Part shown: piece by piece, positions 1 through 64,000 of the stretch
How positions within the stretch are numbered: position 1 is the stretch's first letter
How the letters are laid out: each line of letters starts with the position of its first letter
NCBI RefSeq assembly: GCF_040436345.1
Contig: NC_133238.1
Coordinates: 14,779,147 to 14,843,146 of the forward strand
Direction: 5' to 3'
Origin: Pagrus major
Taxonomy: Eukaryota; Chordata; Actinopteri; Spariformes; Sparidae
Length of the DNA stretch: 64,000 bases
Notes under the pieces: generated by a model
Database searches by the model: none
What the model saw: only the letters and a program-made list of their open reading frames with translations
Told to the model about the DNA's origin: nothing
Position numbers and translations under genes: made by a program

Positions 1-740
1 TTAGACGGTCTCTCAGCTTCATCACAGGAGGAGGAGCCCAGGGCCCAGTATTTCAAAAGTGATCTGACAGGATTATCCTGGTCGGATTGGATTAAATCTA
101 GATCTGATCTGAAAACTGGGTATTTCAACACAGATCCAGAGAATCCTGATCCTGAAGATCAGGATTCAGCTCTGGTAATCCAATCCTCCCTTGAATCCAG
201 ATAAAAGGCTGGATTTGGGTATTTCAAAACGCAAGGCAGATATCTGGATCAACTTGATACCAAAATTTCAGGATCACTTGAATCGCAGCTCAGAGGTGGA
301 TTTGACTTGGATTGACTCAGTCTCAGCTCCACTTCTCCTAGATATTGTTACTCAAGATGTTCATTACACTTAATCTAAAGTGTTAGTGTTTTACTTTTAA
401 CAAATAATTTAAGTAATTGTAGGAAATTTAAAGCATAGTAAAATATTTTTGACCACACTTCCTGAAACTGCTGTAAATAAAAGTAACAATTACAAACCTA
501 TTTCTCAAATTCTAGTTCACCGAACATTGTAACTTGCATGTACCAAAACATCAGAGAAAGACAACAGGAAACAAAGTTTAATTCCAACAAAACAAAGACA
601 TTTCAAATAATGTGGCCACTAACTAAAACAGGACCGAACCCATCTCAGAGGTCAGAAGTTATAGAGAAGTAATAGCTTTATTTTCAGTTCCGTTTTTTCT
701 TTGCTGAAGCAGCATCAGCTTTATTTGTTCGTTGGCCAGT
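1..740. other. no gene seen
   Basis: I see no exon with a recognisable domain and no complete repeat in this stretch. The short open frame at 191-373 has no family signature. The text from about 60 to 330 shows loosely repeated GGATC/GATCTG-like words, which may be decayed repeat sequence, but I cannot assign it. Confidence 0.4.
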
Positions 741-888
741 TCAATTTGTTTGACCAGTGTGAAGACTGGGGAACTCTGGGAATTCAATTTGGTCCATTTT
801 GAAATCCACAATGAACGACCTCGTCTGTGTCTGTCTTCTTATCATCCTTTATTGGTCTCATTCTTTTATTTATCTCTTTATTTGCATC

Positions 889-1075
889 ACTTTTTCTTTC
901 TTTCTTTCTTTTTCTGTGATGTTTCCTGTTTTATCTCTTTTATTGCTTTTGCTTGTGATGACTCACACTGACTGTGTTTGCTTTGACTGTTTATTCTGTA
1001 ACGTTCTTGATTTTGCTTGATTGTCAGAGCACTTTGTGAACTGTGTTTAAAGCTGCTGTATAAATAAAGTGTGTG
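889..1075 (+). mobile_element. retroposon-like 3' tail
   Basis: A (TTTC)n-like tract at about 889-916 is followed by an AGCACTTTGTGAACTG stretch and then a TATAAATAAAGTGTGTGA end near 1058-1075. This layout resembles the 3' ends of fish LINE or SINE retroposons, which finish in a short word plus an AATAAA-like tail. A second similar tail (CTGCTGTATGAATAAAGTTG) lies near 1560-1580. No reverse-transcriptase frame is left. Either could instead be the 3' UTR end of a lost gene. Confidence 0.3.
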
Positions 1076-1079
1076 ACAG

Positions 1080-2690
1080 TAAAACTCATATATTTGTGTG
1101 AAGCCTCAGCTTGAAGTATTTCTCAGTACTTTGAGTTTTCTCTGCTCTTTATTCAGCTTTATTCTGCTGGAGTTGGAGTTGCCGCCCTCTGCTGGTGAAA
1201 ACACAGCACAGCTGTTGTGTATCCAGTGAGCTCATATCACACTGTTCAGTCTGTATAAATCTCAGTCTGTCACATTTCACTGCACATGTTTCACTGTTTG
1301 TCGTCCTGGAGTCAAATGAGGGAAATGTTCAGTGTTGTTCTGAGGCGGCACAATCACTGACATCTTTTAAATCAGCAGGAAGTCTTTTATTAATGCTGCC
1401 ACCAGGCTGCTTCATTTCAACATGTCTCGTCTGTTTGATTATCCTCCATATTGCTCTTTATTTATTGGATTATTTATACACGTCTGCTGTTATTGGCCTC
1501 AACTCTGACATGTTTTAATCCCGTTTCAACCTTGTAAAACCCTTTTTAACTGTGAAAACTGCTGTATGAATAAAGTTGCGTTGCTTTGTGTCCTGTCTAC
1601 TTATTAGTGTAACTCATTTCTTACACTAACAGAAATGCGTGAATATGAACAACTCAAATAATCCTGTGAATGTGGTAAAGTATGTCCTGCTGTCTGAAAA
1701 ACAGGTGGCAGAACAGCTCAGCCCCGTCTGAGAAACAGTTACAGAAGATGTAAAAGAATAAATCCAGTCTCAGGTAATAAACTGACGACAGTGTGTGTTA
1801 TATATTGCTGTAAGTTATATGTTAGTATGACTGTTCGCTGTTCTGAACAAGAAATGCCTTGTTTTAACATGGTGGTGTAAAGCTGTGAAGAAATAGCAGT
1901 GTTAGCTGTTAAATTATAATACACCAACACCTCACTTGTCATCTGTGTTTGAGTGCATGTGAATAGTGTGCATGAATAAAGTCATCCCATTTAAACCAGT
2001 GGAAGTTTACACGCTGGGCCCAGTATTGACAGCATGTAATGTTTTTATCACTTCTTTTGCAATAGGACTATTATACATGAACAAATAACATCCTGTATTT
2101 GTGTTTTTCCCCATGAATTGATACTGTAACCACCTGACAGCAAACAGATCTGATCCCTACATGTTTCACTCTCATGTGCAGAAGGACGAAGCCTCAAAAA
2201 CAGCTGTGCCCACCTGCCAGGCCCCAAATCCCCTCGGGAGGAAGACTTGCATAGAGTGCGTGTGCCCTTTCCACATGAATGAGGAATTAAAAACAACAAG
2301 ACAAGCTGAAGGACGATCGCTGGGCATCATCTGCAAAGAAACATATAAATTCCAGCAGGACCATCAAGTCGGCCCAGATATCTGAGAGTTTAATCACTCT
2401 GATGTAACGAGGGGTCGGCCTCTCACACAGCTACACAATCATCTTATTTGTCAGTCAGTCTTGCTTTTTAGTTCATGTGAAACCAACCTCAGGGCTGCAA
2501 CAAACCATGATGTGTTATTACTGATCAACATGATTGTTACACTGTCACTTAACATGATGTATGAAATACATAAATATTATGACAATATGCACAAAGCTTA
2601 GCTGCTGAGAGCTGAGCAACAAAGGCACCTTAACATCTGTCAAAGCAGTGAAGTTGCTCTTGAGCTGTTGCTGATCAGTCTCACTCCTGT
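1080..2690. other. no gene seen
   Basis: Several open frames of 60-107 codons occur (for example 1195-1518 + and 1739-1942 -) but none shows a domain, a convincing splice context or relation to the neighbouring genes. Apart from the CTCF-like site at 1181-1195 and an AATAAA tail near 1572, I find nothing supportable here. Confidence 0.4.
1181..1195 (-). promoter_or_regulatory. CTCF-like core motif, minus strand
   Basis: Read on the minus strand the site is CCAGCAGAGGGCGGC, which matches the vertebrate CTCF core consensus CCASYAGRKGGCRSY at every position. It lies about 7.7 kb left of the plus-strand motif array and points the other way. A single match of this length can arise by chance, or from a repeat carrying it, so occupancy is unproven. 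Confidence 0.4.
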
Positions 2691-2699
2691 CATGCCGAG

Positions 2700-3131
2700 G
2701 TGTCACTGCATATATTTTTCTTCTCTGTAATTCTTGCAGGTTTTAAACTAAATGCCCTCGGCTACTGTCCGGTCCTGTTTCTGGGGCATCGGGGCGGCAA
2801 TGGGCAGATTTCTGCAGACACGATGCATCACATCTCCCAAACTGACGGGGTTGTCCGAGAGATGATGAAGAAAATGGGGAAACTCTATGAGCAGCTACTG
2901 AAAAGTGACTTCATCCTTGTCCAGAGTGAACATGTCACACTTTCCTGTCCTATGGTGTCGACTTTCATAGGCTCTGTGTCACTAGATTCAACAGGTGTAA
3001 ATATACAGGTTGCCCACTGCAACATTCAAACCTTATCCACCCTGAGGCTGTTTAGAAATGACCACTTCTGTTGCAGCCTGTTAATCAATGGCTCTTTCCA
3101 TCCACCTGTCAATCAAATCATCAGAATTTAG
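2700..3131 (+). other. unassigned 143-codon open frame
   Basis: An open frame follows an acceptor-like stretch (TTCTTGCAG at about 2733-2741). The part from about residue 30 to 75 has coding-like composition (charged, with a MMKKMGKLYEQLL helix), but I do not recognise a family. The rest becomes low-information. It may be an exon remnant or part of a decayed transposon. No partner exon was found nearby. Confidence 0.2.
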
Positions 3132-3324
3132 CCAGAAACATTTATGCAAATAAAGCCGGTAAAAATGTGTTTCAGTGGATTTTAAGTGAATTAAAACCTG
3201 TGCCGAATGATGTCACACGCTGTTTGGCCATTACATTTTTATGTCCAATAAATCTGAGACTTTTTCAGGTGTATCCAGTCATTTTTCACACTGAATGGCA
3301 AAACAGATTTGTGTTAATGTGACG

Positions 3325-3496
3325 TTTCCAGTAGCATTTGTTGCGCAGCCTTTTAACCATTAACAGAGAATCTGATGAGGTTGAACACATAAACTTTGTG
3401 TTGATACTCATAAAATTAAATCACATTTTACATTTTTCATAAGGTATTTTTCATTTGGTGTTACTGAATTTGCATTAAAATGTTTGGATGGAAACA
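3325..3496. repeat. possible small inverted-repeat element
   Basis: The left edge begins GTTTCCAGTAGCATTTG and the right edge, read on the other strand, begins GTTTCCATCCAAACATTT. Both start GTTTCCA and continue into related A/T-rich text, as expected for decayed MITE ends. No clear target duplication is visible. The call is tentative. Confidence 0.25.
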
Positions 3497-3986
3497 AAGT
3501 TATTGTGGAGACCAAAACAGTGTGATGAGCGTCCCACAGTAATGGCAGTGCCATCAATGATCCATCTCACACGTTTTAAGTGACAGTAACTACATTTCCA
3601 TTATGATGATGGTCTGTAATAAATAAACAAGTTGTTAAAGGAGCTTTATACAAAATCAATTCACTGCTAGTTGTCTAAGTTCTGCCCTGAAATCAAGCCA
3701 AGATCAATATTCTGTTTAAAAAGTGTTTTATTTTATTTGCAATATTTGCAGAGTTGTTGGCTCCACAAGCAGCTTTGGCACCGACTCCTGGATCTCAAGC
3801 TGGTCCCTGTAATGGACGACTGTGCCCCCCTGTGGACAGTCAGCCTGGACCAGGACCAGAACCAGAATCTGTTCTTCACCTGAAACCTGTTGATTCACCA
3901 TCGCTCCCATCTGAGCCTCCCCCATCCTCCCTCTCCTCTCAGCCTCCTCCCCCATCCTCCCTCTCCTCTCAGCCTCAGAAATGCTA

Positions 3987-4730
3987 CTCTACACCTAGCT
4001 AACAGTGCCTCTGCTCTACACATAGCTAACAGTGTTGCTGCTCTACACCTAGCTAACAGAAATGCTGCTCTACACCTAGCTAACAGTGTCTCTGCTCAAC
4101 ACCTAGCTAACAGTGCATCTGCTCTACACCTAGCTAACAGAAATGCTGCTCTACAGCTAGCTAACAGAAATGCTACTCTACAGCTAGCTAACAGAAATGC
4201 TACTCTACAGCTAGCTAACAGAAATGCTGCTCTACACCTAGCTAACAGTGCCTCTACTCTACACCTAGCTAACAGAAATGCTACTCTACACCTAGCTAAC
4301 AGTGCCTCTGCTCTACACCTAGCTAACAGTGACTCTGCTCTACACCTAGCTAACAGAAATGCTAATCTACACCTAGCTAACAGTGCCTCTGCTCTACACC
4401 TAGCTAACAGAAATGCTGCTCTACAGCTAGCTAACAGAAATGCTACTCTACACCTAGCTAACAGAAATGCTACTCTACACCTAGCTAACAGTGTCTCTAC
4501 TTTATACATAGCTAACAGAAATGCTACTCTACACCTAGCTAACAGTGCCTCTGCTCTACACCTAGCTAACAGTGTTGCTGCTCTACACCTAGCTAACAGT
4601 GTTGCTGCTCTACACCTAGCTAACAGTGCCTCTACTCTGCACCTAGCTAACAGAAATGCTACTCTACACCTAGCTAACAGTGCCTCTGCTCTACACCTAG
4701 CTAACAGCGCCTCTACTTTGTACATAGTGT
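3987..4730. repeat. 27-bp minisatellite, about 27 copies
   Basis: The unit is about CTCTACACCTAGCTAACAG plus an 8-base variable end. The ends alternate mainly between AAATGCTG or AAATGCTA and TGCCTCTG or TGTTGCTG. Because 27 is a multiple of three, the array stays open as a nine-residue repeat of the LHLANSASA / LHLANRNAA type on the plus strand, and also stays open on the minus strand (4096-4725). Units differ by point changes, not length, so the reading frame holds throughout. Confidence 0.9.
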
Positions 4731-4806
4731 AGGTGGTTATCTTTTGTTCCTTTCAGCCCCTTTTTGTTTGTTCCTGGGTTTCTTTTGGGAATAATTTGAA
4801 TGATGT

Positions 4807-4812
4807 AATAAA
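4807..4812 (+). terminator. polyadenylation signal AATAAA
   Basis: AATAAA follows the minisatellite, with GT-rich text downstream (TTGTGTCTGGTGT at about 4834), as expected of a cleavage site. The gene it would serve is unknown. Confidence 0.3.
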
Positions 4813-4969
4813 AGCTGTGAGTTAACTATGAACCTTGTGTCTGGTGTCCTTCATATGTTGCATCCTCCAGCCCCTTCTGAGCCTCAGCTCTGACTTTTAT
4901 GAACGGAGGCCGTAACACTCGCACAGAAACATTATGAAAGCAGCTAATTCAACATCCTGCTGCACGACT

Positions 4970-5045
4970 GCTGACTCAGACCAGAAGGAGACGCACGTTA
5001 CGCCTGTTTTAAAGTCTTTACAGCGGCTGCCTGTTAAAGTCCTTC
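4970..5045 (+). mobile_element. LINE reverse-transcriptase scrap
   Basis: The frame reads approximately THVTPVLKSLQRLPVKV, which resembles the C-terminal reverse-transcriptase segment of fish non-LTR elements (ILKSLHWLPV-type). It is a short isolated remnant without the catalytic core. Confidence 0.45.
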
Positions 5046-5208
5046 TGTGAGTCACCAGCTTCATGCTGACGACTGTCAAATACAACAAGTGCAGAACAAA
5101 GTGAAGTGATGTCTCAGTTTTAATGTGCAGAACAGAATCATTGATGACGAGGAAACCATCAATCTTTACAATCAGTTTGAATCATTTTGTACAAAGTTCA
5201 CTGATGAA

Positions 5209-5214
5209 TTTATT
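5209..5214 (-). terminator. polyadenylation signal of the NLR gene
   Basis: On the minus strand AATAAA lies about 95 bases after the B30.2 stop codon at 5309-5311. The spacing suits a short 3' UTR for the NLR gene. Confidence 0.5.
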
Positions 5215-5308
5215 ACAAGAAGCTGAAAGATTGATGTGACTGTGATCCTGTACAGACTCAACTGTTCAGCACTGACAATGTTTCTGTGACAGGAGGAGAC
5301 TCTGCAGA

Positions 5309-5904
5309 CTAAACACCACACAGACACACGGAGGAACCAGGAATGGACCTGTAGAGCCCAAATCCAGGATAAAGAGGTTCAGTGAATGTGGTGCTGAAGG
5401 TGTGGAGGTGGATCAGTGAGTCAGAGGAGACTCTGTAGAAGGACAGAGTGCCAGCAGGACAGTCCACATACACTGCTACTCTACCAGAGGAGGAGGAGGA
5501 GGAGGAAGAGGAGGAGGAGGAGGAGGAGGAGAAGAAGGAGGAGAAGGAGGAGGAGGAGGAGATGTCTGTTTGTCTGTTATTGTGCCAGACAGAGTAACCA
5601 CCATAAACACACCACAGACTCCAGGACTGATCATTATATCCAAACTCACAGTCTTCACTGCCTCCTCTCCTTCTGATTCTTCTGTAACTCACTGATATAG
5701 AAACATGTCCTCTCCACTCGACCTCCCAGTAACAGCGACCAGTCAGACCAGTTCTACACAGCAGCTGAGACCAGTAGGACTCAAACCTCTCTGGATGATC
5801 AGGATATGACTGATCCTCTCTCACACGTCTCATCTTCCTGTTGTTGTCAGACAGTTTGATCTTTCTGCTGACTGTGTTTGTGTCGACTGTGAGCTCACAG
5901 GAAT
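5309..5904 (-). CDS. NLR terminal exon, PRY-SPRY (B30.2) domain
   Basis: The acceptor is TCTCTCCATCAG, and the exon opens in phase 1 so that TAT joins the preceding linker exon (KY|SCELTVD). PRY signature [10 protein letters not shown] and KLSDNNRK are followed by SPRY signatures [21 protein letters not shown] and PLYPGFG, then TAG at 5309. B30.2 is a protein-interaction domain, found at the C-terminus of many fish NLRs and TRIMs. In the loop before AVYVD there is a 20-plus residue Ser/Phe run encoded by a purine microsatellite. Otherwise the domain is intact with no stop, so the exon looks functional. Confidence 0.9.
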
Positions 5905-8900
5905 CTGATGGAGAGAAAAAGACACAACACAGCTGCAGTTATTAATGTATCATCAGTGTGGTGATGACATCACAGATGTGACTGAGTGATGTCACAGTGT
6001 GAAGCTGAATCAAAGTAAAAACACACTCACACTTCCTCAGACCTGGTGTCAACCATCGGACTCCAGCAGGCTCCACCCTGAAAGGAGGAGGGGGGTCAGA
6101 GCAGCACATCCTCTTTCAGCATGCAAACATGGACATGACATGACTCATACACAGAAACACAACATGTCCATCAGGCTGCTTCTCCCTGTTTCCCTGAACC
6201 TCTTCACCTCTGCCACTCTCCTCACACACTGAGAGTGAGCCACAGGATGTTGGTGTGTGTGAAAGAGGACGACAACATGTGAGGACACACACAAACCTCT
6301 GTTTGGATTCATGACTTCATCTTTATGTTATTGGATGTTGCTGCTGTTTCCTGTGGGCTACCTGACGCTTGCTGTCTGATCCAATGTCAGCTTGTGCTTA
6401 TGTTTGTATATTACAGGACTTTTGGATTTGGATGTCAGAACTTTTGAGGTCAGATTCCTGTTTGAAGCTTCCAGGGCTTTTCTGAATCTCACCTGCACAG
6501 TCTGCTTTTTGTTCTCGCTGTGTTTCTGCTGCTTTGTTTCACTGTGCAAAGAAACAAATACAGTTTATACGTAATAAATCATCAGGAAACGTTGGACGTT
6601 GGTTCCCGACCTCTGCCACAAAACCAAGAGACAGAGACTCCCAGACTGTTTCCCTCCAGAAGCTCACAAGTGTCACTGAAGCTGTTTGTGGTAGAAACAG
6701 CATCATTTCATGTGTTCATGTTCATGTTACTATAGTTTGGTGCTGGATTGATATCTGATGGATGTTACAGCAGTAATAGTTACTGTGAGGAGAACTTCAT
6801 GTCATGTTTGATGCCATTAAAACACAACAAATGACAGAACATGTCTCTTAGTGTGAAATCTGCTGTGGTAAACATGATGTGTCCAGATGTGACAGAGGAA
6901 CATCTGACTATGAAGCCAGGAATCTGTCTTTCTGTCTGTCTGTCTGTGGTCCACATGTCTCCAGAACCGTTCATCCAGTCTACTTTATACTTGGCAGGTT
7001 TGTTGCTGAGGACTCACAGAAGTGCAGCGTTGACTTTGAATTCAATGTTAGAAGTTTTTAGGGCCGCGACAACTGACCCATTAAATCCATTATAAAAACA
7101 GCTGCCGACCAGTTTCACGGTGGATTAGTTGGTTGACGTTACGATGCAGGCGCTGTGGCACGGAGCGAGCTGCTTCACTTCATAGTCAAAGACGGTCGAG
7201 CCGAAGATACGTCAGGAAAACACATTCAGTGCAGCAGTTCTGGTCTCCTGCGGTGGGGAGCAGTAAGCCAGCCAATGGCGCGCCTCGCCTAGCTCAGGTG
7301 ATGAAACAGGAAGCTACTCGGAGTCGCGCCATCTCCTTTCTGAATCGGCTCCGTTAGCATTTGCACTATAGCGGAGGCCACGGAGGCAACGGGAACTACA
7401 AACGTTACAGAAGAGAAAAGTGTACGAGCCAAGTCATCAAAAGTGGCAGCACTTTATATTAAAGTGTTCAAAGAAAACAGCTGCAAGATGTGCAGAGCTG
7501 CTCTCACATGGCACAGTAGCACCACATCACTGAGCAGCTGAAGAGAAAGCACGTCGGAGCCACTACGGGTGAAGGAGACTCGGCACGGTAACTTAGGAAA
7601 CCTTTCAAACCCAGAACCTGTCTACACTGATCCGTAGTGTCTGTCCCTTTAGCCACTGACTGTTCAGTGTTTTAATGAGCAGCAGTGTTTGTTTGTTGGA
7701 CAGGCTGACTGACAAAAGTTTGGACAGGATGAACTTTTGGAGCTGATGAACTTCATCCATTAGTAAACCTGTCGTTCCTGCAAACACAAGATTAGGGCCC
7801 GGCTACATCACAGCTTTCAATTTAAAAAGCAGCGTTTAAGACAGAAACACCTTCCACCTGTGCTCTCAGGTTTGTGATGGATCAGTGTCGCCCCCTGCTG
7901 GGTAATTAGCTGCAGTACGCTCAGAGACACTGGAGGACATAAGAGGAGTTTTTACAATATTTCATGTCATAGTAAGAGATCGTCTGAAGTCAAGTCTTTA
8001 TTTCTGCACAATAGAAACTTGAGCATATCTGTTCTGTTCAAATATATATTACATGTCCTTTTTATTCTCAGTGCACGGCTCAGGCTGCATTCACAATGTC
8101 CAGTTATTGTTTTATTTCATTTCCTAAATTCAAAAATGTCTTTATTGGCACCATGTAACACAAACATGTGGCCAAAGCAAGCGCACAAACATTGAGAAGA
8201 TAAAGAAGAAGAACATTCTGGTGTAAAGACGAGTACAGTAGATCAAAACACAACAGAGACAGAACTATAACCAAAGCTGACAATAACAGCACAACACTAA
8301 ATAATAAGTGTCGTCACATATAACATGAACAACTCTCAGCTGACTGTCACTCACTGTCCCTCAGTTTGTGGCAGCAGAACATAGACTGCTGCTGGATCAC
8401 AGCTCTTTGGGTTCTCCCCTAGTAGGACTGTTCATGTTTCTTCATCTACTGGCTCAACAAACCCTTTGTAATCTATTACATGTTGAACATGTGTTTCTCT
8501 AATGTGTTGATACTTTTCACATGTTGTGAGGAAGTGCTGCTCTGTTGTTGTTGTGTTTTATCGTACAGGCCTGATCTGTATTTGCCCTTTACATCAGCAC
8601 ATATTACCTCAAACAACAAGGCAGTTACTGAGTTCACTGAGCTTCATGTGAATTGTGCTACTCTGCATACTGATATTATATAATATTGTGTCTCTCACTT
8701 CACAAAGAAACAAGTCAACATGGGCGACTACGTTGTGAGGAAGGATGCCCCATGACACCACAGCCAGCAGCTGCTCTGACTGATGCTATCCTCAGTATGC
8801 TGCTAACACACATGAGGCCACTATCAATGGTGGAGGATGAAGGAGTGCTATGTGCACTTTAGAAAACAAACTATATTTAGGGCCCGAGCAGGGAACCTGC

Positions 8901-11900
8901 GAGGTCCCTATTGTTTTTCGAATGATTATTAGGGCCCGAGCAGTGAAACTGCGAGGACCCTATTGTAATTGTAATGATTATTATTAGGGCCCGAGCAGGT
9001 AAACCTGCGAGGTCCCTATTGTAATTGTAGTGATTATTATTTTTTTTTTTTTTTATTTTTCTTCTGCCAAAATGATCGCATTTTTCACTGCCTGAACATA
9101 CCCCAAAACTCATCAAACTTGGAATATATGTCACACCTGGTGAAAAATTTTATAATCTGTTGTCGTTGTGAATTTTCACCACTAGGTGGCGCTATAATCA
9201 AGGAAAGTGTGTTTTGGCTAATAACTCCCACATACTTTGTCGCACATTCAAAAACCTTACATCCACGCGTTCAGTGAATTGTGCTGAATCTCCTGATATA
9301 GGCCACGCCCATTTCCGCCTACCGTTTTTTTTCGCTAGCTCGCAAAATGTCAAAAACCTACTTTTTCGAACTCCTCCCAGGCAATTTCACCAATTTGCAC
9401 CAAACTTTGCACACAGCATCTGTGGACCCTCCTGACAAAAAGTTATTAAAAGAATTTTGCTATTCCAAACAATACTCAAGTTATTAAATAACAACTTCCT
9501 GTGGATTCGGGTCAAAACAGGAAGTGTTGCATATCTCCACATTGCTGTGTCCGAATGACGTGAAACTCAGGATACCACTTCCCCATGAGCCCCTAAGGCT
9601 GTGTGCAAAATCTTCGCCCATGACCACTAGGTGGCGCTATTTAAAATGAAGTATTTTATATCTCCACATCGGTTGGTGGGATTAACACAAAACTTGGTAC
9701 ACTCATTGCCACTGCCCTCCTGAGGATAGCTGACAAAGGGGTTACCGATCTGACACTAGGTGGCGCTCTGGTGGCAGTTTCATTTTATATTTGGCACTGT
9801 GCCCACACCATAACACTTATGGATATGAAACTGATTGGGGTGGTATAGACTGGCCCCTGTAACTCACACACCAAAAATGACCAGCAGGTGGCGCTATTAT
9901 CAAGAAATAAGGTTTTTTGCTAATTACTCCCACATAATATGGTGCACATCGTTAAACATTATATCTATATGTTCCCTGAATACAGCCGAACCGTGTGATG
10001 TAGGCCACGCCCACGTTCGCACTGAATTTCCATTCGCAAATTCGCCAAATGTCGCAAACCTACTTTTTCGAACTCCTCCCAGGCAATTTTTCCAATTTGC
10101 ACCAAACTTTGCACACAGCATCTGTGGACTCTCCTGACAAAAAGTTATTAAAAGAATTGTGATAGCCTAAAGAACGACCAAAATATAAAACAACAATTTC
10201 CTGCACGTTGTGGTAAACCACACAGTCTTGCATATCTTGATGAAATACAGTCCGATTAACACAAAACTTTTTTGATTTGTCTTCCATCCCCACATGAAGG
10301 TTTGTGCCAAATTCGGTGCATATCCACCAATAGGTGGCGCTTTTATTGCTAAATGACGAAATGACAGCTTGACTGCCTTCACTTTCATTTCCTCAATGGA
10401 AGTTGTTGCAAGTAGAAGCCCCGACAGCAGCATGTCACGACAGCAGCATGCCCCGACAGCAGCATGCCCCGACAGCAGCGCGCCCCGACAGCAGCACGCC
10501 CGACAACAGCATGCCCCGACAGCAGCACGCCCCGACGCGCGTGGACTGCGAGGGCCCGTTCATCGCTGCTTGCAGCTTTAATTAGGGCCCGAGCAGTGAA
10601 ACTGCGAGGACCCTATTGTTTTTGTAGTGATTATTAGGGCCCGAGCAGGGAACCTGCGAGGTCCCTATTGTAATTGCAATGATTATTAGGGCCCGAGCAG
10701 GGAACCTGCGAGGTCCCTATTGTAATTGCAATGATTATTATTATTATTATTATTATTATTTTATTCCTTCGTCCAAAATGATCGCATTTTTCACTGCCTG
10801 AATGTGAATGAAAAGTCAATTTTATTTGGCAAACACATTAGGCTTGGCGAAAAATTTTATAATCTGTTGTCGTTGTGATTTTTCACCACTTGGTGGCGCT
10901 ACAATCAAGGAAAGTGCGTTTTGGCTAATAACTCCCATATACTTTGTCGCACATTCAAAAACCTTATATCCACGCGTTCAGTGAATCGGGCTGAATCTCC
11001 TGATATAGGCCAGGCCCATTTTTGCCTATCGTGTTTTTTCGCTAGCTCGCGAAATGTCGCAAACCTACTTTTTCGAACTCCTCCCAGGCAATTTCACCAA
11101 TTTGCTCCAAACTTTGCACACAGCATCTGTGGACTCTCCTGACAAAAAGTTATTAAAAGAATTTTGATATTCCAAAGAATACTCAAGTTATTAAATAACA
11201 ACTTCCTGCAGATTTCGTTCCAAACAGGAAGTGTTGCATATCTCCACATTGGTTTGTCCAAATGACGTCAAACTCAGGATCCTACTTCCTCATGAGGTCC
11301 TAAGGCTCTATGCTAAATTTTGGTTGATGACCACTAGGTGGCGCTCTTTAAATTGAACTATTTTATATCTCGACATCGGTTGGTCGGATTAACACAAAAC
11401 TTGGTACACTCATTGCCAATGCCCTCCTGAGGATAGCTGACAAAGGTGTTACCGATCTGACACTAGGTGGCGCTTTGGTGGCAGTTTCTTTTTATATTTG
11501 GCACTGTGCCCACACCATAACACTTATGGATATGAAATTGACAGGGGTGGTATAGACTGGCCCCTGTAACTCACACACCAAAAACGACCAGCAGGTGGCG
11601 CTATCATCAACACAAACCGTTTTTGCCTAATAACTCCCACATACTTTGTCGCACATTCAAAAACCTTATATCCACGCGTTCAGTGAATCTTGCTGAATCT
11701 CCTGATATAGGCCACGCCCATTTGCGCCTAGCGTTTTTTTTTGCTAGCTCGCGAAATGTCGCAAACCTACTTTTTCGAACTCCTCCCAGGCAATTTCACC
11801 GATTTTCACCAAACTTTGCACACAGCATCAGTGGACCCTTCTGACAAAAAGTTATTAAAAGAATTTTGCTACGCCAAAGAACACTCAAGTTATTAAATAA

Positions 11901-14900
11901 GAACTTCCTGTGGACTCGAGTCTAAACAGGAAGTGTTGCATATCTCCACATTGGTGTGTCCAAATGACATGAAACTCTGGATACTACTTCCCCATGAGCC
12001 CCTAACGCTCTGTGCAAAATCTTGGCCCATGACCACTAGGTGGCGCTATTTAAATTGAAGTATTTTATATCTCGACATCGGTTGGTCAGATTAACACGAA
12101 ACTTGGTACACTGATTGCCAATGGCCTCCTGAGGACAGCTGACGAAGGTGTTACCGATCTGACACTAGGTGGTGCGCTGGTGGCAGTTTCATTTTATAAT
12201 TGGCACTGTGCCCACACCATAACACTTATGGATATGAAACTGATTGGGCCGGTATAGACTGGCATCTGTAACTCACACACCAAATATCACCAGCAGGTGG
12301 CGCTATTATCAACACAAAACCACTTTTTGGCTATCAGTTAAGACATGCGCGCACAATAACGGGGCAATGGGTCCGGGTAAGGAGCACGCCCCGACAGCAG
12401 CACGGCCCGAGCCGCGTGGCCTGCGAGGGCCCGTTCATCGCTGCTTGCAGCTTTAATTATTATTATTATTATTATTATTTTATTCCTTCGTCCAAAATGA
12501 TCGCATTTTTCACTGCCTGAATGTGAATGAAAAGTCAATTTTATTTGGCAAACACATTAGGCTTGGCGAAAAATTTTATAATCTGTTGTCGTTGTGATTT
12601 TTCACCACTTGGTGGCGCTACAATCAAGGAAAGTGCGTTTTGGCTAATAACTCCCATATACTTTGTCGCACATTCAAAAACCTTATATCCACGCGTTCAG
12701 TGAATCGGGCTGAATCTCCTGATATAGGCCAGGCCCATTTTTGCCTATCGTGTTTTTTCGCTAGCTCGCGAAATGTCGCAAACCTACTTTTTCGAACTCC
12801 TCCCAGGCAATTTCACCAATTTGCTCCAAACTTTGCACACAGCATCTGTGGACTCTCCTGACAAAAAGTTATTAAAAGAATTTTGATATTCCAAAGAATA
12901 CTCAAGTTATTAAATAACAACTTCCTGCAGATTTCGTTCCAAACAGGAAGTGTTGCATATCTCCACATTGGTTTGTCCAAATGACGTCAAACTCAGGATC
13001 CTACTTCCTCATGAGGTCCTAAGGCTCTATGCTAAATTTTGGTTGATGACCACTAGGTGGCGCTCTTTAAATTGAACTATTTTATATCTCGACATCGGTT
13101 GGTCGGATTAACACAAAACTTGGTACACTCATTGCCAATGCCCTCCTGAGGATAGCTGACAAAGGTGTTACCGATCTGACACTAGGTGGCGCTTTGGTGG
13201 CAGTTTCTTTTTATATTTGGCACTGTGCCCACACCATAACACTTATGGATATGAAATTGACAGGGGTGGTATAGACTGGCCCCTGTAACTCACACACCAA
13301 AAACGACCAGCAGGTGGCGCTATCATCAACACAAACCGTTTTTGCCTAATAACTCCCACATACTTTGTCGCACATTCAAAAACCTTATATCCACGCGTTC
13401 AGTGAATCTTGCTGAATCTCCTGATATAGGCCACGCCCATTTGCGCCTAGCGTTTTTTTTTGCTAGCTCGCGAAATGTCGCAAACCTACTTTTTCGAACT
13501 CCTCCCAGGCAATTTCACCGATTTTCACCAAACTTTGCACACAGCATCAGTGGACCCTTCTGACAAAAAGTTATTAAAAGAATTTTGCTACGCCAAAGAA
13601 CACTCAAGTTATTAAATAAGAACTTCCTGTGGACTCGAGTCTAAACAGGAAGTGTTGCATATCTCCACATTGGTGTGTCCAAATGACATGAAACTCTGGA
13701 TACTACTTCCCCATGAGCCCCTAACGCTCTGTGCAAAATCTTGGCCCATGACCACTAGGTGGCGCTATTTAAATTGAAGTATTTTATATCTCGACATCGG
13801 TTGGTCAGATTAACACGAAACTTGGTACACTGATTGCCAATGGCCTCCTGAGGACAGCTGACGAAGGTGTTACCGATCTGACACTAGGTGGTGCGCTGGT
13901 GGCAGTTTCATTTTATAATTGGCACTGTGCCCACACCATAACACTTATGGATATGAAACTGATTGGGCCGGTATAGACTGGCATCTGTAACTCACACACC
14001 AAATATCACCAGCAGGTGGCGCTATTATCAACACAAAACCACTTTTTGGCTATCAGTTAAGACATGCGCGCACAATAACGGGGCAATGGGTCCGGGTAAG
14101 GAGCACGCCCCGACAGCAGCACGGCCCGAGCCGCGTGGCCTGCGAGGGCCCGTTCATCGCTGCTTGCAGCTTTAATTAGGGCCCGAGCAGTGAAACTGCG
14201 AGGACCCTATTGTAATTGTAGTGATTATTATTTGTTTTTGTTTTTTTTTTCCTGCCAAAATGATCGCATTTTTCACTGCCTGAATGTGAATGAAAACGCG
14301 ATTTTATTTGGCAAAGTCATTAGGCTTGGCGAAAAATTTTATAATCTGTTGTCGTTGTGAATGTCCACCACTAGGTGGCGCTACAATCAAGGAAAGTGTG
14401 TTTTGCCTAATAACTCCCATATACTTTGTCGCACATTCAAAAACCTTATATCCACGCGTTCAGTGAATCTTGCTGAATCTCCTGATATAGGCCACGCCCA
14501 TTTCCGCCTACCGTTTTTTTTCGCTAGCTCGCAAAATGTCGCAAACCTACTTTTTCGAACTCCTCCCAGGCAATTTCACCGATTTGCACGAAACTTTGCA
14601 CGCTGCATCTGTGGACCCTCCTGACAAAAAGTTATTAAAAGAATTTTAATACACCAAAGAATACTCAAGTTATTAAATAACAACTTCCTGTGGATTCGAA
14701 TCACAACAGGAAGTGTTGCATATCTCCACATTGGTGTGTCCAAATAACGTGAAACTCAGGATACTACTTCCCCATGAGCCCCTAAGGCTCTGTGCAAAAT
14801 CTTGGCCAATGACCACTAGGTGGCGCTATTTAAATTGAAGTATTTTATATCTCAACATTGGTTAGTCGGATTAACACAAAACTTGGTACACTCATTGCCA

Positions 14901-17900
14901 ATGCCCTCCTGAGGATAGCTAACAAAGGGGTTACCGATCTAACACTAGGTGGCGCTCTGGTGGCAGTTTCATTTTATATTTGGCACTGTGCCCACACCAT
15001 AACACTTATGGATCTGAAATTCATAGGGGTGGTATAGACCAACCCCTGTAACTCACACACCAAAAATGACCAGCAGGTGGCGCAATTATCAAGAAAAAAA
15101 GTTTTTTGCTAATTACTCCCACATAATATGGTGCACATTGTTAAACCTTATATCTACCTCTTCCGTGAATACAGCTGAACCGTGTGATGTAGGCCACGCC
15201 CACGTTCGCACTGAATTTCCATTCGCAAATTCGCAAAATGTCGCAAACCTACTTTTTCGAACTTCTCCCAGGCAATTTCTCCGATTTGCACCAAACTTTG
15301 CACACAGCATCTGTGGACTCTCCTGACAAAAAGTTATTAAAAGAATTGTGATAGCCTAAAGAACGACCAAAATATAAAACAACAATTTCCTGCGCATTGT
15401 GGTCAAACAGACATTCTTGTGTATCTTGATGAAATGCAGTCCGATGAACACAAAACTTTTGGCAATTGTGTTCCATGGCACGATGAGCATTTCTACAAAA
15501 TTTCGTGCAAATCGACCAATAGGTAGCGCTTTTATTGCTAAATGACGAAATGACAGCTTCACTGCCTTCAGTTTTGATTCCTCTATGGAAGTTGTTGCAT
15601 GAACAAGCCTCGACAGCAGCATGCCCCGACAGCAGCATGTAACGACAGCAGCATGCCCCGACGGCAGCATGTCACGATGGCAGCACGCCCCGACCCGCGT
15701 GGACTGCGAGGGCCCGTTCATCGCTGCTTGCAGCTTTAATTATTATTTGTTTTTTGTTTTTTTTTTCTGCCAAAATGATCGCATTTTTCACTGCCTGAAC
15801 ATACCCCAAAACGCATCAAACTTGGAATATATGTCACACCTGGTGAAAAATTTTATAATCTGTTGTCATTCTGAATTTTCACCACTAGGTGGCGCTACAA
15901 TCAAGCTAAGTGTGTTTTGGCTAATAACGTCCACATACTTTGACGCACATCCAAAAACCTTACATCCACGCGTTCAGTGAATTGTGCTGAATCTACTGAT
16001 ATAGGCCACGCCCATTTCCGCCTACCGTTTTTTTTCGCTAGCTTGCGAAATGTAGAAAACCTACTTTTTCGAACTCCTCCCAGGCAATTTCACCGATTTG
16101 CACCAAACTTTGCACACAGCATCTGTGGACACTTCTGACAAAAAGTTATTAAAAGAATTTTGATACACCAAAGAAGACTCAAGTTATTAAATAACAACTT
16201 CCTGCAGATTTCGTTCCAAACAGGAAGTGTTGCATATCTCCACATTGGTGTGTCCAAATGACGTCACTCTCAGGATCCTACTTCCCCATGAGCCCCTAAG
16301 GCTCTGTGCAAAATCTTGGCCCATGACCACTAGGTGGCGCTCTTTAAATTTAAGTATTTTATATCTCCACATCGGTTGGTCGGATTGACGCCAAACTTGG
16401 TACACTCATTGCCACTGCCCTCCTGAGGACAGCTGATAAAGGGGTTACCGATCTGACACTAGGTGGCGCTCTGGTGGCAGTTTCATTTTATATTTGGCAC
16501 TGTGCCCACACCATAACACTTATGGATATGAAATTCATAGGGGTTGTATAGACTGGCCCCTGTAAGTCACACACCAAAAATGACCAGCAGGTGGCGCTAT
16601 TATCAAGAAAAAACGTTTTTTGCTAATTACTCCCACATAATATGGTGCACATTGTTAAACATTATATCTATACGTACCCTGAATACAGCCGAACCGCATG
16701 ATGTAGGCCACGCCCACGTTCGCACTGAATTTCCATTCGCAAATTTGCCAAATGTCGCAAACCTACTTTTTCGAACTCCTCCCAGGCAATTTCTCCAATT
16801 TGCACCAAACTTTGCACGCAGCATCTGTGGACCCTCCTGACAAAAAGTTATTAAAAGACATGTGCTAGTCCACAGAACGGCCAAAATATAAAACAACAAT
16901 TTCCTGCGCATTGTGGTCAAACAGATATTCTTGTGTATCTTGATGAAATACAGTCAGATGAACACAAAACTTTTGGCAATTGTGTTCCATGGCACGATGA
17001 GCATTTCTACAAAATTTCGTGCAAATCGGCCAATAGGTGGCGCTTTTATTGCTAAATGACAAAACAGCAGCTTCACTGCCTTCAGTTTTGTTTCCTCTAC
17101 GGAAGTTGTTGCATGAACAAGCCTCGACAGCAGCATGCCCGGACAGCAGCATGTAATGACAGCAGCATGCCCCGACAGCAGCACGCCCCGACAGCAGCAC
17201 GCCCCGACCCGCGTGGACTGCGAGGGCCCGTTCATCGCTGCTTGCAGCTTTAATTAGGGCCCAAGCAGGGAACCTGCGAGGTCCCTATTGTTTTTCGAAT
17301 GATTATTTATTAGGGCCCGAGCAGGGAACCTGCGAGGTCCCTATTGTTTTTCGAATGATTATTATTTTTTTTTTTTTTCTTCTGACGAAATGATCGCATT
17401 TTTCACTGCCTGAACATACCCCAAAACTCATCAAACTTGGAATATAGATCAGACCTGGCGAAAAATTTTATAATCTGTTGTCATTGTGAATTTTCAGCAC
17501 TAGGTGGCGCTATAATCAAGGAAAGTGTGTTTTGGCTAATAACTCCCACATACTTTGTCGCACATTCAAAAACCTTATATCCACGCGTTCAGTGAATCTT
17601 GCTGAATCTCCTGATATAGGCCACGCCCATATCCGCCTACCGTTTTTTTTCGCTAGCTCGCGAAATGTCGCAAACCTACTTTTTCGAACTCCTCCCGGGC
17701 AATTTCACCAATGTGCATGAAACTTTGCACACAGCATCTGTGGACACTCCTGACAAAAAGTTATTAAAAGAATTTTGATATTCCAAACAATACTCAAGTT
17801 ATTAAATAACAACTTCCTGTGGATTCGGGTCACAACAGGAAGTGTTGCATATCTCCACATTGGTGTGTCCGAATGACGTGAAACTCAGGACACTACTTCC

Positions 17901-20900
17901 CCATGAGCCCCTAAGGCTCTGTGCAAAATCTTGGTTCATGACCACTAGGTGGCGCTCTTTAAATTGAAGTATTTTATATCTCGACATTGGTCGGTCGGAT
18001 TTACACAAAACTTGGTACACTGATTGCCAATGCCCTCCTGACGACAACTGACGAAGGTGTTACCGATCTGACACTAGGTGGCGCTCTGGTGGCAGTTTCA
18101 TTTTATAATTGGCACTGTGCCCACACCATAACACTTATGGATATGAAATTCATAGGGGTGGTAAAGACTGGCCACTGTAACTCACACACCAAAAATCACC
18201 AGCAGGTGGCGCTATTATCAAGAAAAAACGTTTTTTGCTAATTACTCCCACATAATATGGTGCACATTGTTAAACATTATATCTACGTGTTCCCTGAATA
18301 CAGCCGAACAGTGTGATGTAGGCCACGCCCACGTTCGCACTGAATTTCCATTTGCAAATTCGCCAAATGTCGCAAACCTACTTTTTCGAACTCCTCCCAG
18401 GCAATTTTTCCAATTTGCACCAAACTTTGCACGCAGCATCTCTGGACCCTCCTGACAAAAAGTTATTAAAAGAAATGTGCTAGTCCACAGAACGCCCAAA
18501 ATATAAAACAACAATTTCCTGCGCATTGTGGTCAAACAGACATTCTTGTGTATCTTGATGAAATACAGTCTGATGAACACAAAACTTTTGCCAATTGTGT
18601 TCCATGGCACGATGAGCATTTCTACAAAATTTCGTGCAAATCGACCAATAGGTGGCGCTTTGATTGCTAAATGACGAAATGACAGCTTCACTGCCTTCAG
18701 TTTTGATTCCTCTATGGAAGTTGTTGCATGAACAAGCCTCGACAGCAGCATGCCCCGACAGCAGCATGCCCCGACGGCAGCATGTCACGACAGCAGCACG
18801 CCCCGACCCGCGTGGACTGCGAGGGCCCGTTCATCGCTGCTTGCAGCTTTAATTAGGGCCCGAGCAGTGAAACTGCGAGGACCCTATTGTTTTTCCAATG
18901 ATTATTATTATTCTTTATTTTTTGTTATTTTTCTTCTGCCAAAATGATCGCATTTTTCACTGCCTGAACATACCCCAAAACTCATCAAACTTGGAATATA
19001 TGTCACACCTGGCGAAAAATTTTATAATCTGTTGTCGTTGTGAACTTTCACCACTAGGTGGCGCTACAATCAAAGAAAGTGCGTTTTGGCTAATAACTCC
19101 CACATACTTTGTCGCACATTCAAAAACCTTATGTCCACGCATTCAGTGAATTGTGCTGAATCTCCTGATATAGGCCACGCCCATTTCCGCCTACCGTTTT
19201 TTTTCGCTAGCTCGCGAAATGTCGCAAACCTACTTTTTCGAACTCCTCCCAGGCAATTTCACCGATTTGCACCAAACTTTGCACACAGCATCTGTGGACC
19301 CTCCTGACAAAAAGTTATTAAAAGAATTATGCTATTCCAAACAATACTCAAGTTATTAAATAACAACTTCCTGTAGATTTGGGTCAAAACAGGAAGTGTT
19401 GCATATCTCCACATTGGTGTGTCCAAATGACATGAAACTCAGGATACTACTTCCCCATGAGCCCCTAAGGCTCTGTGCAAAATCTTGGCCCATGACCACT
19501 AGGTGGCGCTCTTTAAATTGAAGTATTTTATATCTCCACATTGGTTGGTCGGATTAACACAAAACTTGGTACACTGATTGCCAATGGCCTCCTGAGGACA
19601 ACTGACGAAGGTGTTACCGATCTGACACTAGGTGGTGCTCTGGTGGCAGTTTCATTTTATAATTGGCACTGTGCCCACACCATAACACTTATGGATATGA
19701 AACTGATTGGGGTGGTACAGACTGGCATCTGTAACTCACACACCAAAAATGACCAGCAGGTGGCGCTATTATCAAGAAAAAACGTTTTTTGCTAATTACT
19801 CCCACATAATATGGTGCACATTGTTAAACATTATATCTATATGTTCCCTCAATACAGCCGAACCGTGTGATGTAGGCCACGCCCACGTTCGCACTGAATT
19901 TCCATTTGCAAATTCGCCAAATGTCGCAAACCTACTTTTTCGAACTCCTCCCAGGCAATTTCTCCGATTTGCACCAAACTTTGCACGCAGCATCTGTGGA
20001 CCCTCCTGACAAAAAGTTATTAAAAGAAATGTGCTAGTCCACAGAACTCCCAAAATATAAAACAACAATTTCCTGCACATTGTGGTCAAACAGACATTCT
20101 TGTGTATCTTGATGAAATACAGTCCGATTAACACAAAACTTTTGGCAATTGTGTTCCATGACACGATGACCATTTCTACTAAATTTCGTGCAAATCGACC
20201 AATAGGTGGCGCTTTTATTGCTAAATAACGAAACAGCAGCTTCACTGCCTTCAGTTTTGTTTCCTCTACGGAAGTTGTTGCATGAACAAGCCTCGACAGC
20301 AGCATGTAACGACAGCAGCTTGCCCCGACAGCAGCATGTAACGACGGCAGCATCCCGCAACAGCAGCACGCCCCGACCCGCGTGGACTGCGAGGGCCCGT
20401 TCATCGCTGCTTGCAGCTTTAATTAGGGCCCGAGCAGTGAAACTGCGAGGACCCTATTGTAATTGTAGTGATTATTATTTGTTTTTTTTTTTTTTTTCCT
20501 GCCAAAATGATCGCATTTTTCACTGCCTGAATGTGAATGAAAACGCGATTTTATTTGGCAAAGTCATTAGGCTTGGCGAAAAATTTTATAATCTGTTGTC
20601 GTTGTGAATGTCCACCACTAGGTGGCGCTACAATCAAGGAAAGTGTGTTTTGCCTAATAACTCCCATATACTTTGTCGCACATTCAAAAACCTTATATCC
20701 ACGCGTTCAGTGAATCTTGCTGAATCTCCTGATATAGGCCACGCCCATTTCCGCCTACCGTTTTTTTTCGCTAGCTCGCAAAATGTCGCAAACCTACTTT
20801 TTCGAACTCCTCCCAGGCAATTTCACCGATTTGCACGAAACTTTGCACGCTGCATCTGTGGACCCTCCTGACAAAAAGTTATTAAAAGAATTTTAATACA

Positions 20901-23900
20901 CCAAAGAATACTCAAGTTATTAAATAACAACTTCCTGTGGATTCGAATCACAACAGGAAGTGTTGCATATCTCCACATTGGTGTGTCCAAATAACGTGAA
21001 ACTCAGGATACTACTTCCCCATGAGCCCCTAAGGCTCTGTGCAAAATCTTGGCCAATGACCACTAGGTGGCGCTATTTAAATTGAAGTATTTTATATCTC
21101 AACATTGGTTAGTCGGATTAACACAAAACTTGGTACACTCATTGCCAATGCCCTCCTGAGGATAGCTAACAAAGGGGTTACCGATCTAACACTAGGTGGC
21201 GCTCTGGTGGCAGTTTCATTTTATATTTGGCACTGTGCCCACACCATAACACTTATGGATCTGAAATTCATAGGGGTGGTATAGACCAACCCCTGTAACT
21301 CACACACCAAAAATGACCAGCAGGTGGCGCAATTATCAAGAAAAAAAGTTTTTTGCTAATTACTCCCACATAATATGGTGCACATTGTTAAACCTTATAT
21401 CTACCTCTTCCGTGAATACAGCTGAACCGTGTGATGTAGGCCACGCCCACGTTCGCACTGAATTTCCATTCGCAAATTCGCAAAATGTCGCAAACCTACT
21501 TTTTCGAACTTCTCCCAGGCAATTTCTCCGATTTGCACCAAACTTTGCACACAGCATCTGTGGACTCTCCTGACAAAAAGTTATTAAAAGAATTGTGATA
21601 GCCTAAAGAACGACCAAAATATAAAACAACAATTTCCTGCGCATTGTGGTCAAACAGACATTCTTGTGTATCTTGATGAAATGCAGTCCGATGAACACAA
21701 AACTTTTGGCAATTGTGTTCCATGGCACGATGAGCATTTCTACAAAATTTCGTGCAAATCGACCAATAGGTAGCGCTTTTATTGCTAAATGACGAAATGA
21801 CAGCTTCACTGCCTTCAGTTTTGATTCCTCTATGGAAGTTGTTGCATGAACAAGCCTCGACAGCAGCATGCCCCGACAGCAGCATGTAACGACAGCAGCA
21901 TGCCCCGACGGCAGCATGTCACGATGGCAGCACGCCCCGACCCGCGTGGACTGCGAGGGCCCGTTCATCGCTGCTTGCAGCTTTAATTTTTTGTTATTTT
22001 TCTTCTTCCCAAATGATCGCATTTTTCACTGCCTGAACATACCCCAAAACTCATCAAACTTGGAATATAGATCAGACCTGGCGAAAAATTTTATAATCTG
22101 TTGTCGTTGTGAATTTTCACCACTAGGTGGCGCTACAATCAAGGAAAGTGCGTTTTGGCTAATAACTCCCACATACTTTGTCGCACATTCAAAAACCTTA
22201 TATCCACACGTTCAGTGAATTGTGCTGAATCTCCTGATATAGGCCACGCCCATTTCCGCCTACCGTTTTTTTTCGTTAGCTCGCGAAATGTCAAAAACCT
22301 ACTTTTTCGAACTCCTCCCAGGCAATTTCACCGATTTGCCCCAAACTTTGCACACAGCATCTGTGGACCCTTGTGACAAAAAGTTATTAAAAGAATTTTG
22401 ATATTCCAAAGAATACTCAAGTTATTAAATAACAACTTCCTGTGGAATCGGGTCACAACAGGAAGTGTTGCATATCTCCACATTGGTGCGTCCAAATGAC
22501 GTGAAACTCAGGATACTACTTGCGCATGAGCCCCAAAGGCTTTGTGCGAAATTTTGGCCGACGACCACTAGGTGGCGCTATTTAAATTGAAGTATTTTAT
22601 ATCTCAACATTGGTTGGTCGGATGAACACAAAACTTGGTACACTCATTGCCAATGCCCTCCTGAGGATAGCTGACAAAGGGGTTACCGATCTGACACTAG
22701 GTGGCGCTCTGGTGGCAGTTTCATTTTATATTTGGCACTGTGCCCACACCATAACACTTATGGATATGAAATTCATAGGGGTGGTATAGACTGGCCCCTG
22801 TAACACACACACCAAAAATGACCAGCAGGTGGCGCTATTATAAAAAAAAAAGTTTTTTGCTAATTACTCCCACATAATATGGTGCACATCGTTAAACATT
22901 ATATCTATATGTTCCCTGAATACAGCCGAACCGTGTGATGTAGGCCACGCCCACGTTCGCACTGAACTTCCATTTGCAAATTTGCCAAATGTCGCAAACC
23001 TACTTTTTCGAACTCCTCCCAGGCAATTTTTCCAATTTGCACCAAACTTTGCACGCAGCATCTGTGGACTCTCCTGACAAAAAGTTATTAAAAGAAATGT
23101 GCTAGTCCACAGAACGGCCAAAATATAAAACAACAATTTCCTGCGCATTGTGGTCAAACAGATATTCTTGTGTATCTTGATGAAATACAGTCCGATGAAC
23201 ACAAAACTTTTGGCAATTGTGTTCCATGGCACGATGAGCATTTCTACAAAATTTCGTGCAAATCGACCAATAGGTGGCGCTTTTATTGCTAAATGACGAA
23301 ATGACAGCTTCACTGCCTTCACTTTCATTTCCTCAATGGAAGTTGTTGCAAGTAGAAGCCCCGACAGCAGCATGTCACAACAGCAGCATGTAACGACAGC
23401 AGCATGTAACGACGGCAGCACGCCCGACAGCAGCACGCCCCGACCCGCGTGGACTGCGAGGGCCCGTTCATCGCTGCTTGCAGCTTTAATTAGGGCCCGA
23501 GCAGTGAAACTGCGAGGACCCTATTGTTTTTCTAATGGTTATTATTAGGGCCCGAGCAGGGAACCTGCGAGGTCCCTATTGTAATTGCAATGATTATTAG
23601 GGCCCGAGCAGGAAACCTGCGAGGTCCCTATTGTAATCGTAGTGATTATTATTATTTTTATTTTTCCCAAATGATCGCATTTTTCACTGCCTGAACATAC
23701 CCCAAAACTCACCAAACTTGGAATATAGATCAGACCTGGCGAAAAATTTTATAATCTGTTGTCATTGTGAATTTTCACCACTAGGTGGCGCCATAATCAA
23801 GGAAAGTGCGTTTTGGCTAATAACTCCCACATACTTTGTCGCACATTCAAAAACCTTATATCCACGCGTTCAGTGAATTGTGCTGAATCTCCTGATATAG

Positions 23901-26900
23901 GCCACGCCCATTTCCGCATACGGTTTTTTTTGCGCAAATTCATGAAATGTCGCAAACCTACTTTTTCGAACTCCTCCCAGGCAATTTCACCGATTTGCAC
24001 CAAACTTTGCACACAGCATCTGTGGACCCTCCTGACAAAAAGTTATTAAAAGAATTTTGATATTCCAAAAAATACTCCAGTTATTAAATAACAACTTCCT
24101 GCAGATTTCGTTCCAAACAGGAAGTGTTGCATATCTCCACATTGGTTTGTCCAAATGATGTCAACCTCAGGATCCTACTTCCTCATGAGGCCCTAAGGCT
24201 CTGTGCTAAATTTTGGTTGATGACCACTAGGTGGCGCTCTTTAAATTGAAGTATTTTATATCTCAACATCGGTTGGTCGGATTAACACAAAACTTGGTAC
24301 ACTAATTCCCAATGCCCTCCTGAGGATAGCTGACAAAGGGGTTACCGATCTGACACTAGGTGGCGCTCTGGTGGCAGTTTCATTTTATATTTGGCACTGT
24401 GCCCACACCATAACACTTATGGACATGAAATTCATAGGGGTGGTATAGAGTGGCCCCTGTAACTCACACACCAAAAATGACCAGCAGGTGGCGCTATTAT
24501 CAACACAAAGCAGTTCTTGGCTAATAACTCCCACATAATTTGTCACACATTGTTAAACCTTATATCTACCTCTTCCCTGAATTCAGCTGAATTGTGTGAT
24601 GTGGGCCACGCCCACGTTCGCACTGAATTTCCATTCGCAATTTCGCGAAATGTCGCAAACCTACTTTTTCGAACTCCTCCCAGGCAATTTCTCCGATTTA
24701 CACCAAACTTTGCACGCAGCATCTGTGGACCCTCCTGACAAAAAGTTATTAAAAGAAATGTGCTAGTCCACAGAACGCCCAAAATATAAAACAACAATTT
24801 CCTGCGCATTGTGGTCAAACAGACATTCTTGTGTATCTTGATGAAATACAGTCCGATGAACACAAAACTTTTCCCAGTTGTGTTCCATGGCACGATGAGC
24901 ATTTCTACTAAATTTCGTGCAAATCGACCAATAGGTGGCGCTTTTATTGCGAAATGACGAAACAGCAGCTTCACTGCCTTCAGTTTTGTTTCCTCTACAG
25001 AACTTGTTGCATGAACAAGCCTCGACAGCAGCATGCCCGGACAGCAGCATGTCACGACAGCAGCATGCCCCGACGGCAGCACGCCCCGACGCGCGTGGAC
25101 TGCGAGGGCCCGTTCATCGCTGCTTGCAGCTTTAATTAGGGCCCGAGCAGTGAAACTGCGAGGACCCTATTGTTTTTGTAGTGATTATTAGGGCCCGAGC
25201 AGGGAACCTGCGAGGTCCCTATTGTAATTGCAATGATTATTATTATTATTATTATTATTATTTTATTCCTTCGTCCAAAATGATCGCATTTTTCACTGCC
25301 TGAATGTGAATGAAAAGTCAATTTTATTTGGCAAACACATTAGGCTTGGCGAAAAATTTTATAATCTGTTGTCGTTGTGATTTTTCACCACTTGGTGGCG
25401 CTACAATCAAGGAAAGTGCGTTTTGGCTAATAACTCCCATATACTTTGTCGCACATTCAAAAACCTTATATCCACGCGTTCAGTGAATCGGGCTGAATCT
25501 CCTGATATAGGCCAGGCCCATTTTTGCCTATCGTGTTTTTTCGCTAGCTCGCGAAATGTCGCAAACCTACTTTTTCGAACTCCTCCCAGGCAATTTCACC
25601 AATTTGCTCCAAACTTTGCACACAGCATCTGTGGACTCTCCTGACAAAAAGTTATTAAAAGAATTTTGATATTCCAAAGAATACTCAAGTTATTAAATAA
25701 CAACTTCCTGCAGATTTCGTTCCAAACAGGAAGTGTTGCATATCTCCACATTGGTTTGTCCAAATGACGTCAAACTCAGGATCCTACTTCCTCATGAGGT
25801 CCTAAGGCTCTATGCTAAATTTTGGTTGATGACCACTAGGTGGCGCTCTTTAAATTGAACTATTTTATATCTCGACATCGGTTGGTCGGATTAACACAAA
25901 ACTTGGTACACTCATTGCCAATGCCCTCCTGAGGATAGCTGACAAAGGTGTTACCGATCTGACACTAGGTGGCGCTTTGGTGGCAGTTTCTTTTTATATT
26001 TGGCACTGTGCCCACACCATAACACTTATGGATATGAAATTGACAGGGGTGGTATAGACTGGCCCCTGTAACTCACACACCAAAAACGACCAGCAGGTGG
26101 CGCTATCATCAACACAAACCGTTTTTGCCTAATAACTCCCACATACTTTGTCGCACATTCAAAAACCTTATATCCACGCGTTCAGTGAATCTTGCTGAAT
26201 CTCCTGATATAGGCCACGCCCATTTGCGCCTAGCGTTTTTTTTTGCTAGCTCGCGAAATGTCGCAAACCTACTTTTTCGAACTCCTCCCAGGCAATTTCA
26301 CCGATTTTCACCAAACTTTGCACACAGCATCAGTGGACCCTTCTGACAAAAAGTTATTAAAAGAATTTTGCTACGCCAAAGAACACTCAAGTTATTAAAT
26401 AAGAACTTCCTGTGGACTCGAGTCTAAACAGGAAGTGTTGCATATCTCCACATTGGTGTGTCCAAATGACATGAAACTCTGGATACTACTTCCCCATGAG
26501 CCCCTAACGCTCTGTGCAAAATCTTGGCCCATGACCACTAGGTGGCGCTATTTAAATTGAAGTATTTTATATCTCGACATCGGTTGGTCAGATTAACACG
26601 AAACTTGGTACACTGATTGCCAATGGCCTCCTGAGGACAGCTGACGAAGGTGTTACCGATCTGACACTAGGTGGTGCGCTGGTGGCAGTTTCATTTTATA
26701 ATTGGCACTGTGCCCACACCATAACACTTATGGATATGAAACTGATTGGGCCGGTATAGACTGGCATCTGTAACTCACACACCAAATATCACCAGCAGGT
26801 GGCGCTATTATCAACACAAAACCACTTTTTGGCTATCAGTTAAGACATGCGCGCACAATAACGGGGCAATGGGTCCGGGTAAGGAGCACGCCCCGACAGC

Positions 26901-29900
26901 AGCACGGCCCGAGCCGCGTGGCCTGCGAGGGCCCGTTCATCGCTGCTTGCAGCTTTAATTTTTTGTTATTTTTTTTCTTCTGACGAAATGATCGCATTTT
27001 TCACTGCCTGAACATACCCCAAAACTCATCAAACTTGGAATATAGATCAGACCTGGTGAAAAATTTTATAATCTGTTGTCATTCTGAATTTTCACCACTA
27101 GGTGGCGCTACAATCAAGGCAAGTGTGTTTTGGCTAATAACGTCCACATACTTTGTCGCACATTCAAAAACCTTACATCCACGCGTTCAGTGAACTGTGC
27201 TGAATCTCCTGATATAGGCCACGCCCATTTCCGCCTACCGTTTTTTTTCGCTAGCTCGCGAAATGTCGAAAACCTACTTTTTCGAACTCCTCCCAGGCAA
27301 TTTCACCGATTTGCACCAAACCTTGCACACAGCATCTGTGGACCCTTCTGACAAAAAGTTATTAAAAGAATTTTGATACGCCAAAGAACACTCAAGTTAT
27401 TAAATAACAACTTCCTGTGGATTCGGGTCACAACAGGAAGTGTTGCATATCTCCACATTGGTGTGTCCGAATGACGTGAAACTCAGGACACTACTTCCCC
27501 ATGAGCCCCTAAGGCGCTGTGCAAAATCTTGGCCCATGACCACTAGGTGGCGCTATTTAAATTGAAGTATTTTATATCTCGACATTGGTTGGTCGGATTA
27601 ACACAAAACTTGGTACACTGATTGCCAATGTCCTCCTGAGGTCAACTGACGAAGGTGTTACCGATCTGACACTAGGTGGCGCTCTGGTGGCAGTTTCATT
27701 TTATAATTGGCACTGTGCCCACACCATAACATTTATGGATATGAAACTGATTGGGCCGGTATAGACTGGCCCCTGTAACTCACACACCAAAAATCACCAG
27801 CACGTGGCGCTATTATCAACACAAAGCAGTTTTTGACCAATAACTCCCACATAATTTGTCAGACATTGTTAAACCTTATATCTACGTGTTCCCTGAATTC
27901 ACCTGAATTGTATGATGTAGGCCACGCCCACTTTTGCGCAACATTTCCATTCGCAAATGCGCAAAATGTCGCTAACCTACATTTTCGAACTCCTCCCAGA
28001 CAATTTCTCCGATTTGCACCAAACTTTGCACGCAGCATCTGTGGACCCTCCTGACAAAAAGTTATTAAAAGAAATGTGCTAGTCCACAGAACGCCCAAAA
28101 TATAAAAAACAATTTCCTGCACATTGTGGTCAAACAGACATTCTTGTGTATCTTGATGAAATACAGTCCGATTAACACAAAACTTTTTCCAGTTGTGTTC
28201 CATGGCCACATGACGATTTCTGACAAATTTGGTGCAAATCGGCCAATAGGGGGCGCTTTTATTGCTAAATGACTAAATAACAGCTTGACTGCCTTCACTT
28301 TTGATTCCTCAACGGAAGTTGATGCATTAACAAGCCCTGACAGCAGCATGTAACGACATCAGCATGTAACGACGGCAGCACGCCGCGACAGCAGCACGCC
28401 GCGACGCGCGTGGACTGCGAGGGCCCGTTCATCGCTGCTTGCAGCTTTAATTATTAGGGCCCGAGCAGTGAAACTGCGAGGACCCTATTGTTTTTGTAGT
28501 GATTATTATTATTTGTTTTTTTTTTTTTTTTTCTGCCAAAATGATCGCATTTTTCACTGCCTGAACATACCCCAAAACGCATCAAACTTGGAATATATGT
28601 CACACCTGGTGAAAAATTTTATAATCTGTTGTCATTCTGAATTTTCACCACTAGGTGGCGCTACAATCAAGCTAAGTGTGTTTTGGCTAATAACGTCCAC
28701 ATACTTTGACGCACATCCAAAAACCTTACATCCACGCGTTCAGTGAATTGTGCTGAATCTACTGATATAGGCCACGCCCATTTCCGCCTACCGTTTTTTT
28801 TCGCTAGCTTGCGAAATGTAGAAAACCTACTTTTTCGAACTCCTCCCAGGCAATTTCACCGATTTGCACCAAACTTTGCACACAGCATCTGTGGACACTT
28901 CTGACAAAAAGTTATTAAAAGAATTTTGATACACCAAAGAAGACTCAAGTTATTAAATAACAACTTCCTGCAGATTTCGTTCCAAACAGGAAGTGTTGCA
29001 TATCTCCACATTGGTGTGTCCAAATGACGTCACTCTCAGGATCCTACTTCCCCATGAGCCCCTAAGGCTCTGTGCAAAATCTTGGCCCATGACCACTAGG
29101 TGGCGCTCTTTAAATTTAAGTATTTTATATCTCCACATCGGTTGGTCGGATTGACGCCAAACTTGGTACACTCATTGCCACTGCCCTCCTGAGGACAGCT
29201 GATAAAGGGGTTACCGATCTGACACTAGGTGGCGCTCTGGTGGCAGTTTCATTTTATATTTGGCACTGTGCCCACACCATAACACTTATGGATATGAAAT
29301 TCATAGGGGTTGTATAGACTGGCCCCTGTAAGTCACACACCAAAAATGACCAGCAGGTGGCGCTATTATCAAGAAAAAACGTTTTTTGCTAATTACTCCC
29401 ACATAATATGGTGCACATTGTTAAACATTATATCTATACGTACCCTGAATACAGCCGAACCGCATGATGTAGGCCACGCCCACGTTCGCACTGAATTTCC
29501 ATTCGCAAATTTGCCAAATGTCGCAAACCTACTTTTTCGAACTCCTCCCAGGCAATTTCTCCAATTTGCACCAAACTTTGCACGCAGCATCTGTGGACCC
29601 TCCTGACAAAAAGTTATTAAAAGACATGTGCTAGTCCACAGAACGGCCAAAATATAAAACAACAATTTCCTGCGCATTGTGGTCAAACAGATATTCTTGT
29701 GTATCTTGATGAAATACAGTCAGATGAACACAAAACTTTTGGCAATTGTGTTCCATGGCACGATGAGCATTTCTACAAAATTTCGTGCAAATCGGCCAAT
29801 AGGTGGCGCTTTTATTGCTAAATGACAAAACAGCAGCTTCACTGCCTTCAGTTTTGTTTCCTCTACGGAAGTTGTTGCATGAACAAGCCTCGACAGCAGC

Positions 29901-32900
29901 ATGCCCGGACAGCAGCATGTAATGACAGCAGCATGCCCCGACAGCAGCACGCCCCGACAGCAGCACGCCCCGACCCGCGTGGACTGCGAGGGCCCGTTCA
30001 TCGCTGCTTGCAGCTTTAATTTTTTTTTTTTTTTTTATTTGTCTGCCAAAATGATCGCATTTTTCACTGCCTGAACGTGTATGAAAACGCGATTTTATTT
30101 GGCAAACACATTAGGCCTGGCGAAAAATTTTATAATCTGCTGTCGTTGTGAACTTTCATCACTAGGTGGCGCTATAATCATGGAAAGTGTGTTTTGGCTA
30201 ATAACTCCCACATACTTTGACGCACATTCAAAAACCTTACATCCACGCGTTCAGTGAATCTTGCTGAATCTCCTGATATAGGCCACGCCCATTTCCGCCT
30301 ACCGTTTTTTTCCGCTAGCTCGCGAAATGTCGCAAACCTACTTTTTCGAACTCCTCCCAGGCAATTTCACCGATTTGCACCAAACTTTGCCCACAGCATC
30401 TGTGGACCCTTCTGACAAAAAGTTATTAAAAGAATTTTGATACGCCAAAGAACACTCAAGTTATTAAATAACAACTTCCTGTGGATTCGGGTCACAACAG
30501 GAAGTGTTGCATATCTCCACATTGGTGTGTCCGAATGACGTGAAACTCAGGACACTACTTCCCCATGAGCCCCTAAGGCTCTGTGCAAAATCTTGGCCCA
30601 TGACCACTAGGTGGCGCTATTTAAATTGAAGTATTTTATATCTCAACATCGGTTGGTCGGATTAACACAAAACTTGATACACTGATTGCCACTGCCCTCC
30701 TGAGGACAGCTGACAAAGGTGTTACCGATCTGACACTAGGTGGCGCTCTGGTGGCAGTTTCTTTTTATATTTGGCACTGTGCCCACACCATAACACTTAT
30801 GGATATGAAATTCATAGGGGTGGTATAGACCGGCCCCTGTAACTCACACACCAAAAATCACCAGCAGGTGGCGCTATTATCAAGAAAAAACGTTTTTTGC
30901 TAATTACTCCCACATAATATGGTGCACATTGTTAAACATTATATCTATATGTTCCCTGAATACAGCCGAACCGTGTGATGTAGGCCACGCCCACGTTCGC
31001 ACTGAATTTCCATTTGCAAATTCGCCAAATGTCGCAAACCTACTTTTTCGAACTCCTCCCAGGCAATTTCTCCGATTTGCACCAAACTTTGCACGCAGCA
31101 TCTGTAGACCCTCCTGACAAAAAGTTATTAAAAGAAATGTGCTAGTCCACACAACGCCCAAAATATAAAACAACAATTTCCTGCGCATTGTAGTCAAACA
31201 GACATTCTTGTGTATCTTGATGAAATACAGTCCGATGAACACAAAACTTTTGGCAATTGTGTTCCATGACACGATGAGCATTTCTACAAAATTTCGTGCA
31301 AATCGACCAATAGGTGGCGCTTTTATTGCTAAATGACGAAATGACAACTGGACTGCCATCAGTTTTGATTCCTCTATGGAAGTTGTTGCATGAACAAGCC
31401 CCGACAGCAGCATGTAACGACAGCAGCATGTAACGACAGCAGCATGCCCCGACGGCAGCACGCCCCGACCCGCGTGGACTGCGATGGCCCGTTCATCGCT
31501 GCTTGCAGCTTTAATTATTATTATTTTATTCCTTCGTCCAAAATGATCGCATTTTTCACTGCCTGAATGTGAATGAAAATGCGATTTTATTTGGCAAAGT
31601 CATTAGGCTTGGCGAAAAATTTTATAATCTGTTGTTGTTGTGAATGTGCACCAGTAGGTGGCGCTATTATCAAGGAAAGTGCGTTTTGGCTAATAACTCC
31701 CACATACTTTGTCGCACCTTCGAAATCCTTATATCCACACGTTCAGTGAATTGTGCTGAATCTCTTGATATAGGCCACGCCCATTTCTGCTTTGCGTTTT
31801 TTTCACTAGCTCGTGCAATGTCGCAAACCTACTTTTTCGAACTCCTCCCAGGCAATTTCACCAATTTGCACCAAACTTTGCACACAGCATCTGTGGACCC
31901 TCCTGACAAAAAGTTATCAAAAGAATTTTGATATTCCAAAAAATACTCAAGTTATTAAATAACAACTTCCTGCAGATTTCGTTCCAAACAGGAAGTGTTG
32001 CACATCTCCACATTGGTTTGTCCAAATGACGTGAAACTCAGGCTACTACTTGCTCATGAGGCCCTAAGGCTCTGTGCTAAATTTTGGTTGATGACCACTA
32101 GGTGGCGCTATTTAAATTGAAGTATTTTATATCTCGACATCGGTTAATCGGATGAACACAAAACTTGGTACACTCATTGCCACTGCACTCCTGATGACAG
32201 CTGACAAATGGGTGACCGCTCTGACACTAGGTGGCGCTTTGGTGGCAGTTTCTTTTTATATTTGGCACTGTGCCCACACCATATTACTTATGGATATGAA
32301 ATTGACAGGGGTGGTCTAGACCGGCCCCTGTAACTCACACACCAAAAATGACCAGCAGGTGGCGCTATCATCAACACAAACCGTTTTTGCCTAATAACTC
32401 CCACATACTTTGTCGCACATTCAAAAACCTTGTATCCACGCGTTCAGTGAATCTTGCTGAATCTCCTGATATAGGCCACGCCCATTTGCGCCTAGCGTTT
32501 TTTTCCGCTAGCTCGCGAAATGTCGCAAACCTACTTTTTCCAACTCCTCCCAGGCAATTTCACCGATTTTCACCAAACTTTGCACACAGCATCAGTGGAC
32601 CCTTCTAATCTAAAAGTTATTAAAAGAATTTTGATACGCCAAAGAATACTCAAGTGATTAAATAACAACTTCCTGTGGATTTGGGTCACAACAGGAAGTG
32701 TTGCATATCTCAACATTGGTGTGTCCAAATGACGTGAAACTCAGGATACTACTTCCCCATGAGCCCCTAAGGCTCTGTGCAAAATCTTGGCCCATGACCA
32801 CTAGGTGGCGCTATTTAAATTGAAGTATTTTATATCTCGACATCGGTTGGTCGGATTAACACGAAACTTGGTACACTCATTGCCAATGGCCTCCTGAGGA

Positions 32901-35900
32901 CAGCTGATGAAAGTGTTACCGATCTGACACTAGGTGGCGCTCTGGTGGCAGTTTCATTTTATAATTGGCACTGTGCCCACACCATAACACTTATGGATAT
33001 GAAACTGATTGGGCCGGTATAGACTGGCATCTGTAACTCACACACCAAATATCACCAGCAGGTGGCGCTATTATCAACACAAAACCACTTTTTGGCTATC
33101 AGTTAAGACATGCGCGCACAATAACGGGGCAATGGGTCCGGGTAAGGAGCAGCACGGCCCGACCCGCGTGGCCTGCGAGGGCCCGTTCATCGCTGCTTGC
33201 AGCTTTAATTTACTTTTGCATTCTTCATGTAACAAACATTTTAGAGGTGTGAATCTTCACCGGCCTCACGATTCCATTACGATTCAGCTGTCGACGATTC
33301 TCGATGCATCTCAGTGTTCGTCATCCTCGATGATCTGTATCACTGCACACGGCTACTTTTCATCATTTAAATCCCCCTTTTATTCTGAAAGTCCTTCCAA
33401 TAATCAGACTACAGCAGGCTACAAAATAAAAGCTGCATCTTTTCAGTAATCAAACAAAACATGTCTCCATCTGCAGCGTCAACAATCAACATGAGCTGCA
33501 GACTCTGGATTCTGCTCTGTCTCTGCATCGTGATGCATCTTATAATGGAGACATTTTCACACCTCTAATACATTTATGTTGCTTTTACACTTTGAAGTTG
33601 TTTGAAAGTGAACTGAACAAGACTAAAGAGGAAAATGTGACAGCAATGTTTTATTTTTTAATAAAATGCTGGAAATATAAAAGAAATCAGCTTTTGTCTT
33701 TTCATGTGATTAATGGGTTATGAAAATAGTTGTTAGCTGCAGCCCTATAATTAGTGCCAACAAACACTACTCTGTGTTGTGTTGGTAGGAGTGAGTCTCT
33801 CCGGTATGTGACAGAGCTACGAGCACGTTGCTGCAGTCACAGTAAAGTGCACGCTGTTATTACTGTAGTCGGCCATAAAGGGTGTGGATGGACTCAGTTA
33901 GTAACTGAAACCATGTGTGTTGTTTGCTGCCACAGAAGAGAAATTAAAAGTCCATTCATGCAACGTTGTCACGCCATCTTCCTGCATTTAACACTTCCTA
34001 TACATCCTTCTCAATAAAGGTCCTGCATTATGTAGTTATTTGAAAGCTTTTATTGTGAAGCATCAAAATCAGGAAACATTGGATTTCCACCAGCAGAACC
34101 TGAACACGACTCCAGAACAGCTGAAGTGAAGCTGAGTCAGCAGCTACGAGCCAGGCTGAAGTACATTACAACAGCATTAAACCAGAGGTCCACCAGCTAC
34201 TGTAGAGAGCTGCAGCTCTGCACAGGTCACATATCATGTTAATCAATGGAGCAGATGATTGATCGCTGAATGTTTTCTTTTCTTTTGTCATTTGATTTTG
34301 CTGACGGTGCAAAACACTGAAACTTTCCTGCCCCTGCAGGCTGTTATAATGAGAACTACCCAAAACAGCCCAAACTCAGCTGGAGCAGCAGTTTCCTCAT
34401 GACAGGAGCCAAGACGGCACCACTGACCCATCTTAAATTAACCTATGCACTGCTGCTGTTATGGTGATGTGACGGGAATGTTCCACCTTGTGTCATCTAA
34501 CGTTGTTATTGGACTGTTTTATATCTTCTGTTCACTTTAAACTGATGCCACAGACAGTTGTTACAGTCTGTAAATGGTTTCACACTGAGGCACAGATACA
34601 CTTGTCAGTGATGATCTAGAATGCAGTTACTCCAGTGCTGATAAAGATCCATGTCAGAACCATTTTAAGTTCAAAGTCAAGCACTTTGGCAGAAACACTG
34701 ATTCTCCAGTTCAGGGAAAGAGTTTCTATGACATTCAGTGATTAAATTCATTTATGTGTCACAGAAATCTTTTGAATTTGAGGTTCAGTATTTTCTGATC
34801 AGACATCTGACACAGAGGGTCTATTGTTATTATTAATATCATAACACAGCAGTGACGTGGTGGATTTAATGGTGGTAGATTTAATGTTAATGTTTTGATA
34901 ACTCTCTGCAATCAGTGTGGAGTATGAAGGAGTTCGGATGACGGTTCTTCAAGCAGCAAAACCAGAGGCCAACAAATCAAACAGGCACATTTTGAACAGG
35001 CACTAAACTAGTCTGAAAAAAGAGGTGTAACTTTAGTGTTTGTGCAAAGACTCTCCTGGTCTTCTTCTCATCTTCCTCTCTTCACTTGTAACTCTTGGCT
35101 TCATGCCATGCTGCCTTTTCTCCTGAACTGAACTGAACAACTGGAGGTGGAGTAAACGAAGCAGACCTCCTGACACTGAACCATCTACACTCGAGATACA
35201 GACTCTCACACTGACTGTCTGTGGCTGCAGCAGGACTCTTCATACCTGAGAGTGTCCAGTCTGCAGCCTGGATCCTCCAATCGAGCAGACAGCAGCTTCA
35301 CTCCTGAGTCTCCTGGATGATTGTAGCTCAGGTCCAGCTCTTTCAGATGGGAGGGGTTGGAGTCCAGAGCTGAGGCCAGAGAAGTACAGCCTTCCTCTGT
35401 GATCAGGCAGCCTGACAGCCTGCAGACACACAAAACAACACACATCACAGATCAGCTGAGGGTCCTGATGATTCAGTGCACATCTGTGTTTAAGGGTTTA
35501 ACGTTTATTATATTTATCATCTTAATTTCACTAATTTACTTATCAGCACTAAACCCAGAGTATAACTGAAGATGACGGAAATGCCATTAGTTTTGCAAAT
35601 ACTTGGTCATGAACCAACATATTGTACAGATTAAAATGATGACCTGATGATGGAGGATCACCAAAGTAATTACAGTTCATCCTGAGGGGAGCACGAATGT
35701 CAAAAACCTCATGGCAATCCATCCAATGGTTGTTAAGATCAGTAAGTCGGGACCAAAGTGCAGAATAGACTGATAGACCCACATTTTATATATATAAATA
35801 GATTAGTGGTTTCATTGGTTTTGTATTGTTACTTTGATGAGTGAAGGATCTGTTAAGTTGTCAGACTGTGAACACTATCAGAACATCACACTCCTGTCCA

Positions 35901-38900
35901 CACAGGTCGTCTTGCCTGTGTTTTGGCTGTGTTACTACCTCTGTTGGAGGATCAGAGGTGGAATGAAACTGTCCCCGCATTCCACCTTTGTAACTTTCAC
36001 ACCTACAGGAAGCTAAAGCACGCTCACCTCCCTCACCACCTGCTGACCAACTTCTATCGGTCAGCGATAGAAAGCCTCCTGACCTACTGCTGCACGGTGT
36101 TGTTCTCCAGCTGCACAACACAGGACAGGAAGGACCTGCAGCGGGTGGTGAGGGCAGCGGAGCGTGTCATCAGGACGACACTACCCCCTCTCAGAGACAT
36201 TTGCACTGGCAGACTCCAAAAGAAGGCCAGCTGTATTGTTAAGGACCCCACTCACCCCGGATGTTACCTGTTCTCCCCCCTTCCCTCTGGGAAGAGATAT
36301 AGATCCATCAGATCTAGAACAAACAGACTGAAGAACAGTTTCTTCCCACAGGCAGTGAAATGCACAACCCTCCCTTCATCCCTCACTCTCTAAAGACTTC
36401 ACACCAGTGCAATAACCCTCCACTACCACCCCCACACACATACTCACTTGTGTACATATTACCTACATACTTGAATCTTGTGTCTATTTATCTTGTTGTA
36501 TATATTTTATTATTTTTATCTATTTTGTTATACTTGTTGATATTTGATATTTATTTGTCAAACTAAGAGCTGCTATCTATGTTTTGTTGTTTTTGAAACA
36601 ATGACAATAAACATCTATTTTATTCTACAGCGAGGTGGAATATCAGCACAACATTCCCCCCTTGAAAAGGCAGTGTGAATGGGGCTTCAGTCTCTCTCTC
36701 TCTCAACCCAACCAGTTGAGACGGATGGCGGCCCACCACTGAGTCCGGTTCTGCTCGAGCTTTCTGCCTGTTAAAAGGTATTTTTCTTCTCGCCACTGTG
36801 TCAAGTGATTGTTCATAGGGGAAATGTTGCGTCTCTTCAATGAATTGAATAATATTAAGAGTATGATCAAGACCTGCTCCAATTGTAAAGTTACATGAAA
36901 TAATGAAATAATGTAATGAATCCTGACCTGAGAGTTTCAAGGACACAGTGTGAACTCTTCAGTTCAGCAGAAAGTAGCTTCACTCCTGAATCCTGCAGGT
37001 TGTTGTTACTCAGGTCCAGCTCTCTCAGACTAGAGGACTGGGAGCTGAGAACTGAGGACAGAGCTTCACAGCTTCTCTCTGAGAGGTGACAGACACTCAA
37101 TCTGGAACGTGAACAGTAAAAAAGACATTTACAGTATTTATAATATCATTGTAGCACATGTGAACTTCCTATCTGTTTTACTCTAATATGTCGGAGATAT
37201 GAAAAATCAACAAGACTAAATCTGGACTAAACAGACATGAAACAATAAAAAGTGGCATTGTTTCAAAACACAAGAGTTCTGACGAGAGAGAGAATTTAAT
37301 TCAAACGTTAAAGAAATAACAAATAACTTGAGACAAACTATGAACTATCTGACCTAAGAGTTTCAAGGACACAGTGTGAACTCTCCAGTCCAACAGACAG
37401 CTCCTTCACTCCTGAATCCTGCAGGTTGTTGTTACTCAGGTCCAGCTCTCTCAGACTAGAGGACTGGGAGCTGAGAACTGAGGACAGAGCTTCACAGCTT
37501 CTCTCTGAGAGGTGACAGACACTCAATCTGGAACGTGAACAGTAAAAAAGACATTTACAGTATTTATAATATCATTGTAGCACATGTAAACTTCCTTTCT
37601 GTTTTACTCTAATATGTCGGAGATATGAAAAATCAACAAGACTAAATCTGGACTAAACAGACATGAAACAAGAAAAAGTGGCATTGTTTCAAAACACAAG
37701 AGTTCTGACGAGAGAGAGAATTTAATTCAAACGTTAAAGAAATAACAAATAACTTGAGACAAACTATGAACTATCTGACCTGAGAGTTTCAAGTCTACAT
37801 TGTGGACTCTCCAGTCCAACAGACAGCTCCTTCACTCCTGAATCCTGCAGGTTGTTGTTACTCAGGTCCAGCTCTCTCAGACTAGAGGACTGGGAGCTGA
37901 GAACTGAGGACAGAGCTTCACAGCCTCTCTCTGAGAGGTCACAGCTACTTAGTCTGGAGAGAAAAAAAAGAAGACAGATAACATGGTAAATGTTGAGTTT
38001 TGGTGATACAGTATCAGGGTTTCCCCAACTTTTCTTCTGGGGACGCATTAAAAAAGAGAAAAGTATTTATCAGCCTTTTCATGGCTTTATATTAGGAGGA
38101 TTATTTATATAGGACAGCTCACAGATATGACAGGAAATGGGGATGAGAGAGGGGGCATGACACACTGCAAAGGACCAGAGGTCGAACTTGAAACCTGGGC
38201 TGCTGCAGTGAGGACAAAGCCTCTGTACATGGGACACATGCTCTACCAACTGAGCTGCAGGAGCACCCCAGGGGGTCCCACTTTTTAAAAATGATAACAC
38301 TGCGACCCAATTCACAATAGGCCTAATCAACTTGAAAAGAGCAGATGTGTGCATAAATTAACACTCCAAACTATTTATCCACGTCTACTTATATTCTGCT
38401 GAATACACCAGCCATTTCAAAGAGATACTTTATTAAATAACTACTGTGTTTACAAAAAACATATATGTTACAAATACATTATAACTGAGATCAAATAAAT
38501 GCAGTTTTCAAAGAGAGACTGAGAGGTCAGGTCACTCAGTGTCTCCTGAAGCTGTGAGTTTTGTGTATGTCACATAAACTATGCTGGAATGTGGTTCAAT
38601 GCTTCTTAGTGTCTAAATATTTTGGCACATGATCACTGTAAGTCCTACAAGCAAGTGGGTGTTCTGCTGTGAATCAGTGAAATGATGAACTCAGTCAGGA
38701 TGTGTGTCTCAGTGTGACGCTGTCCATCTCACTGAGATGGAGCAGAGATGGACTGATAGACAGACAGATGGAACATGTCACTTCATAGGGTTTCTTGGCC
38801 TGCTGCTTTCTGTGGTTGTAAATAAAACATTGGGCCTAAAGTCCATTTCTCCCCACCATTGTAGCAGTCCACAGGAAGGACCCACCAGAGAAGGACCGTC

Positions 38901-41900
38901 TCTGTGCTCGAGACCTCCTGATTTACAAATCAAGCACTGGATACCAACAGCTGCCCCCATGTGGCTCAAAGGTGTACTGCAGATAGAAATCTTAAATTAA
39001 AGGCTATGAACGAAAGTCTGCAAATATATTTGGCAACTCAAATAAAATCCTCTCTGGGAATGACTGGTATATATAATCTCTTGCTCCAGTGCTGTTCAGT
39101 TCTAAACATGTTGTCAGCGTGACAATAAATCAAAATTCAATCAAGAATGAAGAGACATCCAGCTATCAAAGTCATATGATGTCAAACATAAATGAGGTTC
39201 TCCATCCTCATTGTTCGTGCTGCGCAGGAGCTGAATTAATGAAAGGTACATTGAAAGAAAACAAGTTTGATGGCAAAAAAATCTACCAGAAATATATAAA
39301 TGATTTCACAACAAACAGTAACATGATCTGACCTCAAACTTTCCAGATTGCAGTGTGGACTCTCCAGTCCAGCTGACAGCTGCTTCACTCCTGAATCCTG
39401 CAGGTTGTTGTTACTCAGGTCCAGCTCTCTCAGACTAGAGGACTGGGAGCTGAGAACTGAGGACAGAGCTTCACAGCTTCTCTCTGAGAGGTCACAGCCA
39501 CTCAGTCTGGATAAAGAATAATGAGCAGAAAAAGAAAATTCTTTCTATTTGGGTCAATAACAGCACATTTCCTGCATTCTGAAAAAAACTTACAGAGCTT
39601 TGTTGGAGGCTTTGACCACTGGCAGCAGCCTCAGAAGAGCCTCCTCTGAAGCAGAGTATTTCTTCAGGTCAAACAAGTCCAGATCTTTTTCTGATGACAG
39701 TAAGATGAAGACCAGAGCTGACCACTGAGCAGGAGACAGTTTATCTGTGGAGAGACTTCCTGATCTCAGGTACTGTTGGATGTCCTCCACTAGAGAATGA
39801 TCATTCAGTTCATTCAGACAGTGGAACAGATTGATGCTTCTCTCTGGAGACAGATTCTCACTGATCTTCTTCTTCATGTACTCGACTGTTTTCTGATTTG
39901 TCTGTGAGCTACTTCCTGTCTGTGTCTGCAGACCTCGGAGGAGATTCTGATTGGTCTGCAGTGAAAGACCCAGGAGGAAGCGGAGGAACAAATCCAGGTG
40001 TCCATTTGGACTCTGTAATGCCTTGTCCACAGCACTCTGGTAGAAACGTGTTGATTTGCCTCCGAACACTTGAGACAACCAGGATGCTGATTGCTCTTCT
40101 TCTGACATCAGATTGACTCCAGAGTTGATGAATGTCAGATGGACATGAAGAGCAGCCAGAAACTCCTGAACACTCAGATGGACGAAGCAGAACACCTTGT
40201 CCACCTGGTACAGTCCACTCTCCTCTTTAAAGATCTGTGTGAACACTCCTGAGTACTTTGAAGCTGCTGTGATATCGATGCCACACTTTGTCAGGTCTGA
40301 TTCATAGAAGATCAGGTCGCCACTCTGCAGCTGCTCAAAAGCCAGTTTTCCCAGAGACTCAATCATCTCCCTGCTCTTTGTGGTCCAGTGTGGATCTGTC
40401 TCAGCTCCTCCATCATACTTGACGTTCTTCACTTTGGCCTGAACCACCAGGAAGTGGATGTACATCTCAGTCAGGGTCTTGGGCAGCTCTCCTCCCTCTC
40501 TGGTCTTCAACACATTCTCCAGAACTGTAGCAGTGATCCAGCAGAAGACTGGGATGTGGCACATGATGTGGAGGCTTCGTGATGTCTTGATGTGGGAGAT
40601 GATTCTGCCGGCCTGCTCCTCATCTCTGAATCTCTTCCTGAAGTACTCCTCCTTCTGTGGGTCAGTGAACCCTCTGACCTCTGTCACCATGTCAACACAC
40701 TCAGGAGGGATCTGATTGGCTGCTGCAGGTCGTGTGGTTATCCAGAGGCGAGCAGAGGGAAGCAGTTTCCCCCTGATGAGGTTTGTCAGCAGCACATCCA
40801 CTGAGGTGGACTCTGTAACATCAGTCAGGATCTCAGTGTTGTGGAAGTCCAGAGGAAGTCGACACTCATCCAGACCGTCGAAGATGAACACAACCTGGAA
40901 CTCTTCAAAGCTGCAGATTTCTTTGGTTTCAGTGAAGAAGTGATGAACAAGCTCCACCAAGCTGAACTTTTTCTCCTTCAGCACATTCAGCTCTCTGAAA
41001 GTGAATGGAAATGTGAACTGTATGTCCTGGTTGGCTTTGTCTTCAGCCCAGTCCAGAGTGAACTTCTGTGTTAAGACTGTTTTCCCGATGCCAGCCACTC
41101 CCTTTGTCATCACTCTTCTGATTGGTTCATTTCTTCCAGGTGAGGCTTTAAAGATGTCTTCTTGTCTGACTGTTGTTTCTGGTCTGTCTGGTTTCCTGGA
41201 TGCTGCTTCAATCTGTCTGACCTCATGTTCATCATTGACCTCTGCAGTCTCTCCCTCTGTGATGTAGAGCTCTGTGTAGATCTGATTCAGAAGGGTTGGG
41301 TTTCCTGCTTTAGCGATCCCCTCAAACACACACTGGAACTTCTTCTTCAGGTCAGATTTAAGTTTACGCTGACAAACTGCAGCAAGATGTTCTAAATAAA
41401 CACACAACAAACAAGATCATTAAGTTATTTATAAAGAAAATATGACAATTTCCTTCCCCTAAAGATTGCATATATAAACAGATTTTCCATCATCATCATC
41501 ATCATCAGACTTCAGTAAACGTCTCATTGATCCATCATGTTAAATCTTTAGAGAAATCCTCTTACTGCTCTGCAGACAGTCAGCCAGCTCCTCCTGCTTC
41601 ATTCTCCTCAGGAAGTGAAGTGTGATCTTCAGAAATGCCTCTCTGCTGCTCCTCCTCCTCTGCTCTTCATCCTCACCATCCAACACCTCCTCATCCTCCC
41701 TCTGACTCTCTAAGCATTCTGGGGAATCTGAACTCAGAACCTTCTGGATCTTCTTCAGCTCGTTCTTCACAAAAGTCACAATGTTCTCCTCCAGCAGCTG
41801 GAACAGAATATTATGTGAATGAGAACATTTAACATCATGGAGCCAAACATCAGATCCATGTTTGACAGATTCACCACTGGTCTGTAAAGTGCAGCATGGA

Positions 41901-44900
41901 GATTATTGTGAACAGACTGGATGTAAAAGTAGTTGTTGTTCATGTACAGACCATAAATATGGAGTCCAGGTGTGTTTGATGCTGCTGGGCAGACGGACCT
42001 CTGGGAACCTCTGAGCTCTCCTGGTCGACTCTGTGGAGGAATCATGAAGAATCAGCCACATTATGTCTGTCCACTCAGAGACAAACACAAGCTGAAGGTC
42101 CTTTGAGTTAAAGTGTTGATGACATCATTGAATCAGATAGTTTCCCCTGACATCAAAGTGTTGGTCGTGCTGCTGATCCCACTGTGAATCAACAGTCAGT
42201 CAGTTTACTGGGTTGGTTCAGCAGCTTGTCTGGTTTAGTCCCTCCAGCTCTTGACCCCTATAATACTGTGGACAGCAACACGCAGCTAACACAAGCTAGT
42301 TGGATGTTAATTGTTCAGTGCAAATTGGTGAAGAGTCACAATAAACTTGTATTCAGTTGAGATTCCAACATTGGAGAATGAAAAAATGATTCATTATTTA
42401 TTTATTTGTTTATGAATCTGATAACAAAAAACAAACACAGGTTTCTTTTTTGTACTTCTGATTTAATGCTCACATCAAAAGCAGGTCATTAAAGAACGGA
42501 CCCGGGCCAAACTTGATTTTGATGTTTAATTTGTCTGATTTGTGTGACTCTAAAGTTATTCATCAACTTGTTCGTGTGTTGTTTTGGGTGATTATTGACA
42601 CAATGGCTGAACTTGAACCTATCGATATGTACTGAATGAAATAATTCTGGCATGTTTTTCTGAAATACTGAGATACCCCAACACCCTGTGAGGAGAAACT
42701 AGAAGACAGAAAAATGGCGAAGAATTTTTGGGCCCCAGTGCATCACGTGACGATCTAGTCACACGGCTTTGCCACTACTAAAAATGGCTTCAAGGCCTGG
42801 CGCTCTTCCTGGGGCTTGATCTCGATGATGGTCAGCTGTCTTCTTTGCAGAGGAAGTTCCGGTCAAGCCAACGGCGTTAAATACTCCACTTCTTCTTTGG
42901 TTTTTACCAGTGGACTATAAAACCACACCGCCAAAGCTGAAGTAAATTGCTGATGCCAGAGCTGATGCATGCTGCATGATGCGTGACGCGTGATGGTTGA
43001 TGCATGATGCATGATCTATTTCTGATTTATCTTCCTGGGCGGGTCTCAATTTACCTGGGCGGGCCGCCCAAGTAGAGCCCAAGTGTGGGAAACACTGAAT
43101 AGCCTGTGCTTAAAGTCCATGAAGCCTGTGATGGCTCAGTTCAGTCTTTCAAAAATTTTGCAGTACTCCTTCAGCTCTTCCAAAGAGTTTGTGTCTGCTG
43201 GGTCCATTGTTGGTTGGTTCATACTGTGACAATGGCATGACTTTCCACTTCCAGCACCAAAACGGAGTGGCAGCCCGACACACCAGCTCCCCTTTCCCCT
43301 TTCTTACCGTCATTTTTTTTGTTTTTTCCCTATTTTACTATTATTAACTTTAGTACCACAGTTTAGGGAGATTGGTTTAAGTACTTTAACCAGTTTTAAG
43401 TCAGTGGACAGTACCGGGAGTTCAGTGTGTCCCGCCTGACAAAGACATGGCCGAACAGGAAAATACCAGACTGTTCAATGCAATTAGCTTCACAGAGACA
43501 AACAGAGCAGCAAGGTGTTGGGTGGAAGGCTTGCTGTCTTTGTTAACTCCAAATGGTGTAACGCAGTAGAGGTTACTACGAAGGCGAAAATCTGCATTCC
43601 TGATGGGGAACTGTCAGCTGTTGGCCTGAGACCATGCGATGTTGCCACTGTGTTTGGCAGGTGTTTGAATGGAAAGTCTGTGAACTTCACATCAACTACA
43701 GCAGCTGATTTAACAGTTGAGGGCACTTTAAGAAAAGACAGGAGGAGTCGGCTGCTAACACAAACTGTCAGAGACTGAGACTGAGCTCAGATCAACTGAA
43801 TCAAAGTGAGAATAAACCTACAAATTGTTTTTACACTGAAGTTGTGGCTCACAGAGCTGATGGACACACTTCACCTTGAGATGATCCGGTTCTTCATTCA
43901 GGACAAACTAAAAGAAAAACCTGCAACATCTTGCAGTCCTGGGTGGGTTGTTGTAAGTCGGGATGTGGGTCTCTGTTTTTCCTTTTATTTATTTTTATTT
44001 GTATTTGTTGTTCATGTCCTTTTTGATATGTTGTTTACATAAAAAAGAAGCACTGTAATAACAGTTTTGTGTCTTGATATTTTGAAGTGAAGCTTCATAA
44101 TAAAACTATTTGAAACACAAAGTGTTTTAACTGCATGTTTCACAAACAAACACTGTATGAAGTAAAAATTGGAGGTCCGACAGATTAATCAGCTGATTAT
44201 AGCCGATCTGATAATAATCATTATTGGGCAGAAGTTGACCTTTAGACGCCTTTAACACTAAATATTGTAAAACAGTAAAATGTTCTGCCTTCAGTTCATA
44301 TCTTTGTCTCAAGTGTTGAACTATATTTAACAGATCAAAAAAGAAGTTACTTGTTTTTATTTATTCTTTGAATAATTAAAAACATTTAATCGGCCGATAT
44401 CAGTTATCAGAGTTTTTTACTCCTTAATATGGGTTTCAGTACCGGCCCCATGAAGCCCGGATGGGTCGGGCCCTTGTAACGTTAGATATAACACACAGCC
44501 TCTCCTCTCCTCAGCAGCAGGGGTCAGATCTCAGCAGGAGGTGAGTCACTGCTGTTTGTACACAGGAGGAACACTGTCGTCAGAGTTGTTGAGGAACAGA
44601 CATGAAAAACTGTGAACCTGTCCTTTAATACTGATCCTGCTCTGACCTCCATCATCACTCTGAGGACATGAAGACCATCAGGACAACTGGTCAGACTGGA
44701 TTTAATGAGGACAAACATCAACAGAGAGCAACATGAGGACAACTCACTGTCTGTCTGATGAACGCTGTTGTTTAAAATCAATAATAATCTCCTTTGACCG
44801 GTCACTCTTGAATGAAACACAGCTGGGCTCAGGTCCAGGTCCAGGTCCAGGTCCAGGTCCAGGAGAGGCTGGTCTCCTGTTGGACAGAGAAGACGACCAC

Positions 44901-45455
44901 CAGAGATGTTAATTGACTTTCTAGTCTTCAGACACAGAAGCTTGTGTCCATAAAATAGTGGAAAACATGAGGAATAAACCTCAGAGAATATTGGACCAAA
45001 CTAATTCAATAAAGTGAAATGAAGAGTTGAAGACTGGTTCTGTTGGGCCGCTTTCTAAAGTGACAATAGAAATTTAAGTGAAGAAGAACGAAGCTGAAAA
45101 TAAACATCAGGTTTCAAAAAACATCTTTCTCCACAGTTAAAGCGCGAATCAGTCACATATTAATGTTATTAACCGCTCACCTCTTTACAGCAGGAGGTTG
45201 TTGTCCTTTAAAATCAATAATAATCTCCTTTGACCGGTCACTCCTAAAGGACACACAGCTGGGCTCAGGTTCAGGTCCAGGCTCAGGTTCAGGTCCAGGT
45301 CCAGGTCCAGGTCCAGGTCCAGGTCCAGGCTCAGGTCCAGGTCCAGGTCCAGGTCCAGGTCCAGGTCCAGGTTCAGGTCCAGCTCCAGGTCCAGGTCCGG
45401 GTCCAGTGGTTTTAGAGGGAGGGCCTCCCTCCTCTCTGTCCTCACACTGATTCAT
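5309..45455 (-). CDS. NLRC3-like NLR with FISNA-NACHT-LRR-B30.2, whole spliced model
   Basis: Join of 45181-45455, 44748-44876, 41952-42030, 41566-41797, 39594-41391, 39333-39506, 37780-37953, 37354-37527, 36928-37101, 35246-35419, 6031-6077 and 5309-5904, all minus. Every junction has GT/AG signals and matching phase, and the sum is 4026 nt (1341 codons plus stop). Domain order: Gly/Pro-rich N-terminus (1-160), helical region before FISNA (about 162-240), FISNA (about 245-320), NACHT with Walker A GVAGIGKT (about 336-343) and Walker B FIFDGLDE (about 407-414), winged-helix-type region, five LRR exons (about 838-1128), linker, PRY-SPRY (about 1140-1341). This is the large teleost NLR family often annotated as NLRC3-like, which is cytosolic and probably acts in pathogen sensing or tuning of inflammation. 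Oddities are a 29-kb final intron full of a tandem array and a poly-Ser insertion in the SPRY. That the two 3' exons belong to this gene is inferred from phase and family order. Confidence 0.8.
5484..5562. repeat. (GGA/GAG)n microsatellite inside the B30.2 exon
   Basis: AGG/GAG triplets with a few GAA interruptions, read on the minus strand as TCC/TCT/TTC codons for Ser with a few Phe. It stays in frame because it is a triplet repeat. It lies between the QTDIS segment and the RVAVYVD strand, which is a surface loop in SPRY folds. Confidence 0.95.
6031..6077 (-). CDS. NLR 47-bp linker exon between LRR and B30.2
   Basis: The acceptor is CTCCTTTCAG and the donor GTGAGTGTG. The exon encodes [15 protein letters not shown] plus part of a Tyr codon. 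It begins with one base that completes an Arg codon with the end of any LRR exon (CTCAG|G) and ends with one base that is completed by the B30.2 exon. This small exon is the known joint between the last LRR and PRY in fish NLRs, so it shows that the B30.2 exon at 5309 is an NLR exon and not a TRIM exon. Confidence 0.88.
7440..7585 (+). pseudogene. decayed hAT transposase BED-finger remnant
   Basis: The frame reads [18 protein letters not shown] and then, after a frameshift, LKRKHVGA. The C..C spacing followed by an HLKRKH-type ending is the pattern of BED zinc fingers at the N-terminus of hAT transposases and ZBED genes. A stop and a frame change within the finger show it is dead. No downstream catalytic domain is visible. 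Confidence 0.5.
7887..7901 (-). promoter_or_regulatory. CTCF-like motif, minus strand
   Basis: Read on the minus strand it is CCAGCAGGGGGCGAC, one mismatch from CCASYAGRKGGCRSY. It lies about 1 kb left of the array and has the opposite orientation to the array motifs. Confidence 0.4.
8879..10583 (+). repeat. array unit 1, triple head
   Basis: It starts with three consecutive head hairpins (8879, 8931, 8986) before a poly-T tract. The five motif copies start at about 9179, 9624, 9753, 9881 and 10327. The copies at 9179, 9624 and 9881 fit the CTCF core exactly. The terminal minisatellite has about six units. Confidence 0.8.
10584..12458 (+). repeat. array unit 2, long type A, triple head
   Basis: Three heads (10584, 10636, 10688) and a (TTA)n tract. 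The first submodule is followed by a second full copy of it in place of the usual second submodule, giving seven motif copies. The tail has its own variant (ACATGCGCGCACAATAACGG). The body is nearly identical to units 3 and 11. Confidence 0.8.
12459..14177 (+). repeat. array unit 3, long type A, headless
   Basis: It starts directly in (TTA)n after the previous tail, without a head. From there it appears identical to unit 2 over some 1.7 kb by inspection, including the variant tail. Seven motif copies. Confidence 0.8.
14178..15741 (+). repeat. array unit 4, type B
   Basis: One T-type head. Five motif copies, two of them altered in a way shared with unit 8 (GGTGGCGCAATT and GGTAGCGC). The length of 1564 bp equals that of unit 8, and the two look the same except in the poly-T tract. 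Confidence 0.8.
15742..17255 (+). repeat. array unit 5, type C, headless
   Basis: It begins with a TTATTTG/poly-T tract. Five motif copies. From the CTGCCAAAATGATCGC word to the tail it reads the same as unit 13, which does have a head. Confidence 0.8.
17256..18854 (+). repeat. array unit 6, double head
   Basis: Two G-type heads (17256 with GGGCCCAAGCAG, and 17311). Five motif copies. The first is altered upstream of the core (AGCACTAGG instead of ACCACTAGG). Confidence 0.8.
18855..20424 (+). repeat. array unit 7
   Basis: One T-type head. Five motif copies, the third reading GGTGGTGCTC. The long minus-strand open frame at 19796-20404 is a product of repeat text without a domain. Confidence 0.8.
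20425..21988 (+). repeat. array unit 8, type B
   Basis: One T-type head. It appears to be an almost exact copy of unit 4, 6247 bp away, down to the two altered motifs. Units 5-7 lie between. Confidence 0.8.
21989..23491 (+). repeat. array unit 9, headless
   Basis: It begins with TTTTGTTATTTTTCTTCTTCCC after the previous tail. Five motif copies of normal type. Confidence 0.8.
23492..25137 (+). repeat. array unit 10, triple head
   Basis: Three heads (23492 T-type, 23547 and 23600 G-type). Five motif copies, the first reading GGTGGCGCCA. Confidence 0.8.
25138..26960 (+). repeat. array unit 11, long type A, double head
   Basis: Two heads (25138, 25189), then a body matching units 2 and 3. Seven motif copies and the variant tail. 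It lies about 12.8 kb from unit 3. Confidence 0.8.
26961..28452 (+). repeat. array unit 12, headless
   Basis: Five motif copies. Two are unusual: CCAGCACGTGGCGCT, and CCAATAGGGGGCGCT, which has the GGGGGC form. The second submodule differs from most other units. Confidence 0.8.
28453..30021 (+). repeat. array unit 13, type C
   Basis: One T-type head near 28456, then a body matching unit 5 about 12.77 kb away. Five motif copies. Confidence 0.8.
30022..31516 (+). repeat. array unit 14, headless
   Basis: It begins in a long T run. Five motif copies, the first altered to ATCACTAGG. The tail shows GCGATGGCCCG where other units have GCGAGGGCCCG. Confidence 0.8.
31517..33210 (+). repeat. array unit 15, long type A-like, terminal
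   Basis: Headless with seven motif copies. It has the type A plan but is clearly diverged from units 2, 3 and 11 (for example CCAGTAGGTGGCGCT as the first motif), as expected for an edge unit that escapes homogenisation. The variant tail is shortened. Confidence 0.8.
33242..33567. mobile_element. non-autonomous hAT-like element with TIRs and 8-bp TSD
   Basis: The ends are TAGAGGTGTGAA and its exact inverse TTCACACCTCTA. The flanks are AAACATTT (33234-33241) and ATACATTT (33568-33575), a 7/8 match that fits the 8-bp target duplication of hAT elements. The inside has no coding frame. An internal stretch (CAGACTACAGCAGGCTACAA) recurs in introns of two zinc-finger genes at about 52917 and 59255. 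Confidence 0.8.
33576..35245. other. intron sequence without recognised features
   Basis: Right flank of the giant NLR intron. Short frames (33754-34017 +, 34166-34363 -) have no domain. AATAAA words occur at about 33661 and 34013. I found no further LRR exon here. Confidence 0.5.
35246..35419 (-). CDS. NLR LRR exon 5
   Basis: 174 bp with acceptor CTGCAG and donor GTATGAAG. It begins [11 protein letters not shown] and contains [19 protein letters not shown], an RI-type LRR pair. It differs from the other four LRR exons and matches the usual last LRR exon of the family, so a step to the VEPAGVRW linker exon is expected. Phase agrees (AG|G, Arg) across the 29-kb intron. Confidence 0.85.
35990..36632 (+). 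mobile_element. LINE 3' fragment (L2/CR1-like reverse-transcriptase tail)
   Basis: The frame contains [35 protein letters not shown] and [20 protein letters not shown], the C-terminal tail typical of fish L2/CR1-related ORF2 proteins. It is followed by a 3' UTR ending ATGACAATAAACATCTATTT. It is 5' truncated and lies in an NLR intron in the opposite orientation to the gene. Confidence 0.75.
36928..37101 (-). CDS. NLR LRR exon 4
   Basis: 174 bp with acceptor CGTTCCAG and donor GTCAGGATT. It encodes [18 protein letters not shown] and [19 protein letters not shown]. Exon and upstream intron are nearly identical to those of LRR exon 3, 426 bp away. Confidence 0.88.
37354..37527 (-). CDS. NLR LRR exon 3
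   Basis: 174 bp, same phase and plan as its neighbours, ending CTTAG|GTCAG. It shares the [13 protein letters not shown] start with LRR exon 4, and the ELSVGLES ending with LRR exon 2. Confidence 0.88.
37780..37953 (-). CDS. NLR LRR exon 2
   Basis: 174 bp with acceptor TTTCTCTCCAG and donor GTCAGATAG. It encodes [18 protein letters not shown] and [19 protein letters not shown]. The downstream intron resembles that after LRR exon 3. Confidence 0.88.
38075..38275 (-). mobile_element. tRNA-derived SINE
   Basis: On the minus strand a box A-like GCAGCTCAGTTGGTAGAGCA (about 38240-38259) and a box B-like GGTTTCAAGTTCGACC (38180-38195) are spaced as in a tRNA. They are followed by a non-tRNA body ending in an AAAAGGCTGATAAAT-like tail. 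A true tRNA is excluded because the acceptor stem does not close. It lies in an NLR intron in the sense direction. Confidence 0.7.
38290..39332. other. NLR intron, nothing recognised
   Basis: Unassigned intron sequence. A weak tRNA-Thr-like anticodon-arm text near 38920-38945 (minus) does not fold into a full cloverleaf by eye. Confidence 0.5.
39333..39506 (-). CDS. NLR LRR exon 1
   Basis: 174 bp with acceptor TTATCCAG and donor GTCAGATCA. It encodes [18 protein letters not shown] and [19 protein letters not shown]. It joins the NACHT exon as KALLSGC, the usual junction in this family. Confidence 0.9.
39594..41391 (-). CDS. NLR main exon, FISNA and NACHT domains
   Basis: 1798 bp with acceptor TTTATTTAG and donor GTAAGTTTT. 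It opens with the FISNA region ([33 protein letters not shown]) and continues with NACHT: Walker A GVAGIGKT, sensor-like [11 protein letters not shown], Walker [21 protein letters not shown], then a C-terminal helical part ([36 protein letters not shown]). NACHT binds ATP and drives oligomerisation. All motifs are intact with no stop over about 599 codons. The in-frame ATG at 41408-41410 lies in the intron and is not the start. Confidence 0.95.
41566..41797 (-). CDS. NLR exon before FISNA, helical
   Basis: 232 bp with acceptor TTCTGTTCCAG and donor GTAAGAGG. It starts in phase 0 with [18 protein letters not shown] and ends [12 protein letters not shown], joining the FISNA exon through a split Lys codon. 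The middle is very acidic ([16 protein letters not shown]). The helical content suggests a Pyrin/death-fold-like module, but I cannot name the fold from sequence alone. Confidence 0.85.
41952..42030 (-). CDS. NLR 79-bp exon
   Basis: Acceptor TTCCTCCACAG and donor GTCTGTACA. It encodes [18 protein letters not shown] then THLDSIFM, a short spacer exon typical of the N-terminal half of fish NLRC3-like genes. It ends in phase 0 and matches the LLEEN exon. Confidence 0.8.
43020..43097 (-). mobile_element. single terminus of a DNA transposon (hAT-like)
   Basis: On the minus strand the end reads CAGTGTTTCCCACA followed by text rich in GGGCGG/CCGCCC words (CCTGGGCGGGCCGCCCA). This type of end is common in fish hAT relics. 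The partner terminus was not found, so boundaries are unknown. Confidence 0.4.
43510..43640 (+). mobile_element. LINE endonuclease-domain fragment
   Basis: The frame reads [14 protein letters not shown], then [16 protein letters not shown], resembling the endonuclease segment of fish non-LTR ORF2 (GGG..YVN..WC ... C.PDIE.L...LRP). It breaks off after LRP. It is degenerate and isolated in an NLR intron. Confidence 0.5.
44168..44412. repeat. possible MITE with GGCCGATAT-type ends
   Basis: A GGTCCGACAGATTAATCAG edge and a later AATCGGCCGATATCAGTTATC edge show related inverted words, as in a frequent class of fish non-autonomous elements. Boundaries and target duplication are unclear. Confidence 0.3.
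44748..44876 (-). CDS. NLR N-terminal exon 2, Gly-Pro repeat
   Basis: 129 bp with acceptor TGTCCAACAG and donor GTGAGTTG. It encodes [18 protein letters not shown], then [19 protein letters not shown]. It is a duplicate of the second half of the first coding exon, differing mainly in the length of the Gly-Pro run. Such repeated CVSF.SDRS exons are typical of this NLR family and their role is unknown. Confidence 0.8.
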
Positions 45456-45481
45456 GCTGCTCAGCTCACACACACTTTCAT
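45181..45481 (-). CDS. NLR first coding exon with proposed start
   Basis: Acceptor TTTCCTCTCCAG at its upper edge, donor GTGAGCGG. The proposed start is ATG at 45453-45455 ([15 protein letters not shown]). An upstream in-frame Met in the intron (near 45503) is ignored because it lies before the acceptor. A long Gly-Pro/Glu-Pro run is followed by [20 protein letters not shown] and ends in phase with the next exon. Whether translation starts here or in an upstream exon is not settled by the sequence. Confidence 0.75.
45255..45410. repeat. (CCAGGT)n minisatellite in the coding exon
   Basis: A six-base repeat CCAGGT with CAGGCT/CAGGTT variants, read on the minus strand as alternating Gly and Pro with some Glu. 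A shorter run of the same kind lies at about 44830-44862 in the next exon. The multiple-of-three unit keeps the frame. Confidence 0.9.
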
Positions 45482-46436
45482 CTGGAGAGGAAACACAAAT
45501 CATTCATCTGCACATCAACTGAAATCAGCCTTTCCATCATGTCTCCTGTCAGAACATCAGCTGCTCCTCCACTGATTGGCTGCTTCATATCAGCGTCACA
45601 TGAACGCTGCACTTCTACTGTCAGTCCACTAGATGGTGTCATGGAGCCATCAGACTGGAAGTGAGTCGTCTGCTCTGAACACCAGTTTAACCAGCGAGAC
45701 ACGACTGGACTCACTGTTCTAGAAACACCAGTAACAGTGGAGGAAAGTACATTTACTCGAGTACTACACGTAACTACAATCCTGAGGTACTTCAGTCACG
45801 TGTTTCCACTTCATGCAGCTGCTGCTGAGGGCTCAGTCTGTGTGATGACGTCATAGTAAATGGTGGGCCACACTCATGTGTTTGGACTCATCTGAATCTC
45901 CAGGACAACACGTATCTGATCATTATGAACAAGAACCTGAACACCAACATATTATAAGTCACATCAGCTGCAGTCAGCAGCAGCAGGGAGAGGAGGAGGG
46001 ACAGGAAGTCCCCAGACTCCCTTGAAAAATCGCTCCATTTTGTGAGTTGTTGAGTTAAGAGGACCTTTATAAACTGTGTGAAACGCTGTCGATGACAAAT
46101 TCTGAATGGTTCGGGCCTTCTCGTAAGTTCGGCCCATGTTACAGCCTCGTTTTAGGGGGTGCTGCAGCCCCCTCAGCACCTCCAGCTCCCGCATCCAGGC
46201 GAACAGCTGCTCTCCAGCCGCGTTTAGTGCGTCAGACAGCGGGAGAGCGGCGGCTCGTCTCGGCCTCCTCCACAGGCTGATTCAGGCAGGAAAAGCTGCC
46301 TTCAGTCATCAGTAAGTGGAGCTACACAGTGACAACCACTCTGTGCTCAGATACTGACCAACTAACTCCACTTCTGCTCTGATTTCACCGCGTCATTAAA
46401 GTGTGAAACATTAGAAATGACCGTTAAATAAATTAC
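45482..46436. other. intron between 5' UTR exon and first coding exon
   Basis: No coding exon recognised. A stretch near 45735-45800 (GTGGAGGAAAGTACATTTAC and following) resembles the ends of decayed fish hAT elements. The rest is unassigned. Confidence 0.4.
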
Positions 46437-46510
46437 CTTTAAACGGAGAGAAGAAGCTGCTGCGTCACGACGAGGATCAGTGAAAGTGAAAGTTAACTTT
46501 AAACCGGAAA
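46437..46510 (-). promoter_or_regulatory. probable NLR 5' UTR exon/promoter with IRF-like site
   Basis: On the minus strand a GC-mixed stretch ends at a good donor AAAG|GTAATTTATT (46436/46437). Within it lies GAAAGTGAAAGT on the plus strand (46482-46493), which fits the IRF/ISRE pattern GAAANNGAAANN. This suggests an interferon-responsive promoter or leader. The transcription start is not known, so the site could be in the leader instead of upstream of it. Confidence 0.45.
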
Positions 46511-46578
46511 CTCCTGTTAATGTTCAGACACACATATGATTTCCTCTCATCCCACCAGGTATTGATCAGGATGATGAT

Positions 46579-46579
<1 letters not shown>

Positions 46580-46647
<68 letters not shown>
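46580..46647. repeat. (CA)n microsatellite
   Basis: About 34 uninterrupted CA dinucleotides in the intergenic stretch upstream of the NLR 5' end. Confidence 0.98.
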
Positions 46648-46648
<1 letters not shown>

Positions 46649-46843
46649 CTGTGCAGTCAAACAGAGTTGTTGGCGGGTCAGAGGGTCCAGCAGCAGAGGA
46701 CCACCTCCCTGTCCCTCAGGGGGACGAGTGCCACTGTTGCACCTGGACCCGGGTCCACCTGTCGCTCTGAAAGGGACGGGAGACCACACTTAGATTGTGT
46801 TTTTCTCAGCCCAGACTGATAACAGATAATTATAGTGGTGATT

Positions 46844-46903
46844 TTGATTGTTATTATTATTATTATTTTTATTATATTTATTTATTTTATTTGCAATTTT
46901 TAT

Positions 46904-46943
<40 letters not shown>

Positions 46944-46995
46944 TATTATTAATAATAATAATATTGTTATTATTATTATTATTATTATATTGTTA
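46844..46995. repeat. (TTA)n/(AAT)n microsatellites
   Basis: Runs of ATT, then AAT, then ATT triplets, which can pair as an AT-rich inverted repeat. Confidence 0.9.
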
Positions 46996-47019
46996 TTATT
47001 AGTAGTAGTATTAACAGAT

Positions 47020-48195
47020 ACCAGATGGGCAAAGACAAAGGTTGTGTCTGTTTCACAAAAAGGAAAATTCAGGATCAGATTCAACTTAAAATGTACGGAG
47101 AAAATTTATAGAGTGTTTCAAATATATAATAATAATAAATATATAATACAGGTATCTGGTTCAACAAGAATCTTACTTGGAAAATTCATATAGGGAAACT
47201 TGTTGGAAAATATAAAATAAGTACTGAATGTTGTTGCTGTTTGAGGGGTAAAGAGTGGGGAGCAAATAGTTTCTCTGAAAGCTGTTTACATCGGGCTATG
47301 GCTGCACAATTTACCAGTCTGCTTCAAAAACTACTAAAAAATTGGATACACTTCAATATCAGGCCTTGAGACTCTGCTGTGGTGCTGTTGAAACAGCCCC
47401 AGTGTCAGCCCTACAAGTGGAGATGACATAAGAAATAAGAAGAAATCAGATTTCACTAACATACTGGGCAAACCTAAAGAGCCATAAGGAGTCAGCCCAC
47501 TCAGAAGGTGTTACAGATGTGTCAAGAGAAGGAACGAAGACAGATGAAGAGCTCTGGTTGGATGATGGGGGACGCCGTAAAAGAAACAGAGACAGGGGGA
47601 CTAGTGTTAAGCTCCACTGTCCCACCTTGGCCATTAGGGGAGATAGAGGTCGACACATCTGTTAGAAAGGAAGAAAGGGAAAAGTATAAATCAGAATCAG
47701 GTTGATAGATATATAGAGGAACATATTCAACATTTACTAAAGTATATACTGATGCATCAAAGACAACTAACAACAGAGCAGGAGTTGCGTTCACCTCCCA
47801 GATTTAAATATTATGTCAAATAAAAGAACCGTCAGGAGAAATGGTGGCTATTCTTTTAGCACTTGAGTGGGAGGAAAGCAAAAGCAAACAAAGTACTAAT
47901 AGGATCAGATTCAAGCAGCTTAAAAACATGCAACCAGAAACAAGACAACACATTCTGGTGGAAACAACTCAAACTGTGTGTAGAATTACCAAAGCAGGAG
48001 CAAATGTGAAGTTCACTCAGATTCCAGCTCTGTAGAAATGAAATGGCAGACAAATATGCAAAAGACACAAACAAAAGTAGAAGTAAATATGACAGTTAAC
48101 TATAGTAAGGTGGAGGTTAAAAGCATAATCGAAGCAGAAATGAAAAGAAGTGGCAGGAAATCAAGGTCGAGTGTTCCACAGTGTCCAGAGGGAGG
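47020..48195 (+). mobile_element. decayed LINE with reverse-transcriptase C-terminus and RNase H
   Basis: In broken frames one reads a WKIHIGKLVGKYK-like segment, LRGKEWGAN, LDTLQYQALRLCCGAVET and PVSALQVEM, then FTDASKTTNNRAGVAF and RNEMADKYAKD. The last two are the first Asp motif and the GNExAD motif of RNase H, which places the element in an RNase H-bearing non-LTR group (I/Nimb-like). Multiple stops show it is inactive. Confidence 0.65.
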
Positions 48196-48333
48196 AAGGA
48201 TGAGGGAACAGTAGCAGTAAAGAAGACACGCTATTAAACTACACTTATACACTTATTAAAAGAACATAGGTATTATTATTATTTTCCTTGTTTATTTTTT
48301 TAATCATTTTTTTATTTAGTTAAAGAAAAAAAG

Positions 48334-48412
<79 letters not shown>
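48334..48412. repeat. (TG)n(TA)n microsatellite
   Basis: A short GT run passes into about 30 TA dinucleotides, which are self-complementary and prone to hairpins. Confidence 0.98.
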
Positions 48413-48415
<3 letters not shown>

Positions 48416-48514
48416 TGATCTACTAATCTATTGTAATTGTTCTTATTTTGTGTGTTTTTTATTTTTCATTTATTGATATTGATGTTTATTCTTGATGTTT
48501 TCTTTTATCTCATT

Positions 48515-48562
48515 TGTGTACGGTGTCCTTGAGTGTCCAGAAAGGCGCCTTCTAAATAAAAT

Positions 48563-48606
<44 letters not shown>

Positions 48607-48615
48607 GTTATTATT
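48515..48615 (+). mobile_element. retroposon 3' tail with (ATT)n
   Basis: The text GTGTCCAGAAAGGCGCCTTC leads to TAAATAAAATGTATTATTATT and a long ATT run (about 48561-48606). This is the common 3' end of a fish retroposon class. No coding part is left. Confidence 0.5.
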
Positions 48616-48778
48616 ATTCTGATCCTTTAGCAGTAGTCGCACCTAAAAGTTGTTTGCCAACCGCCATAAAACACTAAAAGAAGAAGCTACCAGCTGAATT
48701 TGAGTAGGCAGAAAAGTTTGCTGACTTTTATGTTGAAAATCCACCAGGAGGTCGTCCTGAGTTGTACTTCCGGCGGCT

Positions 48779-49022
48779 AACGCGCTAACTGTTCCCGTCA
48801 CGCATCCTTTGCGTCAGCAGGAGTGAACCGGGAGTGAAGCAGCGGGTTTGGACCGGTTCGGTTCAGACCGTCGGGATGTTTCAGCTCAGCTCGTCTCCTG
48901 TTAGCACAGAATGCTAAAGGGAGCTAGCGTAGCTGCGGAGCCGGAAGTAGTCGGAGCCGGAAGTAGTCGGAGCCGGAAGTAGTCGGAGCCGGATGGAGAC
49001 CGGACTGTGTCCCGGAGACAAC
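48779..49022 (+). promoter_or_regulatory. promoter/5' leader of zinc-finger gene 1
   Basis: It shares long stretches with the leader of gene 4 (63058-63270), including GCTAACTGTTCC, the GGGATGTTTCAGCTCAGCTC word and the CGGAGCCGGAAGTAGT word, here tandemly repeated three times (about 48939-48990). CpG-rich and TATA-less. Homology between leaders is direct evidence of tandem gene duplication. Confidence 0.6.
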
Positions 49023-49077
49023 ATGTCGCAGACACTGGCCGCGGGTTTGAGGCCGCAGCGGCGGAGCCTCGGAGCAG
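49023..49077 (+). CDS. proposed alternative first exon of zinc-finger gene 1
   Basis: ATG at 49023 opens MSQTLAAGLRPQRRSLGA and ends GCAG|GTCTGC, the same phase and GCAG|GT context as exon 1 of the other zinc-finger genes. Joined to 49878 it reads ...LGADVQLLSL, giving 393 aa in total. The in-frame ATG at 48993 is an alternative start. The usual MSKVQTLRVF exon is absent upstream of this gene. In paralogous leaders the same position reads ACG, not ATG. This exon is an inference from phase and position. Confidence 0.4.
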
Positions 49078-49877
49078 GTCTGCGCACTTCACCTGTTCTC
49101 CTGATTTACAGCCCTTGTGTTGATTATTGGTGTTGTATCCTGCAGTTTCCTTCTTCTCTGCGATTTCAAACGGTGAAGCAGCGATGCAACATCTTTTAAT
49201 ATATGTGCAGTGACTATCAACACTCTGACATACTAACGTTTCAAGGAAATGAAAATGATCCTTGGTTAAAGAAAAATCTACAGTCAAAATAACCCAAAAT
49301 GTGCATTTTTCATACCTGCGGCCCTCAAACTAAATAAGTAAATAAAGCTTTTCTATCTTTGTTTGATACCTACTGAGCCGGTCAGAAATGAGTTCATAAA
49401 AGTTTTAAATTGTGACATAATACTTGTGTATTATTCGTCAAGACACAGGGAACAAAATGAAAAACAGGCTCAATGGGTTTCACACACAAATAGAAAACCT
49501 TGAAGTCAAGGAAAGTGAAAACTCGTGGAGATTTTGGAAAATGAGATTTTCTTCATTTGGGTGAAAAATGATCCGATGGCTGTAAACATTCAGCAACAAT
49601 TGTACAAATGAATACATGAGTGATCTTTAGGGTTTCTTGGATCATCGGGACAAATTTCAACCCAAACAATCACAGAAACGATTTTAAAAACGTAACACCG
49701 ACACATACAGGGGCATGAATACAGGCAGGAAAGGATTTTTTAATCATTATGTTTATTTACGTTTTGTACAGCTTTCCAACTTTATTGTAGTCCAGGTTGT
49801 GAGAGAGACGTGCTGCCTGTGGGTCAGAAGTTAACAGGACGTTTTCTAAAATATGTGTATGTCTTTATTCTCTGCAG
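49078..49877. other. intron of zinc-finger gene 1
   Basis: No repeats or exons recognised. It ends in a pyrimidine-rich TTTATTCTCTGCAG acceptor. Confidence 0.5.
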
Positions 49878-51004
49878 ACGTCCAGCTGCTGTCGCTGAGT
49901 AAAGAAGAGGATCCTCCTGAGCAGCAGGACTGGAGCTCCGGTCCGGACCAGGCGGAACCACCAGAGCGTCCACACATTAAAGAGGAACAGGAAGAACTCT
50001 GGACCAGTCAGGACGAGGCTGATATCATCAACTTCACTGTGAAGAGTGAAGAAGATGATGAAGAGGAGCCTCAGTCCTCACAGCTTCATCAGGGACGAAC
50101 TGAACAGATGGAAACAGCTGATGGAGAGGACTGTGGAGGACCAGAACCAGACAGGAACTTTGATCCAGAGAGTCGTTTACAACCTGAGACGGACGACAAG
50201 ACGTCAGACTCCTCTGAACCTGATTCTTATGACAGTTGTGGTTGGGAGGAGTCCAGGGAACCTCAGTCAGGGTTAAAGTCTCTGCAAAACACTGAAGCAC
50301 CTGTCGGTGAAGTGGACTGTGATACAGGAACAACATCAGGTAGCTCCTCTGAATGTGACCACAGGGGAGATCAGCACCAACACAACGGAGTCCAAACGGG
50401 AGTGAAAGAATTTAGTTGCTCAGTTTGTGGTAAAAAATACCCTCGGAAGAAATCTTTAACGACTCACATGAGAATTCACTCAGAAGAAAAATGTTTCAGC
50501 TGCTCAGTGTGTAAGAAGAAGTTCCAGTGGAGAGCACATGTTGTGATGCACATGAGGATCCACACCGGAGAGAAACCCTTCTGTTGTTACGTCTGCGGTA
50601 AGAGCTTCACACAGAGCTCGGCCCTGACGTCACACGAAAGACTTCACACCGGAGAAAAACCTTTCACGTGCTCAGTTTGTAAAGCAAGTTTCAACGTCAA
50701 AAGCACTTTGTCCCAGCACATGAGGATGCACACTGGGGAGAAACCATTCACTTGTTCATTTTGTGATAAAACCTTCGCACACAAGGGAACTCTGACCAGA
50801 CACTTGAATGTCCACACGGCAGAGAAATCGTTCTGTTGTTCAGTTTGTGGTAAGAAATTTGCTCAGAAGGGAACTCTGAGGCGACACTTGACCGTCCACA
50901 CGGGGGAGAAGCGATTTATTTGCAGCGTTTGCGATAAAAGATTCAGTCAGCTGTCGTTTCTGAAAAAACACAAGTGTGTTGGTGAGAGCAGCAGAAGTAA
51001 ATGA
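49878..51004 (+). CDS. C2H2 zinc-finger gene 1, main exon
   Basis: The exon starts at the TCTGCAG acceptor. The N-terminal part is acidic ([17 protein letters not shown], then [10 protein letters not shown] and VKSEEDDEEE). IKEE and VKSE fit the SUMO-attachment pattern (hydrophobic-K-x-E), a common feature of repressor zinc-finger proteins. Seven C2H2 fingers follow from about 50408, mostly with TGEKP-type linkers. The last (CSVCDKRF...HKC) ends His-Cys. Stop at 51002-51004, polyA AATAAA at about 51172. Probably a nuclear sequence-specific DNA-binding regulator. The missing standard exon 1 raises doubt about its N-terminus. Confidence 0.85.
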
Positions 51005-52300
51005 AGCTGCAGAGATGCTTGTCGGGTCCTTTTTCTTCAGCAGGACCGAAGTCTCAACATTGATCAGTTCAGAACCAGTAGAGGCAGAAATGGTTTCATT
51101 CGAACATATCGGCTAATTCAAGGATCACACTGAAAACTAACGTTTTTCCAGCATGAAACAAACAGAACAAAAATAAATAAATGGGTAATTCTACGGAAAA
51201 AAACACTTAAGACTTCTTTTTTTTCATATTTTCTAATAAAAACAGGTTATTTGAACGATTACTGCCTCCTGGGTCGTCCATTTGTCAATATTTGTTGTTT
51301 TATTGGTTATTTAACACTTCAAGCTCCACAGAACTACTTGTTCCCACAGACATGTATAGAAGGAAAGTCTCGTATTAGTTCAAAACCATGTTTTTCTAAC
51401 ATTTATATTATAAGATTTATAATGACAGTAATCGTCTGGTGTTACCGTGTGAACGAAGTCTCTTATTTTAAAATAAAAATCACACTGATGACGTCACTTA
51501 AGCTCCTGAGTCTTTTCTGTTAGAAGACTTTATAAGTAGAATATAAATGGATTGGATGACATGATTTAGTTTTACATGACTGACAACACGTGGTTTCATG
51601 TCCTGTCGCAGCCATTTAGTAAAATACATTTTTCATGAGTATCGTCACTGCTGTTGCTTTCATTATGACTAACGTTACATAAAGTCATTAAGTTTTCATT
51701 CACGAGTATTCACAGAGTCAGTGAGTATAGTCTGATTACTTTTCTTTAAATTTATATTGAACAATTGGAAAAATACCAAACATATAATATCTCATGGAGG
51801 ATATGCAAACAGTATAAAACTGAGTAAACAATACTCAGCTTAGACGAGGATTAGGACAAATCTAGTAAAAGAGGGAGGATATATAGAAAATAATTATAAG
51901 GATTAAGCTGCTATTTGCATTCCCAGCTCGTCAAATAATGAGAGTCAGAGATCCACTTTTCTTACAAATAGCACCTTTAAGCTAATATCTTATCACTAGG
52001 CACAGAAAATTCAAAATACAGAGTGGAGCAGAGACAGATCCAGATAAGGACCATTTATCACAACAACACTGAAGGAAGTCAGTTTTCAGACATTTTGCCC
52101 TTCAAAAGTGGACGTTTCTGTCAAATGTGCACTGAGGACATTATTAGACAGGATTTTCCAAAGTATTTATGAGGTCTTAAAATGCTTCTTGTTCGATGTT
52201 ATCTTATTAAATCACCAAATGTTGTGAAAACATAAACTAAAACAACAAATTTCCGCTTTTACCGCTGCTCCGTACGTAGTTTGTCCGAGTCGCGTTGCCG
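51005..52300. other. 3' UTR and intergenic stretch
   Basis: It contains the gene 1 3' UTR with AATAAATAAATG near 51172. The rest is AT-rich and unassigned up to the gene 2 leader. Confidence 0.5.
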
Positions 52301-52394
52301 TACCTAGCTGTCAAAGACTGCGGACGTACTGCGCATGCGCCACTCATCGGGCAGCCACCGCCGCTTCGTCAGAGAACAAACGGTTTCATGTCAC

Positions 52395-52591
52395 AACATG
52401 TCCGCTCACACCGACCGGAGCGGCGAGACGGACGCGGTGCCGGTGACTTCAGCATGTGCGACATCTGGATCAGCTGCTGCTGCGCTCAGAAGCTAACGAA
52501 GCTAACGAAGCTAACTTAGCCCGCAGCAGGAAGTAGACGGAGCCGGACGTGATGTCTGTGGAGCAGAAGTCGCTGCTGTGAGTCCGTCAAC
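52395..52591 (+). promoter_or_regulatory. promoter/5' leader of zinc-finger gene 2
   Basis: The segment GTGCCGGTGACTTCAGCATG, a triple GAAGCTAAC word (about 52490-52515) and a GACGGAGCCGGACGTGATG stretch occur almost unchanged in the leaders of genes 3 and 4. CpG-rich and TATA-less. Confidence 0.6.
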
Positions 52592-52763
52592 ATGTCTAAA
52601 GTCCAAACGCTGAGAGTGTTTGTGAAGCAGCGGCTGACTGCGGCTGCTGAAGAGATATTTGAGCTGTTTGAAAGGACGATAGCAGAGTACGAGGAGGAAC
52701 TGGGTCGGCACCGGAAACTACTGGACGCTGCCTTCAAGCCTCAGGTCCAGTTACACAGAGCAG
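52592..52763 (+). CDS. zinc-finger gene 2, exon 1
   Basis: 172 bp, ATG in an AACATGTCT context, donor GCAG|GTTGGT. It encodes MSKVQTLRVFVKQRLTAAAE, then a Glu-rich helix (EIFELFERTIAEYEEEL), which looks like a short leucine-zipper or coiled-coil interaction helix. It splices in phase 1 to 53836 (HRA|DVQLL). The same exon heads genes 3 and 4 with very few changes. Confidence 0.9.
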
Positions 52764-52889
52764 GTTGGTTCTGGTCCTGTTCGCACTTGAAATATTAAAC
52801 TGTGTCCTTTTTATTAAAGCCTCAGATGAAGTTGTCCGTTCAGAACATTTCCCTCAACACCAGTGAAGGATGTTTTAGTATTTCACTGT

Positions 52890-52972
52890 TTTATTCTGAA
52901 AGTCCGTCCAATCATCAGACTACAGCAGGCTACAAAATAAAAGCATCTGTTCAGTCATCAAACAAAACAGCG
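52890..52972. mobile_element. fragment related to the hAT-like element
   Basis: The text GAAAGTCCGTCCAATCATCA and what follows matches the inside of the element at 33242-33567, without its terminal repeats. It is found at the same place in the paralogous intron of gene 3 (59233-59310), so it was there before the duplication. Confidence 0.5.
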
Positions 52973-53305
52973 TGGCAGCTTTAAGACAAAACATTTAGGA
53001 GTTATTAAAGCTGTAATCTGACTTTTACACACAATGCTGTTAAATGTAATTGCTATGTCAGTTCTATGTCCATGTTTACACTGTTGCAGTTGAAATGGTA
53101 GAAAAACATGAATTTGAACTCAAAATATGTAACTTTACTTCTCTACATGACTGAAGGGAAACAGCTGATTCAAATGTATTTGACCTGATTGATCAGAGCT
53201 TTGTCTGTAGTGATGCAGAGACAGACGATGTATTGATCCTGTTTGAATCTCACAGATGATGTTTGTCAGTTTGTCTTCAAACTAATGAAATACTGTGAAA
53301 ACACG

Positions 53306-53374
53306 TCGTTAGTGACGTCACAGCCGACAGAGTCGTTAGTGACGTCACAGCCGACAGAGTCGTTAGTGACGTCG
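53306..53374. repeat. 27-bp tandem repeat with CRE palindromes
   Basis: About 2.6 copies of a unit containing TGACGTCA. The exact CRE/ATF palindrome occurs at 53313-53320 and 53340-53347, and a one-base variant at 53367-53374. It lies in the intron of zinc-finger gene 2. Confidence 0.7.
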
Positions 53375-53639
53375 TCTCCTGACTGAAACACTGTAGAGCT
53401 GCTCCTGTATATCAGCAGCTCACAGAACTGAACCAGAACCAGAACTGCAGTTGTCAATATGAGCAGATTTATTGTGACGTTCATCTTGTTTACATGTTGA
53501 TACTGTCCTGTGTTCACCTGTGGACGTGGTGTTTTTGGAGCGTCCCTCATGTTTCCCAGTCTTTCCTTGCACCAGTGTGTGATAAGTGTCACAGGCATCA
53601 CATTCAGAGTGTATTTAACAAAGAACAATAAAGCTTATC

Positions 53640-53770
53640 ACTTTGAACTTTAAATATCTGTATACTATTTTTAATCAAATACAGGTTGAAGGATCTGCAA
53701 ATCATTGCCTTCTGCCTTTATGTATTTTCTCCACAGTATCCCAACTTTTCTGGACTTGGTGGCTTGTAGT
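53640..53770. mobile_element. relic of a common fish DNA-transposon end
   Basis: The text CAGGTTGAAGGATCTGCAAA, then ATCCCAACTTTTCTGGACTT and TTGTAG resembles the terminus of a widespread fish element whose end reads roughly AACTTTTCTGGAATTGGGG. Only one end is seen, just before the gene 2 acceptor. Confidence 0.4.
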
Positions 53771-53835
53771 TAAATGATAACAAACAATTATGATTTATCT
53801 AAAATATGTTCATGATTTTATTTTATTCTCAACAG

Positions 53836-55382
53836 ACGTCCAGCTGCTGTTGGTGAGTGAAGAAAAGGATCCTCCTGAGCAGCCGGAGTGGAGCTCCAGT
53901 CTGGACCAGGAGGAACCAGCAGAGCTGCCGCACATTAAAGAGGAACAGCAGAAAGAGATCAGCCAGGAGGAGGCTGATATCATCAAGTTCACCTTCACTC
54001 CTGTCCCTGTGAAGAGTGAAGAAGATGATGAAGAGGAACCTCCGTCCTCACAGCTTCACCAAAGACGAACTGAACACATGGAAACAGCTGATGAAGAGGA
54101 CTGTGGAGGACCAGAACCAGCCAGGACCTCGAAGCCAGATTTACAACCAGACGCTCGTGACACCACTTTAGATTTATCTGAACTTGAGAACAATGAGAGT
54201 GAGGAATGGAAAAAGAGCAGTGAAGCTCAGTCGGGTTTAAACCCTCTGAACGATCACAGTGGACGTAACACTGGCGAGAAATCATACAGCTGCTCTGAGT
54301 GTGGGAAACAATTCACCCTGAACTCAAATCTGAGAACGCACATGAGAATCCACACGGGAGAGAAACCATTTAGTTGCTCGTTTTGCAGTAAAAGATTTAC
54401 ACAAAAGGTAACTCTGAAGCAACACCTGGCGCTCCACACGGGGGAGAAACGGTACAGCTGCAGCGTTTGTGGCAACAGATTCACTTGGCATTATCAGCTC
54501 AAAAACCATCAATGTGTTGGTCGTCAGTCGTCACAGCTTCATCAGAGACAGACTGAGAGCAGAGATACACAGCATCTGAAAACTGATGGAGAGGACTGTG
54601 AGGGAGCAGAACCAGCCAGGAACTGGAATCCAGATAGTAAATTACAACCAGCTACTCATGACAAGACTTCCTCTGAACCTGAGACTAATAACAGTTGTGC
54701 CTGGGAGGAGACCCGGGAGCCTCAGTTGAGTTTAAACCCTCCGAACAGTGACGTACCTGTAAGTGATGTTGAATGTAATACTGAAAAAACATCAGTTAGC
54801 TCTGAATGTTCAACAAGCTCTGACCACAGGGGAGGTCAGCAGAAACACGACGGAGTCCAAACCGGAGTGAAACCATTTAGTTGCTCAGTTTGTGGTAAAA
54901 GATTCTCCCGGAAGAAATCCTTAATGGCTCATGTGAGACTTCACTCAGAAGGCAAATGTTTCAGCTGCTCAGTTTGTAAAAAGACGTTTCAGCGGAGAGC
55001 AGATGTGGTGAGGCACATGAAAATCCACACCGGGGAGAGGCCCTTCAGCTGCGCCGTCTGCGGTACTCGATTCGCCCGAAAGGAAACTCTCGGCGAGCAC
55101 ATGAGGATCCACACGGGGGAGAAACCCTTTTGTTGTTCTGTCTGTGGTAGAGGATTTACAACAGACTCAAATTTGACCCGACACGTCAGAGTTCACACCG
55201 GAGAAAAACCTTTCACGTGCTCGGTTTGTAAAGCAAGTTTCAGTGACAGAAGCAATTTCTCCAAACACATGAGGATCCACACCAGGGAGAAACTACCGAG
55301 TTGTTCAGCTTGCGGTAAAATATTTGGAGGAAGAGGAATTCTACGACAACACTCAGCTGTCCACATGGGAGAAAATATTTAG
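53836..55382 (+). CDS. C2H2 zinc-finger gene 2, main exon
   Basis: Joined to 52592-52763 it gives 572 aa. Acidic N-terminal part (HIKEEQQKE, VKSEEDDEEE with SUMO-type sites), a first finger block of three (about residues 208-290, the third ending His-x-Cys), then a second acidic segment resembling the first (QLHQRQTES, DGEDCEGAEPARNW) and a second block of six fingers (about 402-570). The plan suggests fusion or internal duplication of two acidic-plus-finger modules. The protein ends HMGENI, where the frame of the TGEK linker is lost, and the rest of the next finger is found beyond a 0.7-kb insertion. Confidence 0.88.
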
Positions 55383-55385
55383 CTG

Positions 55386-56090
55386 AAGTGGGCCTGGGCG
55401 ATGTGGCTAAGACGTCTGTCACGATAGAGAAGTTTCATGACCTGTCCTGTCTTAATGGATGTGCTGAGTTTTTCTGGCGGTTCGTTTGTGAAACACTCGG
55501 CCAGTGGCGGAGCTGCTTCGGCGGATTGTGAGTTGTCGTTGCACTGTGAGAACTGCAGTGTCTCCGGGCTCGTAGGCAGAGCAAACAGGCCGGGTGGCGG
55601 AGCAGCGGCAGGCGGCGCCGGCCTGTCTGCTCTGCGTAACAAGCCTGGAGACACCTCGTCAGTGAGGCGAGCGGCTCCGGACCGTGACGGAGGCTGAGGT
55701 CGGTGTGTTTGCCGGCACAGCTGCGGCTCCTAGGACGCCGTATCAGACCTGGAGAAGAGTAGACATTACTACTATGTGAGTCAATAGTTGTACAGGTGGA
55801 GCACGGCTGGACTTGTGAGAACTGCGGTTCATAGTAACGTCTCTGTGCAACCAAACTACACAGCTGCTAAATGATTGGCTGTTGGCGTGTCACTCATAGC
55901 ACGCTCTGTTAACAAGCGATATGACAGGCTGTTGATAAGCCAGGGCGTATTCACTGTGTGCTTTTAAGATGGTTTGCATTTAATGCAGAGACGTGAAACT
56001 ATAGAACGTTTTATGAAAATATCTTCGTATTGTTATTGACGACGGGTCTGTCACCGATACATACTGCTGTCGTTCTGTCGCCTGGGCCTC
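55386..56090. mobile_element. 0.7-kb non-autonomous element inserted in a finger
   Basis: The left end, GTGGGCCTGGGCGATGTGGC, and the right end read on the other strand, GCCCAGGCGACAGAACG, are imperfect inverses. Flanks TTTAGCTG and CTCAGCTG agree at 6 of 8 bases, consistent with a decayed 8-bp target duplication. Zinc-finger coding stops at the left edge and resumes at the right edge. No transposase frame inside. Confidence 0.6.
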
Positions 56091-56235
56091 AGCTGCAGCG
56101 TTTGTGAGAAAAGACTCACTCAGCTCGCTCATAAAACCAAAAGAAAACAGGCGTGTTGGTGAGAGCAGTTGAAATAAATGGAGCTGTAAAGATGCTTGTT
56201 GAGCCAATGAAGGCTGGACCGGGCTCAGCACCGAC
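56091..56235 (+). pseudogene. detached last finger and 3' end of zinc-finger gene 2
   Basis: In one frame it reads SCSVCEKRLTQLAHKTKRK, followed by text matching the gene 1 end (GTGTTGGTGAGAGCAG, then AAATGGAGCTG...GATGCTTGT). It is the old C-terminal finger plus 3' UTR, cut off from gene 2 by the insertion at 55386-56090. Confidence 0.7.
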
Positions 56236-58270
56236 CAGTTCATCAGCTGATACCGACTCCAGAATAAGCAGTGCTTCGTCTCCTCGGCTCACGTGTTAGT
56301 TCTGGTTTTATTTGTGTCAACATTATTCCGTTGATTCCCGGAAAACTGTGCCTTTTAAATTATATGTATTCATTGTATTTAAATTAATTTAAATAAGGGT
56401 CTGGACAATATATCTATTATATAGTTGTCGTATTATGAGACTATATATTGTCTTAGATTTTGGATATCGATATATCTTGACACAGACTAAGTGTTGTCTT
56501 TTCCTGGTTTTAAAGCTGCATCACAGTTAAATGATGTAACTGTAAACGCTCTAAGTCATTATATCCACATTAATGATGATTATTGATCAAGAGTCTTGTG
56601 TTATTACGTTGTGAAAGTACCAGTAGTAATCCTTACAATACGGTCTCAATATTGATATGGAGGTATTTGATTTAAAGTATTGTGATTTCAAACATCATAC
56701 ATCACGACTCAAGTACTCTGTCACCTTCACAGCTCTATGGTCAACGTGTTTGGTTTGTTAGAAATTCAATAACTTAAATTACCCAGTAACAGAAATGGTT
56801 TGTGATATAATGAACTGTCCTGGTCTTCAATTAATTTCTCGTTAAGTGTTAAATACGAACGGTTCAAACTGCTCAAACTGTATTTGTGTTATTCTGGTCC
56901 AATCACAAGTCTGGAGACAAACTTTTCACAGTTTGACGGCCGATGTGTTGCATTAACCCAGTTGCCTATAACGTAAGGTGTTAGGTGCTTTGTGTGTTTG
57001 CTGTTGTGTTTTTGTTCTGCCCTCCTGCCTCTGCTGCAGCTGCTGACTGATGCAGCTCACCGACCCAACATTTCCCCCGGGAGAAAGCTCTTGGCGAGAA
57101 CAGGCAGAAACCTTGAGCAGAACCGGACTCGGTGGTGGGCGGCATCTGCCTCGACTGGTGGTAAAGAGCTCGGAGGTAGATACTGATACTGGGAACCTTA
57201 CTGCCTTTATTTGGAGGGAGGGTGTTCAAACCGTTTCCGCTGGACAAAGTGTTTGAAGTTATTGGTCAGTTGTTGATTCATGTGTTTACGTCAGACTTTA
57301 ATTTATTAATAATCCTTTGTTTGCACTATTTCCTTCCTTCTTATTTCCCAGGTTATATGTGTTACCCCCCCTCATCCTTTAGACTTTTCTCATGGTCGTA
57401 ACACAGGTTCAGATTATTAAAGCCTGTTTCTGTGTCCTGCCACGTTTCTTCAACTGAATATCTTCGTTCCAGGACTCTCGTGTATGTTTTTTTCAGGGCA
57501 AAGACGTATCCACAAGATGTCTTTTCAACATCTTTGCAGACGTTGAAAAGACGTTCAGTGAAGAGCCAGAATGAAAGTTGCTTTGAGGTCATTTTTTCAG
57601 ACGTCTTTTCAACTTCGGTCGCAGACGTATAAAGATCTTCTTATGGTTCATGTCACGTAACGCGGCACAATCCTCGTTACCGACCGAAGTGGAGCGTTTG
57701 TTGTCGTTTTTTTAAGAACCCATCCACACCAACACGACCATGTTAGTACAGGCTCTGTGTGTTTAACAGAGCCGAGCCCAGAAGTTCTGTGTTCAGTCTC
57801 TGTGTGGCTGAAATGAGCCTGATCCTTGAATCACATTATGTCCATGCATTCCTTGTTCTGTGGACTAAAATAAAAAATAAAAATAAAAAGAGATGTTTGT
57901 CTTGTCGTGTCATTGTAGGCGACATCATAGAAGCTACAGGTCTGTTGTGTTTCATGCGACTGAGCCTACAATTAAAAATATGTATTCATATCTCATAATA
58001 TATCGGACTCTGGTTCTTTGTCACTTTTTTTCAAAGTAACTAAAAACTAGTCTACGTCAGTGAGTCGTCTCTCTGCAGACAGTAATACTGTAACGTACTG
58101 TATCACTTCAAAGTGAAGGTAACTGATAATATGTACAATGATAAACACACTTTGCTTTCACCGTTTACTGTGACTTTACTGTGAAGGGTCTGTTGATCTC
58201 CACCGCTGTGTAAAGTCAACTTCCGCCCCTTTTATTTTGAAAACCCGCGATGCAGCGGTTCTGAAGGCAG
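56236..58270. other. intergenic, no gene seen
   Basis: AT-rich sequence with short domain-less frames. A perfect 11-bp inverted repeat GTCTTTTCAAC / GTTGAAAAGAC (57519-57529 and 57542-57552) sits within related words, probably a MITE remnant. Confidence 0.45.
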
Positions 58271-58272
58271 CA

Positions 58273-58510
58273 ACATGCTAACTGTTTACAAACATGCTAA
58301 CTGTTTATCAACATGCTAACTGTTTACAAACATGCTAACTGTTTATCAACATGCTAACTGTTTATCAACATGCTAACTGTTTACAAACATACTGTTTATC
58401 AACATGCTAACTGTTTACAAACATACTGTTTATCAACATGCTAACTGTTTACAAACATGCTAACTGTTTACCAACATGCTAACTGTTTACGAACATGCTA
58501 ACTGTTTACG
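58273..58510. repeat. about 19-bp minisatellite upstream of zinc-finger gene 3
   Basis: About 13 copies of a unit like CATGCTAACTGTTTACAAA, some shortened. The leaders of genes 1 and 4 carry a single related word at the equivalent place (GCGCTAACTGTTCC near 48782, CATGCTAACTGTTCC near 63062). Confidence 0.85.
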
Positions 58511-58594
58511 AACATGCTAACACCGCTGTAACACGATCCGAGCGAAGCAGCGGAGTGTGTATGTTTGGATAAAAGTGTCTGAGTTGACTTTTTG

Positions 58595-58913
58595 TACATT
58601 TTCGGGATTTTAATATCTCCGGCACGAATGCTAAAGGAAGCTAGCATAGCATGCTTAGCAGGAAATAGACGGAGCCGGAAGTAGTCGGAGCCGCCTCGAT
58701 AGAGACCGGACTGTGTCCCGGAGACAACACGTCCGGACAGATGTGTCTGAGTGACTCGGTGCCGGTGACTTCAGCATGTGCGACATCTGGATCAGCTGCT
58801 GCTGCGCTCCGAAGCTAACGAAGCTAACGAAGCTAACTTAGCCCGCAGCAGGAAGTAGACGGAGCCGGACGTGATGTCTGTGGAGCAGAAGTCGCTGCTG
58901 TGAGTCCGTCAAC
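58595..58913 (+). promoter_or_regulatory. promoter/5' leader of zinc-finger gene 3
   Basis: It shares the AGACGGAGCCGGAAGTAGTC, ACCGGACTGTGTCCCGGAGA and GTGCCGGTGACTTCAGCATG words and the triple GAAGCTAAC with the gene 2 and 4 leaders. CpG-rich and TATA-less. Confidence 0.6.
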
Positions 58914-59085
58914 ATGTCTAAAGTCCAAACGCTGAGAGTGTTTGTGAAGCAGCGACTGACTGCGGCTGCTGAAGAGATATTTGAGCTGTTTGAAAGGACG
59001 ATAGCAGAGTACGAGGAGGAACTGGGTCGGCACCGGAAACTACTGGACGCTGCTTTCAAGCCTCAGGTCCAGTTACACAGAGCAG
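58914..59085 (+). CDS. zinc-finger gene 3, exon 1
   Basis: 172 bp, nearly identical to 52592-52763 (same protein start MSKVQTLRVF and same GCAG|GTTGGT donor). It joins 60114 in phase 1 to read [11 protein letters not shown]. Confidence 0.9.
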
Positions 59086-59232
59086 GTTGGTTCTGGTCCT
59101 GTTCGCACTTGAAATATTAAACTGTGTCCTTTTATTAAAGCCTCAGATGAAGTTGTCCGTTCAGAACATTTCCCTCAACACCAGTGAAGGATGTTTTAGT
59201 ATTTCACTGTTTTATTCTGTAACAAGTTTTAT

Positions 59233-59310
59233 TCTGAAAGTCCGTCCAATCATCAGACTACAGCAGGCTACAAAATAAAAGCATCTGTTCAGTCATCAAA
59301 CAAAACGTCT
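59233..59310. mobile_element. fragment related to the hAT-like element
   Basis: Same internal piece as at 52890-52972, in the equivalent intron. Here it is preceded by an extra duplicated GTTTTATTCTG. Confidence 0.5.
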
Positions 59311-60113
59311 GCAGCGTCAATCAGCGCCATCTTTATTTTCAAAGCCTACAGCGATCTAATGAAGGATCTGTTTAGTTGTCAGACTCAGGAAGCAAATGGA
59401 AAAATATAATATTGTATCATTATAATATATAATGATCCAGTAATATATATAATGTGTACACAGTTAATCCCCGAGTTGAGGAAATAACAGTTTTAGTGGT
59501 CATTGTTTTTCTGAGGGTTTTTTTGTTTTACGAGCTGAATCATTGTCTCAACAGTAGAGACACACTCAGATTGTGTTTATTTGATCAGTCCTCTCTCACT
59601 TTCGTGCTTCTACTGTGGCTGAGTCGCTACATATTTAAATCCTCTTGTTTTTTGTCTGGTTTAATTGTTTTAATTGTTATTCAGAGTCAGCTTTTTAATT
59701 TTTTTTTATTTTGACAACTGAACAAAAGCACTATGCTGTTACGCTGTCTGACTTCCTGTCTGCTTGAAAATGAGGGTCAGGGGCGTAAAGTGTGACGATG
59801 CCACTCAAACACCGCGACCCGTCCAGTGCTCCCGACAGAAAACAGGGTCCACAGCCCGGCTGTGAGCGCCGGGTGGATCCCGATGTTTACTGATGTTGAT
59901 CATGTCCTAGGATTTTGAGCAACTGACCTGAACTCACAAAGTCTTCAGCACTTTCCACAGTGTGGGTCAAGATTATATGTTCGCTAAAGAACAGCATTCA
60001 TTAGCTTGATGACAGCATTGGTTAGCTTAAGTTGGAAGTGGTGTCGGTGGCTTCAATGTTCACAGGAAGTTAGTTTTCTGAAACATGTTTCTGTATTTCT
60101 TTATTCTCCGCAG

Positions 60114-61315
60114 ACGTCCAGCTGCTGTCAGCGAGTCAAGAAGAGGATCCTCCTGAGCAGCAGGACTGGAGCTCCGGTCCGGACCAGGAGGAACCACCAG
60201 AGCGTCCACACATTAAAGAGGAACAGGAGGAACTCTGGACCAGTCAGGACGAGGCTGATATCACTGAGTTCACATTCACCCCTGTCACTGTGAAGAGTGA
60301 AGAAGATGATGGAGAAGACTGTGGAGGACCAGAACCAGACAGGAACTTTCAGCCTGATAGTCATTTACAACCAGCTACTCATGACAAGACTCCAGACATT
60401 TCTGTAGAAGGTTGGGATTTGGATGAGACCAGTGAGCCGCAGTCCGGTTTAAACTTTCTGAACAACTACCGAGGAGTTAACACTGGTGAGAAATCATTTC
60501 AGTGCTCTGAGTGCGGTAAAACATTCAGCCAAAACGCAAATCTGAAGACACACATGAGAATTCACAGGGGAGAGAAACCATTTGGTTGCTCAGTTTGCGG
60601 CAAGAGATTTATACAGAAGATACATCTGGTCCGGCACATGGCGCTCCACACGGGGGAGAAACGATACAGCTGCAGCGTTTGTGGGAAAAGGTTCACGTGG
60701 GAGCCTCAGCTAAAAAAACATAAGTGTGTCGGTCGTCAGCTGTCACAGATTCATCAAAGCCAAGAGCATCTGAAAACCGAAGCTGACGGAGAGCACTGCG
60801 GAGGACCAGAACCAGCCAAGGACTTTAATCCTGAATGTGCAACAAGCTTCGGCCATGAGGGACACAACGGAGTCCAAACAGGACTGAAATCTTTTAGCTG
60901 CTCAGTTTGTGGTAAAAAATACCCCCGGAAGAAATCTTTAACAGATCACATGAGAGTCCATTCAGAAGGAAAAGGATTCAGCTGCTCAGTGTGTAAGAAG
61001 ACGTTTCCTTGGAGAGGACATGTCGTGACACACATGAGGATCCACACGGGAGAGAAACCCTTCAGCTGTCCAGTCTGTGGCAGAAGATTCACAACAGACT
61101 CAAATCTGACCGCACACATCAGAGTCCACACCGGAGAAAAACCTTTCAGCTGCTCAGTTTGCAAAGCGAGATTCAGCGACAGAAGCACTTTGTCCAAACA
61201 CAAGAGAGTCCACACCGGGGAGAAACCATTCACTTGTTCTGTTTGCGGTAAAAGCCTCGCATTGTATGGAAATCTGAGACGACACATGAGAATCCACACG
61301 GGAGAAACCATTTAA
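60114..61315 (+). CDS. C2H2 zinc-finger gene 3, main exon
   Basis: Joined to 58914-59085 it gives 457 aa. The exon starts at the CTCCGCAG acceptor, so the Met at 60290 is internal. Acidic N-terminal part with [10 protein letters not shown] and [10 protein letters not shown], three fingers (about residues 186-278, the third ending His-x-Cys), a short second acidic linker ([14 protein letters not shown]), then five fingers (about 317-455). Same two-block plan as gene 2 but fewer fingers. It ends THTGETI at a frameshifted TGEK linker, with residual finger coding beyond (61316-61377). Confidence 0.88.
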
Positions 61316-61377
61316 TTGTGGTGTTTGTGATAAAAGATTCAATCAGCTACATCGATACATCAGTGGAGATCCTAGTT
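61308..61377 (+). pseudogene. out-of-frame finger remnant after zinc-finger gene 3
   Basis: In the next frame the DNA reads [19 protein letters not shown] and then a stop near 61377, which is half of a C2H2 finger. It is lost to the protein because GGAGAAACC stands where GGAGAGAAACC is expected. Confidence 0.7.
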
Positions 61378-63040
61378 GAGCACATTTCATCCAGCGGCAC
61401 TGAAGCACTGAGACCAAGACCAGTTTAAAAATGGTGATACAGACTCCAAAACAGCTGTTCTTCATCTTTTCAGCTCAGATGAAGCCTTGTGTTCATTCTG
61501 ATTCTGTCTTTATTTGTGTCTAGGTTATTTTATTATGTCTGTGAACTGCAGTGTTAAACATTACATGTATTCATTGATTTGAAATTGATTGATTTTGTCT
61601 GAGGCCACGTTCAGACTGCAGGCAAATCAGATTTGTCTTCAGATCTTTGAGTCCACTTAGTTTATGAGATCTTGGGCTTGTTTTTCTGTAAAGTCGTGAA
61701 CCAATATTAGTAGTCGTGGGTTGTTGGGTATTTTGTTTGTTTTTGTTTTCTTTTTTGGGCTTGTTTCTCAAGTGTAGTTGAATCTTTGGGCTCTTGCTGC
61801 CGTCTCTCCTGTCTAATGAAGCAAACATTAAACTTCATGTTCATAGATTCATTCATTTATTCTTCATTTCTTTGTTGTCAGGTCTGTTTGAGAGACGTGG
61901 GAAATTACAACGTCTGGTAGTTTTGAAATGTCTTCTTATAAGATGCGTAGTGTGAATTGATCAAATTAGATGTTTCTCTCATTGTCGTGTCCAGACATTA
62001 CCAACCTATCTGCATGGGCCGTGGTGATAATGTCAGTAAACGTACGCTAGTGACGCGTTCTTTATTCAACAATGTTGCATCATCACATTTGAGTAAAATT
62101 TAAATTACTCGTGGTCTTTGTTTCCGTAAACTCCTGCTTCTGTCTCGAGCCCGTTTCAGACAGAGATTCTGCAAAAGCGCTGCAGCAAAGGCGCCGGCGC
62201 CACAAGAGGCGTGACGGTACACATCGAAACATTGACATCTTTGTGGAGCTTTTTTGTCTGTTTCCATCTGTAAATCTAAAAATGTCTCAGCAAACTGTTT
62301 GTCATCATAAGGAATGCTGTTGTGATGGAGATCCTGACCCACCAGGCATCGTGAAACTGACAAAGAGAAGGTTTTTCCGGGGGGAAATTTGGTGATTTTA
62401 TTTTCTGACTTATCCACGGGAGAATAAACAAAAGATTTTCACTATTTGCTAACTGTAGTAGATATCGCTGCAACACAACACGTAGATGTCATAATGTCAA
62501 GGTAAAGATTTGGCCAGCTGTTGAATTCATAATCCCAACAGGTAAGGGCAGTATATTACCAGAGTAGCTAACCGCTATCTAGCGCTACTGTGTTCTGTTT
62601 ATTCATCCATGACTGTAGCTACTGTTAGCGTGTTGGATCAATTAGCTGTGCAGCTAGCAGGAGTACCTCGGGAGTGTTGGTGTTTACACTGCCAGTGCTG
62701 GAGCTTTTTGGGAGAAGGGGTTTCTGGCCCGAGGCTAGCCAGTTAGCACGCTAACTTCAGCAGATATCTCTGCGGTGCTGTACATGGACTGGTATTTCTT
62801 CACATTCTGTTGATAATTGTTAAAATCACTACATTTGTAAAGGGAGTCTGGTGATGTGGTTACTGGTTCAAGTATTTGACTTTCTCCAAAACGACATAGT
62901 GCCCCTTTAAATATGAATAAAACAGTTTAACATTCAGAACATCGTGTATTTCTCTGTACACGCCGGTACAGCAGGTGGCAGCACACACCTGTAGTGCTCA
63001 CTTTTATTGTGAAAATCGGCGACGAACGGGCACCGGAAGC
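61378..63040. other. intergenic with transposon-end relics
   Basis: A GGCCACGTTCAGACTGCAGG word (about 61602) and an ACATAGTGCCCCTTTAA word (about 62892-62908) look like single ends of common fish DNA elements. A near-match to the CTCF core (ACAGCAGGTGGCAGC) lies at 62968-62982 on the plus strand. No coding domain recognised. Confidence 0.4.
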
Positions 63041-63462
63041 TCGCGTACTTCCTGTGGCTAACATGCTAACTGTTCCTGTTACGTGTCACGCGCGGACGAG
63101 TGAAGCAGCGGGTTTGGACCAACTCGTTTCAGACCGTCGGGATGTTTCAGCTCAGCTCGTCTCCTGTTAGCACAGAATGCTAAAGGGAGCTAGCGTAGCG
63201 CACTTAGCAGGAAATAGACGGAGCCGGAAGTAGTCGGAGCCGCTTCGATAGAGACCGGACTGTGTCCCGGAGACAACACGTCCGGACAGATGTGTCTGAG
63301 TGACTCGGTGCCGGTGACTTCAGCATGTGCGACATCTGGATCGGCTGCTGCTGCGCTCAGAAGCTAACGAAGCTAACGAAGCTAACTTAGCCCGCAGCAG
63401 GAAGTAGACGGAGCCGGACGTGATGTCTGTGGAGCAGAAGTCGCTGCTGTGAGTCCGTCAAC
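63040..63462 (+). promoter_or_regulatory. promoter/5' leader of zinc-finger gene 4
   Basis: It combines the words seen in the leader of gene 1 (GGGATGTTTCAGCTCAGCTC) with those of genes 2 and 3 (ACCGGACTGTGTCCCGGAGA, triple GAAGCTAAC), so it is the most complete copy of the shared promoter module. Confidence 0.6.
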
Positions 63463-63634
63463 ATGTCTAAAGTCCAAACGCTGAGAGTGTTTGTGAAGCA
63501 GCGGCTGACTGCGGCTGCTGAAGAGATATTTGAGCTGTTTGAAAGGACGATAGCAGAGTACGAGGAGGAACTGGGTCGGCACCGGAAACTACTGGACGCT
63601 GCGTTCAAGCCTCAGGTCCAGTTACACAGAGCAG
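63463..63634 (+). CDS. zinc-finger gene 4, exon 1
   Basis: 172 bp, the same MSKVQTLRVF exon with donor GCAG|GTTGGT, splicing in phase 1 to 63937. The intron is only 302 bp, much shorter than the 1.0-1.1 kb of genes 2 and 3, and its sequence after the first 12 bases is unrelated. Confidence 0.88.
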
Positions 63635-63936
63635 GTTGGTTCTGGCAGAATGTTGATGTGATGTTCGTCCTTTTAGAGACCAGAGACGATAACAACAGAC
63701 ATCATCATCCTTAAAGAGCCGGTTGAATGTATCGTCGTTGTTTTGAGTTCAACCACTTTATTGTTATTTATTATTGATTGTTGTTGCGTCATTGTGTGTT
63801 TTCATTGGTTTAAATCAGTCACATGAACCATCGAACATTCATCCACCGTCTCCTCGCTTCCTCGCTTCCTCTCGCTCCTTTGTTGTCCTGTCTCGGTTGC
63901 TTCCTCAAAGTCTGTGTATGTCTTTATTCTCCGCAG

Positions 63937-64000
63937 ACGTCCAGCTGCTGTCGCTGAGTAAAGAAGAGGATCCTCCTGAGCAGCAGGACTGGAGCTCCGG
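63937..64000 (+). CDS. zinc-finger gene 4, main exon start (partial)
   Basis: After the CTCCGCAG acceptor the frame reads [20 protein letters not shown], identical to gene 1 over the visible part. The fingers lie beyond the window. Confidence 0.85.

Follow-up and report, generated by a model that had tools for sequence, protein, structure and literature searches.

We found that about 24 kb of the window, the 64,000-nucleotide stretch of Pagrus major DNA analysed here, is a tandem array in which 83 CTCF-like motifs all face one way. The repeated unit looks like a HINE-like rolling-circle transposon (a non-autonomous Helentron) that has been tandemly amplified, and because its 83 motifs face the same way, the array could, as predicted from these motifs, be a strong one-way chromatin barrier. 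Our confidence is evenly divided on the full explanation, in which a HINE-type element would carry its own CTCF recognition sites and have been tandemly amplified, with CTCF binding and one-way stalling of cohesin as the putative outcome.

The array probably lies in an NLRC3-like gene, inside the 31-kb LRR-SPRY intron, as judged from the following features:

5312..5904, - strand, PRY-SPRY exon of an NLRC3-like gene, preceded by the splice-acceptor-like TTTTTCTCTCCATCAG
5905..36927, - strand, putative LRR-to-SPRY intron with the array (31 kb; GT..AG by eye)
39593..41416, - strand, FISNA-NACHT-winged-helix-HD2 exon, probably of the same NLRC3-like gene

The original prediction had placed the array inside an NLR intron near a zinc-finger cluster, and this is probably so: on the right-hand side of the array, at a distance of about 17-28 kb, are three C2H2 genes.

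A motif site was defined as a word in the array within 3 mismatches of CCACTAGGTGGCGCT. By this definition there are 83 sites, all on the + strand, the same total as had been estimated by eye, and the expected pattern of five motifs in short units and seven in long ones was confirmed by counting (five in 11 units and seven in 4 units; 11x5 + 4x7 = 83). The units are 1492-1875 bp long (n=15), and the GC content is 41-46% in 1-kb windows across 9001-33000. The edges of the array are sharp: in bins to the left of 8800 or to the right of 33200, the proportion of repeated 12-mers drops to about 0. Of the span originally given, the end at 33210 was unchanged, but the start was moved 2 bp further left, from 8879 to 8877. 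The array and its units are as follows:

8877..33210, + strand, whole array, 15 head-to-tail units with 83 CTCF-like motifs, all +
8877..10583, + strand, unit 1, 5 motifs; with three heads, a T-rich tract, inner repeats, a minisatellite of 16 bp and a tail
10584..12458, + strand, unit 2, 7 motifs
12459..14177, + strand, unit 3, 7 motifs; without head; shares 1719 identical bp with parts of units 2 and 11
14178..15741, + strand, unit 4, 5 motifs; shares 1501 identical bp with part of unit 8
15742..17255, + strand, unit 5, 5 motifs; without head; shares 1499 identical bp with part of unit 13
17256..18854, + strand, unit 6, 5 motifs
18855..20424, + strand, unit 7, 5 motifs
20425..21988, + strand, unit 8, 5 motifs
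21989..23491, + strand, unit 9, 5 motifs; without head
23492..25137, + strand, unit 10, 5 motifs
25138..26960, + strand, unit 11, 7 motifs
26961..28452, + strand, unit 12, 5 motifs; without head
28453..30021, + strand, unit 13, 5 motifs
30022..31516, + strand, unit 14, 5 motifs; without head
31517..33210, + strand, unit 15, 7 motifs; without head; last unit of the array

The inner repeat is 702 bp long, and its two copies in unit 2 are identical in 585 of 719 alignment columns. Units 2/3/11, 4/8 and 5/13 form near-identical groups with identity runs of 1499-1779 bp, and the remaining five-motif unit pairs, interleaved with these, are about 5-11% different. With unit 9 as the query, a second copy of the element was not found in the window flanks outside the array.

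HINE and DINE-1 elements are non-autonomous Helentrons, an example being Cg_HINE of the Pacific oyster (PMC4067079, PMC7492417). On its 5' side the unit resembles HINEs as described, a 5' sub-terminal repeat and an adjacent complementary repeat being followed by a microsatellite and then by central tandem repeats; on its 3' side come a candidate 3' sub-terminal repeat, a candidate short 3' palindrome and T-rich flanks. Whole HINEs may likewise stand in tandem. Examples of these parts are:

10584..10614, + strand, head, with the 5' sub-terminal inverted repeat AGGGCCCGAGCAG and the adjacent complementary repeat CTGCGAGGACCCT forming a hairpin
10734..10765, + strand, (ATT)n microsatellite behind the head
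10418..10536, + strand, 16-bp minisatellite (GCCCCGACAGCAGCAT) before the tail
10550..10583, + strand, 34-bp tail, with the 3' sub-terminal repeat GAGGGCCC and the palindrome GCTGCTTGCAGC

The head repeat pair (AGGGCCCGAGCAG / CTGCGAGGNCCCT) lies 2 nt inside the start of the first unit as set here; in HINEs the 5' sub-terminal inverted repeat stands 2-4 nt from the end with a complementary repeat close by. A pattern search found 17 heads in the array, and 6/15 units are headless. Two heads were folded, with z scores of -3.3 and -2.3, and none of 200 shuffles was as stable as the head at 10584..10614 (z -3.3). The microsatellite and central tandem repeats of HINEs have their equivalents in the (ATT)n tracts and the 702-bp inner repeats. 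The 34-bp tail was found in 15/15 units (14 exact, 1 with one mismatch), and all 15 tails have the palindrome GCTGC-TT-GCAGC 7 nt from the 3' end; two tails that were folded did not exceed shuffled sequences in stability (z -0.6 and -0.1). The match between the 3' sub-terminal and the 5' repeat, 10/12 bases in the last 60 bp, is statistically weak (P 0.03), and the tail matches the inner repeat of the head at 11/12 bases (P 0.001). HINEs insert at TT and leave no target-site duplication; at this one locus the array is flanked by ...CTATAT before TTAGGG on the left and by TACTT behind ...TTTAATT on the right.

A canonical Helitron (5' TC, 3' CTRR, A/T insertion) was rejected by reading the unit ends, TTAGGGCC... 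and ...CTTTAATT; the 5' TC is absent in the reverse reading too. The original description of the repeats as satellite-like holds for their tandem arrangement but not for a free-standing macrosatellite, the unit having the looks of a HINE-type transposon. It differs from the oyster HINE in its vertebrate host, in its inner repeat, which at 702 bp is longer than the dominant monomers of the oyster (160-180 bp), and in the loading of that repeat with CTCF-type motifs, CTCF being unmentioned in PMC7492417. Some array units lack the head, whereas the available part of PMC7492417 describes truncation of HINEs at the 3' end.

The motifs fall into five classes, for example:

9179..9193, + strand, class A, CCACTAGGTGGCGCT
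9624..9638, + strand, class B, identical in 15/15 units at the B1 position
9753..9767, + strand, class C, ACACTAGGTGGCGCT
9881..9895, + strand, class A2, CCAGCAGGTGGCGCT
10327..10341, + strand, class D, CCAATAGGTGGCGCT

Inside 8879-33210, the word CCASYAGRKGGCRSY occurs exactly 45 times on the + strand and with up to one mismatch 77 times, with 0 occurrences on the - strand in either case. The expectation that half of the sites would be exact and the others mostly one base off agrees with these counts (45/83, or 54%, exact; 32 one base off; 6 further). We scanned both strands with a CTCF matrix of 19 columns, flanks included, that was entered by hand (p 1e-6 threshold, 17.5 bits). On the + strand, 83/83 sites pass p 1e-4, 80/83 pass p 1e-5 and 75/83 pass p 1e-6, and on the - strand of the array 3 matches pass p 1e-5 and 0 pass p 1e-6. 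With the 15 core columns and at least 12 bits, there are 80 matches on + and 4 on - in the array, and 2 and 4 outside it. When the array was simulated 40 times with a first-order Markov model, matches of at least 12.7 bits averaged 0.23 (+) and 0.25 (-), the largest number being 2. The original prediction had named low matrix scores with flanks included as evidence against CTCF; given 80/83 sites at p 1e-5 against about 0.2 simulated per strand, the CTCF reading was not refuted. The CTCF core motif itself is described as near-identical among the species compared, lamprey included (PMC5504073). Another word, ATTAACACAAAACTT, recurs about equally with the motif in 3/4 units tested.

Two strong CTCF-like sites lie left of the array, and a reverse site at p 1e-5 was not found right of it within the window:

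1180..1198, - strand, 23.2 bits
7886..7904, - strand, 19.7 bits, divergent to the array

Among nine non-duplicate five-motif units, diversity was 0.023 over the 75 motif columns and 0.081 elsewhere (P 0.008), and CpG decay was 1/45 in motifs and 82/471 in the rest of the unit (Fisher P 0.005). Taken singly, each motif window is in the lowest 9-32% of windows for variation. Across the 11 five-motif units, eight non-overlapping 24-bp windows are invariant; one is in the tail and none is a motif. The lower variation at the motifs is therefore real but not unique to motifs. In diverged relatives, 35/39 motif residues are retained, against 619/939 (66%) outside (Fisher P 0.0014); the P value is 0.013 without the weak A2 alignment of relative P0126 and 0.027 when P0128 is left out too. 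Relative P0125 has lost its A-type site. Divergence of the motifs as fast as their surroundings had also been proposed as evidence against CTCF, and the comparison, in which the motifs vary less, did not refute the CTCF reading.

The motifs may be real CTCF-type sites that are silent here, in a transposon-derived satellite that is methylated, heterochromatic, unbound and without effect on chromatin, the motifs being a relic of the family's past. We give this reading appreciable weight, though less than an even chance. Zebrafish transposons of all classes are described as highly methylated, only 1-4% of their CpGs being lowly methylated (PMC9341505), and a lamprey hAT family with strong CTCF binding is described as having CpG-free motifs (PMC5504073). 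Here all five class consensi contain a CpG, so methylation could block CTCF binding. However, the low CpG decay at the motifs would be unexpected if they were steadily methylated and unselected, and 75 of the 83 sites still exceed 17.5 bits. It is improbable that misassembly has duplicated units 2/3/11, 4/8 and 5/13 and in this way inflated part of the tandem count. Their long identity runs would fit such an error, but divergent units are interleaved with them and both array ends have unique flanks, so the array truly has multiple units, although its length is uncertain.

The 15-mer could be the element's own iteron, a site for the Rep-helicase or another transposition protein, with a coincidental likeness to CTCF; its near-fixed spacings in every unit (445, 129 and 128 bp), its single orientation and the conservation of the element's tail speak for this. 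We nevertheless consider it distinctly unlikely, since the matrix matches, far above the simulated number, occur in five sequence contexts. These contexts share the 15-mer at 90% identity and their 60-bp ungapped flanks at 27% and 33%. The class consensi differ at positions 1, 4 and 5 alone, and positions 4 and 5, but not position 1, are degenerate in the CTCF consensus. Rolling-circle elements are not known to have internal iterons spaced 128-445 bp from each other. Fish C2H2 zinc-finger genes are thought to track transposons, and the three C2H2 genes to the right raise the prospect of another host protein as the target, such as a rapidly evolving C2H2 transposon repressor. This is very unlikely, as the entire 19-column CTCF matrix fits, and the target of a repressor should presumably diverge and not stay conserved in the element.

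Under the CTCF explanation, one copy would have entered the LRR-SPRY intron at a T-rich site. Rolling-circle transposition, unequal exchange or both would then have built up the head-to-tail series, and unit pairs identical over about 1.5-1.8 kb suggest recent copying inside the array. By convention, a forward CTCF motif is a loop anchor toward its right. Many of the sites, if unmethylated, would be bound by CTCF, and loop-extruding cohesin coming from the right would be stalled at the array because all motifs face one way. The array may thereby anchor a contact stripe that takes in the NACHT exon as well as the zinc-finger genes, and may form, with the reverse sites at 1180 and 7886, a divergent, boundary-like cluster. 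Convergent CTCF orientation is favoured at zebrafish TAD boundaries (PMC8438036). The sites were probably kept at first for the element's benefit, the putative boundary being a by-product at this locus.

The array shares with DXZ4/Dxz4 a tandem arrangement of CTCF motifs of (mostly) one polarity (PMC3218863, PMC5899087, PMC6985041), here 83/83 on +; in Dxz4 the mostly unidirectional motif bank is described as setting the direction of contacts (PMC5899087). Motif copies are estimated at 10-100 in human DXZ4 and number 14 in mouse Dxz4, compared with 83 here. The units of DXZ4, on the X chromosome, are 3 kb long with about 62% GC, whereas those of the array measure 1.5-1.9 kb at 41-46% GC and carry five to seven motifs each; no link of the array to a sex chromosome is known. 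The GC-rich 3-kb unit with high CpG is absent, and a rough scan with three simple words for YY1 sites, which DXZ4 has paired with CTCF, gave 0 matches on either strand. Of the fish counterpart of DXZ4 or Firre originally proposed, the one-polarity tandem array stands, but the GC-rich 3-kb unit and the YY1-like word do not; since these features failed, the array at most works like DXZ4 or Firre.

Firre and ICCE also have CTCF-recruiting repeats in transcribed genes, R0 of Firre being intronic (PMC4820808, PMC6985041, PMC5899087). In the available accounts, R0 lacks a canonical CTCF motif and Firre motifs are similarly numerous in either orientation (PMC5899087), whereas the motifs here are near-consensus and one-directional. 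The human 1q23.3 tRNA VNTR is likewise a variable CTCF-binding tandem array and a proposed boundary, with a CTCF motif common to human and mouse, but it has 7.3-kb units with tRNA genes and is not a transposon (PMC4041453). Transposons carrying CTCF sites include SINE3-1a and HATN9_DR in zebrafish (PMC9341505) and a hAT-Tip100 in lamprey (PMC5504073), for which the available parts of these two papers do not describe tandem arrays. Unlike them, the element here is of the rolling-circle type, and its copies, each with five to seven sites, stand densely in tandem.

Among CTCF arrays with a directional effect, the best known are linked with the mammalian X. If a transposon brings five to seven same-facing, near-consensus sites with each copy and its copies stand in tandem, it would illustrate how a strong boundary can be gained in a single step. 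Presence or absence of the array among fishes would be a natural test of whether motif number and direction alone make a boundary, and such arrays may insulate, or mis-insulate, the gene copies of NLR clusters. A broader idea, which we put forward tentatively as rather unlikely, is that a vertebrate rolling-circle lineage keeps a directional CTCF battery for its own biology; its tandem arrays would therefore seed ready-made one-way loop anchors in fast-evolving fish immune-gene clusters. Staying open in the germ line and the use of cohesin and CTCF during amplification are suggested uses for the element. If true, this would be a transposon-built functional counterpart of Dxz4.

The CTCF-like motif array occupied positions 8877-33210 and consisted of 15 head-to-tail units, numbered 1 to 15. 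The original prediction, which described a unidirectional array of about 83 motifs with five in each short unit and seven in each long unit, proved accurate nearly to the base. Within 8879-33210, the core CCASYAGRKGGCRSY occurred 45 times exactly and 77 times with at most one mismatch on the + strand, and 0 times in either form on the - strand. Eleven units contained five motifs and four units contained seven, giving the total of 83. Using a 19-column CTCF matrix modeled on JASPAR MA0139.1, which also scores the flanking bases, we found that 83 of 83 array sites scored above p 1e-4, 80 above p 1e-5 and 75 above p 1e-6. Mean scores were about 24.6-24.8 of the maximal 28.2 bits for the 27 sites reading CCACTAGGTGGCGCT and the 16 sites reading CCAGCAGGTGGCGCT. 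Simulated arrays (n = 40, first-order Markov) contained on average 0.2 sites per strand at 12.7 bits, with a maximum of 2, and the 39.7 kb beyond the array contained 2 sites on the + strand and 3 on the - strand above the p 1e-5 threshold. The exact and near-exact counts, the matrix scores and the Markov simulations ruled out that the motifs arose by chance, and the CTCF identity of the motifs holds at the sequence level. The array is a real and strong sequence feature.

The array was also predicted to lie in an intron of an NLR gene near a zinc-finger cluster. The features of the locus are as follows; the LRR exons are also on the - strand.

5312-5904, - strand, PRY-SPRY exon
5905-36927, inferred intron, bounded by splice-like signals
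39593-41416, - strand, FISNA-NACHT exon
49850-51001, C2H2 zinc-finger reading frame
53781-55379, C2H2 zinc-finger reading frame
60074-61312, C2H2 zinc-finger reading frame

One Pagrus major NLRC3-like protein, P0007, covered both end exons, with 94% for NACHT and 80% for SPRY, and matches from other percomorphs scored nearly as high. Since P0007 spans both exons and splice-like signals bound 5905-36927, the array is probably located within a 31-kb intron of a single NLRC3-like gene, in agreement with the predicted setting; the host would be a percomorph, perhaps close to the sea breams. The zinc-finger neighborhood was likewise found, as three C2H2 reading frames to the right of the array. The three frames share an N-terminal DVQLL...PPEQ...PHIKEEQ segment, which we take to resemble the fish FiNZ domain. 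In the SPRY exon, a 75-bp GAG tract (5487-5561) encodes a long serine run within the SPRY domain, and this run is shorter in the Pagrus major protein; a 27-bp minisatellite of about 27 copies (3981-4707) lies about 0.6 kb from the same exon. In the LRR exon region 36923-37958, a 426-bp unit occurs 2.4 times in tandem (96% matches), apparently a recent LRR exon duplication. About 30 bp to the right of the array is a short inverted-repeat element, AGAGGTGTGAA...TTCACACCTCT (33243-33566), which is hAT-MITE-like by eye.

When the array was cut at a conserved 34-bp tail, the 15 units were 1492-1875 bp long. At the front of the unit is a head, TTAGGGCCCGAGCAG..CTGCGAGGNCCCTATTG.., in 0-3 copies with a period of 52-56 bp (units 3, 5, 9, 12, 14 and 15 have none), followed by an (ATT)n or T-rich tract. 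A 702-bp inner repeat carrying sites A, B and C sets the motif spacing (445 + 129 + 128): five-motif units contain one copy and a diverged part of a second, while seven-motif units contain two copies and the beginning of a third. In unit 2, the inner copies agreed at 585 of 719 alignment columns. Most units have a 16-bp minisatellite toward the end, and every unit closes with the tail GAGGGCCCGTTCATCGCTGCTTGCAGCTTTAATT; 14 of the 15 units have it exactly and the other with one base off. The first part of the array is a head and the last part is a tail, both adjoining unrelated sequence. Units 2/3/11, 4/8 and 5/13 (10584-14177, 14178-17255, 20425-21988, 25138-26960 and 28453-30021) were identical over 1.5-1.8 kb, and other pairs of five-motif units differed by about 5-11%. 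The identical stretches may reflect either recent copying within the array or assembly duplication.

The carrier of the motifs is most likely a transposon. A canonical Helitron was rejected, as the unit ends do not fit and the canonical ends are missing, and an Rfam scan of the window returned 0 families at threshold. Published descriptions of non-autonomous Helentrons (HINEs) give, on the 5' side, a sub-terminal repeat with a complementary repeat close by, then a microsatellite and central tandem repeats, and on the 3' side a sub-terminal repeat and a short palindrome; they insert at T-rich sites without duplication, and whole elements are sometimes found in tandem (PMC4067079, PMC7492417). 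The array unit agrees with this plan in its parts and their order. The 5' hairpin of the head was firm (fold z -3.3 and -2.3). The 3' sub-terminal repeat, with 10 of 12 bases matching (P 0.03) and 11 of 12 against the inner repeat of the head (P 0.001), was weaker than the 5' hairpin, and the 3' palindrome was visible, with two folded tails no more stable than shuffles. Because the HINE parts are in order and the 5' hairpin is firm, yet the 3' features are weaker, we refer to the unit as HINE-like and judge it likely to be a true HINE.

The motifs were expected to vary less between units than the surrounding bases, and this was the case. Among nine non-duplicate five-motif units, the mean pairwise diversity was 0.023 in the motif columns (n = 75) versus 0.081 elsewhere. 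Five random windows reached the motif-level diversity in 0.8% of draws, and motif windows displaced by 15-45 bp had a diversity of 0.053-0.114. Taken singly, the motifs reached just the lowest 9-32% of windows, and of eight non-overlapping 24-bp windows invariant among the 11 five-motif units, none was a motif and one was in the tail; therefore, the motifs are some of several conserved pieces. The tail was more conserved than the motifs (diversity 0.0065, lowest 1.2%), and a competing word, ATTAACACAAAACTT, was about equally frequent in three of the four units tested. Of the CpG cells in the motifs, 44 were retained and 1 had turned into TG/CA, versus 389 retained and 82 decayed elsewhere in the unit, tail excluded (Fisher P 0.005).

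Within a unit, the 15-mer motif is found in five sequence contexts (A, B, C, A2 and D). Between contexts, the 15-mers were 90% identical, and the ungapped 60-bp flanks 27% and 33%. The class consensi vary at positions 1, 4 and 5 only; the CTCF consensus is degenerate at 4 and 5, and not at 1. Shared ancestry of all five contexts was unsupported, since gapped upstream homology exceeded z 2 in only 2 of 10 context pairs (B-C, 60/91, z 8.2; C-D, 54/90, z 3.3). Blocks A and A2 showed downstream homology (in unit 1, 320 of 439 columns). The flank comparisons therefore indicated that one word occupies diverged or unrelated contexts.

Relatives of the element were then sought. A head pattern that matches the window at 14 places and an inner word of the unit had 0 matches in viral contigs, the tail pattern had 0 in viral contigs and in genome contigs of the viral and prokaryotic collections, and none of the 24 candidates from a protein-guided scan of viral contigs was confirmed. 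The bare 15-mer had 23 single matches in viral contigs, which may be chance matches. Because the scanned collections were viral and prokaryotic, absence from this DNA means little. In the protein database, accidental ORFs of the element were present as relatives, seven for one frame and one for another, all from ENA contigs. Outside the motifs, 619 of 939 residues (66%) were identical, in alignments crossing the motifs. Nine motif-homologous places were found in seven of the eight relatives (P0121 spans no site, and three weak off-frame rows of P0126 were left out), and 35 of 39 informative residues were kept (Fisher P 0.0014), a count over non-coding ORFs that are possibly related to one another and that came to light through their lack of stops, a selection that biases position 5 of the B site, where TAG is replaced in the reverse frame. 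The P value was 0.003 without relative P0128, 0.013 without the weak A2 alignment of P0126 and 0.027 without both. B-type sites were kept in 5 of 5 cases (one changed), C in 2 of 2 (one changed) and A2 in 1 of 1, and the sole A-type site, in P0125, was not kept (3 of 5 residues). P0125 also has an inserted poly-Leu tract that separates the A-site region from the interior start, a location unlike that of the ATT tract in the window. Relative P0124 has head words after the core too, in the order of the array. In P0123, tail-like words read in the + sense precede core words read in the - sense, so its 766-bp contig may carry a rearranged copy.

The CTCF core motif is reported to be nearly identical among the species compared, lamprey included (PMC5504073), and zebrafish TAD boundaries to favor convergent motifs (PMC8438036). 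Dxz4 contains tandemly oriented motifs (human, an estimated 10-100 copies; mouse, 14), and its contacts are directed to one side and flipped by inversion (PMC5899087). If the array behaves as Dxz4 does, its 83 forward motifs, one in every 0.29 kb, would halt cohesin that arrives from the right. The proposed likeness to DXZ4 and Firre is acceptable as "works like" and not as class membership; simple words for YY1 pairing gave 0 matches. To the left of the array, strong reverse CTCF-like sites at 1180 and 7886 form a divergent cluster with it, and such clusters are described as a common, not obligatory, boundary signature (PMC9279147). Methylation of the motif CpGs could be the chief way for the proposed role to fail, because zebrafish transposons are reported to be mostly methylated (PMC9341505) and the motifs of the lamprey transposon described as most strikingly CTCF-bound are without CpG (PMC5504073).

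Both CTCF sites carried by transposons and tandem arrays of CTCF motifs have been described before. Among the titles and abstract openings listed by literature searches, with Repbase and most subscription papers outside, we found neither a rolling-circle-type element whose copies each carry five to seven unidirectional CTCF sites and form a dense array, nor a fish tandem array or Helitron-type element with CTCF motifs. The array may thus be new in combining CTCF sites that are most likely transposon-borne with a tandem array, and we infer that it may bind CTCF, stall cohesin and act as an insulator.
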